A stretch of DNA of 64,000 nt from Bryopsis sp. KO-2023 (Eukaryota > Chlorophyta > Ulvophyceae > Bryopsidales > Bryopsidaceae). The stretch spans positions 4,034,001 through 4,098,000 of the forward strand of contig BSYQ01000007.1 in assembly GCA_030272585.1 (NCBI GenBank). The letters run 5' to 3'. Below, piece after piece: positions 1 to 64,000 of the stretch. The notes under the pieces are model-generated. The model was given only the letters and a program-made list of their open reading frames with translations, did not search any database and was not told the DNA's origin. A program made the translations under genes and the position numbers. How positions within the stretch are numbered: position 1 is the stretch's first letter; the number at the start of each line of letters is the position of its first letter.

Positions 1-1200
1 TTGCATGGTCATACTTCCCACGATGAGGGGGCAACTCGTTCGGTTCCTCAAACACATCGCTGTAGTCCGCCAAGATTGTCCAAAGTTGGTCTTTGACTGC
101 GGGATCCTCATGTCCTCGACATACGTCTTCCAACTCCGGTGTGATTGGGGACTCACGCTTTTGAACCACAACTGGTGGTGACGTCCGCTTTGGGCTCTGT
201 GTCCGAAACCCCGTTGACCCAAAACCACCACCACTCCGCTTGGTATCCCTCAACTCAGGTACCTCCTTAATTGTTACTGGGCACACCTGCTCCATAATCA
301 GCTGTGCTACTCGATCTCCTTTCTTTACTTCAAAATCTCGCTCGCCCATATTGATCAACAACACTTTTACTGGTCCTCTGTAGTCCGTATCCACCACACC
401 AGCTCCCACATCAATACAGTGCTTAGCAGCCAATCCCGATCGTGGTGCGATTCTTCCATATGCACTCCTTGGGATTTCCATTGCAATATCTGTACTGACC
501 AACATTCTCCCTTTAGCTGGCACTTGGCACGATTCCGAACTGTAGAGATCATATCCTGCAGCATCTGTACTCCCTTTCGTAGGCATTTTTGCCTTCTCCG
601 ACAACTTTTTCACGTTCAACGTCTCACTCAGTACTGTCAAAACATCCACATCTCGATCTTTTCCTGGCATCTGTCCAGCTTGGACACAAACATTGTCCAC
701 CCATATTCTTTTTTCTTTCCATCCAATATTTGGTTGAAACTTTTCCAACCATGGCTGTCCCAATATCAAATCATATGTACTCAAATCAGTAACTTGTGGC
801 TTGATCCTACATTCAAACTTGCCCAACTGCAACACCAATGCATTTTGCAAACAAGAAACCTCTTGGGTCTTTCCATTTGCCAATTCCACTCTTGAAGGAC
901 CACACTTCCCAGTGTCCTTCAACTCAAACCCTCTTCTTTCGACATACTTTTTTGCGAGAAAGTTCCCAGTCGAACCAGAATCCACAAGTACAAAAACATT
1001 CTTATCATTCAGCTTCCCATTCACCGTCAGCAGCTTGTTTTTTCCTTTCACAGAATGCACTGGGGAGCAATACTCTGAGGCTACTTCTCCTCCATACTTC
1101 TCCTTTTGCACATCCCAAAGGTTCTGCTTCCGCTCCTCCTCCAAACTGGAACCTTCACAGTCTAGAGAGCTTGGCAGTTTTCCGACTGTGGTGGGGCGGA
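1..1200 (-). CDS. Element G pol, 5' part: protease, dUTPase, start of RT leader
   Basis: An open frame enters from the end of the G gag in the -1 frame and runs off the left edge. In reading order it shows a retropepsin with LVDSGST (971-990) and DLILGQPWL (746-772), then a complete trimeric-type dUTPase (about 580-205), then an acidic linker with DVFEEPNELPP, the leader that usually precedes reverse transcriptase. All five dUTPase motifs are visible: AGYDLYS (~545-565), PRSGLA (428-445), GVVDTDYRG (374-400), GDRVAQLIME (~292-321) and RSGGGFGSTG (~210-240). The enzyme family hydrolyses dUTP to dUMP and pyrophosphate; in a retroelement it would limit uracil in the cDNA. RT, RNase H and integrase lie outside the window. 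The frame has no stop in view. The placement between protease and RT is unusual (see findings). Confidence 0.88.
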
Positions 1201-2325
1201 AGGCTCAGGTGCTGTCAAAGCATTGAGAGTAGGTGCCTTGTCCATTCTCACAGGGCTCCTTGACCTTCCCCTTGGGCTTTCCTCACGTTGACGAAAAGCG
1301 AATCCACTATCCGGTGAGGCTGACCTTTCCCTTCTTTGACCACCTTGGTTTCCTCGACGTCGACAGTCTCTCGTCAAATGGCCTTTAATTCCACAGTGTC
1401 CACATGGTTTGGCTTGTTTACACTCATGTGATCGATGTCCGGTTCTGCCACAAAACATACATGTCTTCCTGGGGCATGCGAAAGCGTAATGGCCCTTTTC
1501 TCCACAGTGGTGACACTCCACTTGTGCCCTTTGGTACACTGGCTTGGGCTCTTGTTTCACATTCTTGAGCTCTTGCAGTTCCTGGCCCATTTGAGTCAAC
1601 ATCTCCATAACCAGCTTCATGTTCTCTTCGTCCTTTTTATTTTTCTCCTCTTTGGTTTCCTTCTCCTTAATTGCCGCCAAAGCAGGACTCAAAACCTTCT
1701 TTGTGATGCTCCACATATATTTTATCATCTCCACCAAAGGCAATTTCCCCAATAATTTGAATCCACGACCCAGTGCATTCATCACCTTTTTTACTTCCAT
1801 TACGCAAAAAGCCAATCCATTCAGAATGAGTAAAATAAGGACGCCACCCAAAAACTCCGATATTTCAGCTCCCTTAGCAATTTTCCACAACTTATACACT
1901 CCACTGATAGGGTCCTTCACGAATCTCCATCCAAAAGCAAACAATTTTCTCCCCAGCTCCATGCTCACATCCTTCATCAGAGTGAGACAACACCACACCG
2001 AGGAACATCCTTCAATCGTAACTTCCGGTTGCGATGCGGAAAAGAAACTCGTGAACCAATCTCCTGCTGAAGCACCCTTGTTCTCTCCATTCTCCTGCTT
2101 CATTTCCCGAACTTGCCGTTTCAATAGGTTCAACGACTCCATCAACTGCAAACGCTCTTTTTTCATCTCCGCGTTCTCATCTCTCAATCGCTTCAAATCG
2201 TGCAATAACTCCACATCGTTGGGTTTGGAGAGCGGTGTTTGCGCGGCCGCTCCGTAGTGTGCCCGTCCTCCGACACACAGCAAACTCCAAACCACCACCA
2301 GCATCAGTGGGCCCATTCTCATCAT
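1162..2325 (-). CDS. Element G Gag-position protein with signal peptide, membrane segment and three zinc knuckles
   Basis: 387-residue ORF, first after the G 5' LTR and primer-binding site, so it sits where gag belongs. Residues 1-22 look like a signal peptide (MMRMGPLMLVVVWSLL, then small residues). Residues ~38-80 are a charged coiled coil. Residues ~155-178 form a strong hydrophobic helix (FLGGVLILLILNGLAF). A second Lys/Glu-rich coiled coil follows. The C-terminal third has three CCHC knuckles in a row (CHHCGEKGHYAFAC, CMFCGRTGHRSHEC, CGHCGIKGHLTRDC) and an Arg/Ser-rich tail. Knuckles of this type bind nucleic acid in Gag proteins. I see no recognisable capsid domain. The pol frame overlaps the last codons in -1. 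A fused membrane protein plus nucleocapsid is one reading; a cytosolic Gag with an accidental hydrophobic N terminus is the alternative. Confidence 0.8.
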   Translation of the reverse strand: MMRMGPLMLVVVWSLLCVGGRAHYGAAAQTPLSKPNDVELLHDLKRLRDENAEMKKERLQLMESLNLLKRQVREMKQENGENKGASAGDWFTSFFSASQPEVTIEGCSSVWCCLTLMKDVSMELGRKLFAFGWRFVKDPISGVYKLWKIAKGAEISEFLGGVLILLILNGLAFCVMEVKKVMNALGRGFKLLGKLPLVEMIKYMWSITKKVLSPALAAIKEKETKEEKNKKDEENMKLVMEMLTQMGQELQELKNVKQEPKPVYQRAQVECHHCGEKGHYAFACPRKTCMFCGRTGHRSHECKQAKPCGHCGIKGHLTRDCRRRGNQGGQRRERSASPDSGFAFRQREESPRGRSRSPVRMDKAPTLNALTAPEPSAPPQSENCQAL

Positions 2326-2413
2326 TTTTCCCTCACGGCACGGTCCGTAACGGTATAGCTTCCCCGTAGCTCTTTTTTGGAAACCGAATCACTTTTGGTC
2401 CAAAGGATCGTCA

Positions 2414-2425
2414 GCTCCGAAACCA
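2414..2425 (-). promoter_or_regulatory. Element G primer-binding site
   Basis: Minus-strand TGGTTTCGGAGC begins two bases after the inner end of the G 5' LTR. The same 12 bases occupy this position in the other seven LTR elements here. It should pair with a tRNA ending GCTCCGAAACCA. Confidence 0.8.
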
Positions 2426-2427
2426 AT

Positions 2428-2728
2428 TGTTACGCCTAAAGGGCGTAAAGGACGTTGAGACAGGGATAGAACGAAGTCGGAAAAAGTTACAATGAGTGTC
2501 CAAAACAATGCCCTTATATACTTGGGCGAACCCCTTCCAGGAACTCTCTGGAACCTTCTTTCCCTGGGAACTTCACAGTGAGGTGAAGCTCCCAGGAACC
2601 TGACTACCCCTTACCTAACCGTACCTAACCCCGACTACCCATTTCACAACTACACAGCACCTACCACATCAAACCCTTACCAGAGCTTACCTAATCCAAT
2701 CACAAAACGATAGAAAACGATCGTAACA
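2428..2728 (-). mobile_element. Element G 5' LTR (301 bp)
   Basis: Bounded by TGTTACG and CGTAACA, a perfect 7-bp terminal inverted repeat, with the primer-binding site just inside. On the minus strand it holds a TATATAAG box (2513-2521) suited to driving the element. It lies inside element F's 3' LTR; the matching 3' LTR of G is beyond the left edge, so its TSD cannot be checked (the first outer bases are tttac). Confidence 0.8.
2513..2521 (-). promoter_or_regulatory. TATA box in G LTR
   Basis: GTATATAAG on the minus strand about 90 bp from the inner end of the LTR and upstream of the primer-binding site and gag. It is a likely Pol II core promoter for element G. Confidence 0.5.
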
Positions 2729-2861
2729 TTTACAGCCCCAGAATAATCCCTATATCCTTCCTGTACTGCCACACATCCAGAGAACTCCCACCCCAGTAAT
2801 TTCCCAACAAATGTCTCCCATTAAACCCCAATTTACATTGATAGACCACTCTTCTTTTGCA
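2729..2861 (-). mobile_element. Element F 3' LTR, partial (cut by G)
   Basis: About 125 bp here match the outer part of the LTR at 59278-59575 almost base for base (shared block from cagccccagaataatcc to ccactcttctttt). It follows the end of F pol, so it is the 3' LTR. The rest was displaced by the G insertion at 2728/2729. The inner end reads CTTTTGCA here against CTTTTACG in the other copy; the inverted LTR start TGTAAAAG suggests CTTTTACA originally. Confidence 0.75.
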
Positions 2862-2878
2862 CGCTTCCCTGCGCAGAT

Positions 2879-5244
2879 TCAAACTACATGAGAACGCAAA
2901 AAATCAATATGTACCTGCCGAAGACGGTTCCCATCCCAAACATAACAGATGTGCATAGAAAGCCAACAGAAAATCGGCCAAGGCCCCAACCATCGGCATT
3001 CCAATTTTCTCCCAAGGTGCCCTGCCCTCACATTATCCCAAACCCAGACCGATCTGCCTGGCAGCAATTGTTGCCGCCGTTGATCCCACTGACCATGTGT
3101 CCGTCGGCGCCAAAGTCGCGTATTCAATCGCGCCTCCTCCCTGATTTTCCTCAACTCAGATTCCTCCAAATACCCGAATTTCCAAGGCACATACCCATCC
3201 AGTAAAGTGGTTGGCGCGAACTTCGTGATTCCATGAGGAGCCTCCGCTACCAGTTGCATACTCCTCGAAAGTTCACTGTCCCAAAGATCCACTGGTTTCC
3301 CCTTTTCACTCAGAAGACGTTGGAGCCTCCCTTGCAATGTTTGCTGATATCTCTCAATGATACCCGCACTGCGGTGTGCATAAGGCGCAGTGAACTTAAG
3401 GACGACGTTCTGCCCCTGCACCCAGTCCTTCACCAATCTCGAATCAAACTGCCTCCCATGATCAACTAAAATTTTTTTGGGCGGACCAAATCTGACAGTC
3501 CATGCATCTAACAAACTGACTACTTCTGCCGCAGTATGTCGCGGAACAGCGCGAGAAATAGCCCATCTCGAAAAAAAATCCACAATCGATAATATAAATT
3601 TATTTCCCCCTTTGGTAAGGGGAAGCGGCCCTACATAATCTAAACCCACCACTTCATTCACAGTGGATGCATCAGCAAAAATTCCAAAGGGTGATGGGCG
3701 GGCCAATCTACGAAATCGCTGGCACGTTTCACATTTACTTAAAAACAACCGGATCTTGTTATCAGCAATCGCATACCCTTTCGCTTCCAATATCCTTTTG
3801 GTCATGTCAAAACCAAAATGACCTTCATGGGCAGCCACCAGCTCCCTCGTTTCGTTTGCAGTCAAATTCCCCCCCCCTTCTGTAAGAACAGCCACCGACT
3901 CCACGGGCGTCGGCCATCTTGATAATAAATCTGCAAGAGAATTCTCTGATCCCGACACAAAGGAAAATAACAAATCTTGTGATACTGAAAAATTCCCCTG
4001 AATATAGTTATAAAATCGAAGCAACCGTAAATCCTGATCTTGCCCCCACGTTCCCGGGTTCCGTAACTTCTGATAGGAACTATGTGAGTCTGTGAAAATC
4101 TCCAGGACGGTTCCACGCACCACCCAGGCTATCTTTTTCAACGCCCACACTATAGTTCCGAGTTCTCCTAAATGGGAGCTGACAGCCCTCAATCCCTTTG
4201 GATTTACCCGGTTTCCTATCCAAATAAGACGACGATCCGCCCACAATGCAAAACCACCACCATCAGAACACCAGTCTGTGTAAAGCGTATATTTTTTTAC
4301 TGATTGCCGACTAGCAAATGAAAATGCCTCCCCCAGAAAATCACTTAACAAACTCTGAAAGTTAGTATTCACAGATTCCCAATTATGTTCCCCCTTTGGA
4401 TTCCCTAATATATCATAGAAAATCCTAACCCGACTTGCAAAACCCCAAATAAACTCTTTCATTACGTTGAGAGCCCCGACTGCCCGCTGTAGACTCTTAT
4501 ACGAACTGATGACAGGTAAATTCTCCCGTAATTTGTTGAGATAGGGACTCAAGTCATAACCTCCCCCCCAAACGCTGAAACCCAAAAAATCCACCCGATC
4601 CCGCCCAATCTGTAATTTTGCAGCCTTTAATTTTAGACCAAACTCAGCAAGAACATCCATAACCCGCAATAAAAGCAAATCGTGGGCAACAACGGACAAG
4701 GCCCCCAAAATGATATCATCGATATAATGAGAAAACCCACCCGATTTCCTGAACCTATAGTCGATCCCCTCCCGAAGTCCCACCCTTTGTAATAAACGAC
4801 CCAATGTTGTGTGGAACAACCCCACACTGGGTCCCCAACCCTGCACCAGTCGTTCATATTTATATCTATTGCCTAATAATTCAAAACAAAAACAGAGTGA
4901 CAGCTCTGAGGAAATTGGCAGGTTGAAAAAACCATCACGAATGTCCAACACACTCATTGTCCTCCATTCACAAGGGATTTCTGACACTATTTCCCGGACT
5001 CCCGGTAACGGAGATGTCCACTTTTCTGTGACAGCATTCAGCCGTCTACAGTCTAGAGTAAAACGGGCTGCACCAGTTGGTTTTTTAACGATTAAAGCCT
5101 GGTGAAACATGCCTCGATCCTCTGGATTCATTTGAGTAACTACACCCCTGGCTACCAAGTCGTCAATCGTCTTTTGCACTTCTTGTTTTTCAACTAAAGA
5201 AATCGCTTGGTAGCTTGACACACTCGTAAACTTTGGTAAATTGA
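2879..5244 (-). CDS. Element F pol, RT-RNase H-integrase (5' end lost)
   Basis: About 780 residues on the minus strand, open up to the C LTR at 5245; a GTG at 5221 is only an internal codon. RT has TLDCRRLNAV, VLDIRDGFFNLPI and the catalytic YIDD (~4710-4730). RNase H follows with YTDWCSDGGGF, a Glu, and TDSHSS. Integrase has an HHCC finger (HEGHFGF...CETCQRF) and the D,D,E set GLDYVG (~3640), VDHGRQF (~3465), GIIERYQ (~3357). There is no chromodomain. The RT uses VQGWGPSVGLFH where chromoviruses have MPFGLxNAP, so F is a divergent lineage with a retrovirus-like RT pattern. The missing piece between protease and RT should lie where C inserted; gag-protease is at 57760-59262. It ends at the stop just before the 3' LTR. 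Confidence 0.85.
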
Positions 5245-5456
5245 TGTAGTCGGGTTACTGATTATCGGGCTAGTTAGAGCCACGTGACTGACTTTCTCGG
5301 TGTCCGACATAGAGTTAGGATAAAGGGCACTATTGGGATTGTATCGAGGACCGTGTTTTGACCTGTGTAAGACATTGACGCTCGATAGAGCTTGTGACCC
5401 CGACCATCTCTCTCTCTCACGACCACTCCCTCTCATCAACAACGTGACCCTCTACA
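5245..5456 (+). mobile_element. Element C 5' LTR (212 bp)
   Basis: TGTAG...CTACA termini, followed one base later by the shared primer-binding site. It interrupts F pol, whose frame reads up to 5244 on the other strand. The expected TSD is attga (5240-5244), but C's 3' LTR is not in the window, so the LTR call rests on termini and primer site alone. Confidence 0.65.
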
Positions 5457-5457
5457 A

Positions 5458-5469
5458 TGGTTTCGGAGC
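5458..5469 (+). promoter_or_regulatory. Element C primer-binding site
   Basis: TGGTTTCGGAGC one base after the LTR end and 82 nt before the first ATG of the C ORF. Confidence 0.75.
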
Positions 5470-5551
5470 TTTAACCTCTCAACGAGGAACGATCGGATAA
5501 GGAACGAGGAATCACAGAGAGACGTCACGCTCAACTTTACAAACTGGGACC

Positions 5552-8371
5552 ATGGCTAACAGAAACCTCGGACATAAAGTGAAACGATACGAGGAAGAGA
5601 AGTTCGATCGAAACAGACGCAACGACCGCCAGAAATCGTCGAACGGCGATGGTCGGTGCAGAGGTTTGAAACACCGTGTTGGAACGGTTGAAAAGAACAT
5701 GAACGAACTCCTTAAAGGACAGAAAACGTTGCTGGAACAGTTGAGCGAGATCGTGAAAGAGTCGCGACGTCTGACAGATGCTGCGAAAAGTGTGAAACGC
5801 AGAGATCAACAAACGACGGTGGGACGAGCTTCTCGTAGGACTGGCAGACGCCAGGCGAGGAAGTTACACCAGTCGGAACCGTCAGAAAACAAAAGCGCGA
5901 GCTCTGGAACGGAGAGTGACGATGGTGTGACGGACGTCACAGGCGTCAGGTCAAGGAAAATGCATGTCGAGCATGCAGAGGACGATGCGGCGTCCACGAA
6001 TGCGGGTGCGTTCGATGATCAACCTGAGGGGCAGACTAAGGCGAAGGCGAGTCCATGCGCCACGATGCCTCAGGAACCAGTTGGCGTGCATCAGGCTGGA
6101 GATCATCAGTCGAAATCGGAAAGGATTTCGAGGAATCCAGGAAGAGATTTCAAGGGAAGCGATGACGAGGATGAAGCATCGCAGAGCGCAGGAGCATCGT
6201 GTGATGGAAAGGAGCCGACAGCGGTGGATCTAAGGGTGACCGGAGTGGGATCCAAGACATCCCTGCTGAAATTACACGGCTCGCTGGGCCATGCAGCAGT
6301 ACGAGTTCTGGTCGATAGCGGAGCGTCGACGGAATTCATATCAGAACGGTTGGTAAAACGGTTGGGATTAAACATCGATGCATTCGAAAAGCATCGACCT
6401 GTGATATTAGCGGATGATTCGGTCGCGAATGTCGTCGGATCATGCACAACGACGATTCGATTTGGACCTTACAGAGTTCGAAGGAGATTTTTAGTCCTGG
6501 CTGAATTGATACATGATGTTATCTTTGGGAAAAGTTGGTTATCAGAGGTGAACCCTAAAATCGACTGGATATCACACAAGCTAAAGATCTGTCGTCCTGG
6601 AAAGAAGGATTTGGAGTTACAGGGGTACTACGGCGATGATACTGGAGGTGGCAACAGTGCGCGGAATTTGAATCTGATTTCGGCGAAACAAATGTCGAAG
6701 ATCATGCGCAGAGGTCGCGATGAGGTGTTTTCGCTGTGGATTCATGATGTCGGAGATGATGATGATTCGGAGGATTTCATGGAGTGGAGAAATTCGGAGG
6801 AATGTGGAGGCATAAGAACTGGAGGAGAATTGAGAATGGCTGAACTGCTGAATGAGAAGTCGATTGCTGAAAGACAAGACAAGTCGAAAGGAACTGCAAC
6901 TCACAAAAAGGAAGCTACAGAACTGGAAACGGAACTGAACACAGAAATCGGGAAATCGAGGGGAACTGAGAAAGTGAATCAAAGGAAGGAATCGAACACA
7001 GACCACATTGGATCAACAAATAAACTGGGGAAAGGAATTGATGGACCAAGTGGAACTCAGGCCAATTCTATCACGAACATTGAGACTCCTCACCAAGCTA
7101 AGGCAAATCGAATAAAGGAGAATCCAATGGGAGTGCCCAGAACTGGAAGTGTGAAAGTGGATTCGAAACTGGAAGCTATGATTGACAAACTGCCAGAGGA
7201 ACTGGAAAAACTCAAGGCAGTGCTTCGTCGTCATGCAGATCGGTTCCCCGACGACTTACCGACGAAGCTTCCACCCCACCGAAAATTCGACTTTGAGATT
7301 AACGAGCAGGAAGGGGCGCAACCGGTCTCAAGACCGATCTACCGGTTAAGCCCGGCTGAACTCAAAGAACTTCGGAAACAGCTCGACTACCTTCTCCAGC
7401 ACGGAATGATAAGGCCTTCACACAGCCCATACGGAGCTCCCGTCCTGTTCGCGCCAAAAGCAGACGGGACTCTTCGTTTCTGCATCGATTATAGGATGCT
7501 CAACAAACAGACTCTCCGCTCGAAGTACTCCCTCCCGAGAATGGACGAAATGGTCGACCAGGTGGAAGGAGCGAAGTGGTTCACAAAAATCGACTTAAGG
7601 AGCGGTTACTGGCAGGTCCGCATCAAAAACGAGCATATCCACAAGTCGGCGTTCCGAACGCGCTACGGCCACTTTGAATGGCTAGTGATGCCGTTCGGGT
7701 TCGCTGACGCGCCGGCCTATTTCATGCGGCTGATGAACGACACCCTCCGCCCCTACCTCGACAAATTCGTTCTAGTGTTTCTGGACGACGTGCTGATTTT
7801 CAGTAAGGATGCCGACTCGCACGCCGACCACGTGCGTTTGGTGCTGGAAAAGCTGGAGGAGCAAGGACTGTATGCGAAGTGCAGTAAGTGTGAGTTTGGA
7901 AAAAGCGGCGTCGAGTTTCTGGGAACGTGGCTGGAACGGGATGGAACTTACCCCACGGCGGAAAAAGTTAAATCGATAAAAGAATGGCCGACGCCGAAGT
8001 CTGTACACGACGTTCGCAGTTTTTTAGGACTGTGTTCGTTTTACCGAAGGTTCGTTAGGAACTTTTCGGTGCTCGCTGCCCCTTTGACGAATCTAACGAA
8101 AAAACACAATGGTTGGAATTGGGGACGGCTGGAGCGGCAGGCTTTCGAGTCTCTAAAAACGGCTATGACAACGACGCCAGTGCTGAAGCACTTCGACGAC
8201 GAACTTCCGGTGGTGGTGGCGACAGATGCATCGCAAGCTGGCATCGGTGGTGTTCTAATGCAGCGAACAGAAAAAGGATTACACCCCGTGTGTTTCGAGT
8301 CACACAAGTTCACGGAGGCGGAACAGAACTATCCTGTTCACGGAGCTCCTTGCGATTGTGCACTGCCTTAA
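5552..8371 (+). CDS. Element C polyprotein, first half: basic N terminus, protease, RT, RNase H (frameshifted)
   Basis: The start is the first ATG after the primer site. Residues 1-235 are basic and then acidic and low in complexity, with a short coiled coil (~48-75). I find neither a capsid domain nor a CCHC knuckle. Protease: VLVDSGAST (~residue 253) with VIFGKSWL. RT: FCIDYRMLNK (~643), MPFGFADAPAYF, catalytic FLDD (~742). RNase H: VVATDASQAGIGG (~888). The frame breaks at about 8340, where the expected H-E-K-E-L region has lost five bases compared with its relatives, giving a premature stop at 8371; the right frame resumes in the next ORF. The copy is therefore dead. The gag-like part is either reduced or too diverged to recognise. 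Confidence 0.85.
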   Translation: MANRNLGHKVKRYEEEKFDRNRRNDRQKSSNGDGRCRGLKHRVGTVEKNMNELLKGQKTLLEQLSEIVKESRRLTDAAKSVKRRDQQTTVGRASRRTGRRQARKLHQSEPSENKSASSGTESDDGVTDVTGVRSRKMHVEHAEDDAASTNAGAFDDQPEGQTKAKASPCATMPQEPVGVHQAGDHQSKSERISRNPGRDFKGSDDEDEASQSAGASCDGKEPTAVDLRVTGVGSKTSLLKLHGSLGHAAVRVLVDSGASTEFISERLVKRLGLNIDAFEKHRPVILADDSVANVVGSCTTTIRFGPYRVRRRFLVLAELIHDVIFGKSWLSEVNPKIDWISHKLKICRPGKKDLELQGYYGDDTGGGNSARNLNLISAKQMSKIMRRGRDEVFSLWIHDVGDDDDSEDFMEWRNSEECGGIRTGGELRMAELLNEKSIAERQDKSKGTATHKKEATELETELNTEIGKSRGTEKVNQRKESNTDHIGSTNKLGKGIDGPSGTQANSITNIETPHQAKANRIKENPMGVPRTGSVKVDSKLEAMIDKLPEELEKLKAVLRRHADRFPDDLPTKLPPHRKFDFEINEQEGAQPVSRPIYRLSPAELKELRKQLDYLLQHGMIRPSHSPYGAPVLFAPKADGTLRFCIDYRMLNKQTLRSKYSLPRMDEMVDQVEGAKWFTKIDLRSGYWQVRIKNEHIHKSAFRTRYGHFEWLVMPFGFADAPAYFMRLMNDTLRPYLDKFVLVFLDDVLIFSKDADSHADHVRLVLEKLEEQGLYAKCSKCEFGKSGVEFLGTWLERDGTYPTAEKVKSIKEWPTPKSVHDVRSFLGLCSFYRRFVRNFSVLAAPLTNLTKKHNGWNWGRLERQAFESLKTAMTTTPVLKHFDDELPVVVATDASQAGIGGVLMQRTEKGLHPVCFESHKFTEAEQNYPVHGAPCDCALP

Positions 8372-9620
8372 GAAATGGCGCACATATCTGGAGGGGCGGC
8401 ACTTCGTTTTGCGAACTGATAATGCGAGTTTGGTGTGGCTGGATACGCAGAAGGGATTGACGCGACGACAGGTGCGATGGACGCAGTTCCTAGCACCGTT
8501 CGACTTCGACACAGTGCATATCAAAGGGACGGACAACGTTGTGGCCGACGCCTTGAGTAGGTGTCCTCAACCCAATCGGAGTTCTGGATTGAGTTCAGGA
8601 GGGGATGAGGAGTCGTCCGCCCAACAGAAGTCGTCAGGCAAAGTAATCGAGACGTGGAGAAGCGAATGTGTTGGTCGAAAAGTTGCAGAAGCAGAAAACA
8701 AAACATTACTGAAGGCGAATGAGTCGAATGACCACCAAGGAAAACAGGCAGAAAAAGGACTACAGAATCAGAAAACAATGGAACAGGAGGGGGGACTTAG
8801 TTCTCTCCAAACACCCAACAGAGAACCAAAACCAAATATCAACCAAACTGAACAAGGGAGTCTGATTGAGAAGCAAACTGGGGACAAGCTATCACAGACT
8901 GAAATAAACCAACTGCTGGAGACATCTGGTGCTGGGGATTGCACAGATGTAGAGAAGCCTTTGGGGCTACCACTGGAACAAAAGAACAAAAGGAATGGAG
9001 GGGGAGATGAAAGGAGCACCCCTGACACAAGCAAACCAGAAAAGACTGGAATTTCGACTGAGGAGTTGAATGAAGGTCCAGTGGCAGCTCTAAAACCACC
9101 TAAGGGTGAGGAAAAGTCCAAGAAAGAAGTAAGGATTAATCCACAGACAACTGAGTTGAAATGTTGGTCTTCTGGAGAGGATTCTGAAGGGATCCCTGAG
9201 AAGTTAAGACCACTTGGACAGCGACTGGTAAATGATGCAGACAGTTGCAGAATGGAGGCAAATATGGCACAGAATCAAACTATGGATGGAGGAGCCCCAT
9301 CCCTGAATGTGTTGACAAGAAGTCAAGTGGAACAAGTGAAGATACCAAGAGAAAAGATCAGAACTGAGCAAGGAAAAGATGGATACTGCATCAACATCAA
9401 GGAACTATTGGAGAAACAGGATGCAAATGTCATCAAACAATTCAAGTTACAGGAAGGAACTCTCATAAGGAAAACTGGGCAATTAGTCATCCCCACATCC
9501 ATCAGACATGATGTCTTGAAAGAGGCACATGACTCAGCTATAGCAGGCCATAAGGGCAGAGAGAGGACTCTTGATCTAATCAAGAGATACTTCTATTGGA
9601 GAAGATTGGATAAGGATGTG
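8358..9620 (+). pseudogene. Element C polyprotein, second part: RNase H end, long linker, integrase finger
   Basis: This continues C after the frameshift. It starts inside RNase H (HCLKKWRTYLEG, RTDNASLVWL, VVADALSR). A linker of nearly 300 residues rich in Lys, Glu, Gln and Asn follows (about 8570-9430), much longer than the few dozen residues usual in gypsy elements. Then comes the integrase N-terminal finger, AGHKGRERTLDLIKRYF, ending at D-V at 9620. Element B inserts here, and the next codons (A-E-Y-C) resume at 45383 in the same phase. Confidence 0.85.
9616..9620. repeat. Target-site duplication of element B, left copy
   Basis: atgtg immediately before the B 5' LTR; the same five bases follow the B 3' LTR at 45378-45382. 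Confidence 0.9.
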
Positions 9621-9867
9621 TGATACGAACTTCCGTCGTATGACACGTGGTTCGGCCCACTCACCCAACACGTGGTTCGGCCTGACAGTAGTCGGACCGA
9701 ACCAGCTCACCATCACCATAGCCACACATTAAGGGAGAGGGCCAGGCCGCCTCTGAGGTGGCAACCCTCAGTCGGCCTGGAACCTCACATTCAGCTTAGG
9801 GTCCATTAGGACACGGCCAAGGGGCCATTAGGACACTGAGTTGGATGAAAGGGTTGGACAGGCTGTC
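9621..9867 (+). mobile_element. Element B 5' LTR, first segment
   Basis: First 247 bp of a 387-bp LTR that starts TGATACG. It appears identical to 44991-45237. It is cut by element A after ctgtc (9863-9867) and resumes at 17370. Confidence 0.93.
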
Positions 9868-10109
9868 TGTTATGCCCTCCTTGCCTGAGTGTGCCGCCTC
9901 CACTAGCCACGTGGGTGGCGTGGTGTAGTGGGTGGTCGATGTCACATCCCCCTGATGGGTGATGTGACTGGACAGGGTGTCCGCCTAGCTTGCTAGGTTC
10001 CTCCACGTGGTTGATGGGACCCATGGGGTTGGAGGGTTAAAGGACTTCAAGGGGCTGTCCAGGGGGCTTCTTTTGGGGCGACAAGGTCGTGCAGGAGAGG
10101 TTCTAAACA
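9868..10109 (+). mobile_element. Element A 5' LTR (242 bp)
   Basis: TGTTATGCC...TTCTAAACA. It ends two bases before the primer-binding site and pairs with 17123-17364. Confidence 0.93.
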
Positions 10110-10111
10110 GT

Positions 10112-10123
10112 TGGTTTCGGAGC
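10112..10123 (+). promoter_or_regulatory. Element A primer-binding site
   Basis: TGGTTTCGGAGC two bases after the 5' LTR. Confidence 0.85.
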
Positions 10124-10772
10124 AAGTGACGATAAGCGCACGTTTTTGGCTGCTACAGCTCGCACACGTATCGGAATTGGGATTCCAAGGTTGCAAAAAG
10201 TATCTACAGAAAAAGAGCTTTCCAGAACATTTTGTCGCTAGGTTATCGGAGTTCAGACGAGAGAGTTATGGCCGTTTGAAGATCCTGACGTTTTTCAGGG
10301 TGGCCTATAAGGTTTCGTTTGAGTTCGCGAAGGAAAACTTGGGTTGTTTTCTTGTTCACTGAGTATTTTACCCTAGGTTAGGGTAAGGGTCAGCTCAGTT
10401 ACCCTAAGACAAGTGTTGGAGAGTTTTGGTGGTACTGTGTGCTTGTTTGGGTCCATAGGGCTTGTTGCTACTCAAAGGGGTGTTTTCTTTTGGGTGGATA
10501 AGTGAAAGTGGGCTGAGGTTTTTCTGGAAACCCACAAACATCAGTGAGGGCTGTGACTGGGGTTGCTGAGATATATTCTCCTTGAGCTAAGATCAAGACC
10601 CTAGAGAGCTCTAGTGTGTGTGTGTGTGTGCTCTCGAGAAGCCTTAGTGCTACATAGCATACCAAGGGCAGTTGTGTCTTGGATGGTGGAAAGAGTACAG
10701 TTGTACTGAAGTGCTTGGAGAGCTTCAGTGAGTGTGTTCCCTTTTATTTGGTCAATAGAAGGTGTGAGGAAA
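10124..10772 (+). other. Element A leader, noncoding
   Basis: 649 bp between primer site and gag ATG. I see no convincing ORF. It contains a short (gt)n tract at about 10615-10630. It presumably carries packaging signals, but none can be read from sequence alone. Confidence 0.5.
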
Positions 10773-10937
10773 ATGGCTCAACCAGAAGGGTCTACTGGCC
10801 TTGAGGTTCAAGACTTGGTCGGAGGTCAGACCGAGGAGCCAGAAATGGTAGCTCCCACAGTTGCAGAGTTGCAAAGGGAGTTGGTTTTGTTGAGAACCCA
10901 GCAAGAAAATTTTCAGAAAGAGGTCGAAAGCCGCAGA
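10773..10937 (+). CDS. Element A gag, N-terminal 55 codons (split by TRIM)
   Basis: The ATG at 10773 opens a frame (MAQPEGSTGLEVQDL..., Glu/Gln-rich, coiled-coil-like end) that runs exactly to the TRIM at 10938, where a TGA in the TRIM LTR ends it. Leaving out the TRIM and one gcaga copy, the frame continues in phase at 11483. The true Gag therefore starts here, and the ATG at 11552 is only internal. Confidence 0.85.
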
Positions 10938-11477
10938 TGATACGGGATAAAGCGGCACAGCCCGCAAAGGGGGCGGGCCGGTCCACCAACGTCCCGTATC
11001 GTGTATCATTTGGTTTCGGAGCCGAACTTGCGATCCGAAGGTCACAAGTTCGAGTCCTAGCGAGGCCATGGAAGTTGAGAGTGAGTTGGCACCTCTGACC
11101 CGAGAGTGGTAGTAACGAGAGGTGAAAGAGCATGAGGATCACTGCGAAGGAGGGGAGGGGGCTGAGATCATCACAGTGATCGCCGCCGCAGAGCAAGGCA
11201 AAAGACCATAAGCTCAAGAGACTAGACGGATCAAAGGGATAAGAACAAAGGATCAGAGGATCACAAGAAAGATCCTGGAGAACCCCCGAACAGACCCGCG
11301 AGAGAACGGTAACCCGGTAATCGCAGAGAGGGTCAAGGAGAATGGAGTAACGGGCACGAGGAGAAGGTGGTCGAGGGCGACCACTGGCCCGGGGGGGGGG
11401 ACGAGATGATACGGGATAAAGCGGCACAGCCCGCAAAGGGGGCGGGCCGGTCCACCAACGTCCCGTATCGTGTATCA
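10938..11477 (+). mobile_element. TRIM (miniature LTR retrotransposon) inside element A gag
   Basis: 540 bp with two 71-bp LTRs (10938-11008 and 11407-11477; TGATACG...GTATCA), which look identical. A gcaga TSD flanks it (10933-10937 and 11478-11482). The primer site TGGTTTCGGAGC is at 11011-11022, and a G-run (about 11390-11400) before the 3' LTR acts as polypurine tract. The 380-bp interior has no coding capacity, so it must borrow proteins from another element. It shares the primer site of all LTR elements here, but its LTR matches none of them beyond the TGATAC end also seen in B and D. Confidence 0.93.
11011..11062 (+). other. TRIM primer site plus B-box-like motif
   Basis: TGGTTTCGGAGC (11011-11022) is followed 25 bases later by GTTCGAGTCC (11048-11057), which fits the RNA polymerase III B-box/T-arm consensus. 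TTCGGAGCCGAA here is also a small inverted repeat. No full tRNA cloverleaf can be folded by eye. Confidence 0.4.
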
Positions 11478-11482
11478 GCAGA

Positions 11483-14400
11483 GGTGCTAAAAGGTCCGCG
11501 GTTGGAAAACCGGACAAGTTCGATGGACAATGTCCATGGGCTGAGCACAAGGTGACCTTAGAAATTTTATGGAATGCTGAGGGTGTGCCTCGTTCCGAGT
11601 GGGGTAAAATAGGTCCAACCTATTTGGGTCCCAAGGGGATCAAACACCTCATTGCACGTGTGGGTGAGGACAGTGTGTCCCAAGGTGCCCTATCGTGGGA
11701 GGATATGTGTATCGCCATGGATGATGGTAGTTTTGGTGAGTTGGCAACAGAGTATGCCATAACTCAAAAACTAGCCACATTCAGGGACCATATCAATCGG
11801 AAATGTGACACTGGAGAGTATGTTCGTCAGATGGACACATACTTTACCCTGCGTAAGACCAAGGTGGATGATATCACCAAGATTTGGTTCTTACGCCGCA
11901 ACTTGCACAGTGTGTTGAAAGAAGCGGTTGCAACGGATACTTCGGGAAAGGAATGGACCTCGTATGAGGATTTCCGATCTCATGTGTTGGCAAAAGGGGT
12001 TTCGCACGATGAGCGAACGCCAGTGTTGTCACAGAAGAGTGACGAAGAGGACAAGAAGAGCAATAAACGCAATGAAACAAACGAAAAGAGCAGAGGGTCG
12101 AATAGTCGAAAGAAGTTTCGATCGACTCCGGCTTTCACACCAGGTCGTGGTGGTGATTCTCAACCAACGCGGATGCGTCGGGGAAATGAGAAACGCTCTT
12201 TTGGCTTGAGTCCGAAGGAACTCGAGAGGCGTAGAGCTGCCAGTTTGTGTTTCAAGTGCGTTGCACCATACCAACCGGGTCACGTGTGTGATTCTGGAAT
12301 GGTAAGCAAGGGTGTGTTTGCTTGTTTCGGGAAAGAAGTTTTTCCAACAGTTGTGGAACATGCCACAGAAAAATCTGATCCAGTGGATGCAGATATGTTG
12401 GAACCCGAACAAACCATTTCATCAAAGACGAATCCTGACCAGGTTGTGTCTGTTGATAGAAATGAGAGTGGAACTCAAGAAGAGGATGAGATGGTCGTCG
12501 ATCCCATTGGGGACGTCCAAAATCATGTACTTCTGAGTGAGAAAGAGAAGGTGCCAGAGAAAGATTGCGTCTCTGGGATGCGACTCTTGGATACGGAATT
12601 TCATCGTTTGCAAGAAGCAAGTAGAGAGTTTACTTTAGACTCGTCTACAAACGATGTGAACTTTGCGTTGTGTAAAGAGTTTCGTACAGGAGAAAAATTT
12701 CTTGCATCGTCAGTAACAGGACATCATGTTTGGATGGATCCTGGACGAAAGAATGTGCATGAGTATATGCAACATTACTTGAATGGCAAGAAAGAATCAC
12801 CTTCTACCACCAGTTGCTGCGTGTTGATTCCTCACAACATGGCGGTGAAGATTAAAGAAATCGGGAAAATGCGATTGATTGCGCAGTACCGAAAAGGAGC
12901 AAAATTGTTTGCTCATGGTAGCGGAAAAGCACCAGGTTTGCTTTGGCCCGTTGATATCTATTATGATCCACCAGTAGCTTCGTTACCTGGAGGGGTATCG
13001 GAAGAGGATCATAATCATCAGATGTCAATGTCCTTTAAAGCATTAATTTCTGGTTCTCCTGGTCAAGTCTTGTTAGACTCTGGCGCCGCTGGTTTGGCCT
13101 ATATCTCGAAGCACTACTGCGAAAGCATAGGGTTGAGTTACAGGTGTACACAAGGTCAACAAGTTGAGATGGCTGATGGCAGTCCCTTACATGTTGTTGG
13201 GGTCACCTCGATTAACTTGCGAATGCAAGGCTTGCGGATGAAAATCGAGTGTCAAGTGATCACTGCCAAGCATTTTGATTTGTACCTTGGGGATGTGTGG
13301 TTACGCAATCACCGAGTTCTGATGGATTTCACTGTGGGCAGTGCATCGGTTCTATCCACACGGGGAAACCGACTCACGTTACGACCTGATTTGGCGTTGC
13401 GTGCCCCTACTCCGTCGAATGCACGGATCAATCCCTTGTTGAGTGTCTCACAAGTGAAAAGGCGGTTGAAGAAATCTTCGCTTTCACCTTTCCTTGTGTT
13501 GGTTCGGGAGGTCCCGCACCCTGTTGAGGGGGAGGAACCTGGGGTACCCGAAACTGAATCCCTTCCATCTGTGTCTCATTCAAGTGAGTTGGAAAACTTG
13601 TTGAATGAGTATGAGGACAGATTTGCGGATGAGTTGGCTGAATGTCCACCCGCTCGTGAAGAGGATGCAGCGATCGATCTAATCCCTGGAGCGAAACCGG
13701 TTCATAGACCTATGTTTCGGTATACACCAGAGGAAAGAAAAGAGATCGAGGAGCAAATCGCTGATATGTTGAGAAAGGGTTTGGTGAAACCAAGTTGTAG
13801 TCCATGGGGAGCACCTATCTTGTTTGTGCCCAAACCTGATGGTTCCCGGCGCATGTGCGTTGACTATAGAGGGTTGAACAAACTCACGATCAGGAATCAA
13901 TATCCTCTACCAAGGATAGATGATCTCCTTGATCAGTTGCAAGGTGCGAAGTTCTTTTCGGCCTTGGATTTAAAAGCAGGGTATTGGCAACTTCGAGTGA
14001 AGGAACCAGACCAACCGAAGACTGCTTTTAAGACCCCGTTCGGTCTGTATGAATATCGGGTGTTGCCGATGGGCTTGTGCAACGCACCAGCGATATTCCA
14101 GACGTGGATGAATCGGGTTTTCACCGGTATGATCGGGAAGTCGGTCCTGATATACTTGGATGATATACTCGTATTCAGCAAAACCCCCGAGGAGCATGTG
14201 CAACATTTACGAGCCGTATTGGAACGGTTGCGTGAGCACAAGGTCTTTCTTAAGAAGTCAAAGTGTGATTTCTTTAAGAATGAGCTTCATTATCTTGGTT
14301 TTGTGGTGAACCGAGACGGTATTACGGTGGATACTCGTAAGACTGCAAAGGTGTTCGAATGGCCTGTCCCGAAGGATGTAAGTGAGTTACGTTCTTTCCT

Positions 14401-16552
14401 TGGGCTGTCGAATTACTTTCGGAGGTTTGTGCAAGGGTACAGCAAACTTGTTGCCCCACTCACTAACTTGCTTAGGAAGGGCAAGGAGTGGAGTTGGACT
14501 GAGGATTGTCAAAAGGCATTCAAAGGAGTTAAGGAAAGCTTAACGAATGCGCCTTGTTTGGCAATGCCTAACTTCGATAAGGATTTCGAAGTGATTGCTG
14601 ATGCTTCGGATTATGCAATCGGGGCAATCTTGTTGCAAGAGGGACATCCAATAGCTTTCGAAAGTCGGAAGTTATCTGGAGCACAACTTAATTGGAGCAC
14701 CGGGGACAAGGAAATGTTCGCCGTGGTACATGCTTTGAAGTTGTGGCGTTGCTACTTGGATGTGCGTATGTTCAAGGTGGTGTGTGATCACCAGCCTAAT
14801 ACATATTTCCATTCCCAAGAAACGCTTTCACGGAGATCGGCACGTTGGCTCGAAGTCCTCCAGGGGTTTCGGTTCGAGTGGGAATACAGGCCGGGTCGGA
14901 CGAACGTGGCAGATCCCTTGTCACGATATCCGTCGTATTCTCAGCAGATCGGAATACTCTCGGAGCTGGGAGGTGGCCAGAAACGACCAACTTGGAAAGG
15001 GGATCCGTCCTCGCCCCGGACCGGTACGTCGGTGCTCAGTGATAGAATTCTTGAGGGGTTGGCACAAGATGAGTGGTTTGAAACCAGTGAGGTCGCCGCT
15101 CATGGTTGTCACTATGACTCAGGCTTGTGTTGGAATGGGGCACGTGTAGTGGTACCTGATTGGGATGGCCTAAGGCAGGAAATCCTGATTGGAAGTCATG
15201 AAAGTGTGTATGCCGGACACTTTGGGATCCGCAAGACCCAAAGGGCAGTTCTGAAACACTTTTGGTGGCCTGGCGTTGAGGGTGATATCGCAAACTTTGT
15301 GAAAGGATGTGATTCGTGTCAGAGGAATAAGCACCGACGCGGCAAGGTGCCAGGTCCTCTACAACCTTTACGTATACCGGATGGTAGATGGGAATCAGTA
15401 TCCATGGATTTGATTACTGATTTGCCTAAGTCGGGTTCGAGTGGATTCGATGCCATCATTGTCTTTGTAGACAGGCTCACAAAGATGGTTCGATGTGTTG
15501 CTACACATACGACTTGTGATGCGGTTGAATCGGCGAGGCTGTTCGTTGGTGAGGTTTTCCGTTCACACGGTCTTCCTAAGACTCTCATCAGTGACAGGGA
15601 TACAAGGTGGACGTCGAAGTTCTTCAAAGAACTATGTCGTACCTTGGGAGTCACACAGGCGTTATCGACGGCTTTCCATCCACAGACTGATGGTCAGACC
15701 GAGGCGATGAATAGGGTCCTCGAAGATACCCTGAGACATTTCGTTGGACCGCGCCAAAGTGATTGGAGTGATTTGCTCCCAGTGGTGGAATTTGCATTGA
15801 ATAATTCCAAGTCAATGGCCACTGATGAGACGCCGTTCTTCTTGAACTACGGTAGAGATCCGTGGACGCCGTTGACGGTGCAACTCCCTACCAGAGGATC
15901 AGGTGATCAAGGTGGGACGAGTAAAACCCAAGTGGGGGTACCGGCGGTGAAGAAGATGACTGAGGACATTCGCGAGGCGATTGTCAAGGCAAAGCGGTGT
16001 TTGGAAGCGGCTCAGCAAAGGATGAAATCTTATGCTGATGCGCGCAGACGTCCGGTAGATGTTCAAGTGGGAGATATGGTCTTGCTAGATGCTAGACATA
16101 TTAAACTGAAACATCCCGGCAGGAGGAAGTTGTTGCCACGATGGTTGGGTCCTTTCCGCGTTTTGGAAGGTGTCCAAAAGCGAAGGTCGATGGCCGAACA
16201 GGTTGCATTCCGGCTGGAACTGCCTGAGTCACTTCCGATCCACCCGGTCTTTCATGCTTCACTTCTGAAGAGGTATTGGAAGCATGGTAGGACACAACCT
16301 CCGCCACCTCCAGTTGAGATTGAGGGTGAGCTTGAATATGAGGTTGAGAAACTCCTCGACTACCGAGAGGTAAAGACAGGTCGACGAGTAATCCCGCAAT
16401 ACTTGGTAAAGTGGTTGGGATACTCGCATGAGCATAACTCATGGGAGCCCGAAGCAAATCTGGAGAATGCTCGGGATATGATTGAGGAATATAAGAAACC
16501 AACGTTGGTTCCCCTGAAACAAGTGCGTCGAAGTAGGCGACTTCGTTCGTGA
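11483..16552 (+). CDS. Element A gag-pol polyprotein with chromodomain
   Basis: Single frame, 1666 residues from the internal ATG at 11552, longer with the fragment at 10773. In order: Gag capsid region (FRDHINRKCDTGEYVRQM...); knuckle-like CFKC...GHVC (~12247-12290), the C-x2-C-x7-H-x-C form common in plant chromoviruses; a methyltransferase-like insert (~12580-12990, see findings); protease LLDSGAAG (~13070); RT with MCVDYRGLNK, MGLCNAPAIF and catalytic YLDD (~14155); RNase H VIADASDYAIG; integrase finger H...H...CDSCQRNK and D,D,E (SMDLITDLP, ISDRDTRW, TDGQTEAMN); and a C-terminal chromodomain (YEVEKLLDYR...YLVKWLGYSHEHNSWEPEANL, ~16335-16490). Chromodomains target integration to marked chromatin. 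No stop or frameshift apart from the TRIM, so it looks recently functional. Confidence 0.95.
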   Translation, partial: GAKRSAVGKPDKFDGQCPWAEHKVTLEILWNAEGVPRSEWGKIGPTYLGPKGIKHLIARVGEDSVSQGALSWEDMCIAMDDGSFGELATEYAITQKLATFRDHINRKCDTGEYVRQMDTYFTLRKTKVDDITKIWFLRRNLHSVLKEAVATDTSGKEWTSYEDFRSHVLAKGVSHDERTPVLSQKSDEEDKKSNKRNETNEKSRGSNSRKKFRSTPAFTPGRGGDSQPTRMRRGNEKRSFGLSPKELERRRAASLCFKCVAPYQPGHVCDSGMVSKGVFACFGKEVFPTVVEHATEKSDPVDADMLEPEQTISSKTNPDQVVSVDRNESGTQEEDEMVVDPIGDVQNHVLLSEKEKVPEKDCVSGMRLLDTEFHRLQEASREFTLDSSTNDVNFALCKEFRTGEKFLASSVTGHHVWMDPGRKNVHEYMQHYLNGKKESPSTTSCCVLIPHNMAVKIKEIGKMRLIAQYRKGAKLFAHGSGKAPGLLWPVDIYYDPPVASLPGGVSEEDHNHQMSMSFKALISGSPGQVLLDSGAAGLAYISKHYCESIGLSYRCTQGQQVEMADGSPLHVVGVTSINLRMQGLRMKIECQVITAKHFDLYLGDVWLRNHRVLMDFTVGSASVLSTRGNRLTLRPDLALRAPTPSNARINPLLSVSQVKRRLKKSSLSPFLVLVREVPHPVEGEEPGVPETESLPSVSHSSELENLLNEYEDRFADELAECPPAREEDAAIDLIPGAKPVHRPMFRYTPEERKEIEEQIADMLRKGLVKPSCSPWGAPILFVPKPDGSRRMCVDYRGLNKLTIRNQYPLPRIDDLLDQLQGAKFFSALDLKAGYWQLRVKEPDQPKTAFKTPFGLYEYRVLPMGLCNAPAIFQTWMNRVFTGMIGKSVLIYLDDILVFSKTPEEHVQHLRAVLERLREHKVFLKKSKCDFFKNELHYLGFVVNRDGITVDTRKTAKVFEWPVPKDVSELRSFLGLSNYFRRFVQGYSKLVAPLTNLLRKGKEWSWTEDCQKAFKGVKESLTNAPCLAMPNFDKDFEVIADASDYAIGAILLQEGHPIAFESRKLSGAQLNWSTGDKEMFAVVHALKLWRCYLDVRMFKVVCDHQPNTYFHSQETLSRRSARWLEVLQGFRFEWEYRPGRTNVADPLSRYPSYSQQIGILSELGGGQKRPTWKGDPSSPRTGTSVLSDRILEGLAQDEWFETSEVAAHGCHYDSGLCWNGARVVVPDWDGLRQEILIGSHESVYAGHFGIRKTQRAVLKHFWWPGVEGDIANFVKGCDSCQRNKHRRGKVPGPLQPLRIPDGRWESVSMDLITDLPKSGSSGFDAIIVFVDRLTKMVRCVATHTTCDAVESARLFVGEVFRSHGLPKTLISDRDTRWTSKFFKELCRTLGVTQALSTAFHPQTDGQTEAMNRVLEDTLRHFVGPRQSDWSDLLPVVEFALNNSKSMATDETPFFLNYGRDPWTPLTVQLPTRGSGDQGGTSKTQVGVPAVKKMTEDIREAIVKAKRCLEAAQQRMKSYADARRRPVDVQVGDMVLLDARHIKLKHPGRRKLLPRWLGPFRVLEGVQKRRSMAEQVAFRLELPESLPIHPVFHASLLKRYWKHGRTQPPPPPVEIEGELEYEVEKLLDYREVKTGRRVIPQYLVKWLGYSHEHNSWEPEANLENARDMIEEYKKPTLVPLKQVRRSRRLRS

Positions 16553-17110
16553 CTTGTGTAGGGTTGAGTGTTTTCTTCGTGATCAGGAAGGGGAGTACTG
16601 ATATGAAGAGGGGTTCGTGATCAGAAAAATCAAGTTGTTTGTATGAGCAGAAATACTTTCAACTAATGAACCTGCCTTAGTTGACGGTTAGCTACCTTGA
16701 CTTTGGGTTTCTCGCATAATGGGAGTCGACTTGCTTCCGAAACAGGAAGAAGAAGTTGCAAAAGAAGAAGTGTCGGGTATCGCATCTTCTTACTGCATAG
16801 GCGGATGTGCAGGTGCGAGAGTGTGGATATCAATTCGGGAGGAATTGATATGGTGTCTTGGTTCGCCACCAGGAATGGGTGTGTTGGATGTTGGTAGAAT
16901 CAGTGGGACAATAGTCAACTGATTATCCATTGTAGAGAGATGTGGGTGGTCCGCATAGCTAAAGGGGTAACCGATAGCTAAGGTACAAGAGTATCTTGAG
17001 TACCCATCTGCTCTATTGACCACACGAGGATAACTACTCCAGGTTATCATGGTATGTTGCAATAGCAACATATGCTCCAGAGGCACGAGTCACCAGGTGG
17101 AGACTCATCG
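16553..17110 (+). other. Element A 3' noncoding region
   Basis: 558 bp between the pol stop and the polypurine tract. No ORF, repeat or domain recognised. Confidence 0.5.
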
Positions 17111-17122
17111 GAGGGGGAGGAC
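17111..17122 (+). promoter_or_regulatory. Element A polypurine tract
   Basis: gagggggaggac directly before the 3' LTR, the expected plus-strand priming site. Confidence 0.75.
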
Positions 17123-17364
17123 TGTTATGCCCTCCTTGCCTGAGTGTGCCGCCTCCACTAGCCACGTGGGTGGCGTGGTGTAGTGGGTGGTCGATGTCAC
17201 ATCCCCCTGATGGGTGATGTGACTGGACAGGGTGTCCGCCTAGCTTGCTAGGTTCCTCCACGTGGTTGATGGGACCCATGGGGTTGGAGGGTTAAAGGAC
17301 TTCAAGGGGCTGTCCAGGGGGCTTCTTTTGGGGCGACAAGGTCGTGCAGGAGAGGTTCTAAACA
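17123..17364 (+). mobile_element. Element A 3' LTR (242 bp)
   Basis: Appears identical to 9868-10109; followed by the ctgtc TSD at 17365-17369. Confidence 0.95.
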
Positions 17365-17369
17365 CTGTC

Positions 17370-17509
17370 GGCCCGGCCGAATACTTATTCGGCCCGGACC
17401 ACAGCCTCATTGTAACTTGGACTATTGTAAAGTTCCTTGTTTGAAAGTGTTTCCGTGCTCTAGACGTAAGTCCACTCGACTAGTCTATTTTGTTCCAACG
17501 TTTGTATCA
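17370..17509 (+). mobile_element. Element B 5' LTR, second segment
   Basis: Last 140 bp of the B LTR, ending TTTGTATCA; matches 45238-45377. With 9621-9867 it restores 387 bp exactly once the duplicated ctgtc is counted once. Confidence 0.93.
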
Positions 17510-17511
17510 AC

Positions 17512-17523
17512 TGGTTTCGGAGC
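17512..17523 (+). promoter_or_regulatory. Element B primer-binding site
   Basis: TGGTTTCGGAGC two bases after the LTR. Confidence 0.85.
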
Positions 17524-17554
17524 CGAAGCCGGAACCAAGACCCATACCACCCGT

Positions 17555-18043
17555 ATGTCGAACAGCCACCCTACCTCGCCCCAGTCCTCCGCCGGCACAC
17601 ACGAACACCCGACTTCCCGTTATCTCACGGTGCCAGAGGAGCTGGTCGCACCACATTGGAGAAGATTCTATATCGACCAACTGGCCTTTTGCTACGGCGG
17701 CCCAAGCGTTATCGAGGGCGTACCTCCCGGACTTGAGGGACCACCTATTCGAAGGCCGAGCCCCGTACCACCGCCTACCGGGCCGAACGACAACGACGAC
17801 ACAGAAAGTGTCGGAAGCTGTGACTCCTGCTTCACCGAAGAGGAAAGGAACGACCCGGAGTTTCTGCGTTTCTACGCTGAAGTCCAGGAGCACCTACGCA
17901 ACCGGCGGGCAAACTCGGCCGAAGAACCCCTTCGCAATCGGGACCCACGACTTGCTCACGGAGTCCAACCATGGACCTCGTCCCCTACTATGCCGAACCA
18001 GAGGCCGAAGCCATCGCCTATCCCGACGGAGTGGAGGAGATGA
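17555..18043 (+). CDS. Small ORF before B gag (function unknown)
   Basis: 162 residues starting 31 nt after the primer site (MSNSHPTSPQSS...). It is Pro- and acid-rich with a segment RRFYIDQLAFCYGG and a Cys pair (SCDSCF). It overlaps the N terminus of gag by 73 nt in another frame. I recognise no domain. Element E has no room for an equivalent in its 131-nt leader. It could be a leader peptide or a gag extension once joined by frameshift; it could also be chance. Confidence 0.35.
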   Translation: MSNSHPTSPQSSAGTHEHPTSRYLTVPEELVAPHWRRFYIDQLAFCYGGPSVIEGVPPGLEGPPIRRPSPVPPPTGPNDNDDTESVGSCDSCFTEEERNDPEFLRFYAEVQEHLRNRRANSAEEPLRNRDPRLAHGVQPWTSSPTMPNQRPKPSPIPTEWRR

Positions 18044-18665
18044 GCGCAGGGGACAGCATGAGCCTGGGGACCGAAGAAGACCCCCCTCCGGTGCAAGGCG
18101 TGTTTGTGCAAAACAATATCCAGCACAACGTCCAGAACGTGCACCATGTGGAGGTGAACCAAGACGAGACCTCTATCACCGTAGCCCAGCTGGCGGCCAA
18201 CACCGAAGAATGGGCGGGACGTACTCAGGCCGAGCTGTACCAAGCACTCAACGAAGTGCGAGGAGAACTCCATCATACCCGCGAAGAAGCCGAAGCTCGA
18301 CAATGGCAAGTGGCCAACGAGCAGGCCGAAGCCATGAACACGGCCCTCGAGAACCAGAGAGCCGAACTGGAGGAGGTCATCAGCGTTGGAATCGAAGATC
18401 GAGAGTTAACAGTATTGGCGACAAAGCCGGAGATGATCGTCTCAACTACATTGGTGGAAACCGCGGCCGGGGAGGTTCAAGCCGAGGCCGAGGCCGAGGC
18501 CGTGGCCGCAGTGGGGGAAGATTTGGAGGACGAGGAGGTGGAGGCCGATCTACCACACCAAGTGGAAGAGGAGGCCGGGGTGGTATATCATGCTACTTGT
18601 GCGGAGGAGATCATGGGATCAGGAATTGTCCCAAGCTCTCGGCCGCAAAGCGTTCGATAAACTGA
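17971..18665 (+). pseudogene. Element B gag with internal deletion
   Basis: The N-terminal part (MDLVPYYAEPEAEA... with VQNNIQHNVQNVHH, then a coiled coil up to ~18380) resembles the start of the E and D Gags. The C-terminal part (an RG-rich block and the knuckle [13 protein letters not shown], ~18591-18630) lies in a different frame ending at 18665. The whole capsid domain present in D (988 aa) and E (883 aa) is absent, so a deletion of roughly 1 kb or more, which also broke the frame, is inferred near 18380-18400. This copy could not make a normal particle by itself. Confidence 0.7.
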
Positions 18666-20326
18666 AGGTCCGGGGCGCGAGGCCACCTACCCTGGACACA
18701 AATGCGGGTGGTATCAGGGCCGAGGTTCCGGAAGATTTTGGGGAGGAGCAAGCAGAAGGAATAGATGATAGAAAAATGACCAAGAGAGTTACTTGGCCGG
18801 ACAAGGCGGAAGAGCATGAAAAACGGATAGACACTAGCTCCAGCTCGCATAGTTCCAATACTGCAGCGCGAGCCGAGTCCCATGGAACAGGACTCAGTGA
18901 AGGAGCGGATGATACTGGCCACGCACGGCCTGGGGTATCATCAGGGGAACCACCATCCACTGTACAGCTCGGCCCGCAAGGCAACCGAGGGATGGATGGT
19001 TCAAATTTTTCTCAAGTGCCGGGGGCACTCAGTCGCGCCGACTCTGCAGTGGCCGACAATTTTTCTTACATCGCCAGAACGGGAAACACCTGTTCCAAAG
19101 GGCGGTTTACTGGCTTCGAGATAGCCATTCAAGTTGGAGACCGACCGGTGAAGGCGTATGTGGATAGCGGAAGTTGGGAAAACTACATCTCAACGGCAAC
19201 TCAAGCACGACTGGAATTGGAGGCAACCGGAGAGCACCGCACCCTGGTCATGGCGGATGGTTCCAAGGGCTCAACCCGGGGCCGAACCGAACATGTTCGA
19301 TTTCGATCGGGCCGAGCCACTTTTGTCGCGGATTTCCACATCTTTCCCGACATGGCATACGAGATGATTTTGGGCATCCCGTGGCTTGTAGCCGAAAACC
19401 CCGATCTCTGCTTTCGGACACGGACAATCTCGGTTCAGCGGGGGAAGACAAGGATTTCTCTTCCTCTAGCTATCTCGGGCAAGCCTCGACCCACCGAGAC
19501 TATGAGCGTGGGCGACATGGAACAGACATCCGCGGCCAAGCTTTTAAAGGATGCGCGTGCTGGACAGGGAGACGTTGTGATGGTAGTGGTTACCGAAGCC
19601 GAGGCCGAACAAAACGATGAACATACCAAAGATGATATCAGCAAGTTGGTTCGGCCCGAGCTCTCAAAAGCGATCACGCAGCTCTTAACGGACTACAAGC
19701 GAGTATTCGCATCTGACCTTCCTAAAGGACCACCACCGGTCAGGAACGGTCATGAATTCGAGATCGAACTGGAGGAAGGAACGAAGCCGATCTTTCGGCC
19801 TATGTACAAGCTCTCTCCAGCCGAACTCGCGGAGGTCCGAAAACAGCTCGACTACATGTTGGACCGGGAGCTGATTCGACCCTCAAAGAGCCCGTGGGGC
19901 GCCCCCATCCTTTTCGCCAACAAAAAGGATGGTGGGCTTCGCTTTTGCATTGACTACCGGTGGATCAACCAGCGGACGGTCAAGAACCGCTACCCCCTCC
20001 CTCTCCCTGAAGAGTTATTGGACCGCCTCCAGGGAGCCAAAATCTTCACTCGGCTGGACTTGCGCTCGGGGTATTGGCAGATGCCCATCCGGGCCGAAGA
20101 TCAGGAGAAGACCGCTTTTCGGACCCGTTATGGGCACTACGAATACAAAGTAGTGCCCTTCGGCCTAACGAACGCACCCCCGCAGTTCATGGCGATGGTG
20201 AACGACCTCTTCCGGGATTTCCACGATAAGTTTCTGGTGGTCTTCCTGGACGACATCATCGTCTACAGTAAAACGGAGGAGGAACACGCGGAGCACCTTC
20301 GGCTCGTGCTGGACAAACTGGCCGAG
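18590..20326 (+). CDS. Element B pol, first part: protease and RT (split by E)
   Basis: This frame overlaps the end of gag in -1 and lacks an obvious own start. Protease: [13 protein letters not shown] (~19155) with [21 protein letters not shown], the RSGYWQ segment, [10 protein letters not shown] and catalytic FLDD (~20245-20260). It runs to L-A-E at 20326, where the E LTR begins; a TGA in that LTR ends the frame. The continuation (H-Q-L-Y-A-K) starts after the second ccgag at 40679 in phase. Confidence 0.92.
20322..20326. repeat. Target-site duplication of element E, left copy
   Basis: ccgag, repeated at 40674-40678 after the E 5' LTR. Confidence 0.92.
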
Positions 20327-20747
20327 TGATAGTGAAGCTTGTGGGTGACGCAATAGTGGTCGGCTGTGTTGGTTGGATTCGTGATAACTTGCTGGCTAAC
20401 GCAAGTATACTTGTGGGGTTTGTTGCTTTAGACAACTCTCTAGCTAGCGCGGTTGTGAACGCTACTAGAGCACTTGGTTGGATAAGTGATTGCGTCAGGC
20501 AAACACTTAGACACACACACACACAAACACACACACAAGCGGGAACACACCAATCCCACGAATCCCGAGTTCTTACAAAGTAAAGAAGATGTCAAAACAA
20601 CGAGTGGGCCTCTTAAGTACCCCTAAGTGTAGTACGCTGACGCATGCCCCAAACTCTGGGTCTAATCTGTCTTACTCGCGAACCCACATGCGTCAGCCAC
20701 CCTCGGCTCTATCCCAAACTACCTCGTATAGCGCTAAAAGACTAACA
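20327..20747 (-). mobile_element. Element E 3' LTR (421 bp)
   Basis: TGATAGTGAAGC...GACTAACA in plus orientation; includes a (ca)n tract at about 20511-20537. A C-run at about 20751-20759 just inside is the polypurine tract on the minus strand. Confidence 0.93.
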
Positions 20748-20942
20748 TACGCCCCCCCCGCAAAAAGTGGGCGCCCACGCACACCAAAACAGAAAGAAAA
20801 ACAAAAACACAAAAACACAAACACAAAACTCACCCACTCCCATACCCACACCCAACTGTCTTGGACCTGTCTCTGGCTCTGACGTCTCTGACAGCTGCTG
20901 CACGCACACACTTGGTCGACGATAACTCCTTTTCCCTCCTCC

Positions 20943-22757
20943 TTAACGCTGTTCCGGCGCTTGCGCTTGCTGAATAGCACGCTGCTCCTGCGCATGCGCT
21001 TGCTGCACTGCACGATACCGGACACAGGGATCAAATGCGGCAGCCACCCTCTTGGACTTAAGGAATGGCAGATCCCTTGTGATGCCGGACACCTTGAGCT
21101 GCCGCTTCACACACATGTTGCAGTGTGGCAACTTCTCGTGCTCAGCCGGGAACGGAGGGATTTCTTCGAACGTCGAGCGTGTCAGCTTCAACATATGGGC
21201 AGGTAGAGAGAATGGGGAGATGGTGGCGATGGACTTGTTGTCCACTTCCGCGACTTTTTGGACCGCCGTGACGATGCGCCCCAGCATCGAGTATGCCAAC
21301 CAGTGAGCATCACACACGAGGTGATACCCACAAGGAAGGACGGAATACTTCTTCTGCGTCAGCCGCTGAGCACTTGCTTGCATTGGGCTTCTCCCGCACC
21401 AAATGCACATGGGCAACTCGTGAAAGTGCCGGTTGCCGCGGTAATTTTGCAAGGCTCGGTCCCTGGGGTTAGTATATTGGACCTTCGGCCATTTCTCCGA
21501 CGCAGTGATGGGGTTGCAAGCCTCCTCGATATCCTCCCGTGACAGGTTCACTTCGCTGGGTGCAGCATCCACTTTGTCCTGAGCAGCCGCCCTTAATCTC
21601 CTGAGCTTAACCTTTTCTCGGAAAGCCCGAAGTGCTGCTTCTGTTGGAGCTAACTCCAACGGTGGATGGACCGCACGCTGAACCTCTGTCACCTGGCTTG
21701 GCCCTTCATCATTCCTTATTTCCCCGTCCTCCAGTTCAGAACTAGGACCTTCGAGCCTAGGAGGTGGACTGCCGAAGTCAATTTCTTCGTTAAAATCCAA
21801 GTCCAAAAGCTCCTCCTCTCTCATGTCGAATAAGTCCTCCCCCGGTGCTATTGCGGTAGCCTCATCTCCGGGAGTCTGAACTGTTGGCGCTGGTTGTGAG
21901 GGTGCTGGAGTCTTTAATGCGGCAGCCTTTAACTTGAGTAACAAGTTGGCTCTTGCTGCATCTCCAGGCATACGATCCCTCGGTGGCTCACCACCTTCAT
22001 CGTCACCGTCCTCTCGCCTTCTCTTTCCGTGTGGATCTTCATCCCTACACGGCGAGCTTGGGCGTTTGTTTTTCCCTTTCCCCTTGCCCTTGCTTGAGCC
22101 TCCCGCATCATCGTCCTTGGACGGTTCCAGATCAAGTGTTGCGTTTGACAACAGAACTTGGACTTGGCGATCCAGTTCTTCGCGTACCCGTGGTGCTGGT
22201 ACCGCCGGGTTCAAACGCAGCATCTTGTCCGTTGTTTCGCTCTGCACTTGAAGTTTTTCAGAGCCGTCTCTGAGGGACTCTCCCAGCAAATCGATCTGCA
22301 GCTCTTGTTCTGCCAATTCCTTCTTAAGGTTATTGGCTGCTGCACTCCACGCGGTTGCTACAGCTCGCTGCAGCGTTTCCTCTACCGCGGTAAATCGATC
22401 CACTATTCCCCCGAGAGCTTGTTTACGGAGGTCATTCTCACGATGGTTAGCCATCATGTGAGATTGGAACCTTTGCTTTTTCAGCTTCATGGCTTCCAAT
22501 TTTTCTTCCAAGACCTTGGTCTTGTCCTCCGCTTCTTTCTTTTCCGCCTCCGCCTTATCCCTGGCTTTCTCCGCTGCCTCCTTCGCAGCCTCAGCTGCTT
22601 TCGTCCGGTCACTCAACTCTGCGAGCTGCCGGGTTAAGGCCTCATTGTTCTGCAGCACCTCCTCTGCGGTCGTAACAAAGTGCTGCAGCTCCTCTTCTTT
22701 TTGAGCTACCTCCGCTTCCAACCTCGCAATAATTGCGGCGGGTGTATCGGCAGCCAT
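20943..22757 (-). CDS. Element E ORF3: coiled-coil protein with RING-like Cys/His array
   Basis: The frame is open to 22817, but I prefer the ATG at 22757 (MAADTPAAIIARLEAEV), which has a purine at -3 and G at +4 and follows a TATA-like box by 121 nt; about 604 residues. N-terminal half: Ala/Glu/Lys coiled coil (EAAKEAAEKARDKAEAEKK...). Middle: acidic, with a basic patch (GKGKGKNKRPSS). C-terminal array at 21111-21407: C-x2-C-x21-C-x2-H-x2-C-x2-H-x60-C-x2-C. It ends in Gln/Ala repeats. It has no signal peptide or membrane helix, so it is not env-like. Counterparts lie after pol in D and B. Function unknown; the array resembles a RING finger with His at ligand 6, which would suggest zinc binding and perhaps protein interaction. 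Confidence 0.85.
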   Translation of the reverse strand: MAADTPAAIIARLEAEVAQKEEELQHFVTTAEEVLQNNEALTRQLAELSDRTKAAEAAKEAAEKARDKAEAEKKEAEDKTKVLEEKLEAMKLKKQRFQSHMMANHRENDLRKQALGGIVDRFTAVEETLQRAVATAWSAAANNLKKELAEQELQIDLLGESLRDGSEKLQVQSETTDKMLRLNPAVPAPRVREELDRQVQVLLSNATLDLEPSKDDDAGGSSKGKGKGKNKRPSSPCRDEDPHGKRRREDGDDEGGEPPRDRMPGDAARANLLLKLKAAALKTPAPSQPAPTVQTPGDEATAIAPGEDLFDMREEELLDLDFNEEIDFGSPPPRLEGPSSELEDGEIRNDEGPSQVTEVQRAVHPPLELAPTEAALRAFREKVKLRRLRAAAQDKVDAAPSEVNLSREDIEEACNPITASEKWPKVQYTNPRDRALQNYRGNRHFHELPMCIWCGRSPMQASAQRLTQKKYSVLPCGYHLVCDAHWLAYSMLGRIVTAVQKVAEVDNKSIATISPFSLPAHMLKLTRSTFEEIPPFPAEHEKLPHCNMCVKRQLKVSGITRDLPFLKSKRVAAAFDPCVRYRAVQQAHAQEQRAIQQAQAPEQR

Positions 22758-23207
22758 TATGTTCGTCGGAAAGAAAGAAATAACAACGGTTTGTGCGTCT
22801 TTAGACTTTTTTTTCACTCAGGAGCTCGCTCCGTTTACACAAACACTAGGGCAAAATGGTTCGAGGGCTGCGCTTATAAGGCTGGGTGACTCGTACACTT
22901 TCCTCGTTGGGTTATTGGGGTGAGACACCAACGTTTCGCTCGGTTGGAGTCTCGTCAAGACCACCTCAACACGTCACTTGATAGGGGTTTTCTCGGAACA
23001 ACCACACTATCTCGAATGTGACATCGTTTGCCCGGTTTCTAAAGTACTACTGAAGCTACACTTACTGCGCCAGCCAAATAACTTAGGCACCTAACGCATT
23101 AAAGTTAAAGAGTTGGTTTGGAAGTCGACAGAGTTTTTCTAAGGTATCCTTTTTCGCGCCCCCTTGCTATAAGGAGTTCCACCTTAGCCATCAAACACTC
23201 TGTTTCC
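22758..23207 (-). other. Element E spacer between pol and ORF3
   Basis: Mostly noncoding 450 bp. It contains the TATA-like TATAAG at 22873-22878 and nothing else I recognise. Confidence 0.5.
22873..22878 (-). promoter_or_regulatory. TATA-like box before E ORF3
   Basis: Minus-strand TATAAG, 121 nt before the preferred ORF3 ATG; the D and B counterparts have one at 119 and 112 nt. Confidence 0.45.
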
Positions 23208-23745
23208 CTATTCTCTTCCTTTCTGCAACTCTTTTCTTTCTTTCTCTTTAAATGCGCGAAGTATATCTGGTGCGTTAACCAGATTAGCTTCAGGTTCCCA
23301 AGTAGCGTCAAGTAGATCGTATCCTTTCCACAGCACTAGGTATTCGCGATTGCGTTTACCTCTAGCCCTTAGGATATTTTCGACCTCATACTCTACTTCG
23401 CTACCAATCAACTCTCCTTCTGGAGGTTGTATTTGCCTGCTGTTATCACTCGAGGCGTGATAACGCTTGAACTTAGAAACATGAAACACTGGGTGAATGA
23501 GCCATGTTTCCGGAAGTTGAACTCTGTAAGCCACCTTTGATATTTTCTCCACAATTTCAAAGGGACCCACAAATCGACGGCGCAGTTTGGGACTCACTTT
23601 GTTCAAAGCAGCCAACGGAATAAAACGGCTTTTTATCAGGACTTTATCCCCTTTCTCAAAAGCAATATCTTTCCTCTTCTTGTTTGCACTCACACACATT
23701 CTGTGTTGTGCTCTAGAGTAATATGCTTTTGCGGTATCTAAGTCC
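23208..23745 (-). CDS. Element E pol, C-terminal part with chromodomain
   Basis: Continues the E pol frame interrupted by D at 33991. It holds the post-integrase GPY-type region (RRRFVGPFEIVEKISKVAYRVQLP, HPVFHVSKFK) and a chromodomain (YEVENILRARGKRNREYLVLWKGYDLLDATWEPEANL). It stops at 23208. The join is in phase when one agtcc is counted. Confidence 0.92.
23741..23745. repeat. Target-site duplication of element D, left copy
   Basis: agtcc, repeated at 33991-33995. Confidence 0.93.
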
Positions 23746-23919
23746 TGTTAGGTCCCTGTAGGTTTTAGTGAGTCGTTGCTGAAGTTGAGACTGGGGTCAC
23801 ACACTTTCACAAACCAGAGAATTAATTTTACAAGTGTTCTCTCTGAACTTAACCCCCTAGAACCCGTACTAACCCGTACTACACACTCGTACTGCAAAAT
23901 GAGTGCGATCAACGTATCA
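23746..23919 (-). mobile_element. Element D 3' LTR (174 bp)
   Basis: TGTTAGG...CGTATCA in plus orientation. Followed inward by a run of about 16 C (23926-23941), which is the polypurine tract on the minus strand, and by an (aaaag)n tract. Confidence 0.94.
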
Positions 23920-24071
23920 ACTACTCCCCCCCCCCCCCCCCCAAAGGGTGTCCACACCCGTAGAAGAACCCAAAAAGAAAGAAAAAGAAAAGAAAAGAAA
24001 AGAAAAGAAAACCCCCAAGGAAAAACTGTCTCTGTCCGGCTCTGACTCTCTGGCTCTGGCTCTGCTCTCGC

Positions 24072-25940
24072 TCACTCTGTCTCCGAGTCCAAGCCCTCGA
24101 GATCCCACATCGTTCGTAGGATGTATGTCAGCCGGGATCCAAGCTCCTTGACACCGGTTTTCGAAGGGAAGGCTGCGGATTTGACCCGACACACCTGACA
24201 TGGTAAGGTGAGCTGATCAGTGGCATCCGGGGGTGGAAGCGATGGGAGCGGAAGAAAATCCTCCGCACGTTTCCCGAGGCGAAGATGCTCCGCGGTCATA
24301 TCGAGCGGCCGGATACTTTTATCCGCGAGCCACCGATTGATGACCCGATCCATTACATGATGATGGGGCCAGTGTGTGGGACAAACGTAGTGAGCCCCAC
24401 AACTGGTTTTTATCCCGACACCATGTTGCGTTCCCGCGCAGTAGTAGCACTTCGTTCCCGCGAGTGCTGGATCGTGCGTGCCTTTGATCTTCTTGAGCGC
24501 TGCACGCAACTCTTTCGCGTCCTTTGCGCGTGTGCGTTTCTTCCCCCGCTTGGTGCTTTTCTCCGCGCCCTTTTTGTCCGCTTCCTTCACTTTTTCCGCA
24601 TCCGCCTGAGTCGACGGCTCCCCTTTCTTGGTTTCAGCGGTTGTCTTTTTCTCCGCGTCCGCCTTCTTTTGTTTTTCCGCGTCCGCATGTGTTTTCTCCG
24701 CGTCCGCCTTTTGTTTTTCCGCAGCCGCCTTTTTCTCCGCATGTGTTTTCTCCGCGTCCGCCTGTTGTTTTTCCGCGGCCGCCTTTTTCTCCGCGGCTGC
24801 TTTCTTTTTCTCCGCAAGTGCTTTGAGCATTGCTGCTTTGACGAGTGCTTTTGTTTGTGCGTCCTCCGCGCTCAGCGGTGGTTTTGAACCTGTCGGTTCT
24901 TCCGCTATGACGTCTTCGTTGTCGTCATCGTCAAGGGAACTCTGGGGTGGTTTCGCCAACTGCTGTGAGATATTTTCCGCTGCCCCGTCTATCCGGCTCA
25001 ACCAGTCGTTCACTTGGTCCAAATTGTGCGCCTTCGTAAGGTCTACGTTTGTGATGGTTATCTCTTTGACCTTATGCATATCGACCTGATCTTTTATCCG
25101 GCCATCCCTCACCAACTGCGCCTGTGTTTTTGCGGTGTCCAGACGTACTCCCACGAGTCCGTGTGAGAAACTCGCGAGTGACTGCGGAATGTCCATGAGG
25201 CTGGCCCGAAGCCGGCTGACCTCAACCTTGGACGCCACCAACTCGGACATTAACACGCGGGCAGTCGTGCTGCTGCAGAAATTGTCTCCTTTTTCCGCCT
25301 TGGCGAGAGCGGCTTTCGTGGCTGCCAACTCTTTTTGGACCGTGGCGAGGTGCTTGTAGCGTTTCTCCGCCTCGCTGATGAGCTGCTTGTTTTCCTTGTG
25401 GTACCAATCTGTATCCGCTTGAGCTTTGGTGGCTGCTTTCCGGGAGAGGGTCAGATCGGTGGTCAGCTGGGTGATTTCCTTTGCTTTTGCGGAAATTTCT
25501 TGATCCCGCGCGGAAATTATTTGATCCTTTGCGGAATTTTCTTCCTCTTGCGCGGATAACTCTCTTTTGATGGTCTTGAGTTCCGCTTCCGCACCGCGGG
25601 CTTTCACTTGAGCATCACTCAACTGCTGTTGAAGAGCCCGGTATCGATCCTTCCAATCCGCCTCCAGCTTAATTTTCTCCGCCGTCTGTTTCTCCTCTGT
25701 TTCCCGGAGTTTCGCCGCCAGCTCACAGATTTCCGCCTCCTGCTCATCCCTTTTTGTCACACCCTCCTGAAGCTTCGTGTGTAATTTTTCGTAATCCGCC
25801 GCCACATTTGCATGTAATTCCACTGCCTCAGTTCCAGATTCTAAGGCTTCCGCGAGCTCCGTTTCCAAGGCCTCTGCCTTTGTTTTCCACTCATCCCTCT
25901 GCTGACGGAGTCGCTCCAAATGCTCGGATGTTCCAGACAT
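24072..25940 (-). CDS. Element D ORF3: coiled-coil protein with RING-like Cys/His array
   Basis: 622 residues starting 322 nt after the pol stop. Residues 1-~200 form a long coiled coil. Residues ~375-470 are repetitive Ala/Glu/Lys with units like KADAEKTHADAEK. Basic patch (TKRGKKRTRAKDAKE). C-terminal array at about 24189-24449 (residues 498-584): C-x2-C-x12-C-x2-H-x2-C-x2-H-x57-C-x2-C. No signal peptide or membrane helix. The copy in D2 (52105-53973) has the same length and keeps all eight Cys/His. The eight-ligand pattern is shared with E and B ORF3. Intact frames in two copies argue for selection. Function unknown; a RING-like zinc module on a coiled coil is the best description. Confidence 0.88.
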   Translation of the reverse strand: MSGTSEHLERLRQQRDEWKTKAEALETELAEALESGTEAVELHANVAADYEKLHTKLQEGVTKRDEQEAEICELAAKLRETEEKQTAEKIKLEADWKDRYRALQQQLSDAQVKARGAEAELKTIKRELSAQEEENSAKDQIISARDQEISAKAKEITQLTTDLTLSRKAATKAQADTDWYHKENKQLISEAEKRYKHLATVQKELAATKAALAKAEKGDNFCSSTTARVLMSELVASKVEVSRLRASLMDIPQSLASFSHGLVGVRLDTAKTQAQLVRDGRIKDQVDMHKVKEITITNVDLTKAHNLDQVNDWLSRIDGAAENISQQLAKPPQSSLDDDDNEDVIAEEPTGSKPPLSAEDAQTKALVKAAMLKALAEKKKAAAEKKAAAEKQQADAEKTHAEKKAAAEKQKADAEKTHADAEKQKKADAEKKTTAETKKGEPSTQADAEKVKEADKKGAEKSTKRGKKRTRAKDAKELRAALKKIKGTHDPALAGTKCYYCAGTQHGVGIKTSCGAHYVCPTHWPHHHVMDRVINRWLADKSIRPLDMTAEHLRLGKRAEDFLPLPSLPPPDATDQLTLPCQVCRVKSAAFPSKTGVKELGSRLTYILRTMWDLEGLDSETE

Positions 25941-26262
25941 TTTTAGGCAAATGCTTTTTAATGTTTTGCTTTGGTGGCGGTTGCTTCTGAAGGTTCAGTG
26001 CGCTTGGCGTAAACTTTTGACGAAATAGGGCTGGAGGGTTGCAGCCTAGCTAGTTTATACAAGTGATAGAGTCACTCACTTGTCACTGATGGAAGACTTC
26101 CTCTATTGAGTGTCGTCTCATCCAAGGTTCTAGCCCGCTTTGATATTACCCTCGCTATCTTGACTCAGCTCTCTGTAGCTCGCTCTTAGATGTATTTGAT
26201 TATGGGTGAACTGATACCAACACATCAACCATCGTTCCCTTCCCCATATCAACCTGTATCAT
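25941..26262 (-). other. Element D spacer between pol and ORF3
   Basis: 322 bp, noncoding. Contains a clear TATA box (GTATAAAC on the minus strand at 26053-26060). Confidence 0.55.
26054..26059 (-). promoter_or_regulatory. TATA box before D ORF3
   Basis: Minus-strand TATAAA, 119 nt before the ORF3 ATG at 25940. The position fits transcription of ORF3 from its own start about 30 nt downstream. Confidence 0.5.
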
Positions 26263-29200
26263 CTAAAGAGGTTGTTTCCGCCGCCTTGTCCGCCTTTCTT
26301 CCCGCTTAGAGCGGATTTCCTCTTTGGTCGGCAAGCGCGTGCGGTTTCTGAGATACTCTGCCAAGATATCGCTGGCATTGGCCAGGTGGGCTTCTGGCTC
26401 CCAGGTGGCTTCCATCAAATCATAGCCCTTCCATAGAATCAAGTACTCCCGACGGTTGGGTGTGCCTCGATCCCGCAGAATACGCTCGACCTCATATTCA
26501 ATGGCGCCATCCACCAACTCCCCTTCGGGAGGTTCCACCTCCCGCTCATCATCTTTTGACAAGCGGTTGTATGCCTTCAGCTTGGAGACATGGAAGGTAG
26601 AATGAATAGTCCAATGGGGTGGTAGTTGCAGGCGATAAGCGACTGTGGATATCGCTTTGTCCACTTTGAATGGCCCGACAAACCTCCGGCGGATTTTTGG
26701 TGGGATCTTTTGCAAGGATTGCAGCGGAATAAATGTACTCCGCACCAAAACTTCATCCCCTTCTTTGAAGATTACTTCCCGCCGCCGTTTGTTCGCTTGG
26801 ACACACATCCGCTCTTGTGCGGTTGCATACTGCTGCTTTGCCTGCTGCAGTTGCTCGTCCATTCGTTTCACCATTTCGGTTGCCATTTCGGACTCTTCTT
26901 TCGCCGTTAACTTTTTCTGCACGGTAATTTGTCCCATATGCTGCCCATACAACAAGTGTGCTGGGGCATAGCCGGTTGACACATTGCGGGAGTTGTTGGC
27001 AGCAAATTCCGCTGTCGCCAAGAAATCAACCCAGCGGTCTGGATACCGCTCCACATAAGGCCGCAAAAAGTCTTCCAACACCCGAATAGTAACCTCTGAC
27101 TGCCCATCTGTTTGTGGGTGGTAGGCTGTGCTCATTCGGAGTTGGGTTCCCAGAAGTGAAAATAAAGACCGCCAGAAGGAACTTGTGAATCTGGGGTCTC
27201 GATCGGAAATTATCACTTTGGGGAGGCCATAGTGTTTGTATATTTTGTCCACAAACAACTTAGCATATTCCGGGGCGGTTATTTCCTTAGTGCAGGGTGC
27301 GAAGCGAACGTACTTGGTTAACCGATCAACAAATACCGCGATGGCGGTGAACCCACGTGACTTTGGTAAATCAGTCACGAGGTCAGTGGTGATCTGTTCC
27401 CACTTTGTTGTCGGTATTGGGAGTGGATGCAGAAGCCCTTTCTGCTTCGTCGTATCAGCTTTTGTCCGCTGACAGACAGGGCATGTCCGCACGTATGCTT
27501 GGACATCCTTTCCAACTCCTTTCCACCAGTAGTATCGCTGTAGCACATCCGATGTCCGGGCGGCACCTGCGTGTCCAGCGCTCGGAACATCATGGAACTC
27601 CCCCATAACCTTTTTCCGGTATCCATTTGGAACCACTAGTACTTTGTCTGAGGTGGGAGTTGCTTGATAGTACAACCAGCCATCCTCGAACGAAAGTTTC
27701 GTGGGTTTACCCGCTTGAATTTTCGTGACTTCCGCCTGCAGTTTTTGATCTGCTGCAATAGCGGTCTTCCATGCATCCGCTTCATCCACCACCCAGGCGG
27801 ACAAAGCATGAATTTGATCCTGTGAATCAGGAAGGCTTCGGGATAACGCATCCGCCAGTACGTTGGCTTTACCAGGCACATAGACGATTTTTGGATCGAT
27901 GGAATCAAAATACCCTGACGTATACCATCGGGATTGTGTCCGCGACATTTTAGCTTGGGTCATGAAGTGGGTTATCGGCTGATGGTCTGTCATAACCGTA
28001 ACCTCCCCAGGCGCTCCTTCGAGGTAATGCCGCCATTGGCTGAGCGCATATGCTACAGCCCCCAGCTCCCGCTCATATGCGGAATATCGTGTCTCAGCTG
28101 GTTTTAATCGTCTTGAAAGGTAGGCTATTGGCTGTAGCCCCTTTCCATGGTCCTGACACAGAACTGCTCCATATGCAGTTCCTGATGCGTCCGTTATTAC
28201 GGTGTACCTAAGAAGCGGATCGGGTAGGAGAAGTATGGGGGTGCGGGTGATCTTTTGCTTGAGTTTGCTGAAGGCTTCGCGCTGAATAGGCCCCCATGTC
28301 CACACATGATTCTTTTTGATCAGATCATGTAAGGGTCCTGCAATCCGCGCAAACTCTGGTATAAACTTACGATAGTAAGATACCATGCCCAGAAAACTTC
28401 GCACATCCCCAACTGAGCTCAACTCCTTCCATTCTTGAATAGCCCGCACTTTATCACTCATTGGTTGCAGGCCTTTCCCTGACAAATGATATCCCAGATA
28501 ATCGGTCTCGCTGACCCCCACTTCACACTTGCTCGCTTTCGCGTAGAGCTTGTGTTTGTGTAACCGCTCGAATACCTGTTTCAAATGATCGACATGTTCT
28601 TCCACTGAATTGGAAAACACCAGAATGTCGTCAATGAACACAACCACAAAGTGGTCCAAAAACTCCCCCAACAAATCCTGCACCATAGTTTGAAACTGGG
28701 CCGGACAGTTGGACATTCCGAAGGGACAAACGAGGAACTCGAAATGCCCGTATCGTGTGCGGAATGCAGTTTTTGGGGTATCCTTTGGCCGGACTGGAAA
28801 TTGCCAGTAGCCCGAGCGGAGGTCGATCTTGGTGTAGATCTTCGCTTTAGCGAGCCGGTCCATTAACTCTTCGGGGAGCGGAAGTGGATAGCGGTTTTTT
28901 ATCGTGTAGTGGTTGATCCATCTGTAATCAACACACATCCGCAGTCCGCCGTCTTTCTTAGGGACAAAGAGTATGGGGGCTCCCCAGGGACTCTCTGACG
29001 GCCTAATCTTCCGTTGCTCGAGGAGATAATCCACTTGTGTCCGAACTTCATCCAATTCAGCCGGAGAAAGTTTGTACAGGGGACGGTGGATTGGGCTCAT
29101 ACTCTCATCCTCAAGGTCGATCTTAAATTCATGACCCTTGCGGACTGGAGGTATGCCAGGTGGGAGATCTTTTGGAAAAATGTGGCTATATTCCTCCACC

Positions 29201-30372
29201 ACAGAGCGGATATCCGGATGCATCTGATCATGCAGCAACTTCGGTACCTCCGTCTCTTGTGGTGTGTTGGTGCCCGCTGAAGTTTGAAGGCTATCAACGG
29301 TTACCCCTTCATACGGATATTGCATCAAGTGATTGCTATCCGTGGGGTCAGATTCACGCACCACCACCAAGTAAGCCAAACTATCTGTGGCTTCAGTTTG
29401 CTTCTTGATGTAGCGGAATATCTTCTTGTGGGTGATGAGAGGTGTGGTTTCATTCGCAAGTTGAAGATAATCAGTCGGTCTTTCCTTTACCGGTACTGTT
29501 ATCCAACCTTGACCTTGGCGAATGTTGATAGTTCCCTGTGCAAAGTTTATGGACGGGTTATTGGCGATGAGCCACGGTAACCCTAACACGATGTCATATG
29601 TGAGATGAGGAAAAACATCCGCAGAAAACTGGGTTTTGTATCCGCCCAACTGCATATTGATGTTTCCGCATCGTTTGTCCACATTGCAAACAGACCCGTT
29701 GGCTAATGACACGGTCTTATTACACGAGGAGAACTCTAACCCCAAACGATCCACAAGTTTCTGCGCTACATAATTTTCCGTAGCTCCACAGTCCAAATAA
29801 GCGGAGATTGAAACTCCCCCTATCCGCCCCTTAAGCTCATATCCCATGAACTTAAGGTGGTGATTATTTACCAGCGGGTTAAAACTGTCTTGAAGGTAAT
29901 CCCCACCTTCAACCCCTGGTTGTTTCTTTCTGTCCGATGCCCCCCTTGCATCGGCGTCAGACGGAACCCTTGGGCTGGTCCGGTCTAAACTTTTTACACT
30001 TCCTTCCGAAGCCTGTTTCTCTCCACAAGGCGGGATAGATTCCAGGTTGCTATCTCCGGAGGAACTTCCAGAGTCTTCATGTACTGAACCAACACTTTCC
30101 GCCAACTCTCTGCCGGAAGTGCTTAGGATGACCGTACTTGAATCATCCATCCGCTCTTTGTCACCAAGTTTTGTACTCATCAGCGGATTTTCAGCCCTCT
30201 GGGCGGGATTTCTTTTTGACTCTTTCTCGGTCTTTTTATTCCCCTCTCGTTCTCTTGCTCGTGACTCCCGGAGCTTCTGACGTCTGCGATGTCTATATCT
30301 TCGGCGTCTGGCTCTTTTTCTTCTGGCCGCATGGAGTGAAGTCTCCTCTATGCGGCGTGATCTTTTAGCCAT
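26263..30372 (-). CDS. Element D pol: protease, RT, RNase H, integrase, chromodomain
   Basis: 1369 residues. The ATG (30372) lies inside the end of gag (25-nt overlap, -1 frame) in a strong context (AAAAATGG). Very basic N terminus (RRKRARRRRYRHRRR). Protease AYLDCGATENYV (~residue 194), a DCG in place of DTG/DSG. RT: MCVDYRWINHYTIKNRYPLP, RSGYWQFPV, FGMSNCPAQF, catalytic FIDD. RNase H: VITDASGTAYGAVL, YLEGAPGEVTVMTDHQP, NVLADALSR. Integrase: H...H...CPVCQRTK and D,D,E (TTDLVTDLP, IISDRDPRF, TDGQSEVT). GPF region, then a chromodomain (YEVERILRDRG...WKGYDLMEATWEPEAHL) near 26350-26510. All catalytic acids present. Confidence 0.96.
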   Translation of the reverse strand: MAKRSRRIEETSLHAARRKRARRRRYRHRRRQKLRESRAREREGNKKTEKESKRNPAQRAENPLMSTKLGDKERMDDSSTVILSTSGRELAESVGSVHEDSGSSSGDSNLESIPPCGEKQASEGSVKSLDRTSPRVPSDADARGASDRKKQPGVEGGDYLQDSFNPLVNNHHLKFMGYELKGRIGGVSISAYLDCGATENYVAQKLVDRLGLEFSSCNKTVSLANGSVCNVDKRCGNINMQLGGYKTQFSADVFPHLTYDIVLGLPWLIANNPSINFAQGTINIRQGQGWITVPVKERPTDYLQLANETTPLITHKKIFRYIKKQTEATDSLAYLVVVRESDPTDSNHLMQYPYEGVTVDSLQTSAGTNTPQETEVPKLLHDQMHPDIRSVVEEYSHIFPKDLPPGIPPVRKGHEFKIDLEDESMSPIHRPLYKLSPAELDEVRTQVDYLLEQRKIRPSESPWGAPILFVPKKDGGLRMCVDYRWINHYTIKNRYPLPLPEELMDRLAKAKIYTKIDLRSGYWQFPVRPKDTPKTAFRTRYGHFEFLVCPFGMSNCPAQFQTMVQDLLGEFLDHFVVVFIDDILVFSNSVEEHVDHLKQVFERLHKHKLYAKASKCEVGVSETDYLGYHLSGKGLQPMSDKVRAIQEWKELSSVGDVRSFLGMVSYYRKFIPEFARIAGPLHDLIKKNHVWTWGPIQREAFSKLKQKITRTPILLLPDPLLRYTVITDASGTAYGAVLCQDHGKGLQPIAYLSRRLKPAETRYSAYERELGAVAYALSQWRHYLEGAPGEVTVMTDHQPITHFMTQAKMSRTQSRWYTSGYFDSIDPKIVYVPGKANVLADALSRSLPDSQDQIHALSAWVVDEADAWKTAIAADQKLQAEVTKIQAGKPTKLSFEDGWLYYQATPTSDKVLVVPNGYRKKVMGEFHDVPSAGHAGAARTSDVLQRYYWWKGVGKDVQAYVRTCPVCQRTKADTTKQKGLLHPLPIPTTKWEQITTDLVTDLPKSRGFTAIAVFVDRLTKYVRFAPCTKEITAPEYAKLFVDKIYKHYGLPKVIISDRDPRFTSSFWRSLFSLLGTQLRMSTAYHPQTDGQSEVTIRVLEDFLRPYVERYPDRWVDFLATAEFAANNSRNVSTGYAPAHLLYGQHMGQITVQKKLTAKEESEMATEMVKRMDEQLQQAKQQYATAQERMCVQANKRRREVIFKEGDEVLVRSTFIPLQSLQKIPPKIRRRFVGPFKVDKAISTVAYRLQLPPHWTIHSTFHVSKLKAYNRLSKDDEREVEPPEGELVDGAIEYEVERILRDRGTPNRREYLILWKGYDLMEATWEPEAHLANASDILAEYLRNRTRLPTKEEIRSKREERRTRRRKQPL

Positions 30373-33314
30373 TTTTGAAAAGTTGGGCCTTTAGGACATT
30401 TTCCAAAGCCATGACCCACTTCACCGCAGATGTAACATGCGCCTCCGCCTCTAGCTCCGCCTTGTTGCTGCCTTCCGCCACCACCTCGATTTCGTCCGCC
30501 ACCTCGTCTTCCGCCTCTTCCGCGGCCACGGCCGCCGCCACCTCTGTTGCCTCCTCCCATTTGCTGATTTTGATCTTGGGGTGGAGGTGGTGGTTGCGGT
30601 TGCTGACCTTGCATTTGCTGGTTCTGATCAGCTTTGGGCTTGTTTTTCCAATTCCAGTTCCATCGCCCTCGTCCGCGACCACGTCCGCGGTTGTTTTGAG
30701 ATTGGCTACCCAACGAATCGATTCTTTCGGCAGTGACTATCGCCGCTTCCACTCCTTCTGTCACCATTGTAACAACTTGATGTCGGATCTGGGGCCGTAG
30801 TCCGTCAACAAACGTCAAGTACTGCTCCTCCTCCGTCATATTCGGAATTCTGAGTATGAGATCCCGAAATGCGTTAATGTAGGAACGAACAGTCCCTGTT
30901 TGTTGAAGTTTCCGCAGCTTCCTACGCGAAACATCGGACATTCTTGTAGGTTCAAAAGCAATAGCTAACTCTTCCACAAGTTGTACCCAGTCCTGGAACA
31001 TCGGACGAACTCCTTCCCGAATCCGCATCTCTTGCATATTCCGCCATGTGGCGGCTGAACCAGAGAGATTTGTGCGGAATACTTTAAGCCAAACAGACTC
31101 ATCCAAATCATAAACTTTACAGAAGTTGGTGAGTTCTGCCTGCCAATCCCGAATCCAGCGATCTCCAGCGCCAGTATACGGTTTCGGCATCGGGAATTTG
31201 ACCGCATTGGGAATGTGAAGCAAACGATTTTCTGGACGTGCATAGCCCATAAAATCTGGGACCCCACCTGGGGGACCAGGAGGTCCGCCTCCTCCGCCAC
31301 CTCCACCACCACCATCTCCAGGACCGCCTCCTGGGTTCCTAGATGGTCCTTCTCCTCCTCCACCAATATGTGGTCCAGGTGCAGACCCACGGCCACTTCT
31401 GTCCGATGGGCCTCCGCCACTTCCATCACCGGAACCATCATCATCTCCACCTCCGCCTCCTCCGCCTCCTCCGCCTGCGCGTTGAGGAATACGCGGATAG
31501 GATCCCCATCCAACATAGGGGTTTCCGGATGATGGAGCTCCGTATACATTCACGGAGTGACCTAAGATAGAAGGCCGAATGTATGATGCTCCCATGGCAT
31601 AATAGCCGGGTGGTGAAATCATTGATGGATGTGATAACACTGGCTGAGAAACTGGTGGTGGCATGGGTAATGTTCTAGGTGGCTCGGGTGACGTGGTTGT
31701 TGGAGTTGTCAGCGGAACAGTTTGTACCACGGGAGAAGCCTGCGTACGCTGTGGCGGTTGTACTGGCTGTAATACCGCTGGTGGTCTTGTATTTGGTGTT
31801 TGTCCAAACACAGCGCTAGGCCTCACGATCGGCCTAGGTACATTTCCCTGTCCGCTGATTGCACTGCCTCGCCCCACTCCAGGAATAATGACTGGGGGTG
31901 ATGCAGGTCGGGTAATCGGTCTATTTGCCCGCGGGAATACTGGTGGTATTGGCGGGAAACCTACCGAATCCGGGGCAAAGCCGGATGAGGTTTGGGGCGG
32001 TTGACCGAATGGAACTTGTACTTCGGCCAAGCTTGGTGGTTGTGCCACCGTTCTGGTTCCCGCTCCCGCCATAGCAGCCACAAGAGGTGTTTGTTGAGCA
32101 GCGGATGCCATTTGTGTGGCAACTGCTGCAGCATCTTTCTTCCGCCAAAACTCAAAATTCGACGTGAACTTTGTGTCCGCTACATCCTCAAACACCTTCT
32201 TTAGCTCTTGCGCTGTTTCCGGATCTTGTAGCATTTCTTGTAGCATTTCCCGCGGCTCTCTGCTCCTTGTTGAGCTTCTCGATCTGCTTCTCCTTGAAGA
32301 CCGACTTTGACTTCTTTTCAACTCCTCCATTTCCGCTTGTAATCTAGCCGCCGCTTCTTTCGCAGCCGCTGCCTCCTTTAACAAATAGGCTACTTCCGCA
32401 TGATGCTGTATCTGAAAACTTTCCGCTTTTTCTTGCGTCTCTTTGAGATCATACTTAACACGAGCGATTTCCTTGAACTGTTTATCTTGACCCGCATCCA
32501 TTTCTGCCTGGGTCTCTCTCAGTTCTTGTTGAACCGTATCCAACCCCCAAAGGGCGTCGTTATATTGCCGGTCATACTCTTCTTCGAGTTTCTTCCTTTT
32601 TTCGTCCGTGTCAGCCACTTGTTCAGCCAATATCCGCTGAGCCTCTTTGGCTTCGTCCACCTCTTTCTGGGCGACATCACGGATATTCGCCAAGCCAGCT
32701 TCCATTTGGCTGAGCCTCCCCTTGGCTGCAGCATCCAGATCTTGTATCCGCTCATCCAACCTCTCACTGAGCTGTCCTTCGATCTGGTGATGGCGGGACT
32801 GTAGAGTAGAGTCCAACACATCATGTACTTGGGAAGCCATGCTTGAACAAGCTCCCTCCATCCGACTATCAAGGTGCTCGGCGACCTGGGCTGTCCGCTG
32901 GGCAGCCTCCTCGGACAATTGGCTGTATAACCGCTCTTGCGATTCATGGAGGTCGCGCTCCTGCAGGCCATCGTTGTGCACGTGCAGGGTCTGGTTATGC
33001 ACGTTTACTTGGCTCTGTTGCAGGTGCTGCGTTTGTTGATTGATGAAGACTCCTGGCTCTTCTTCCATCTCCTCATCAAACTCCGGGCCAATGTCCGCTT
33101 CCTCATCGCCTGCTTCCTCCACCATGTCCGGGTGCGCGGGGACACCGTATGCCTGTAAAGGCTGGTCCATTTCTGCCTGTATCGGCAGTCCGACAGCAGG
33201 TAATTCCTGGGCGACGATCAGCGGATATAGCGGCGGGCCATCTGGGGCGTCGCGCTCTTGCTGATTGTCTTCGATACCGTATTCCAGGTATAGCTGCTCG
33301 TCGTGTCCGCTCAT
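30348..33314 (-). CDS. Element D Gag
   Basis: 988 residues. The N terminus is acidic, with QSQVNVHNQTLHVHN, a counterpart of VQNIHNVQQ in E and VQNVHHVEV in B. Then about 300 residues of coiled coil, an SR-rich patch (RSQSRSSRRSRSRSS), a long Pro/Gly/Gln linker, and the capsid (MPKPYTGAGDRWIRDWQ..., TNLSGSAATWRNM, LRKLQQTGTVRSYINAFRDL; ~30700-31200). After an RG-rich block comes one knuckle, CYICGEVGHGFGKC (~30400-30440). Far longer than the usual 300-450 residues because of the N-terminal coiled coil and linker. Gag forms the particle and binds element RNA. Confidence 0.93.
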   Translation of the reverse strand: MSGHDEQLYLEYGIEDNQQERDAPDGPPLYPLIVAQELPAVGLPIQAEMDQPLQAYGVPAHPDMVEEAGDEEADIGPEFDEEMEEEPGVFINQQTQHLQQSQVNVHNQTLHVHNDGLQERDLHESQERLYSQLSEEAAQRTAQVAEHLDSRMEGACSSMASQVHDVLDSTLQSRHHQIEGQLSERLDERIQDLDAAAKGRLSQMEAGLANIRDVAQKEVDEAKEAQRILAEQVADTDEKRKKLEEEYDRQYNDALWGLDTVQQELRETQAEMDAGQDKQFKEIARVKYDLKETQEKAESFQIQHHAEVAYLLKEAAAAKEAAARLQAEMEELKRSQSRSSRRSRSRSSTRSREPREMLQEMLQDPETAQELKKVFEDVADTKFTSNFEFWRKKDAAAVATQMASAAQQTPLVAAMAGAGTRTVAQPPSLAEVQVPFGQPPQTSSGFAPDSVGFPPIPPVFPRANRPITRPASPPVIIPGVGRGSAISGQGNVPRPIVRPSAVFGQTPNTRPPAVLQPVQPPQRTQASPVVQTVPLTTPTTTSPEPPRTLPMPPPVSQPVLSHPSMISPPGYYAMGASYIRPSILGHSVNVYGAPSSGNPYVGWGSYPRIPQRAGGGGGGGGGGDDDGSGDGSGGGPSDRSGRGSAPGPHIGGGGEGPSRNPGGGPGDGGGGGGGGGGPPGPPGGVPDFMGYARPENRLLHIPNAVKFPMPKPYTGAGDRWIRDWQAELTNFCKVYDLDESVWLKVFRTNLSGSAATWRNMQEMRIREGVRPMFQDWVQLVEELAIAFEPTRMSDVSRRKLRKLQQTGTVRSYINAFRDLILRIPNMTEEEQYLTFVDGLRPQIRHQVVTMVTEGVEAAIVTAERIDSLGSQSQNNRGRGRGRGRWNWNWKNKPKADQNQQMQGQQPQPPPPPQDQNQQMGGGNRGGGGRGRGRGGRRGGGRNRGGGGRQQQGGARGGGACYICGEVGHGFGKCPKGPTFQKWLKDHAA

Positions 33315-33802
33315 GGTGGATGTCTTGATTCGTCGGCGGTAGAATCACGTGTCCGTTTGGTGGATTCCGTTGGCGGGTAATCCACGTGACTAATTGGTCA
33401 CTCTTTGTCAGCGGTTTCTGGCAGCGGTTTCTGGCACGTAATTTCTGGCGGGAACGTATTCGTCCGCAGAAACGTCCGCTGGCAGACTCGTTTTGTCCGC
33501 TCTGCGGTAACCGCGTGCAGTGTCGACAACTCTCCGACAAACGGAAGTACTACTACGCCGTGCTGTGGTCGTAGCGTCCAAGGATCTATAGATCCTGTGA
33601 TCTTGAGAGGGATGATCGAGCGCAGCAACGTGCGTTCTCTTTCGTCCAGCGTTTGGTTGGTGCGCAGCAACACGAAGTAGGTTCCAGACACGAGGGGAAA
33701 CCTTCTTCGACCTAGCCGACCCTGATCTTTTGCACCTCGACTGCAAAATCTCCTGTCGATCTCTTCCACTAAGTAGACTCGACTTGCAGGAAGGGTGCTT
33801 CG
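33315..33802 (-). other. Element D leader
   Basis: 488 bp between primer site and gag. A 123-residue minus-strand ORF (33398-33769, MEEIDRRFCSRGAKDQG...) starts 34 nt after the primer site. It matches nothing I know and may be chance; it is in the same position as the small ORF before B gag but not clearly similar. Confidence 0.35.
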
Positions 33803-33814
33803 GCTCCGAAACCA
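33803..33814 (-). promoter_or_regulatory. Element D primer-binding site
   Basis: Minus-strand TGGTTTCGGAGC, two bases inside the 5' LTR. Confidence 0.85.
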
Positions 33815-33816
33815 GT

Positions 33817-33990
33817 TGTTAGGTCCCTGTAGGTTTTAGTGAGTCGTTGCTGAAGTTGAGACTGGGGTCACACACTTTCACAAACCAGAGAATTAATTTT
33901 ACAAGTGTTCTCTCTGAACTTAACCCCCTAGAACCCGTACTAACCCGTACTACACACTCGTACTGCAAAATGAGTGCGATCAACGTATCA
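33817..33990 (-). mobile_element. Element D 5' LTR (174 bp)
   Basis: Appears identical to 23746-23919; flanked outward by agtcc (33991-33995). Confidence 0.95.
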
Positions 33991-36900
33991 AGTCCTGTGC
34001 CATCCGTGCTACCATTGTCTTAACTGCTTCCACTTGAAATTGCGTTGCCGTCCCACCAATGTTTGGTGTTTCTGGATGGTACCCATACATCAAATATGCA
34101 GGTGCGAACCCTGTACTCGCATTCACTGCATTGTTTGCTGCAAACTCTGCTGTAGGTAAATACTCAACCCACTTATGGGGATACCTCTCAGCATATGGCC
34201 TTAAGAAATTTTCCAGAGTACGTATGGTAACCTCACTCTGCCCATCCGTCTGAGGGTGGTAAGCTGTACTCATACGAATCTCTGTACCCAGAGCTTTAAA
34301 AAGCGTCTGCCAGAACTTGCTGGTAAAGCGAGGGTCTCTATCAGACACAATCACTTTAGGTAGGCCATGGTTGCGGTAAACATGTTCGATAAAAAGTTGG
34401 GCGTATCCTGCAGCGGTAATCTCTTTAGTACATGGGGCGAAATGCACAAACTTGGTAAGTCTATCGACAAAGACAGCTACAGCACTAAACCCATTGGATG
34501 CTGGTAGATCTGTCACCAAGTCAGTGGTAATCTGCTCCCACTTCCGCTCAGGTATTGGCAGGGGTTGAAGTAAGCCCATAGGCTTCTGTGTGTCAGCCTT
34601 TATTTGTTGGCACACAGGGCATTCGCGCACAAATGCCTTCAACTCATTCATCCACCCCTTCCACCAATATCGCCGCGCGAGGATTTCTCCTGTTCGCGCT
34701 GGTCCTGTATGGCCTGCTGAAGGTGTCTCATGGCACTCCTTCATGATCTTATTGCGCTGGCCTTTAGGAACCACCACTTTCTCGACTAATCCTCTCTTTG
34801 GGACCGTCCAGAGTATTCCCTCTCTGAGGAAATATCCCTCAACTTCCTCGCCACTCTCAAGCTTCCGCAATATCTTCACCAAGGAGTTATCAGCTTGGAG
34901 GGCTTGTTTCCACTCGTCTTGGCTTGCTTGATGCACGTGCCAAGTGGAAATGTTCATCGCAGTTTCCACGGGCTTAGGAACACTGCGGGAGAGAGCATCT
35001 GCTAACACATTAGCCTTGCCTTTGATATAGGAGATCTTGGGGTTGATCGAAGTCAGGTACCCCGCCTCAAGCCATCTTGCTTGGGTTCTAGAAAGGTTCC
35101 TCTGCGACAGAATATGCGTCAGAGGTTGGTGGTCAGTGAACACTGTTACTCCACCCGCACAACCTTCTAGATAATGTCTCCACTGCACCATCGCATAACA
35201 TATTGCACACAACTCTTTGTCGTATGGTGCATAGTTAAGCTCGGCAGGCTTGAATCTACGTGAGAGGTAAGCTATTGGCTGTAGCCCCTCTCCGTGATCC
35301 TGTGTTAACACGGCACCGATGGCCTCATTCGACGCATCAGTGATCACAGTGTAAGGCAGTGACGCATCTGGAAAAATAAGGACGGGAGCTTGACTTAAAC
35401 GCTTTTTCAGTTCATTGAATGCGCCACGCTCAACCTGTCCCCATCTCCAGGGATGGTCTTTTTTCACTAAGTCATGGAGTGGTCCAGCAACATGTGCAAA
35501 CTGGGGAATGAATTTCCTGTAGTATGAAACCATTCCAAGGAAACTACGTACATCACTAACACTCTGTAGTTCCTTCCACTCCTTCACTGCCTTCACTTTT
35601 TGTTCCTGTGGTTTTAACCCACTTCCGCTAATGCGGTAGCCAAGATAGTCTACTGTTGCGACAGCCAGCTCACTTTTACTTGCCTTAGCAAAAAGCTGAT
35701 ATTCTGCTAGTCGCGACAGGACTTTCTCTAAGTGTTCGGCATGCTGTTCCATGTTTTCAGAGAAGATGAGTATGTCATCGATAAAGACAACAACAAAATC
35801 ATCTAAAAACTCTGTGAGTAGGTCTTGCACTAGAGTTTGGAATTGCGCTGGGCAATTGGTTAGCCCAAAAGGCGCTACCAAAAACTCAAAGTGACCGTAT
35901 CTCGTGCGGAACGCTGTTTTATCTGTATCAGATGGCCTTACTGGAAATTGCCAGTAGCCTGATCGCAGATCTAACTTTGAGAACACTTTGGCTTTGAACA
36001 CTCTATCCATCAATTCTTCTGGCAGGGGTAAAGGATACCGGTTTTTCACCGTCACCTTATTGATCCACCTGTAATCCACACACATCCTTAAGCCTCCATC
36101 CTTTTTCGGTACAAACAGGATTGGCGCGCCCCAAGGGGACTCGGATGGTTTGATTTTCTTCTGTTCCAGAAGGTAGTCCACTTGTGCTTTCACTTCATCC
36201 AGCTCTGCTGGTGAAAGCTTGTATATTGGACGATGGATAGGTGTTGGATCCTCCAGGTCTATCTTAAATTCATGACCTTTTCTCTTCGGAGGGATCCCTG
36301 GGGGTAAATCACGAGGGAACACACCACGGTGTGTTTCTACCACCTTTTTAATTTCAGCAGGGGTGTCTGAACGAATAAGTTTACCAATCTCATCCTCAGT
36401 GTTGAATGGCTGTGTTCGCTCTATTGCGTCAGGCAATTCATGTTGGCCTAAAGCTTTCTCTTCAGACTCTTGCACTACAACCATGAATGCTGTCTCTGTT
36501 TTGAGATGACGCATCATTCGTTTAGCTGAACACTCAGTCACTGGCACTTCTTGCAGTATCGACTGTACTTTTCGTTCAGGTTCAATACTCTCTTGGGTTG
36601 GATGACGCAACGGGAGATGAAACACTTGGCTGTTTTTGCAAACTGAAATCTCATTCTGCTGAAAGTCTATGCGGGGGTTTTCTTTCTGCAACCAAGGCAT
36701 GCCCAATATTAGGTCATAACCAAGGTCTGGGAACAGATCCGCTTTCATTTTGCACTTCAGCCCTCCTATCTTTACTCGGAGGTTGTTACAGCTGCCAGCC
36801 AGTTCTTTAATATCTCCGTTTGCCAACATTGCTCTCTTGGAGCTTGGTGTAATCGACAACCCGAGATCACGCGCTACCTTATCATTGATATAATTTGCGG

Positions 36901-37466
36901 TACTTCCACAATCAATGAATGCATAAAGGTCCGTGGTCTTGATCCGTGCTTTTACTTCGTACCCTCTCACAGGCACTTCTTGAATTTTTAACAGAGGGCA
37001 TGTGTCACCCTTGGTTGACGAAGTTGATCGAACTTCTGACACATTAACTCGCTCTGTGGTAGACCGCTGGGTTGTTTCTGACCCACTATCGTCTACGTCT
37101 GCAGGCAGGGACTCCTGTAGACTACTCTGCGACTCCAATGAGCCCACAGATTCACTAACAGAGGGAAGAGATGCAGATGACGCATGAGGCGCGTCCATCT
37201 CATCCGGTGTGCTTTCCTTCTGTTCATTTTTCCAATCGCAGTTGTCATGTGCCGATTGGGTAGATGTGGAGAGTGTCTCTGTTCTCTCTTCACGCGGTGT
37301 ACTAGTCCGCTCCTCAGGTTTTCCGCTGTGAGTACTTTTAACCTTTTTCGAGGCACCTACTTTTGATCTATGCTTCCTACGCCGCCTACGAACTCTGTTT
37401 CGCTTACGACGTTTGCGTCGGCCAGGCTCAGACGAAGCAGTTTCCTGCCTGGCGGTCAGTTTAACA
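33991..37466 (-). CDS. Element E pol, main part: protease, RT, RNase H, integrase
   Basis: The first ATG in frame is 37198 (1072 codons up to the D insertion), but the frame is open back to the end of gag and is in -1 relative to it, after a run of eight A at 37467-37474. The extra N-terminal part is very basic (RRKRRKRNRVRRRRRK), like the D pol N terminus, which supports expression by frameshift. Protease: AFIDCGSTANYI (36902-36913 for DCGS). [36 protein letters not shown]. RNase H: VITDASNEAIGAVL, TDHQPL. Integrase finger CPVCQQIK and D,D,E (TTDLVTDLP, IVSDRDPRF, TDGQSEVT). D interrupts at M-A-Q-D-L; the C-terminal part is at 23208-23745. Confidence 0.94.
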
Positions 37467-40107
37467 TTTTTTTTACATCGGGGAGGTTTTTCACCTCCTC
37501 CAATCTAGGACATTGCCTCACAGGATGACCCTTCTTTCCACAAAGATAACAATTATATCCCCCTCCCCCCTGGGGGTTCTGTCTTCCCTGATTGGCTTGT
37601 CCTCTTCCACGGTTACCACCACCGCGTCCACGTCCACCACCACCACGTCCTCCTCCTCGTCCTTGTTGCTGTTGCTGCTGCTGTTGCACTCCTGCGGCAG
37701 CTTGTGGTGGTGCTTGGGCTGGTGGTGTAGGGTTCTGCTGCTGCTGACCCTGATTCTGGCCTTTCTTCTTTCTTCCACCACGCCAGACTCCTTTCTTTTT
37801 CTGATTGGTCTGCCCTCCTTGGCCTTGTGTTCCAACTCCAAGGGCTTCCAATCGTTCGGCGGATATGATGGCAGCCTCGACATCTCGAGGTACCGTTGCA
37901 GCGACTAACTTCTGAACTTCACTCTTAAGTCCATCCACGAAGAGCAAATACTGGTGATCCTCTTCGAGGTCTGGAATCCTCAAGACTAACCGCTGAAACT
38001 CTTTAACGAACTGTTTCACGGTTCCAGTCTGCTTGAGTTTGTGGAGGTCACGCCACGCTTCATCTCGATCACTAGAGAATTCGAAAGCTGTAGCTAAGCC
38101 ATCCATGAAGTCCATCCAGTCACGGAAGGGTGGTCTTTCACCTCGGTGAATTTTCAACTCTTGCATCGTTAACCAATCCGAGGCAGCCCCATAAAGGTTA
38201 GTGGCCATAATCGATTGCCACTGTGCTTCATGCACTCCGCAGGTTCTCAAGTACCGCGTCATGAGCACTTGCCATTTACGGGCTTTTGGTTCTCCACTTC
38301 CGTTAAATGCGCGAGGCATTTGCAACTTGACGGTGCTAGGCAACCACTGTCCTTGCCTAGGAGGTCCTGGCCCTGCTGGTCCAGCGCCACCTCCACCTCC
38401 ACCTCCACCAGGAGGTCCACCGGGAGGTCCACCGCCTCCACCATCTCCACCGCCGCCACCACCTCCTCCGCCATCAGGCGCACCTGGAATGCGGGAAGGT
38501 GGGCGGTTTCGTCTGTCGCGGTAATCATCACCGCCATCATCATCTGGGTCGTCATCACCAGGGTCTCCAAAGTTACCTCGCATGCGAGGAACTCGACTGG
38601 GTCCACCAGTAGACTCATATGAACCAAGTGCAGCAAAGGGATTATTTTCTACCCTTGCTCCCAAAGCACTTAACCCAAGTCCCAATCTTCCAGTACGTGT
38701 GGGGATCTGCATGGGTTCTTTTCCTTTCTCTTCTCTGACCTGTGCCTTAGCACGCTCAAGGTCAATTTGATATAACACTTCTGCTGAGGAGAGAACTCTT
38801 GGGTTAGTTCGTGTGGGTCTACGTGATCCATCGGCAGAGTCGGGTTCTGAGATGCGTACTCCAGGCTGAGCTCTTGTACTTGGAGGTATCAACTGAGGGA
38901 ATGTGAAATCAACGTCTGGTGCGCTGTCCACTGCAGTGCATGGTGGTGCTTCTGCAGCAACAATTTCACCCTCCTCGACCTGTACTGCTGGAGGAGCCGG
39001 TATTGTTGAGGTTCCTGCCCCAACCATTCCTACCGCGAAGCTCTGGTCTAGTGGCGGCCATGATGCAGCCAACTGCTTTACTGATTTCTTCGGCAGCGGC
39101 ATCCCAAAGGCTGAGTCCTCAGGCTCAGGAGAAGTTGATTCTTCTCGCTCTGGTGATACTGCTCGAGCATCACTTCCACTTTGGGCACTCTGACTTCCGC
39201 CACTCACATCCTCCATGCTTCGTTCCAGGCCAGATAATCTTAAGGCAACCACATCAGCTGCATCTTGCTGCTGATCCCAGGTTTTGGATGCCTTTTTCTC
39301 CAAGGCAATCAAATCTTTTTGAATTGCTACTCTGGAGCTCTGCAAACGCTTCACCTCAGCACCTTGCTTATGCAAGGACTCCCGAAACAATTCTAGAGTC
39401 CGTTCGACTTTTTCGTTGGAATCCGCAACAGTTCCTAATAAGCCTTCAATTCTCCGCCCTTGAACAAGGGATAACTCGGAGAGTTGTTTTAACTGAAGTG
39501 CTGATGCTTCAGTTGCTTCTTTTAGGTCAGCAAAACGAGAGTCCGCTAGAATGTCTGCGGCATCCATCCTCCTCGTTATTGCGTCCACAGAAGCTTTGAT
39601 CTCGGCTCTTTCTTTTCTATGGTCGATATCTTGGCGTAATAGCCTCTGCTCGTATCGACTATGTTGAGCCGCTACTGAATCCAGCTTCTCCTGTTGCGAC
39701 ACCACCGCATGCTGTGTGGCCTCAACCTGTCGCGCATGCTGGTGCTGTGTTTCCAGCGCCTGCCCGATCACCTCTGATGCGCCAGCCAGTTGGTTCGACA
39801 CAGAGGCCTCAGTATGGGCTAGCCTCTGCCCCAGTGTCTGGTCAACTTGCTGCAGGTGACCCCTTAGCCCGTGGGCTAAATCGTCCACACGGTCATGGAC
39901 CGCATCCACATCCTCTCTTAAGGCTTCCGCATCAGCTCCCATGTCTATGTCGACAGCTGCTTGCTGGACATTGTGGATGTTCTGGACGTTTATTTGTTGA
40001 TACACAACATTGGGTGCGTCAGGCAATTCCTCATCGAACTCAGGTTCAATCCCTGGCTCTTCAACTTGAGGCTCGCGCACTGCCAATGCGTGTTCACGGT
40101 CAGCCAT
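37456..40107 (-). CDS. Element E Gag
   Basis: 883 residues. Acidic N terminus with VQNIHNVQQ, a coiled coil with heptad stretches (residues ~70-330), a Pro/Gly-rich linker (GGPPGGPPGGGG, ~38380-38480), the capsid (MPRAFNGSGEPKARKWQ..., TNLYGAASDWLTM, LHKLKQTGTVKQFVKEFQRLV; ~37880-38320), a Gln- and RGG-rich block and one knuckle CYLCGKKGHPVRQC (~37512-37553). Same order as D Gag but diverged in sequence. The stop (TGA, 37456) is bypassed to make pol by the frameshift noted above. Confidence 0.93.
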   Translation of the reverse strand: MADREHALAVREPQVEEPGIEPEFDEELPDAPNVVYQQINVQNIHNVQQAAVDIDMGADAEALREDVDAVHDRVDDLAHGLRGHLQQVDQTLGQRLAHTEASVSNQLAGASEVIGQALETQHQHARQVEATQHAVVSQQEKLDSVAAQHSRYEQRLLRQDIDHRKERAEIKASVDAITRRMDAADILADSRFADLKEATEASALQLKQLSELSLVQGRRIEGLLGTVADSNEKVERTLELFRESLHKQGAEVKRLQSSRVAIQKDLIALEKKASKTWDQQQDAADVVALRLSGLERSMEDVSGGSQSAQSGSDARAVSPEREESTSPEPEDSAFGMPLPKKSVKQLAASWPPLDQSFAVGMVGAGTSTIPAPPAVQVEEGEIVAAEAPPCTAVDSAPDVDFTFPQLIPPSTRAQPGVRISEPDSADGSRRPTRTNPRVLSSAEVLYQIDLERAKAQVREEKGKEPMQIPTRTGRLGLGLSALGARVENNPFAALGSYESTGGPSRVPRMRGNFGDPGDDDPDDDGGDDYRDRRNRPPSRIPGAPDGGGGGGGGGDGGGGGPPGGPPGGGGGGGGAGPAGPGPPRQGQWLPSTVKLQMPRAFNGSGEPKARKWQVLMTRYLRTCGVHEAQWQSIMATNLYGAASDWLTMQELKIHRGERPPFRDWMDFMDGLATAFEFSSDRDEAWRDLHKLKQTGTVKQFVKEFQRLVLRIPDLEEDHQYLLFVDGLKSEVQKLVAATVPRDVEAAIISAERLEALGVGTQGQGGQTNQKKKGVWRGGRKKKGQNQGQQQQNPTPPAQAPPQAAAGVQQQQQQQQGRGGGRGGGGRGRGGGNRGRGQANQGRQNPQGGGGYNCYLCGKKGHPVRQCPRLEEVKNLPDVKKMLN
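37467..37474 (-). promoter_or_regulatory. Probable -1 frameshift site, E gag to pol
   Basis: In the gag frame the minus strand reads GTA AAA AAA ATG TTA AAC TGA, which contains a canonical X-XXY-YYZ heptamer (A AAA AAA) four codons before the gag stop. The pol frame is exactly -1 and open from this point. Confidence 0.65.
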
Positions 40108-40238
40108 GGTCTCTCAGCCACTATTTGGGAGTACTCAACAACCACGGTTGGAGTTTCTCTCTACCAAACAAACAAACAAAAACGTTTGTTGCGCCACGTT
40201 CACAAGTTTCGATCTCAAGAACTTAAAGTTCTTGCCTT

Positions 40239-40250
40239 GCTCCGAAACCA
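40239..40250 (-). promoter_or_regulatory. Element E primer-binding site
   Basis: Minus-strand TGGTTTCGGAGC two bases inside the 5' LTR; the leader to gag is only 131 nt. Confidence 0.85.
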
Positions 40251-40252
40251 AT

Positions 40253-40673
40253 TGATAGTGAAGCTTGTGGGTGACGCAATAGTGGTCGGCTGTGTTGGTT
40301 GGATTCGTGATAACTTGCTGGCTAACGCAAGTATACTTGTGGGGTTTGTTGCTTTAGACAACTCTCTAGCTAGCGCGGTTGTGAACGCTACTAGAGCACT
40401 TGGTTGGATAAGTGATTGCGTCAGGCAAACACTTAGACACACACACACACAAACACACACACAAGCGGGAACACACCAATCCCACGAATCCCGAGTTCTT
40501 ACAAAGTAAAGAAGATGTCAAAACAACGAGTGGGCCTCTTAAGTACCCCTAAGTGTAGTACGCTGACGCATGCCCCAAACTCTGGGTCTAATCTGTCTTA
40601 CTCGTGAACCCACATGCGTCAGCCACCCTCGGCTCTATCCCAAACTACCTCGTATAGCGCTAAAAGACTAACA
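40253..40673 (-). mobile_element. Element E 5' LTR (421 bp)
   Basis: Pairs with 20327-20747; followed by ccgag at 40674-40678 and then the rest of B pol. Confidence 0.94.
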
Positions 40674-40678
40674 CCGAG

Positions 40679-42907
40679 CATCAGCTCTACGCGAAGGCGT
40701 CAAAGTGTTCCGTCGCCGTCAAAGAACTGGATTTCGTGGGGCATTGGATTTCGGCCGACGGCATCTCCCCTCATCGCAGCAAGACCCAAGCCATTCAAGA
40801 TTGGAAGCCCCTACAGTCTGTGCCGGAAGTGCGGAGTTTTCTGGGCATGGTGTCCTACTACCGACGCTTCATCAGGGAGTTTTCAAGGATTGCTGCTCCC
40901 ATCCAGAAGCTCGTCAAGAAGGACCAAGCCTGGGAATGGGGTCCGGCCCAGACAGCAGCGTTTCAAGAGCTCAAGGACCGACTCACTTCGGCCCCAGTAC
41001 TCTTGATCCCGGACCCGGCCAAACCGTATGTTGTTGCCACGGATGCATCGGACTTCGCATTAGGCGCTACCTTAATGCAGGGCAGCAAGGAGGAAGGTTA
41101 TCAGCCCATTGCATTTTTGAGCCGTTCCCTGAACTCCGCCGAGCAGAAGTATTCGGCCTACGAAAGGGAACTATTGGGCATCTCCTATGCTCTCGCCCAA
41201 TGGCGTCACTACCTGGAAGGAGCTCCTGGTGGAACTACGGTGTATACGGATCACCTCCCAGCTACCCATTTTCTACAGCAACGCGTCCTTTCACGGACTC
41301 AAACGCGTTGGTTGAAGTCTGGATCGTTCCAGTCTATCAAGCCGAAGATTTTATATCTTCCGGGCCGAGCCAATTTTGTGGCCGATGCGCTTTCTCGCAA
41401 GCCACAACTCCGGCTCAATGCGATTTTGGGGGCCAAAATCTCGCCCGGGGAGGCACAAGACTGGCAAGCCGCCATAAAGGAGGACCCTATTCTTCGACCA
41501 ATCGTGACCCAACTTGAAGAGGGACGAGCAGTGCAGGGGTACACCCTGACCCCAGATGGACTGCTCATGTATCAAGCCAAGGACGTTGGAGCCGAGCCGA
41601 AACTCGTTGTGCCGGTTTCTAAACGCCAGGTGGTATTGCACGACCACCACGATGTGCCGATGGCGGGACATCCAGGGAAAGCTCGGACAGCCGAGCTTGT
41701 GAGCCGAAGACATTGGTGGAGAGGCTGGCGCCGAGCCGTGAACCACTATGTCGAATCGTGCCCCACTTGCCAAATGATGAAGACCGAGAATTCTAAGCAG
41801 AAAGGGTTGCTACACCCTCTGCCAGTTCCGGCCTACAAGTGGGAGCAGCTGACGACCGACCTCGTTACTGACTTACCGAAGTCTAACGGGTACACGGCCG
41901 TGGCTGTCTTTGTGGATCGGCTCACGAAGATGTGCAAGTTCGTCCCGTGCACCAAGGAGGTTTCGGCGAAAGGATATGCCGAGCTCTTTCTCTCCAAAGT
42001 ATTCCCCACCTCAGGGATACCGGAAGTTATCGTGTCTGATCGAGACCCAAGATTTACGAGCCAGTTCTACAAGGAGTTGTTTCGGCTCGTGGGCACCGAT
42101 CTAAGGATGTCGACCGCTCACCATCCGCAATCTGATGGACAGAGCGAAGTTACAATCCGAACACTGGAGAACTTCCTTCGGCCCTACATTGAAGCAAGGC
42201 CGGAGACATGGAGCGAATACCTCAGCACGGCCGAATTTGCTGCAAACAATTCGGTCAACGCCAGCACCAAATACACCCCTTTCTACCTGATGTATGGGCA
42301 ACACCCAAGAGGCCTGGAGGCCGACCGGCCGAGTACCAACGTGGAGGCGGCCGAGGCCATGGTGAGCCGAATGAACCGAGACCTGGAGGAGGCCAAAGCA
42401 AACTACGCTTCGGCCCAGGAGATCATGTGTGAGAGCGCCAACAAAAAGAGGCGACATGTGGAATTCGCAGTGGGACAGGAGGTTTGCCTCCGAAGTGCCC
42501 ACCTCCCTCTGGCCGTAACCAAGCACATTCCGGCCAAGGTCAGGCGACGGTTCATCGGGCCGTTCAAGGTTGAGGCCGTAATATCACCAGTGGCCTATAG
42601 GCTCGACCTCCCACCAGGCTGGAGGCTTCACCCTACATTCCACGTCTCCAAGCTCAAGGAATACAAGCGGTCCGAGGAGTTCGTGCGGGATGCACCTCCC
42701 GGCCCGGCTCTTATCGATGAGCTGGATGGAGAAGAGGAATACGAAGTGGAGGCTATTGTCAGGGAGAAAGGAAAGGGAAGAGGAAAACGTTATTTGGTTT
42801 GCTGGAAAGGATACCAACCCCATGAGGCAACATGGGAGCCGAAGGAGAGTCTGACACATTGTTCAGATCTGCTGGCCGAGTTCGTTGCACGAACGGGCCG
42901 AGCATGA
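40679..42907 (+). CDS. Element B pol, second part: RT end, RNase H, integrase, chromodomain
   Basis: Resumes in phase after E. RT thumb (HQLYAKASKC, DFVGHWISADG), RNase H (VVATDASDFALGATL, YTDHLPATHF, NFVADALSR), integrase finger (H...H...CPTCQMMK), D,D,E (TTDLVTDLPKSNG, IVSDRDPRF, SDGQSEVT), RRRFIGPFKV region, and a C-terminal chromodomain (YEVEAIVREKG...RYLVCWKGYQPHEATWEPKESL, ~42735-42880). Stop at 42907. No break apart from E. Closest here to D and E pol by motif wording. Confidence 0.93.
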   Translation, partial: HQLYAKASKCSVAVKELDFVGHWISADGISPHRSKTQAIQDWKPLQSVPEVRSFLGMVSYYRRFIREFSRIAAPIQKLVKKDQAWEWGPAQTAAFQELKDRLTSAPVLLIPDPAKPYVVATDASDFALGATLMQGSKEEGYQPIAFLSRSLNSAEQKYSAYERELLGISYALAQWRHYLEGAPGGTTVYTDHLPATHFLQQRVLSRTQTRWLKSGSFQSIKPKILYLPGRANFVADALSRKPQLRLNAILGAKISPGEAQDWQAAIKEDPILRPIVTQLEEGRAVQGYTLTPDGLLMYQAKDVGAEPKLVVPVSKRQVVLHDHHDVPMAGHPGKARTAELVSRRHWWRGWRRAVNHYVESCPTCQMMKTENSKQKGLLHPLPVPAYKWEQLTTDLVTDLPKSNGYTAVAVFVDRLTKMCKFVPCTKEVSAKGYAELFLSKVFPTSGIPEVIVSDRDPRFTSQFYKELFRLVGTDLRMSTAHHPQSDGQSEVTIRTLENFLRPYIEARPETWSEYLSTAEFAANNSVNASTKYTPFYLMYGQHPRGLEADRPSTNVEAAEAMVSRMNRDLEEAKANYASAQEIMCESANKKRRHVEFAVGQEVCLRSAHLPLAVTKHIPAKVRRRFIGPFKVEAVISPVAYRLDLPPGWRLHPTFHVSKLKEYKRSEEFVRDAPPGPALIDELDGEEEYEVEAIVREKGKGRGKRYLVCWKGYQPHEATWEPKESLTHCSDLLAEFVARTGRA

Positions 42908-42910
42908 CTG

Positions 42911-43226
42911 GAGGAAGCTTCTGATGCAACTGACGAGGGTGATGGGGGAGTTGGAAGTCATGATGACGAACTGATGAGGTCAACCTCGGCCGGAATGGGA
43001 CGGTACCTCAAACGAGGCGGTACCTCGGAAGTTCGGAGGGAATTCCCATCCCTCGTCACATCAGAGTGTACCTTTCAGTTGCGCAATGTGTCTGACCGGT
43101 ACCTCATCGGCGAATTTAAAGAGAAGTAACGAAGGCGCTCCAGAAAGCCTTTGTTGATTGAGTGAGAGAGAGAAAAGAGAGAGCCCACACGGCCGAAAAT
43201 AAGAAAGAAAAGGAAAAGGGGAAGCC
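42911..43226 (+). other. Element B spacer between pol and ORF3
   Basis: 316 bp noncoding; contains TTTAAA at 43115-43120, 112 nt before the ORF3 ATG. Confidence 0.45.
43115..43120 (+). promoter_or_regulatory. TATA-like box before B ORF3
   Basis: TTTAAAG at 112 nt before ATG 43227; weaker than the D and E boxes but at the same distance. Confidence 0.35.
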
Positions 43227-44444
43227 ATGGACTTCACAGCGGCCGGACTGGAAAAATTCTTGCAGGACACGCGCCAAGCGGCTGAACAGAACCGCAAGTT
43301 ACAGGCCGAACTTGCCGAATGGCAAAATAAGGCCAACGATGCGGAGAAGCGGGCAAAGGCTGCGGAGGAGAAAGTCGCTGAGTTGGAGGACCAACTGAAA
43401 ACACAGCGTTTGGAGGCGTTTCGTCAGGCAGCACTATGGGGACAGGAAAAAGAGCGACTGGCGAAAGCAGCCATGACCGAGGCCATCGACACCCTGAACC
43501 GAGGACTGCAGCGTATGGAAATGGACCAACCTCCAGCCCAGGAAAAAGGAAAAGAGCGCGTGGAAACCGAGACGGTGGAGGACTCGGTACAAGAAGAACC
43601 CGTAACGGAAAGGCCACCGGAAGGACCATCGTCAACCCCACTGAAGGTGGTGATCCCAAGACGAAAAAGATCAAGGAAGCTCAAGGGCCGAGGGGTAGGG
43701 AGGTTCATACTGGACGAGGCGATGGAGGTGGACCAGGCGGAGGCCGAGGGGGAAGACGAGCAGCAGTTGTGGGACTACACGGAGGATCCCTACGCCGACT
43801 TGGAGGACGCTCTTCCCCCAAGGCCGAAGCCTGGTCCAGTGTTGCTCTCGGGGAGTGAGGATGACCCGATATCCGAGGAACCCCCGAAGGCATCGTCCCT
43901 ACCTCCACCACCACCTCCAGCACCTGCTCCGTCCACGTTCGCCTGCGCCGCTTGCGCATATCCGCGGGAAGCTCCCCGCCCTGGTTTGGATCGGGTGCTC
44001 TGCGAAAAAGGGCATCTTTTGTGCAAAAAACACAATGTGGGGTTGAGGATCGCGGCACGAGCAGGAGCACTCATTTCGGCCGACGAATCGGGAGGACCTT
44101 ACCTCCCCCGCATACAGGATCTCATCGGTGAGGGAGACCAAGGCGTCAGGCCGATCCTCCCATTCGACGCCCCACTCCCGGATTGTCCAAGCTGTACCAA
44201 GGAGTCGTTAAAGGGTCGCTGGCCGGGCAAGCTCAAAGAGCAGATCGGCACCTGGAATACTCAGTATTTCCAGGCTCTCGGCTTGGAACTCCCAGGAGCA
44301 GCCAGATCGCACCGCCAGCCGAGCCACCCACCACCATCACCAGACCAACCATCAGCACCTTCCTCGGCGACTCGCCTTCCGCTCCCTCCACACAGCCCAG
44401 CAACGTCCAAGAGGCATGGGCCGAGAACCAGGTCGCAGAAATAG
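43227..44444 (+). CDS. Element B ORF3: coiled-coil protein with RING-like Cys/His array
   Basis: 405 residues, ATG in good context (GCCATGG). Residues ~5-95 are a coiled coil (KANDAEKRAKAAEEKVAELEDQ). Then acidic, a basic patch (PRRKRSRKLKGRG), a Pro-rich stretch, and the array at 43944-44195: C-x2-C-x15-C-x3-H-x2-C-x2-H-x50-C-x2-C (CAAC, C-EKG-H-LL-C-KK-H, CPSC). The tail is Pro/Ser-rich and basic. Third independent member of the ORF3 family, shorter than those in D (622) and E (~604), but with the same order of parts. No signal peptide or membrane segment. Confidence 0.85.
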   Translation: MDFTAAGLEKFLQDTRQAAEQNRKLQAELAEWQNKANDAEKRAKAAEEKVAELEDQLKTQRLEAFRQAALWGQEKERLAKAAMTEAIDTLNRGLQRMEMDQPPAQEKGKERVETETVEDSVQEEPVTERPPEGPSSTPLKVVIPRRKRSRKLKGRGVGRFILDEAMEVDQAEAEGEDEQQLWDYTEDPYADLEDALPPRPKPGPVLLSGSEDDPISEEPPKASSLPPPPPPAPAPSTFACAACAYPREAPRPGLDRVLCEKGHLLCKKHNVGLRIAARAGALISADESGGPYLPRIQDLIGEGDQGVRPILPFDAPLPDCPSCTKESLKGRWPGKLKEQIGTWNTQYFQALGLELPGAARSHRQPSHPPPSPDQPSAPSSATRLPLPPHSPATSKRHGPRTRSQK

Positions 44445-44972
44445 GCGAACTGGTATCGGGAACGAAAGAGAGAAGGGCAAGGGATGTTTGGGTGTTTTTA
44501 CAGTGTGATGGTGGGAGACTGGGATTGGGCTGAGTTTCTGTTGATTTTACTTTTCTGGATAAGGGACATTCAGATCCAGAACTGGGTTATTTTGTTTTGA
44601 GTTCTGACCCAATGGTTTTTATACAATGATTTTTATACAGTGGATTGGCCAGGCTGGGTCAATCACCTGCTTTCTGGATACTTATAAGGGAATCTGAATT
44701 TGAACCTTGTGGATTGCTTTGTGCAAACAGTTAGCTGGTTACAGTACATGATTCGGCCTGCAGGTGGCAGCCTTATCATTTGGTTGATTTTTGTTGATAA
44801 TTCGCTTAGAGTTTCTGAACACTCTTTTAATTCAGCGAAGGTTAAACATTATTTGACTCCCTTAAAAGCTAAAGGCTTGTTGGATGCCTTGAAAGCGTTT
44901 TGTGTGTGTCTATGCGTATGTGTGAGTGTAACCCCCAAATTTCGGTTACTTGGGTACGCGAGGCGCGTACTT
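44445..44972 (+). other. Element B 3' noncoding region
   Basis: 528 bp with no ORF of note; contains a (tg)n-like stretch at about 44899-44931. Confidence 0.45.
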
Positions 44973-44990
44973 GCGTGGGGGGGAAGTGGT
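44973..44990 (+). promoter_or_regulatory. Element B polypurine tract
   Basis: gcgtgggggggaagtggt directly before the 3' LTR. Confidence 0.7.
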
Positions 44991-45377
44991 TGATACGAAC
45001 TTCCGTCGTATGACACGTGGTTCGGCCCACTCACCCAACACGTGGTTCGGCCTGACAGTAGTCGGACCGAACCAGCTCACCATCACCATAGCCACACATT
45101 AAGGGAGAGGGCCAGGCCGCCTCTGAGGTGGCAACCCTCAGTCGGCCTGGAACCTCACATTCAGCTTAGGGTCCATTAGGACACGGCCAAGGGGCCATTA
45201 GGACACTGAGTTGGATGAAAGGGTTGGACAGGCTGTCGGCCCGGCCGAATACTTATTCGGCCCGGACCACAGCCTCATTGTAACTTGGACTATTGTAAAG
45301 TTCCTTGTTTGAAAGTGTTTCCGTGCTCTAGACGTAAGTCCACTCGACTAGTCTATTTTGTTCCAACGTTTGTATCA
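44991..45377 (+). mobile_element. Element B 3' LTR (387 bp)
   Basis: TGATACG...GTATCA, complete, identical by eye to the two joined 5' segments; followed by atgtg (45378-45382). Confidence 0.95.
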
Positions 45378-45382
45378 ATGTG

Positions 45383-46331
45383 GCTGAATATTGCAGAACT
45401 TGTCCTAAATGCCAGAAATCAAAATCAGAAGCGAAGCTTCCAGCTGGGAAGCTTCAGCCGCTTCCGATACCGGAACGACGCTGGGAGTCGGTCAGTCTCG
45501 ACTTGATCGTGCAGCTTCCGGAAACAGAACGAGGGCATTCGGCAATAGTGGTGTTCGTTGACAGGCTGAGCAAAATGACGCACTTCATACCGACGTCGAC
45601 GAGCGCGTCTGCCAAGGATTTGGCCGACATATTCTTCAGAGAGGTGTGGCGACACCACGGGATGCCGACGAGTTTGGTGTCGGACCGCGATAGTCGTTTC
45701 GTCTCGGCATTCTGGCGACGACTAATGGAGCTGAGTGGGACGTCTTTGAAGATGAGTTCGGCGTTCCACCCGCAAACCGACGGCCAAACGGAAAGAATGA
45801 ACCGTGTGCTCGAGGAGACGTTAAGATGCTATGTCGACGCTCGACGACGCGATTGGGACGAGAGGCTACCTGCCGCCGAATTCGCGTATAACAATGGGAA
45901 GCATACGTCGACTGGCCACACGCCGTTTTACTTGAACTCGGGGGAGCATCCATTGGTACCGATGGCGCTTATCGGAGGTCGACGCGTCGAGAGCGAGATT
46001 CGTGGCGTGCACGACATTCTGTCGAATATGCGCAGTGACTTGGAATTGGCGAAACAACTGTGGAAACAAGCTCAGGAGAGGCAACGGAAGTACGCCGACA
46101 AGTCGCGACGTGAAGAAGAGTTCGCGGTTGGAGAACGAGTTTTGCTGACGACCCAGAATCTGTCATTTGCTGGCAGCGGGATTTCGCCGAAGCTCGGACC
46201 ACGTTTCGTGGGACCGTTTGAAGTGGTCGCAAGAGTCGGAAAGGTTGCCTACAAGCTCAAGTTACCAGAGACGTGGAAGATTCACGACGTTTTCCATATT
46301 GTGAGATTGCGGAGATTTAAGGAGTCGTCAG
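45383..46331 (+). CDS. Element C polyprotein, integrase part (3' end cut by hAT)
   Basis: Continues from 9620 in phase: rest of the HHCC finger (CRTCPKCQKSK), D,D,E (SLDLIVQLPETERG, LVSDRDSRFVSAF, TDGQTERMN), and the RFVGPFEVVARVGKVAYKLKLPETW / HDVFHIVRLRRFK region. It is cut at 46331 by the hAT terminal repeat; residues read beyond this (GPTGPAAKNR) are transposon. Whether C had a chromodomain cannot be seen. Confidence 0.92.
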
Positions 46332-46369
46332 CAGACCTGGGCCCGACCGGACCGGCAGCGAAAAACCGG

Positions 46370-46770
46370 TCCGGTCCGGTCCAACCTGTCTAAGGACCGG
46401 CCAACCTGTCCGGTCCTGTCCGGTCCAGCGAAAAAACGCCGGTCCTTGCAAGACCGGACAGGCTTTGACCGGTCCTGGCCTGTCCCTGTCCGGTCCACCG
46501 GTCCGAAATGCCTGTCGAAAATGTGGAACGGGTTTCGACAGGCATTTCCGGCTTTGGACAGGCAAACCGCCAAATTCACCGGACTTAGACAGGACAACAA
46601 CCGGTCTTGGACAGGCCCACAACCTTTCAAAGACCGGCCCACAACCTGTCGAAGACCGGTTAAACACCGGTCCAGACAGTGCAAATCGGCGGTTTCAGAC
46701 AGAAGTTTACCTGTCTTGGACAGGTCAAGCGCCTGTCGAAACAGGAACAACCTCGCGCGATGTGTGAAAG
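46370..46770. repeat. hAT subterminal motif array
   Basis: Dense copies of ggtccggtcc, cctgtc and gacagg in both orientations over about 400 bp next to the terminal repeat. Such subterminal arrays bind transposase in hAT elements; that role is inferred here. Confidence 0.7.
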
Positions 46771-46787
46771 TGTGAACGTCACTGCAG

Positions 46788-46794
46788 TATAAAA
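46788..46794 (+). promoter_or_regulatory. TATA box of hAT transposase gene
   Basis: TATAAAA 107 nt before the ATG at 46895; a (gcac)n tract (about 46853-46870) lies in the 5' UTR. Confidence 0.6.
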
Positions 46795-46894
46795 GAGAAC
46801 CCTGCATGCGCGGAAAACCTAGCATCATTCCGCCTACAGCAAGAGCAAACAAGCACGCACGCACGCACGTACGCACCAGGAAAGCCAACGAAAG

Positions 46895-49800
46895 ATGTCG
46901 CCAAAAATGACGCTCCGCAACAAGAAGACGGCCGGTGGGAAAAAGGGAGGTGGGACGGAGGGGGGAAAAGTGGACACCGCGAAGGGAAAGGGAAAAAAGG
47001 GACCGGCGTCGAAAGCGGAAGGAAACAAGGGACCAGCGTCAAAAGCGGGAGGAGAAAAGGCACCGGCGGCGGAAGCAGCGAGTTTGCCGCCGCCTCCACC
47101 GCCCATGGAAGCACCCACGGTGGACACGGTGGACATGGCGGACATGGATGTAAGGGTGTTGCAATTTTTTGTTGGTGAAAAAAAAAAATGTAATGAAATA
47201 ATGAAATTTCCAGAAAATCAATTTGAAGATATGTTTTGTATCCTTTCAATTTCACATCTGGAATTTATAGTATTTGTTTTTTATCCTTGCAATTGCACCT
47301 CTGGAATTTATGTTTTTTTGTTTTTTATCCTTGCAACTTCACATCTGCAATTTATAGTATTTATTTTTTATCCTTGCAACTTCACATCTGGAATTTATAA
47401 TATTTATTTTGTTACCAGGTGGACATATTTGGAGGTTCATCAGGGAACCTTCGAAAGAGGTTGAGGGATGTCGCTGATGAGAGGGAGGGGGAGGAGGACG
47501 AGGCCATGCAGAGGATGAAGGCGCCCCGGGCAACAGGACGACTGCAGCCATTAGAAGGGTTTTACGAAGGGGAACTGGATTTCCTTGATGACAGCCCGCC
47601 CCCATTCAGGCTGGGGACACTGCCACCACCCGTGGCGAAGCCGCGTCAAGGTTCTGCAGGAAAGGGCCCTTCAGGTTCAGAACCATCACAGACATCACAG
47701 GTGAGATAAAAGGAAAACATGGAAATGATAAGTTAAAGGTCGGGATGGGTTGCAAACATGATCCAACCACTGCATGGAAGTGGATGATTTAAAAACTGAA
47801 AATTGCTTTCCTTTCCCAAAAATCTTTGCCCTGGTCTTGGTCTGACCTGTCCAGACCGGAAAAACAACCGGTTCTGGACAGGAGTTGATGCCTGTCCAGA
47901 CAGGCAACAGCCTTTCCTAGGCAGGTAAAGCGCCTGTCCAGGCAGGTATGTCCTGTCCAGACCGGGTAAATAACCGGTTCTAGACAGGATGTGTTGCCTG
48001 TCCAGACAGGTATCTACCTGTTCTAGACAGGTATCAACCTGTTCTAGACAGGTTGTCTGCCTGTCTGGACAGGTCATATACCTGTCCGGACAGGCAAGTA
48101 ACTGTTCACATGTAATGCCTTCTTCATGCTAACTATTCTCTGTTTTCTTGTGTCCAGGGGGAAAGCAGGAAGAGGAGACCCTCGGCAAACGCCTGGGTCA
48201 AGCGCCTCTTCCTCAAGCCCGATGGCACCCTCCATAAAATCAGTGATTTTACGGAGGGTGGGGAGGTCACACAGAAGCTTGTTTGCAGGCTGTGTGACCT
48301 CCCCGTGAGTTACCACCGCAGTTCCCTCACGACTGCGAAGAACCACGCCAAGGGCCACCAACTGAGGACGGAGGAAGATATGCGGAAGAGGGAGGAAGCG
48401 GGATGGTAAGAAAAAGGGACCCAAAACACTGTTGAATGTGCTGAAAAAGAAACCCAAAACACTGTTGAATGTGCTGAAAAAGAAACCCAAAACACTGTTG
48501 AATGTGCTGAAAAAGGGACCCAAAACACTGTTGAATGTGCTGAAAAAGGGACCCAAAACACTGTTGAATGTGCTGAAAAAGAAACCCAAAACACTGTTGA
48601 ATGTGCATGTGAATCTGATGCATGGTGTCCAACAGAAACTGAAACAGGTATTATGTGTGTTGCAGGCCACGGGGCAACACCGACAGCACGTCGGGGGTGG
48701 TGGTCCACACGGTGGGGAGGGCCTGGAAACCGACGGAGCATGCATGGAAGGTAGCATGCAAGAAGCTGGCGGAGTAAGTGTGTTTGTTTGTTTGTTTGTT
48801 TGTTTGTTTTTGTCTTTGTCTTTGTCTTCGTTTTTGTTTTTGTGTTTGTTTTTGGTTTTGAATGTTCATGTGCATGTGTGCTTCAGGTGGGTGGCGGAGG
48901 AAGGGCTTCCCCTCTCATTGGGGGAGTCAGAAGGATTTCTGGGTTTTGCCCGCGCCCTGAACGGCCGGGCAGCCCGGATTTCCAGACGGTCGGTGGGGCG
49001 GAAGATGGAGGGGCTGTTCCACGAACGCCTGGCCCGGGTAGCCCAAGAAATCAAAGGCCACCGAGATTTGCAGCAGCAACCGGCCTTCACCGGGGATCTG
49101 TGGACATCACGGTGAGCATTGTGTCTTTGATAATTGGTAATCTGAATTGTTAACCATGCTGTTGTGTTTTGATTTGTTGTGATGTGTTTTGATTTGTTGT
49201 CATGTGTTTGATTCGATTTGCTGTGTTGTGTTTTGATTTGTTGTCATGTGTTTTGATTTGATTTGTTGTGTTTTGGTGTTGTGTTTTTGCAGGGCGGGTG
49301 ACAAGTACTTGACTGTCACCGCCCACGCCGTGGATGTCTCCACCAACCCCTGGCAGATGAAGGACTGGATGCTCGGGGTGTTCCACCTGGATGTGGAAAG
49401 GGCCACCTCCGCTGCAATCCAGCAGCTGGTGGAAGACCAGGTTCTCCCGAGCATCCAGTTGGAGGGGTACAGGCCCACCATCACCACCGATGCGGGAGCT
49501 AATATAGCAGCCGCATTTGACAAGTAAGTGAACCAACCAAAAGAAAAATACGGTGCTTGTTTGAAATTAAATGTAAGAAACAACCACAAGTTGAAATAGC
49601 ATGCAATGTGATGCCTGGAAACATGTCCACCTCCCCAAGGAAAAACAAAAGGAAAAATAAAAACACTTAAGAGTATGTGTGTAACAAATTGCAGCCGAAA
49701 CAGTCTCAACTGGGACTGGATGCGATGCTGCTGCCACATGCTCCACAATAGCATGACGGCTGCCCTCAGCACCGCTCCCATTGGAATTCAGGACAGCCTG

Positions 49801-51798
49801 AAAAAAGCTACGAGGCTGGTGGAGTATTTTTCAAGGTAAGGACATGAAATGAAAAAAGTTATGGAAGTGAACAATACTATAAGGGAATATTTTTTTTTTT
49901 TCTAAGTTGTTAGTGTGCATTGTGGAGGACCTGTCTGGACAGGTCTTTGTCCTGTCCAGAAAAGGTTAATGTCTGTCTAGAACAGGTTGATTCCTGTCCA
50001 GACCGGTTCATCACCTGTCAAGGACAGGACGTTTTGCCTGTCTGGACAGGAAGTTTTGCCTGTCTGGACAGGACAGACCTGTCTGGACCGGTTTATCACC
50101 TGTCCAGACAGGCAAAACTTCCTGTCCTTGACAGGTGATGAACCGGTCTGGACAGGAGAAGGACCTGTCCAGACAGGTCTATTGCCTGTCTGTTAAAGGT
50201 CAGATATGACGTTTGTTTCTTTGTTTTTTGTGTAGATCTACCACAGCCAGGTTCCAGCTCGACACCCTGCAAAGGGAGGACCTGGAGGGTCGAGGCCAGG
50301 AGGTGCCCACAGATTCGGAAGACGAGGTGGAGGTGGAGCTTGTGGAGGGAAATACAAACCCCCCCAAAGCCATCCTGAAGCTCAAAGTGCCCCAGGCCAC
50401 GAGGTGGAATAGCACCTACGCGATGGTGGAGAGGTATGTCATGTTGTTGGTCATTTCTTTTGTTGTTGTTTTTTTTTTCCTTTGTGTTTGTGTTTAACAT
50501 TGTTGTGCCTTGTGTGTAGGCTGCTGAAGCTGGAAAAACCGGTGCGTGCATGGCTGGATGCCCACCACACCCAACTGCCGGAAGGAGCGCTGGAAAGGGC
50601 GGACTGGTAGGCCTTCACATGAAGTCGTTTCGATGTAAATCCCAAGTAAACTATTTTCTTTAACCAATACAAGCGTACCTGTGGAGGGTAGAAAACAAAA
50701 TTGAATTAACATGTTGTTTATTATTCATCAACTGTGTTTGTTGTTGTGTTGTGTGATTTAGGGATGCATTAAGGGTGTGCGAAAAGGTGTTTGCGCCCGC
50801 CAAGGTGGTCTCTGACACGCTCGAGGCAGCAAAGCACACAACAGGAGGCATGGCGTTCCGAACCATGATGCGGCTGGCGGCACACCTGCGAGAAGGCAGC
50901 AAGGCACGAGATGCACCCCAGTTGGAGAAGGACATGATGAGGGTGGTGGCCCAATGCGTCTACACGAGGATGGACGACCCCAACTGGGTGTTTGCAGGGC
51001 TGGTGCTGGGGTACTTGGACACAAGTAAGTTTCTGTTCATTGTCTTTGGTTGTTTGTTTTGAACTCCACTAGAATCCACTAGAATCCACTGACATCCACT
51101 GACATCCACTTCTGTGGTGTTGTAGGAACACGGACGGACTTTAAGTCCTTGCAGGAGGCCTTCAAGTGGGGGCGGGATGACAGGTGGCAGAACGTCACGA
51201 GGGACTGGTCCACCCCAGAGGCATTGTGGAGCGAGGTGAGCAATCTGTTGTGTGTTGGTTGCTTTCCGTGTTTCTTGTTTTGCGTGCCTGTTTGTTTTTA
51301 TTCATATCTCCCTCCATTTTCTGGCGCTTCACTCGGTTTTTCTTTACAACTGAAATAGTCTTTTTTTTATGTTTCATACATCATCCAACCGATTGAAAAC
51401 CATGAAATCACAAAGAAGGAAGGGGGTGATCCATGTAACCGAAATCAGCATCCGAAAACAGAAAAGATCCTTAACTCCCTTATCCATATAAATCAGATCA
51501 GAGCGGTCATCCCCAGCAGGGATGTTATCAAGCATTCCCATGATGGATGTTGTTATTCTGCCAGGTTCGAGATGAAATTGTGGCCTTAATGGTCCAGAAG
51601 GCCGAGGCAGTTCAGGAGCGTGAGCAGGCGGCACCCCCAGCCCAACCTCGACAGAGTGACCCACGTGCAGATTTCCTGCAATTTGAAGACGAACAAGCAG
51701 AGGTGCGGACGGAGACTGATGCCCCAGCTGGGGGATTGTTGCTGACGGCTCCACCAGGGGGTGATGAAACAGAACAGGGGGGGGGCAGTGGGTGTTAG
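46895..51798 (+). CDS. hAT transposase, 12 visible exons, C terminus lost
   Basis: Exons by GT-AG borders and phase: 46895-47149, 47419-47700, 48156-48405, 48666-48773, 48887-49111, 49293-49523, 49695-49835, 50236-50433, 50520-50606, 50762-51024, 51126-51235 and 51565 onward. Exon 1 is basic, Gly/Lys/Ala-rich. Exon 3 encodes a BED-type finger (CRLC...NHAKGHQ). Exons 5-6 hold FTGDLWTSR and ITTDAGANIAAAF, the first two catalytic-acid regions of the DUF659/hAT core. Exon 7 has RCCCHMLHNSM, and exon 8 RWNSTY, a hAT signature. After that an all-helical region follows. The C-terminal dimerisation domain is missing because D2 inserts at 51793; the TAG read at 51796-51798 belongs to the D2 LTR. The exons themselves look undamaged. 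Confidence 0.85.
47836..48110. repeat. Palindromic CCTGTC/GACAGG array in hAT intron 2
   Basis: At least ten copies of motifs like cctgtccagacagg and ttctagacagg in 275 bp, the same family as the subterminal array, inside an intron. Confidence 0.8.
48226..48304. repeat. Two adjacent hairpins in the BED-finger exon
   Basis: 48226-48260 is a near-perfect palindrome (17-bp arms, one mismatch, centre at 48243). 48260-48274 and 48290-48304 are perfect 15-bp inverted arms (ggggaggtcacacag) with a 15-nt loop. Both lie within coding sequence. Confidence 0.85.
48413..48608. repeat. 33-bp minisatellite in hAT intron 3
   Basis: About six tandem copies of a unit aaacactgttgaatgtgctg + aaaagnnacccaa. 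Its open frame on the plus strand is an artefact of the unit length being a multiple of three. Confidence 0.85.
49929..50200. repeat. CCTGTC/GACAGG array with 59-bp inverted repeat in hAT intron 7
   Basis: Arms 49992-50050 and 50099-50157 are inverted copies with one mismatch and a 48-bp loop, built of the same motif found at the transposon ends. The intron RNA could fold into a long hairpin. Confidence 0.85.
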
Positions 51799-51966
51799 GT
51801 CCCTGTAGGTTTTAGTGAGTCGTTGCTGAAGTTGAGACTGGGGTCACACACTTTCACAAACCAGAGAATTAATTTTACAAGTGTTCTCTCTGAACTTAAC
51901 CCCCTAGAACCCGTACTAACCCGTACTACACACTCGTACTGCAAAATGAGTGCGATCAACGTATCA
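51793..51966 (-). mobile_element. Element D2 3' LTR (174 bp)
   Basis: Appears identical to both D LTRs; followed by the C-run that is the minus-strand polypurine tract. Confidence 0.94.
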
Positions 51967-52104
51967 ACTACTCCCCCCCCCCCCCAAAGGGTGTCCACAC
52001 CCGTAGAAGAACCCAAAAAGAAAGAAAAAGAAAAGAAAAGAAAACCCCCAAGGAAAAACTGTCTCTGTCCGGCTCTGACGCTCTGGCTCTGGCTCCGCGC
52101 TCTC

Positions 52105-53973
52105 TCACTCTGTCTCTGAGTCCAAGCCCTCGAGATCCCACATCGTTCGTAGGATGTATGTCAGCCGGGATCCAAGCTCCTTGACACCGGTTTTCGAGGG
52201 GAAGGCTGCGGATTTGACCCGACACACCTGACATGGTAAGGTGAGCTGATCAGTGGTGGCCGGGGATGGAAGCGATGGGAGCGGAAGGAAATCCTCCGCA
52301 CGTTTCCCGAGGCGAAGATGCTCCGCGGTCATATCGAGCGGCCGGATACTTTTATCCGCGAGCCACCGATTGATGACCCGATCCATTACATGATGATGGG
52401 GCCAGTGTGTAGGGCAAACGTAGTGTGCCCCACAACTGGTTTTTACCCCGACACCATGTTGCGTTCCCGCGCAGTAATAGCACTTCGTTCCCGCGAGTGC
52501 TGGATCGTGCGTGCCTTTGATCTTCTTGAGCGCTGCACGCAACTCTTTCGCGTCCTTCGCGCGTGTGCGTTTCTTCCCCCGCTTGGTGCTTTTCTCCGCG
52601 CCCTTTTTGTCCGCTTCCTTCACTTTTCCCGCATCCGCCTGAGTTGACGGCTCCCCTTTCTTGGTTTCAGCGGTTGTCTTTTTCTCCGCGTCCGCCTTCT
52701 TTTGTTTTCCCGCGTCCGCATGTGTTTTCTCCGCGTCCGCCTTTTGTTTTTCTGCAGCCGCCTTTTTCTCCGCATGTGTTTTCTCCGCGTCCGCCTGTTG
52801 TTTTTCCGCGGCCGCCTTTTTCTCCGCGGCTGCTTTCTTTTTCTCCGCAAGTGCTTTGAGCATTGCTGCTTTGACGAGTGCTTTTGTTTGTGCGTCCTCC
52901 GCGCTCAGCGGTGGTTTTGAACCTGTCGGTTCTTCCGCTATGACGTCTTCGTTGTCGTCATCGTCAAGGGAACTCTGGGGTGGTTTCGCCAACTGCTGTG
53001 AGATATTTTCCGCTGCCCCGTCTATCCGGCTCAACCAGTCGTTCACTTGGTCCAAATTGTGCGCCTTCGTAAGGTCTACGTTTGTGATGGTTATCTCTTT
53101 GACCTTATGCATATCGACCTGATCTTTTATCCGGCCATCCCTCACCAACTGCGCCTGTGTTTTCGCGGTGTCCAGACGTACTCCCACGAGTCCGTGTGAG
53201 AAACTCGCGAGTGACTGCGGAATGTCCATGAGGCTGGCCCGAAGCCGGCTGACCTCAACCTTGGACGCCACCAACTCGGACATTATCACGCGGGCAGTCG
53301 TGCTGCTGCAGAAATTGTCTCCTTTTTCCGCCTTGGCGAGAGCTGCTTTTGTGGCCGCCAGCTCTTTTTGGACCGTGGCGAGGTGCTTGTAGCGTTTCTC
53401 CGCCTCGCTGATGAGCTGCTTGTTTTCCTTGTGATACCATTCGGTATCCGCCTGAGCTTTGGTGGCTGTTTTCCGGGAGAGGGCCAGATCGGTGGTCAGC
53501 TGGGTGATTTCCTTTGCTTTCGCGGAAATTTCTTGATTCCGCGCGGAAATGGTTTGATCCTTTGCGGAATTTTCTTCCTCTTTCGCGGATAACTCTCTTT
53601 TGATGGTCTTGAGTTCTGCTTCCGCACCGCGGGCTTTCACTTGAGCATCACTCAACTGCTGTTGAAGAGCCCGGTATCGATTTGTCCAATCCGCCTCCAG
53701 CTTAGTTTTTTCCGCCGCCCTTTCCTCTTTTGTTTCCCGGAGTTCCGCCGCCAGCTCACAGATTTCCGCCTCCTGCTCATCTCTTTTTGTCACACCCTCC
53801 TGAAGCTTCTTGTGTAACTTTTCGTAATCCGCCGCCACATTTGCATGTGCTTCCACCGCCTCAGTTCCAGATTCTAAGGCTTCCGCGAGCTCCGTTTCCA
53901 AGGCCTCTGCCTTTGCTTTCCACTCATCCCTCTGCTGACGGAGTCGCTCCAAATGCTCGGATGTTCCAGACAT
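52105..53973 (-). CDS. Element D2 ORF3: coiled-coil protein with RING-like array
   Basis: 622 residues, same length and start as D ORF3, with scattered substitutions in the coiled coil (for example VEAHANVAADYEKLHKK for VELHANVAADYEKLHTK) but the eight array Cys/His kept. A TATAAA on the minus strand lies at 54086-54091, 118 nt before the ATG. The frame stayed open while the rest of the element was truncated. Confidence 0.88.
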   Translation of the reverse strand: MSGTSEHLERLRQQRDEWKAKAEALETELAEALESGTEAVEAHANVAADYEKLHKKLQEGVTKRDEQEAEICELAAELRETKEERAAEKTKLEADWTNRYRALQQQLSDAQVKARGAEAELKTIKRELSAKEEENSAKDQTISARNQEISAKAKEITQLTTDLALSRKTATKAQADTEWYHKENKQLISEAEKRYKHLATVQKELAATKAALAKAEKGDNFCSSTTARVIMSELVASKVEVSRLRASLMDIPQSLASFSHGLVGVRLDTAKTQAQLVRDGRIKDQVDMHKVKEITITNVDLTKAHNLDQVNDWLSRIDGAAENISQQLAKPPQSSLDDDDNEDVIAEEPTGSKPPLSAEDAQTKALVKAAMLKALAEKKKAAAEKKAAAEKQQADAEKTHAEKKAAAEKQKADAEKTHADAGKQKKADAEKKTTAETKKGEPSTQADAGKVKEADKKGAEKSTKRGKKRTRAKDAKELRAALKKIKGTHDPALAGTKCYYCAGTQHGVGVKTSCGAHYVCPTHWPHHHVMDRVINRWLADKSIRPLDMTAEHLRLGKRAEDFLPLPSLPSPATTDQLTLPCQVCRVKSAAFPSKTGVKELGSRLTYILRTMWDLEGLDSETE

Positions 53974-54294
53974 TTTTATGCAAATGCTTTTAATGTTTTG
54001 CTCTGGTGGCGGTTGCTTCTGAAGGTTCAGTGCGCTCGGCGTAAACTTTTGACGAAATAGGGCTGGAGGGTTGCAGCCTAGCTAGTTTATACAAGTGATA
54101 GAGTCACTCACTTGTCACTGATGGAAGACTTCCTCTATTGAGTGTCGTCTCATCCAAGGTTCTAGCCCGCTTTGATATTACCCTCGCTATCTTGACTCAG
54201 CTCTCTGTAGCTCGCTCTTAGATGTATTTGATTATGGGTGAACTGATACCAACACATCAACCATCGTTCCCTTCCCCATATCAACCTGTATCAT
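53974..54294 (-). other. Element D2 spacer between pol and ORF3
   Basis: 321 bp, noncoding, near-identical to 25941-26262, including the TATA box. Confidence 0.5.
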
Positions 54295-56948
54295 CTAAAG
54301 AGGTTGTTTCCGCCGCCTTGTCCGCCTTCCTTCCCGCTTAGAGCGGATTTCCTCTTTGGTCGGCAAGCGCGTGCGGTTTTTGAGATACTCTGCCAAGATA
54401 TCGCTGGCATTGGCCAGGTGGGCTTCTGGCTCCCAGGTGGCTTCCATCAAATCATAGCCCTTCCACAGAATCAAGTACTCCCGACGGTTGGGTGTGCCTC
54501 GATCCCGCAGAATACGCTCGACCTCATATTCAATGGCGCCATCCACCAACTCCCCTTCGGGAGGTTCCACCTCCCGCTCATCATCTTCTGACAAGCGGTT
54601 GTATGCCTTCAGCTTGGAGACATGGAAGGTAGAATGAATAGTCCAATGGGGTGGTAGTTGCAGGCGATAAGCGACTGTGGATATCGCTTTGTCCACTTTG
54701 AATGGCCCGACAAACCTCCGGCGGATTTTTGGTGGGATCTTTTGCAAGGATTGCAGCGGAATAAATGTACTCCGCACCAAAACTTCATCCCCTTCTTTGA
54801 AGATTACTTCCCGCCGCCGTTTGTTCGCTTGGACACACATCCGCTCTTGTGCGGTTGCATACTGCTGCTTTGCCTGCTGCAGTTGCTCGTCCATTCGTTT
54901 CACCATTTCGGTTGCCATTTCGGACTCTTCTTTCGCCGTTAACTTTTTCTGCACGGTAATTTGTCCCATATGCTGCCCATACAACAAGTGTGCTGGGGCA
55001 TAGCCGGTTGACACATTGCGGGAGTTGTTGGCAGCAAATTCCGCTGTCGCCAAGAAATCAACCCAGCGGTCTGGATACCGCTCCACATAAGGCCGCAAAA
55101 AGTCTTCCAACACCCGAATAGTAACCTCTGACTGCCCATCTGTTTGTGGGTGGTAGGCTGTGCTCATTCGGAGTTGGGTTCCCAGAAGTGAAAATAAAGA
55201 CCGCCAGAAGGAACTTGTGAATCTGGGGTCTCGATCGGAAATTATCACTTTGGGGAGGCCATAGTGTTTGTATATTTTGTCCACAAACAACTTAGCATAT
55301 TCCGGGGCGGTTATTTCCTTAGTGCAGGGTGCGAAGCGAACGTACTTGGTTAACCGATCAACAAATACCGCGATGGCGGTGAACCCACGTGACTTTGGTA
55401 AATCAGTCACGAGGTCAGTGGTGATCTGTTCCCACTTTGTTGTCGGTATTGGGAGTGGATGCAGAAGCCCTTTCTGCTTCGTCGTATCAGCTTTTGTCCG
55501 CTGACAGACAGGGCATGTCCGCACGTATGCTTGGACATCCTTTCCTACTCCTTTCCACCAGTAGTATCGCTGTAGCACATCCAATGTCCGGGCGGCACCT
55601 GCGTGACCAGCGCTCGGAACATCATGGAACTCCCCCATAACCTTTTTCCGGTATCCATTTGGAACCACTAGTACTTTGTCTGAGGTGGGAGTTGCTTGAT
55701 AGTACAACCAGCCATCCTCGAACGAAAGTTTCGTGGGTTTACCCGCTTGAATTTTCGTGACTTCCGCCTGCAGTTTTTGATCTGCTGCAATAGCGGTCTT
55801 CCATGCATCCGCTTCATCCACCACCCAGGCGGACAAAGCATGAATTTGATCCTGTGAATCAGGAAGGCTTCGGGATAACGCATCCGCCAGTACATTGGCT
55901 TTACCAGGCACATAGACGATTTTTGGATCGATGGAATCAAAATACCCTGACGTATACCATCGGGATTGTGTCCGCGACATTTTAGCTTGGGTCATGAAGT
56001 GGGTTATCGGCTGATGGTCTGTCATAACCGTAACCTCCCCAGGCGCTCCTTCGAGGTAATGCCGCCATTGGCTGAGCGCATATGCTACAGCCCCCAGCTC
56101 CCGCTCATATGCGGAATATCGTGTCTCAGCTGGTTTTAATCGTCTTGAAAGGTAGGCTATTGGCTGTAGCCCCTTTCCATGGTCCTGACACAGAACTGCT
56201 CCATATGCAGTTCCTGATGCGTCCGTTATTACGGTGTACCTAAGAAGCGGATCGGGTAGGAGAAGTATGGGGGTGCGGGTGATCTTTTGCTTGAGTTTGC
56301 TGAAGGCTTCGCGCTGAATAGGCCCCCATGTCCACACATGATTCTTCTTGATCAGATCATGTAAGGGTCCTGCAATCCGCGCAAACTCTGGTATAAACTT
56401 ACGATAGTAAGATACCATGCCCAGAAAACTTCGCACATCCCCAACTGAGCTCAACTCCTTCCATTCTTGAATAGCCCGCACTTTATCACTCATTGGTTGC
56501 AGGCCTTTCCCTGACAAATGATATCCCAGATAATCGGTCTCGCTGACCCCCACTTCACACTTGCTCGCTTTCGCGTAGAGCTTGTGTTTGTGTAACCGCT
56601 CGAATACCTGTTTCAAATGATCGACATGTTCTTCCACTGAATTGGAAAACACCAGAATGTCGTCAATGAACACAACCACAAAGTGGTCCAAAAACTCCCC
56701 CAACAAATCCTGCACCATAGTTTGAAACTGGGCCGGACAGTTGGACATTCCGAAGGGACAAACGAGGAACTCGAAATGCCCGTATCGTGTGCGGAATGCA
56801 GTTTTTGGGGTATCCTTTGGCCGGACTGGAAATTGCCAGTAGCCCGAGCGGAGGTCGATCTTGGTGTAGATCTTCGCTTTAGCGAGCCGGTCCATTAACT
56901 CTTCGGGGAGCGGAAGTGGATAGCGGTTTTTTATCGTGTAGTGGTTGA
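54295..56948 (-). pseudogene. Element D2 pol, 5'-truncated (RT through chromodomain)
   Basis: Reads in one frame from the RT fingers/palm (after ...NHYTIKNRYPLP) through FIDD, RNase H, integrase D,D,E and chromodomain to the stop, almost residue for residue as in D. The ATG at 56895 is inside RT and not a genuine start. Protease and the N-terminal RT are gone. Confidence 0.93.
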
Positions 56949-57759
56949 CAGACCTGGGCCCGACCGGACCGGCAGCGAAAAACCGGTCCGGTCCGGTCCA
57001 ACCTGTCCATGGACCGGGTGACCTGTCCGGTCCTGTCCGGTCCAGCGAAAAAACGCCGGTCCTTGCAAGACCGGACAGGTTGTGACCTGTCCGGTCCTGT
57101 CCACTCCGGTCCAGTCAACCTCGGAAATCTGCAGAAATCTGGACCGGTTTTCTGACAGATTTTCCGTTTTTAGACAGGTCACACCCACATTTCGCCTTTA
57201 TTAGACCGGCGATGTGACCTGTCTAAAACCGGAACGACCCTGTCTTGACAGGGTTGTTCTCCTGTTTTAGACCGGCTCCAGGTCGGTCTGGACAGGTGGG
57301 CTGCCTGTCCAGACCGACCTGGAGCCTGTCTAGAACATGTCGCACAATTAAGCACTTTTAACGTGCTAATTGTGTATCAATTGAATCAGTTCTCAGTCGG
57401 TTAACACATTAAAAAGTGCTTAATTGTGTGACCTGTTCTAGACAGGTGCCAGGTCGGTCTAAAACAGGTCACATTGGGCGTCACATCGGTCTAAAACAGG
57501 GTCACACCGGTCTAAAACAGGTCACACGAGTATGACCGTACTAGACAGGCGACAACCTGTCTGGAAAGGTCAAATCCGGTCTAGAAAGGTCAAATCCGGT
57601 CTAGAAAAGGTGGCCTTTACTAGACCGGATTTGACCTTTCTTGGACCGGAGTTGACCTTTCCAGACCGGAGTTGACCTGTCTAAGAAAGGTCAAATCCGG
57701 TCCAGAAAGTGGTTGCCGGTCCTGTCCGGTCCGGTCCAACGGGTCGGCGCCCAGGTCTG
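56949..57759. mobile_element. Short non-autonomous hAT element
   Basis: 811 bp from CAGACCTGGGC to GCCCAGGTCTG, with the first ~55 bp matching the large hAT at 46332. The interior has no transposase; it is full of CCTGTC/GACAGG motifs and has a central inverted repeat (cacaattaagcactttt near 57343, and its inverse near 57412-57432). The flanking octamers differ (gtggttga on the left, cacacgac on the right), so it is not a simple insertion at this site. Confidence 0.8.
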
Positions 57760-59262
57760 CACACGACCACGTCCAGGAAGGATATCGAACGAAAGGGGTA
57801 CACTTTCATCCCCCAGTTGGACGACTGTCGTCGTTTGACCCAGTGTTTGGATCGAACGCGACCCAATCCCCTCCAGCGTGCGCGCCTTTTTTTGCTGCAC
57901 ACTCAATCCAAGTCGCTGCACCGAATGCAGGTGCATCACATTCGTCGACGCACCCGTGTCCAACAACGCCGGTGTTTGTTTGCCTCGAATAACCACATTC
58001 GAATGGAGGAGGCAGCGAGGCTCGCCTTTCCCACTGCCAGAGTCCCCCACAGTCGAAGTCCCAGTGGTTGTATCACTTGTCACATGCACATTCGTTTGTT
58101 CTGGCACACCGTTCGTTGTCATAAGTTCTGGCCCCTCCCCCCCCGCCTTTTCAACACCACTCGACGTTTCGTTGATAACGCCCATAAAAAAAGGCGAGTC
58201 GTCATCCTCCTCAAAATCGACGAAATCATCACACTCGAAAAAACTCACAGTTTTCGCCTCAAGCGGCGTGGTCTTGAGAACAGGCTTTACCTTCTGCTCA
58301 AAAGCCGGCCGACGCCGCGCATCCCCTTGTGGCGTCCGCTCATTTCCACTTTTTTCCTCCTCCAGGATCTGCTCGAACTTCGTCTTTAACCAAGGGTTTC
58401 TGACAGCCCGCTCGAAAAACGTGAGGAGCTGCCGCATATTCTGGAAAACCACTGGCTTCCGAAAATCCACATGTCCCGTGTTGTCGATAGTGAAGACTTG
58501 CGCGAACTCCTCCGGTTCCTCCACTGTCGCCACTTGTCGCGACCCATAAGTTTTTGACGAGCCAGCATGACCCGAACCAGAAATAGATGCGAAAGGCCCT
58601 GGCTGGTGGCTCCAGCGTTCTGCCTGTTCTATCGCGGCTCGCAGGGTGGTCGGTTGACTTTCCTCCACTCGCGACCTTATAAAAGTTTTAAGGCCCGCGA
58701 TATAATTGTGCAAGAGCTCAGCATCGGTTGCTTTTGGCAAATAGGAAATTAGTTGTCGAAACTTCGCAGTGTAGTGCCTCACTGTATCTCCGTGTTGAGC
58801 TAGGGAACGCAACGCCACACGCGCCTTCAGCTCGGCGTTTTGAAGACCAAACTCCGCGCGTAGCTGCTTAGTTATTTCTTCAAATCCCGGTAACACCCCG
58901 CCAGCTTCTTCCACACGATCAGAAAGGCTCTTAAACCAACGACGAGCAGGGCCTCGCAACGGAGAAGCCATATATGTTCTTTTTTCTTTCGTCCCCTCGA
59001 TTCCACTCGCCCCAAAGAACACCTTCAACGTGAATAACCAATCCACAGGGTCCTCGTCCAAGTTTTCACCAGAAAACGTTTCCGGCTCTTTTAGTTTTGC
59101 CCGTGCAAATTGCGGCGTAGTCCCTACAGGCCCAGCGCCTGCCGAACCAGCCCCCCCATCACCGTCCACCGAACCCTGTTCAACCTGGTCTTTAAGCTGC
59201 GACACTATGGACGATAACTCGGCTAGCCTTTCAGCCAAGCCTTGTTCCGCTCCTTCAGACAT
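57760..59262 (-). CDS. Element F Gag-protease (3' end cut)
   Basis: About 500 residues from an ATG only three nucleotides after the primer-binding site. Gag: short coiled coil (LAELSSIVSQLKDQVEQ), then a standard retrotransposon capsid (KLKEPETFSGENLDEDPVDWL, ARRWFKSLSDRV, LRSLAQHGDTVRHYTAKFRQL, HNYIAGLKTFIRSRV). No CCHC knuckle is seen. Protease begins RCLLHSNVVIRGKQTPALLDTGASTNVM (shown in two parts: CLLHSNVVIRGK and LLDTGASTNVM) and is cut after SFDILPGRGRVQT. Residues after that in the same frame come from the hAT. Pol continues, in my reading, at 5244-2879. Confidence 0.85.
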
Positions 59263-59265
59263 TTG

Positions 59266-59277
59266 GCTCCGAAACCA
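59266..59277 (-). promoter_or_regulatory. Element F primer-binding site
   Basis: Minus-strand TGGTTTCGGAGC, directly abutting the LTR and separated from the gag ATG by CAA only. Confidence 0.85.
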
Positions 59278-59575
59278 TGTAAAAGATTATTCGTCCGACC
59301 GACCGACCAACCGTCCAGCAAAGAGTGATAGTAACCAAGAGTCTTCGAACAGAGTTCGAAACGAACAACAGCGAACCTTAGAGTGACACCAGACGAGACC
59401 AAACGACACCAAACCAACCGAACTTTACCAAGCCAAAGAATGTTCACAGCCCCAGAATAATCCCTATATCCTTCCTGTACTGCCACACATCCAGAGAACT
59501 CCCACCCCAGTAATTTCCCAACAAATGTCTCCCATTAAACCCCAATTTACATTGATAGACCACTCTTCTTTTACG
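59278..59575 (-). mobile_element. Element F 5' LTR (about 298 bp)
   Basis: TGTAAAAG start; outer end near CTTTTACG. The outer ~125 bp (59450-59574) match 2732-2861, linking this LTR to the F 3' LTR at the left of the window. The outer TSD cannot be checked because the other end is displaced by G. Confidence 0.8.
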
Positions 59576-59969
59576 CCATGTCCGCTACTGCCACCACCGC
59601 TACTCGTCGGACATCGGGGCAGCCACATCCCAAAATAGCTTTACAGAAACCAACCCCGCTTTAGTAAACCGCACAAACGCTCCGCAGGTGTTTTCCCCCT
59701 TCGTCAAGTTTATCGTACCTCGACTACATGTGTCCCGAAGCTTGGGACGCCTTGTTGGGAGTGTTCGGTCCACACGATCAGGATTTCTCTTGTTTCGGCG
59801 CTGGGCCATGTGGTGTTTAACGAAAGCAGGCTCATGGGGTGTTCAGAAAAGGGGGTGGTGGATGTTGAGCGGAGCTTGAGGTTTCAGAACAGGGCGCTAG
59901 GGACTGATGGACAGGTTCCTGGATGTCCGCCCATACACGAGGTAGGGGGGTTCGCTCGTGCAGCATTCT
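59576..59969. other. Unassigned region right of element F
   Basis: 394 bp; no domain, repeat or splice pattern recognised. May be host flank or intron. Confidence 0.4.
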
Positions 59970-60158
59970 ACCGTAAATGGGGTAATGTTTGCGCGCATGA
60001 ACTTTCGCGTGTTTTATTTTTGCGACACTAATTTTTGCGATTCAATCAGGTCGCAAAGGGCCCAGGGTTCAGGAACCCAATTTTTGCGACACTAATTTTT
60101 GCGATTTTTCCTACTCGCAAAAATTAGTCCAACGCAGAAATTAACCTATCTACGGTAT
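59970..60158. mobile_element. Small MITE-like element
   Basis: 189 bp with imperfect ~25-bp terminal inverted repeats (TACCGTAAATGGGGTAAT at the left; inverse of TACCGTAGATAGGTTAAT at the right). Outermost TA on both sides would fit a TA target duplication as in Tc1/mariner-type MITEs. Interior has repeated tttttgcgacactaattttt units. Confidence 0.55.
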
Positions 60159-60447
60159 TCTATTTCATTTTGTTTGTTTGTTTTTTTTTCTGTTTATTTC
60201 TCTTTTTTTCATTTTTTGGGGGGTTTATAAATTGTTTTTTTTTCTGCTTTTTTTTGGTTCATTTTGTGTTTACTTTCATTTTGTTTGTTTGTGTATATTT
60301 TTTTTTCCTGTTTTTCTTGCTTCAGTTCTTTTGGTTTTTTTCGTGTTTTTTTTGTGTTTGCTTTTTTAGCTTTTTTTTTTTTTCCCCCGCACCCGAAAAG
60401 ATTTGAAAGCACCATGCTAACGGATGAACATGAAACCCTTCACACAG
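60159..60447. repeat. T-rich low-complexity stretch
   Basis: Long poly-T and tttg runs followed by a cacacag acceptor at 60447. It reads as the pyrimidine-rich part of an intron; the Phe-rich ORFs across it are artefacts. Confidence 0.6.
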
Positions 60448-62266
60448 GGCTCGGACTTTTGGAGTGTGGACGATGCTGGTGCAAAGCAAAGTGATTCCGA
60501 TAGACCACTACGTTCCGCTGGCAGAAGCGGGCTATCGACACCTGTGAGACAAGGCGGCCTTCATTCAGAAAGCTGCCATCACGCTGCTGAAAGAAAAAGA
60601 CAACCCATTTTTGAAATCTGGGCAAAGAAAGTGAAAACAGAATTTTATAGAAACATACGTATTGCATTGGCTTTTTTTTTCTGTCTTATTTTTTTTTTCC
60701 TTTTTTTTTCGTAGTTCGAAATCGAAGGGCTGGATGATGCGGTCAGAACAATGTTGACTTTGATATTCAGCATGGATAAATCCATTCAGTCAAAAGTCAT
60801 TGACGCTTTCAGAGACATTCACATCGACAGTCCCGGTGAGTGCGAAATAATATAACACTTTAATTGAAAAAAAATAAAATTAAGAAGAGTGAGTTTTTCA
60901 AACTTTGCATGGAAAAGGGTTTTAATCTCATTTTGAATTCAAGAAAAAAGAAAAAAAAGCCTCGAAGAATTTATGTGAAACACAATTTTTTAATTTTTTT
61001 TTCTGTTAATGAGTTGCAAAAAATAAACCAAAAAAAATCAGATTCAAAAACAAAAATGGCTTCAGAACAATCAGTGTTTTTTTTTTCTCATTTTCTCATT
61101 TCTTTATTTTTTTAATGACCTTGGTCAGATGAGGATTCTGAAAATCCAACAGGAACATCAGGAGATCCCCTGGTGACAGCAAACAATTTGATCGGACTGA
61201 CGGTGGGTGTGACTGTGGAGGAAATGGTGTCTTTGGAAGAGATGGTCAAACATCTGTGCAAAAGTGGGTGTCTGCCAGACAGCGTCGCGATGTCCCTGAT
61301 CCTCATATCGAACAGATATAGAGAGGTTAAAAACGACGCGAAAAGAAATTGTCCCCTCTCGCCAAAGACGCGTTTGGTGGAGAGCAAAAGGGTGAGGATT
61401 CGAAAAGGGTCGAAAAAAAAAAATCTAGTAATAAAAACCTTGATGAATTTCTTTATATATACTTGAAAAAAAAAGGGAATTCGGCCACTCGTGTATTTTA
61501 GTCGAGTTCGACTTGTCTTTCTTTTCCTTTTTTTTTTTGGAGAATTAAGACCTTTCCAGTAAATTTTTGTTTTTAAATTCATAATTTTGCTGTTTATTTA
61601 TTTATTTATTTTTATTTCCACCTGGAAAAAACACACACAAACATCCTCATTCTCAACATCCTAGTTGGAAATTGAGGTAGGTTATTGATAAAAATGCATA
61701 TGCAACAGGCACATCCCCTGGATGTCTGGCAAAACAAATCAGCTGTGAGGCAAAATCACCACCACATGTCATTGACACACTCAGGTACGAAAAAAAAAAT
61801 CTATTCTTTTTCTCGGAAGCGATTTAATTTTCTTTTTTTTTCCATAGCGATTTCATTCTTGTAAAAAAAGAAAAAAAAAGAGAAAAAGGAAATAAAAGAA
61901 CAAGGGGAGGGGGAAAGGGTCGAAACTTCACTTTTCATTTTTCTGCATTTTTCTTTGAGCTCCAAACAAAATCTGGGTATGTTAAAAAGATTGCATCATA
62001 AGTGTATTGAAATATAAAAAAAAAATTAAAAAAAATTACTCAAGAGTTTTAAAGTGGAACGATTGTAAATTCAAAGTATTGAAGTGAATTCAGTCTGAAA
62101 TTCATAGACGAAAGAAAGAGTTGAAAGGAAAAAAAAATGAAAAAAAATGGTTGAAAACCCTTAATTTTCTGTTATTGCTTAGGCAAGGGGTGCCATTCAA
62201 ATACTTACTATGGGGATCGATCAGTGGAGGCCCATGCTGGCCGGACATGTGGATGCAATCATCCAG
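60448..62266 (+). pseudogene. Condensin subunit CAP-D2-like exons, degraded
   Basis: Four exon-like blocks with GT-AG borders. 60448-60630: RTFGVWTMLVQSKVIPIDHY...GYRHL, an in-frame TGA, then DKAAFIQKAAITLLKEKDNPF. 60715-60835: FEIEGLDDAVRTMLTLIFS, MDKSIQSKVIDAFRDIHI. 61129-61325: DPLVTANNLIGLTVGVTVEEM, VSLEEMVKHLCKSGCLPDSV (given in pieces). 62183-62266: ARGAIQILTMGIDQWRPMLAG. Their order and wording follow the HEAT-repeat body of plant CAP-D2 (RVLQTW...; DKxAxVRKxAxxLL; FxxxGxxxxLRxMLxLxFSxDKSI; RGALxxLxxA). CAP-D2 is a non-SMC subunit of condensin. The TGA and the absence of the segment expected between blocks one and two indicate a broken or partial gene. The gene identity is from recalled family patterns. 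Confidence 0.55.
61326..62182 (+). other. Intronic region between CAP-D2-like blocks
   Basis: AT-rich, with poly-A and poly-T runs. A short block at 61711-61790 has AG and GT borders and could be one more exon, but no frame gave a convincing match. Confidence 0.4.
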
Positions 62267-62279
62267 GTAACTTTTTGTT

Positions 62280-62905
62280 ATTAAACACAGGTACTATTTT
62301 TTAGTTTTTTTTAAAAGTGGTATGGAAATAAACTGTAAGTGTTTGTACAGGAGAAAAAAAGTTGGATATTTTTTCAAAGGAAATGAAAACTGGAATTCTT
62401 GTTAGAGGAGAAAAAAAACTGGATTTTTTTTTAAAGGAAAAATAAACTGTAAGTGTTTGTAAAGGGGAAAAAAAGTTGGATATTTTTTTAAAGGAAATGA
62501 AAAACTGGAATTGTTTTGGAGGATTAAAAAAACTAGAATTGTTTGGAAAAGAAAAATAAACTGTAAGTGTTTGTAAAGGAGAAAAAAAGTTGGATATTTT
62601 TTTTAAGGAAATAAAAAACTGGAATTGTTTTGGAGGATTAAAAAAACTAGAATTGTTTGGAAAAGAAAAATAAACTGTAAGTGTTTTAAAAGGAAAGAAA
62701 AACTGGAATTGTTTTGGAGGATAAAAAAAACTAGAATTGTTTGTAAAAGAAAAATAAACTGAAAGTGTTTTAAAAGGAAAAAAAAACTGGAATTGTTTTT
62801 AAAGGAAAAAAAACTGGAATTCTTTTCAAAGGAAAGAAAAACTGGATATTTTTTTAAAGGAAAAAAGAAACTGAAAATGTTTTTAAAGGAGAAAAAAACT
62901 GGATA
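62280..62905. repeat. ~115-bp tandem repeat array, degenerate
   Basis: aataaactgtaagtgttt recurs at about 62328, 62441, 62555 and 62669, interleaved with aaactggaattgttttggagg units. AT-rich intron-like sequence. Confidence 0.7.
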
Positions 62906-62920
62906 TTTTTTAATGCGTAC

Positions 62921-63076
62921 CCTCGATCTTTACGTCCCTTAAGGACCTCGGCAATGGAGGCATAGCGCTCCTCCGGGCACGGTAAAGGCGTTTCGACGCT
63001 TCGGGGAAATTTGGAAGGTGTTCCGCAACTCCGTGTGCGACAGCCTCCACACGCCCGTCCCGAAAAATTTTGTTAA
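62921..63076 (-). pseudogene. Second exon of FLYWCH/MULE-type gene fragment
   Basis: Minus strand, bordered by GTAG acceptor (63077-63080) and GTACGC donor. Encodes NKIFRDGRVEAVAHGV...LYRARRSAMPPLPRSLRDVKIEG. The Y-R-A-R-R...PPLPxSLxDVxIEG wording is one I associate with the region after the finger in FLYWCH-bearing Mutator-like proteins. Nothing further of the gene is found to the left. Confidence 0.4.
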
Positions 63077-63377
63077 CTACATCACGAAACAAGAACACTC
63101 AGTTTTTTCCCCTTCTTCCCTTTGGTTGTTTTTTTCCCCTCGGTTCTTTGGATTTTTTTTAATTATCCTTAACAAAGCCTTTCCCTAAAAAAAAACCTGT
63201 CCTATTCAGAATGCCCAATCCAGTTAGTTGCTTGCCATCAGAGTGCCACCGACAGAAACTGTAGGTCTTTTACTAATGTAGGTGGGGGTTCCCAGTTGCA
63301 TTTAAAAAACAAACCACCTGTCCCCATCTATTTCTAAGAAAACTCTTATTTCATTACAACCACAGAAAAAACCTTAC
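63077..63377 (-). other. Putative intron of the FLYWCH gene fragment
   Basis: Starts with GTAAGG (63372-63377 on the minus strand) and ends in GATGTAG at 63077. No other feature. Confidence 0.4.
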
Positions 63378-63669
63378 TCGAGGTAGTTTCTTCAACGGCT
63401 CTCTTCTTCATGGTGTCATGAATATCAAGGACTGTCGACCCATCCACATCATTGGGGTGGTTGTGCTCTTCACCCCTTTCCGAAATCCTGACCGTCAATG
63501 GATCCCTCGACACCAATATGCAAGTGGCTCGACAGTTTTCGTTTGTGCAAGCAAAATACTCCTGCCCTTGTCGGCCTCTGCGTTTCCTTCGAAAAGAAAA
63601 CCCTTCTTCCATGTTCAATAACAGTGCCCCCCCTTTCTTCCCTGCGACAAGCTTCCACCCGTCTCCCAT
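63378..63669 (-). CDS. FLYWCH zinc-finger exon (MULE-like)
   Basis: MGDGWKLVAGKKGGALLLN..., with EGFSFRRKRRGRQGQEYFAC, then TNENCRATCILVSRDPLTVR and GEEHNHPND: a Phe, Tyr/Phe-x-C, C and H-N-H pattern typical of the FLYWCH finger. Such fingers occur singly in host DNA-binding proteins and at the N terminus of Mutator-like transposases. The frame stays open past the donor to a stop in the intron. No DDE core is in the window, so it is a partial gene. Confidence 0.6.
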
Positions 63670-63766
63670 GTTTCGCGCTGAGTTTTCAAAGACTCCTGAA
63701 CGGGAGCGTGTCGGTGTGGTTAAACCGTCAGCAAGTCGAGAAAAGGTGTAATGCGAGATCCACGAC

Positions 63767-63974
63767 GTCGTTGGTCGCCGAGTATCTCCTCGACCTCGTA
63801 CGAAGCTCAGTTCATACTCTAAGGAATGCTTTCAAGACTGGAGGTTCGTTCGACGGGCTCTTGAAAGAAAGTCGTTGGTCGCCGAGTATCTCCTCGAGCT
63901 CGTACGAAGCTCAGTTCATAATCTAAGGAATCCTTTCAAGACTGGAGGTTCGTTCGACGGGCTCTTGAAAGAAA
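63767..63974. repeat. Two tandem 104-bp copies
   Basis: 63767-63870 and 63871-63974 differ at a handful of positions (gtcgttggtcgccgagtatc...). No coding role seen; it lies upstream of the FLYWCH exon. Confidence 0.85.
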
Positions 63975-64000
63975 CAGTTCGACAATACAGGAACTTCTGA

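Follow-up and report, generated by a model that had tools for sequence, protein, structure and literature searches.

Several LTR retrotransposon families of the green alga Bryopsis sp. KO-2023 carry a third gene, ORF3, downstream of pol. ORF3 is a selected, abundant and modular gene that is swapped between element lineages as a self-contained cassette, with one lineage found next to a KDZ-type DNA-transposase gene. The cassette exchange, a probable internal promoter and the KDZ-side carrier are new here and are not visible from a single window, by which we mean the whole 64,000-nucleotide stretch of DNA that was analysed. The first-pass annotation had placed ORF3 as an open reading frame in elements D, E and B and in the truncated element D2, and all four were confirmed; its streptophyte setting is probably wrong, the genome being that of a green alga. 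The carriers and their genes are as follows.

9621-45377, (+), element B, TSD ATGTG
9621-9866 and 17365-17510, (+), B 5' LTR, split by element C
17490-18665, (+), B gag, with an internal deletion
18590-20326 and 40674-42907, (+), B pol, split by E, with chromodomain
43227-44444, (+), ORF3 of B, 405 aa
43944-44195, (+), eight-ligand array of B ORF3, C240-C323
44991-45377, (+), B 3' LTR
20327-40673, (-), element E, LTRs 20327-20747 and 40253-40673 (420/421 identical), TSD CCGAG
37456-40107, (-), E gag, within element E
33980-37198, resuming at about 23740-23208 past the D insertion, (-), E pol, split by D
20943-22757, (-), ORF3 of E, 604 aa
21111-21407, (-), eight-ligand array of E ORF3, C451-C549
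23746-33990, (-), element D, LTRs 23746-23919 and 33817-33990 (identical), TSD AGTCC
30348-33314, (-), D gag, within element D
26263-30372, (-), D pol, with chromodomain
24072-25940, (-), ORF3 of D, 622 aa, with coil-like N-terminus, repeats of Lys/Ala/Glu, a basic patch and the zinc array at the C-terminus
24189-24449, (-), eight-ligand array of D ORF3, C498-C584
51793-56948, (-), truncated element D2: 3' LTR, ORF3 and 3' part of pol
52105-53973, (-), ORF3 of D2, open, 96% identity to D ORF3

D, E and B are nested LTR elements with 5-bp TSDs and LTR pairs that are 99.8-100% identical, and these carriers are young. In each of them both LTRs are present, and ORF3 lies between pol and the 3' LTR and is kept across family copies. 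The spacer from the pol stop to the ORF3 ATG measures 322 nt in D, 319 nt in B and 450 nt in E. The N-terminal regions are called coil-like from their composition, and inspection by eye revealed no signal peptide or transmembrane segment in the D, E or B proteins. Eight Cys/His ligands had been described as common to the three, and this held residue by residue (D: C498 C501 C514 H517 C520 H523 C581 C584; E: C451 C454 C476 H479 C482 H485 C546 C549; B: C240 C243 C259 H263 C266 H269 C320 C323).

The window's own genome contained at least 76 matches to D ORF3, at least 73 to E and at least 99 to B, and the zinc array was kept in 13 distinct ORF3 lineages. The ligand pattern was present at 19 of the 20 additional ORF3 loci retrieved, the exception (L058) being degraded, and at two of four loci behind more distant pols; of the other two, L078 was without the zinc part and the sequence of L079 ended before any ORF3. 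This recurrence excludes an array shared by chance. An integrase and chromodomain-type pol end, with domains recognised by eye, lay upstream of ORF3 at 7/8 loci inspected. For 68 of 97 pol places, an ORF3 match lay downstream in the same orientation at a distance of no more than 3.5 kb, in a pairing that used 97 of 98 pol matches and 83 of 99 ORF3 matches (ORF3 fragments were left out). The unpaired pol places carry no weight as cases of ORF3 absence because L077 and L080, drawn from among them, carry ORF3.

Copies were often 98-100% identical to each other, so that openness alone is little proof of function and could reflect a functionless passenger held open by the youth of its copies. Such a passenger is very improbable given the constraint on the gene. 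Within-family dN/dS was 0.10 (B, 13 copies), 0.18 (D, 9 copies) and 0.12 (E, 30 copies), in sets from which the frame-shifted L092 (the 78% value in the pol/ORF3 pairing) and, for D, the window's own copy (L001) were left out, and with D and E loci chosen as top-scoring matches and hence biased to intact copies. All eight ligands were invariant in the 52 copies compared (13 B, 9 D and 30 E), and they were kept across lineages that are only 18-60% identical to B. The first-pass annotation had named a dN/dS near 1 and free loss of Cys/His as the results that would speak against it; with dN/dS at 0.10-0.18 and no ligand lost, its claim is supported that the elements share a third gene whose product is coil-like at the N-terminus and whose ligands form a RING-like array, and selection on that gene is added to it.

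Exchange of ORF3 was evident where different versions followed the same pol. In the element at C3:2863021, the last 443 pol residues were 100% (rounded) identical to those at 24 other places, yet its ORF3 (L045, which has a stop in the tail beyond the zinc array) was only 43-49% identical to L042-L044, the ORF3 genes at three of those 24 places, which share 96-98% identity with L042. The swap rests on this comparison; L041 was set aside as its sole basis since its upstream part is rearranged. Similarly, B and L039 were 97% identical in pol (dS 0.41) and 49% identical in ORF3, where silent sites were saturated. Equal variability of Gag and ORF3 was discarded for this pair: setting aside a 1.58-kb deletion in B, the two gag genes were 95% identical across 593 nt.

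In two families, B and D, diversity rose sharply at or close to ORF3. Among 12 B copies, it stayed at 0.004-0.010 through the bin that begins at -256, then reached 0.031 at -181, 0.090 at -106 and 0.173 at -31, a jump about 100-180 nt ahead of the ORF3 ATG. An earlier B profile lacking the jump, together with a pol-end silent diversity of 0.060, was taken to reflect end-alignment artefacts; the jump appeared upon anchoring on a pol motif with 12/13 sequences (L092 out). The zinc array was likewise misplaced in the first whole-ORF alignment and in one trimmed set. In D (8 copies), diversity was 0-0.017 in pol and spacer, rose to as much as 0.067 in ORF3 and was 0-0.002 beyond it. The E family had no ORF3 diversity island: silent diversity was 0.030 in ORF3 versus 0.032 in pol, and the upstream part was more diverse.

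The zone of the B jump also holds a recurring TATA-like box, found in the window at three places.

26054-26061, (-), TATA-like octamer (7/8), -121 from D ORF3 ATG
22873-22880, (-), TATA-like octamer (6/8), -123 from E ORF3 ATG
43113-43120, (+), TATA-like octamer (6/8), -114 from B ORF3 ATG

An octamer matching at 7/8 places occurred at -129 to -110 in 6/12 lineages, compared to a maximum of 4 in 1000 shuffles, where the motif and its interval were picked after viewing the spacers and the shuffles maximise over intervals and not over motifs. The position of the box suggests that ORF3 probably has a small promoter to itself, some 120 nt ahead of the ATG.

One lineage departs from the retrotransposon setting. 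The L047-type ORF3 (33% identical to B) sits in a repeat with a chromodomain-KDZ (DNA-transposase) gene, in which the KDZ match (PF18758, E 4.1e-4, 20.6 bits) falls below the cut-off of 26.6 and the chromodomain match is also below the Pfam cut-off; no pol-like ORF was seen in about 5.6 kb upstream. A genome-wide search with the KDZ model gave no match in this genome, nor in 14 controls. The location of L047 bears on the proposal that ORF3 serves the retroelement's own cycle by binding Gag or genomic RNA for RNA export, packaging or cDNA handling. The ORF3 gene adjoins pol and its protein has coil-like regions as well as basic patches, the Gag proteins of D and E have long N-terminal parts too, and CERV of Cer1 in C. 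elegans offers a precedent for an accessory role in the element cycle (PMC10309623). However, since the L047 lineage adjoins a KDZ-type gene with no pol-like ORF seen in that upstream stretch, particle-based explanations are weakened and a role confined to Gag, RNA or cDNA is less likely; the earlier suggestion of cDNA or particle handling thus loses ground as a sole role. The variation of ORF3 against near-identical pol ends would also be odd if it were co-adapted to Gag, although gag was compared for B and L039 only. We regard an own-cycle role as unlikely. Rather more unlikely is that ORF3 acts as a chromatin-targeting partner of the integrase or transposase and guides insertion-site choice. 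Chromodomains in the pols of D and B, and a sub-threshold one in the KDZ ORF next to L047, are consistent with such a partner, but element C of the window has a chromodomain pol and, from there to its 3' LTR, no ATG ORF longer than 67 aa, and a tight pairing with integrase fits poorly with an ORF3 that is exchanged while the pol ends stay constant.

RING fingers space their ligands as C-x2-C-x(9-39)-C-x(1-3)-H-x(2-3)-C-x2-C-x(4-48)-C-x2-C. The arrays of D, E and B agree with this in ligand order; their sixth ligand is His, and x(50-60) precedes the last pair. The spacing had been called close to that of RING, but the gap between ligands 6 and 7 exceeds the usual range. RING finger/TRIM proteins share with ORF3 the order C-C-C-H-C-H-C-C beside a coil-like region, whereas in ORF3 the zinc domain is C-terminal to the coil, the last loop is longer, ligand 6 is His and no profile match exceeds its cut-off. 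An AF2 model of the D array (mean pLDDT 68.0, pTM 0.66) had short strands followed by a helix at 26-44 around the middle ligands; the model of the B array was of low confidence (mean pLDDT 55.5). The domain is RING-like by its ligands, and membership in the RING family is unproven. That ORF3 is a RING-type E3 ubiquitin ligase marking a host restriction or silencing factor draws on this ligand order, on a CPxC at the last ligand pair in 10/13 lineages, on weak Prok-RING_4 matches in 3/11 members and on the predicted strand-helix arrangement of D. Yet no Pfam RING model reached its cut-off (the best were Prok-RING_4, E 0.022; zf-RING_5, E 0.19; and Sina_RING, E 4.4). Nor were the positions kept that we take to be the hydrophobic E2 contact (the residue before the second Cys) and the linchpin (Arg after the last Cys): I/L/V preceded the second Cys in 0/13 lineages and Arg followed the last Cys in 2/13. 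Classical E3 activity is not supported by these residues, the E3-like idea of the first-pass annotation is weakened, and we consider a ligase role distinctly unlikely.

Searches of Pfam, PDB and the protein database turned up nothing related to ORF3 save one probably algal contaminant. Query B gave a single protein match, P0005, with 96% identity; its contig of 1153 bases is filed under Parasphingorhabdus and is probably algal DNA in a bacterial bin; D residues 470-622 and the L097 ORF gave no matches. PDB sequence searches gave weak, unconvincing matches only, and the genome-contig and viral-contig collections searched held no confirmed relative. Membership of the C3HC4-type proteins (L096, L097 and P0006) in the same family was not supported, with a profile comparison probability of 1.9% and a likeness in architecture only. 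A literature search, with subscription papers mostly outside its coverage, found no account of such a gene.

Known accessory genes offer partial parallels. Plant LTR retrotransposons carry sense additional ORFs (aORFs, 'env-like') between pol and the 3' LTR, and ORF3 resembles them, as reviewed (PMC7264820), in position, sense orientation and many copies per family. It differs in its conserved eight-ligand zinc array and in that inspection by eye showed no obvious membrane segment; neither RING nor zinc finger is a term used in the main text of that review. Bdelloid LTR elements have ORF3 types in common with Penelope-like Terminons, one of them coiled-coil, so that, as in the alga, one accessory ORF type is found on unlike elements (PMC5408684). 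Bdelloid sharing is described there among retroelements, whereas the algal gene has one lineage beside a DNA-transposase gene and swaps between near-identical pol backbones. The VANC anti-silencing proteins of Arabidopsis VANDAL transposons are, like ORF3, transposon-encoded accessory proteins that have diversified between related elements (PMC5735166; PMC13317346). The carriers differ, and a VANC-type factor is marked by a loss of the element's DNA methylation upon its expression, an effect that is hypothetical for ORF3.

The reading that we favour, tentatively, is that ORF3 is a swappable transposon accessory gene for a host-facing zinc-adaptor protein, most likely directed at chromatin or silencing machinery. 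The gene would be transcribed from its small promoter; the protein would most likely multimerise via its coil and bind zinc, and the zinc domain would act as an adaptor on a host factor. Distribution and precedent suggest that this target is host-facing and perhaps anti-silencing, and the outcome would be an element that is expressed or persists.

Third genes downstream of pol are a long-standing observation, and to our knowledge their function has never been settled. A host-facing role for ORF3 is now directly testable, and the swapping provides a natural experiment, with different cassettes on the same backbone. A broader picture, possible but somewhat doubtful, is that within one alga promoter-plus-gene zinc-adaptor cassettes circulate between LTR retrotransposons and have reached a DNA transposon, with old cassette lineages kept diverse by selection as young gag-pol backbones sweep. 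Cassettes that each counter a host silencing system able to learn the common ones would be expected to show such diversity. If true, ORF3 would correspond, in an alga, to the accessory genes of viruses.

The D, E and B carriers of ORF3, the third gene after pol, belong to a nest of Ty3-type elements, with D inside E and E inside B.

LTR elements of the nest
9621-45377, plus strand: element B; LTR pair identical, target duplication ATGTG
9867-17364: element C, which splits the 5′ LTR of B
20327-40673, minus strand: element E, inside B; LTR pair matching at 420 of 421 places, target duplication CCGAG
23746-33990, minus strand: element D, inside E; LTR pair identical, target duplication AGTCC

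Because their LTR pairs are identical or nearly so and are accompanied by 5-bp target duplications, the D, E and B carriers are recent insertions. A chromodomain was found at the pol end of D, B and C (Pfam) and, by eye, of E. Identity in the RT region is 65-81% among B, D and E and 47-56% for elements A and C against the others; an unrooted tree of the five RT sequences separated B, D and E from A and C with a support of 0.95. The eight-ligand Cys/His array of ORF3 was sought after pol in A and C and was not found, and C has no ATG ORF of more than 67 aa downstream of pol. The sequence TGGTTTCGGAGC, common to C, B, D and E beside the 5′ LTR (10110-10139, 17511-17540, 33787-33816 and 40223-40252, respectively), is the probable primer site. 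Despite its identical LTRs, B has a gag (17490-18665, plus strand) without about 1.58 kb found in the gag of the element at another locus, L039; this copy may have been mobilised with help, or part of gag may have been deleted after insertion. A retroelement at 2-2325 (minus strand) has a gag-like ORF that opens with a signal-like hydrophobic segment; another hydrophobic stretch precedes its CCHC knuckles, and the next ORF is of a protease plus dUTPase-like type (all by eye). Degenerate tandem repeats occupy 62306-62913 in the AT-rich right end.

ORF3 encodes 622 aa in D, 604 in E and 405 in B, with a charged stretch free of Pro and Gly (101, 109 and 64 residues, respectively), basic stretches and, close to the C-terminus, the array. 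Genome-wide (91.09 Mb, 28 contigs), at least 76 matches were found for the D ORF3, 73 for E and 99 for B; the light-harvesting family has 107 in this genome. The ligand pattern was retained in 19 of 20 diverse loci fetched, and the zinc domain was 18-60% identical to that of B in an alignment of 13 lineages. In seven of eight loci checked, pol ended 281-329 nt upstream of the ORF3 ATG, with integrase and chromodomain recognised by eye. Among four loci with a more distant pol upstream, L077 (pol 80% identical to B) and L080 (57%) have an ORF3 with all eight ligands, L078 (67%) retains the coil-like part and has lost the zinc part, and the L079 stretch ends short of any ORF3. The protein P0005, a fragment sharing 96% identity with the ORF3 of B, is catalogued under the bacterium Parasphingorhabdus, a genus reported from the Bryopsis sp. 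KO-2023 culture (PMC12509668), and is probably algal DNA placed in a bacterial bin. With the abundant light-harvesting matches, this makes Bryopsis the probable host.

The first-pass annotation had claimed that the ligands persist while the rest of the protein diverges, and the genomic copies did not refute it. Rather than lying near 1, mean pairwise dN/dS was 0.10 in B (13 copies), 0.18 in D (9 copies) and 0.12 in E (30 copies), falling to 0.07, 0.15 and 0.03 in the zinc region, and every one of these copies keeps all eight ligands.

The history of the pol ends differs from that of the ORF3s. B and L039 are 97% identical in pol (dS 0.41) but only 49% in ORF3, and D and L055 are 91% (dS 0.66) and 41%, with silent sites of ORF3 saturated in both pairs. 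The element at C3:2863021 shows this most clearly: its last 443 pol residues are 100% identical (rounded) to 24 further places. At the three of these for which ORF3s were compared (L042-L044, 96-98% identical to L042), the gene is 43-49% identical to that of the C3:2863021 element (L045), but L045 is 97% identical to L046 elsewhere; L045 has a stop codon in the tail, downstream of the array. In the B/L039 and L041/L045 pairs, identity was 85-100% per 150-nt window across pol and much of the spacer, dropped to about 45-50% some 120-140 nt upstream of the ATG, and recovered to about 83% over the 3′ part and the LTR. Within the B family (12 anchored copies) the mean pairwise difference was 0.004-0.010 across the end of pol and the first part of the spacer, rose to 0.031 in the window at -181, 0.090 at -106 and 0.173 at -31, and was mostly 0.05-0.15 within ORF3 and about 0.03 in the tail. 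In the D family (8 copies) it did not exceed 0.017 in pol and spacer, reached 0.067 within ORF3 and was 0-0.002 beyond, with silent diversity of 0.008 in the pol end versus 0.071 in ORF3. The E family is a counter-example (silent diversity 0.030 in ORF3 versus 0.032 in the pol end, 29/30 copies), with higher diversity in its upstream part. In our reading, some lineages have exchanged the 3′ module, and template switching between RNAs packaged together would be the obvious mechanism. In the ORF3 copy of L041 with L075 (C2:8394200-8403700), pol is truncated just upstream of the integrase part and fused to unrelated sequence.

A TATA-like box, spotted by eye first and tested afterwards, is likely to be an ORF3 promoter. 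Within 200 nt before the ATG, the octamer TATAWAWR matched at 7 or more of 8 places, starting at -129 to -110, in 6 of 12 lineages, against a mean of 1.66 and a maximum of 4 in 1000 dinucleotide shuffles; with 6 of 8 places matching, it was present in 9 of 12 (shuffle mean 5.9, P 0.010). Since the B-family diversity step and both pairwise breaks adjoin this box, the mobile unit seems to comprise promoter and gene together.

One lineage, L047, has another kind of neighbor. Its ORF3, a 556-aa frame, has the eight ligands and shares 33% identity with B across the domain, and the ORF listings show no pol-like ORF in the approximately 5.6 kb upstream. All six copies lie within a repeated unit, with upstream and downstream flanking stretches recurring at the six places; the upstream stretch, also internally repeated, occurs a seventh time without this ORF3. 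A 448-aa frame that lies downstream and is encoded on the opposite strand matched KDZ transposase (E 4e-4) and a chromodomain (E 6e-4), both below the cut-off; we take the matched part to resemble KDZ. The KDZ model gave zero matches genome-wide, in controls as well. Fungal KDZ elements are described as often carrying accessory genes (PMC12477816). The repeated unit (L094:2613-3827, minus strand; L047; L095:223-1566, minus strand) holds a pair of coil-plus-zinc genes, each of a different type, and the putative chromodomain-KDZ gene. The second type, protein P0006, is on the other strand and has a coil-like part followed by C-x2-C-x20-C-x2-H-x2-C-x4-C-x39-C-x2-C. It matches C3HC4 protein families at L096 and L097 (E 2e-5 to 6e-4); at L097:2131-3931 (plus strand) a chromodomain pol precedes the C3HC4 ORF, which is represented by 45 full-length copies (97-100% identity) and by 21 relatives with 35-38% identity in frames of 320-499 aa. 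As a profile comparison gave a probability of 1.9%, common descent of the C3HC4 type with ORF3 is unsupported, and the architecture may have been invented a second time.

As these comparisons show, ORF3 is under selection, is exchanged as one unit in several lineages and, in one, adjoins a putative DNA-transposase gene. Its protein would be made separately from Gag-Pol, multimerise, bind two zincs and act on a host factor. The best precedent for such a host-facing role is VANC, the Arabidopsis VANDAL anti-silencing protein, as presented in PMC5735166. The residues do not support a classical E3 activity. Since Gag, an RNA genome and cDNA are all absent from a DNA transposon, a function common to both kinds of carrier should concern something that both face: silencing, chromatin or DNA repair.
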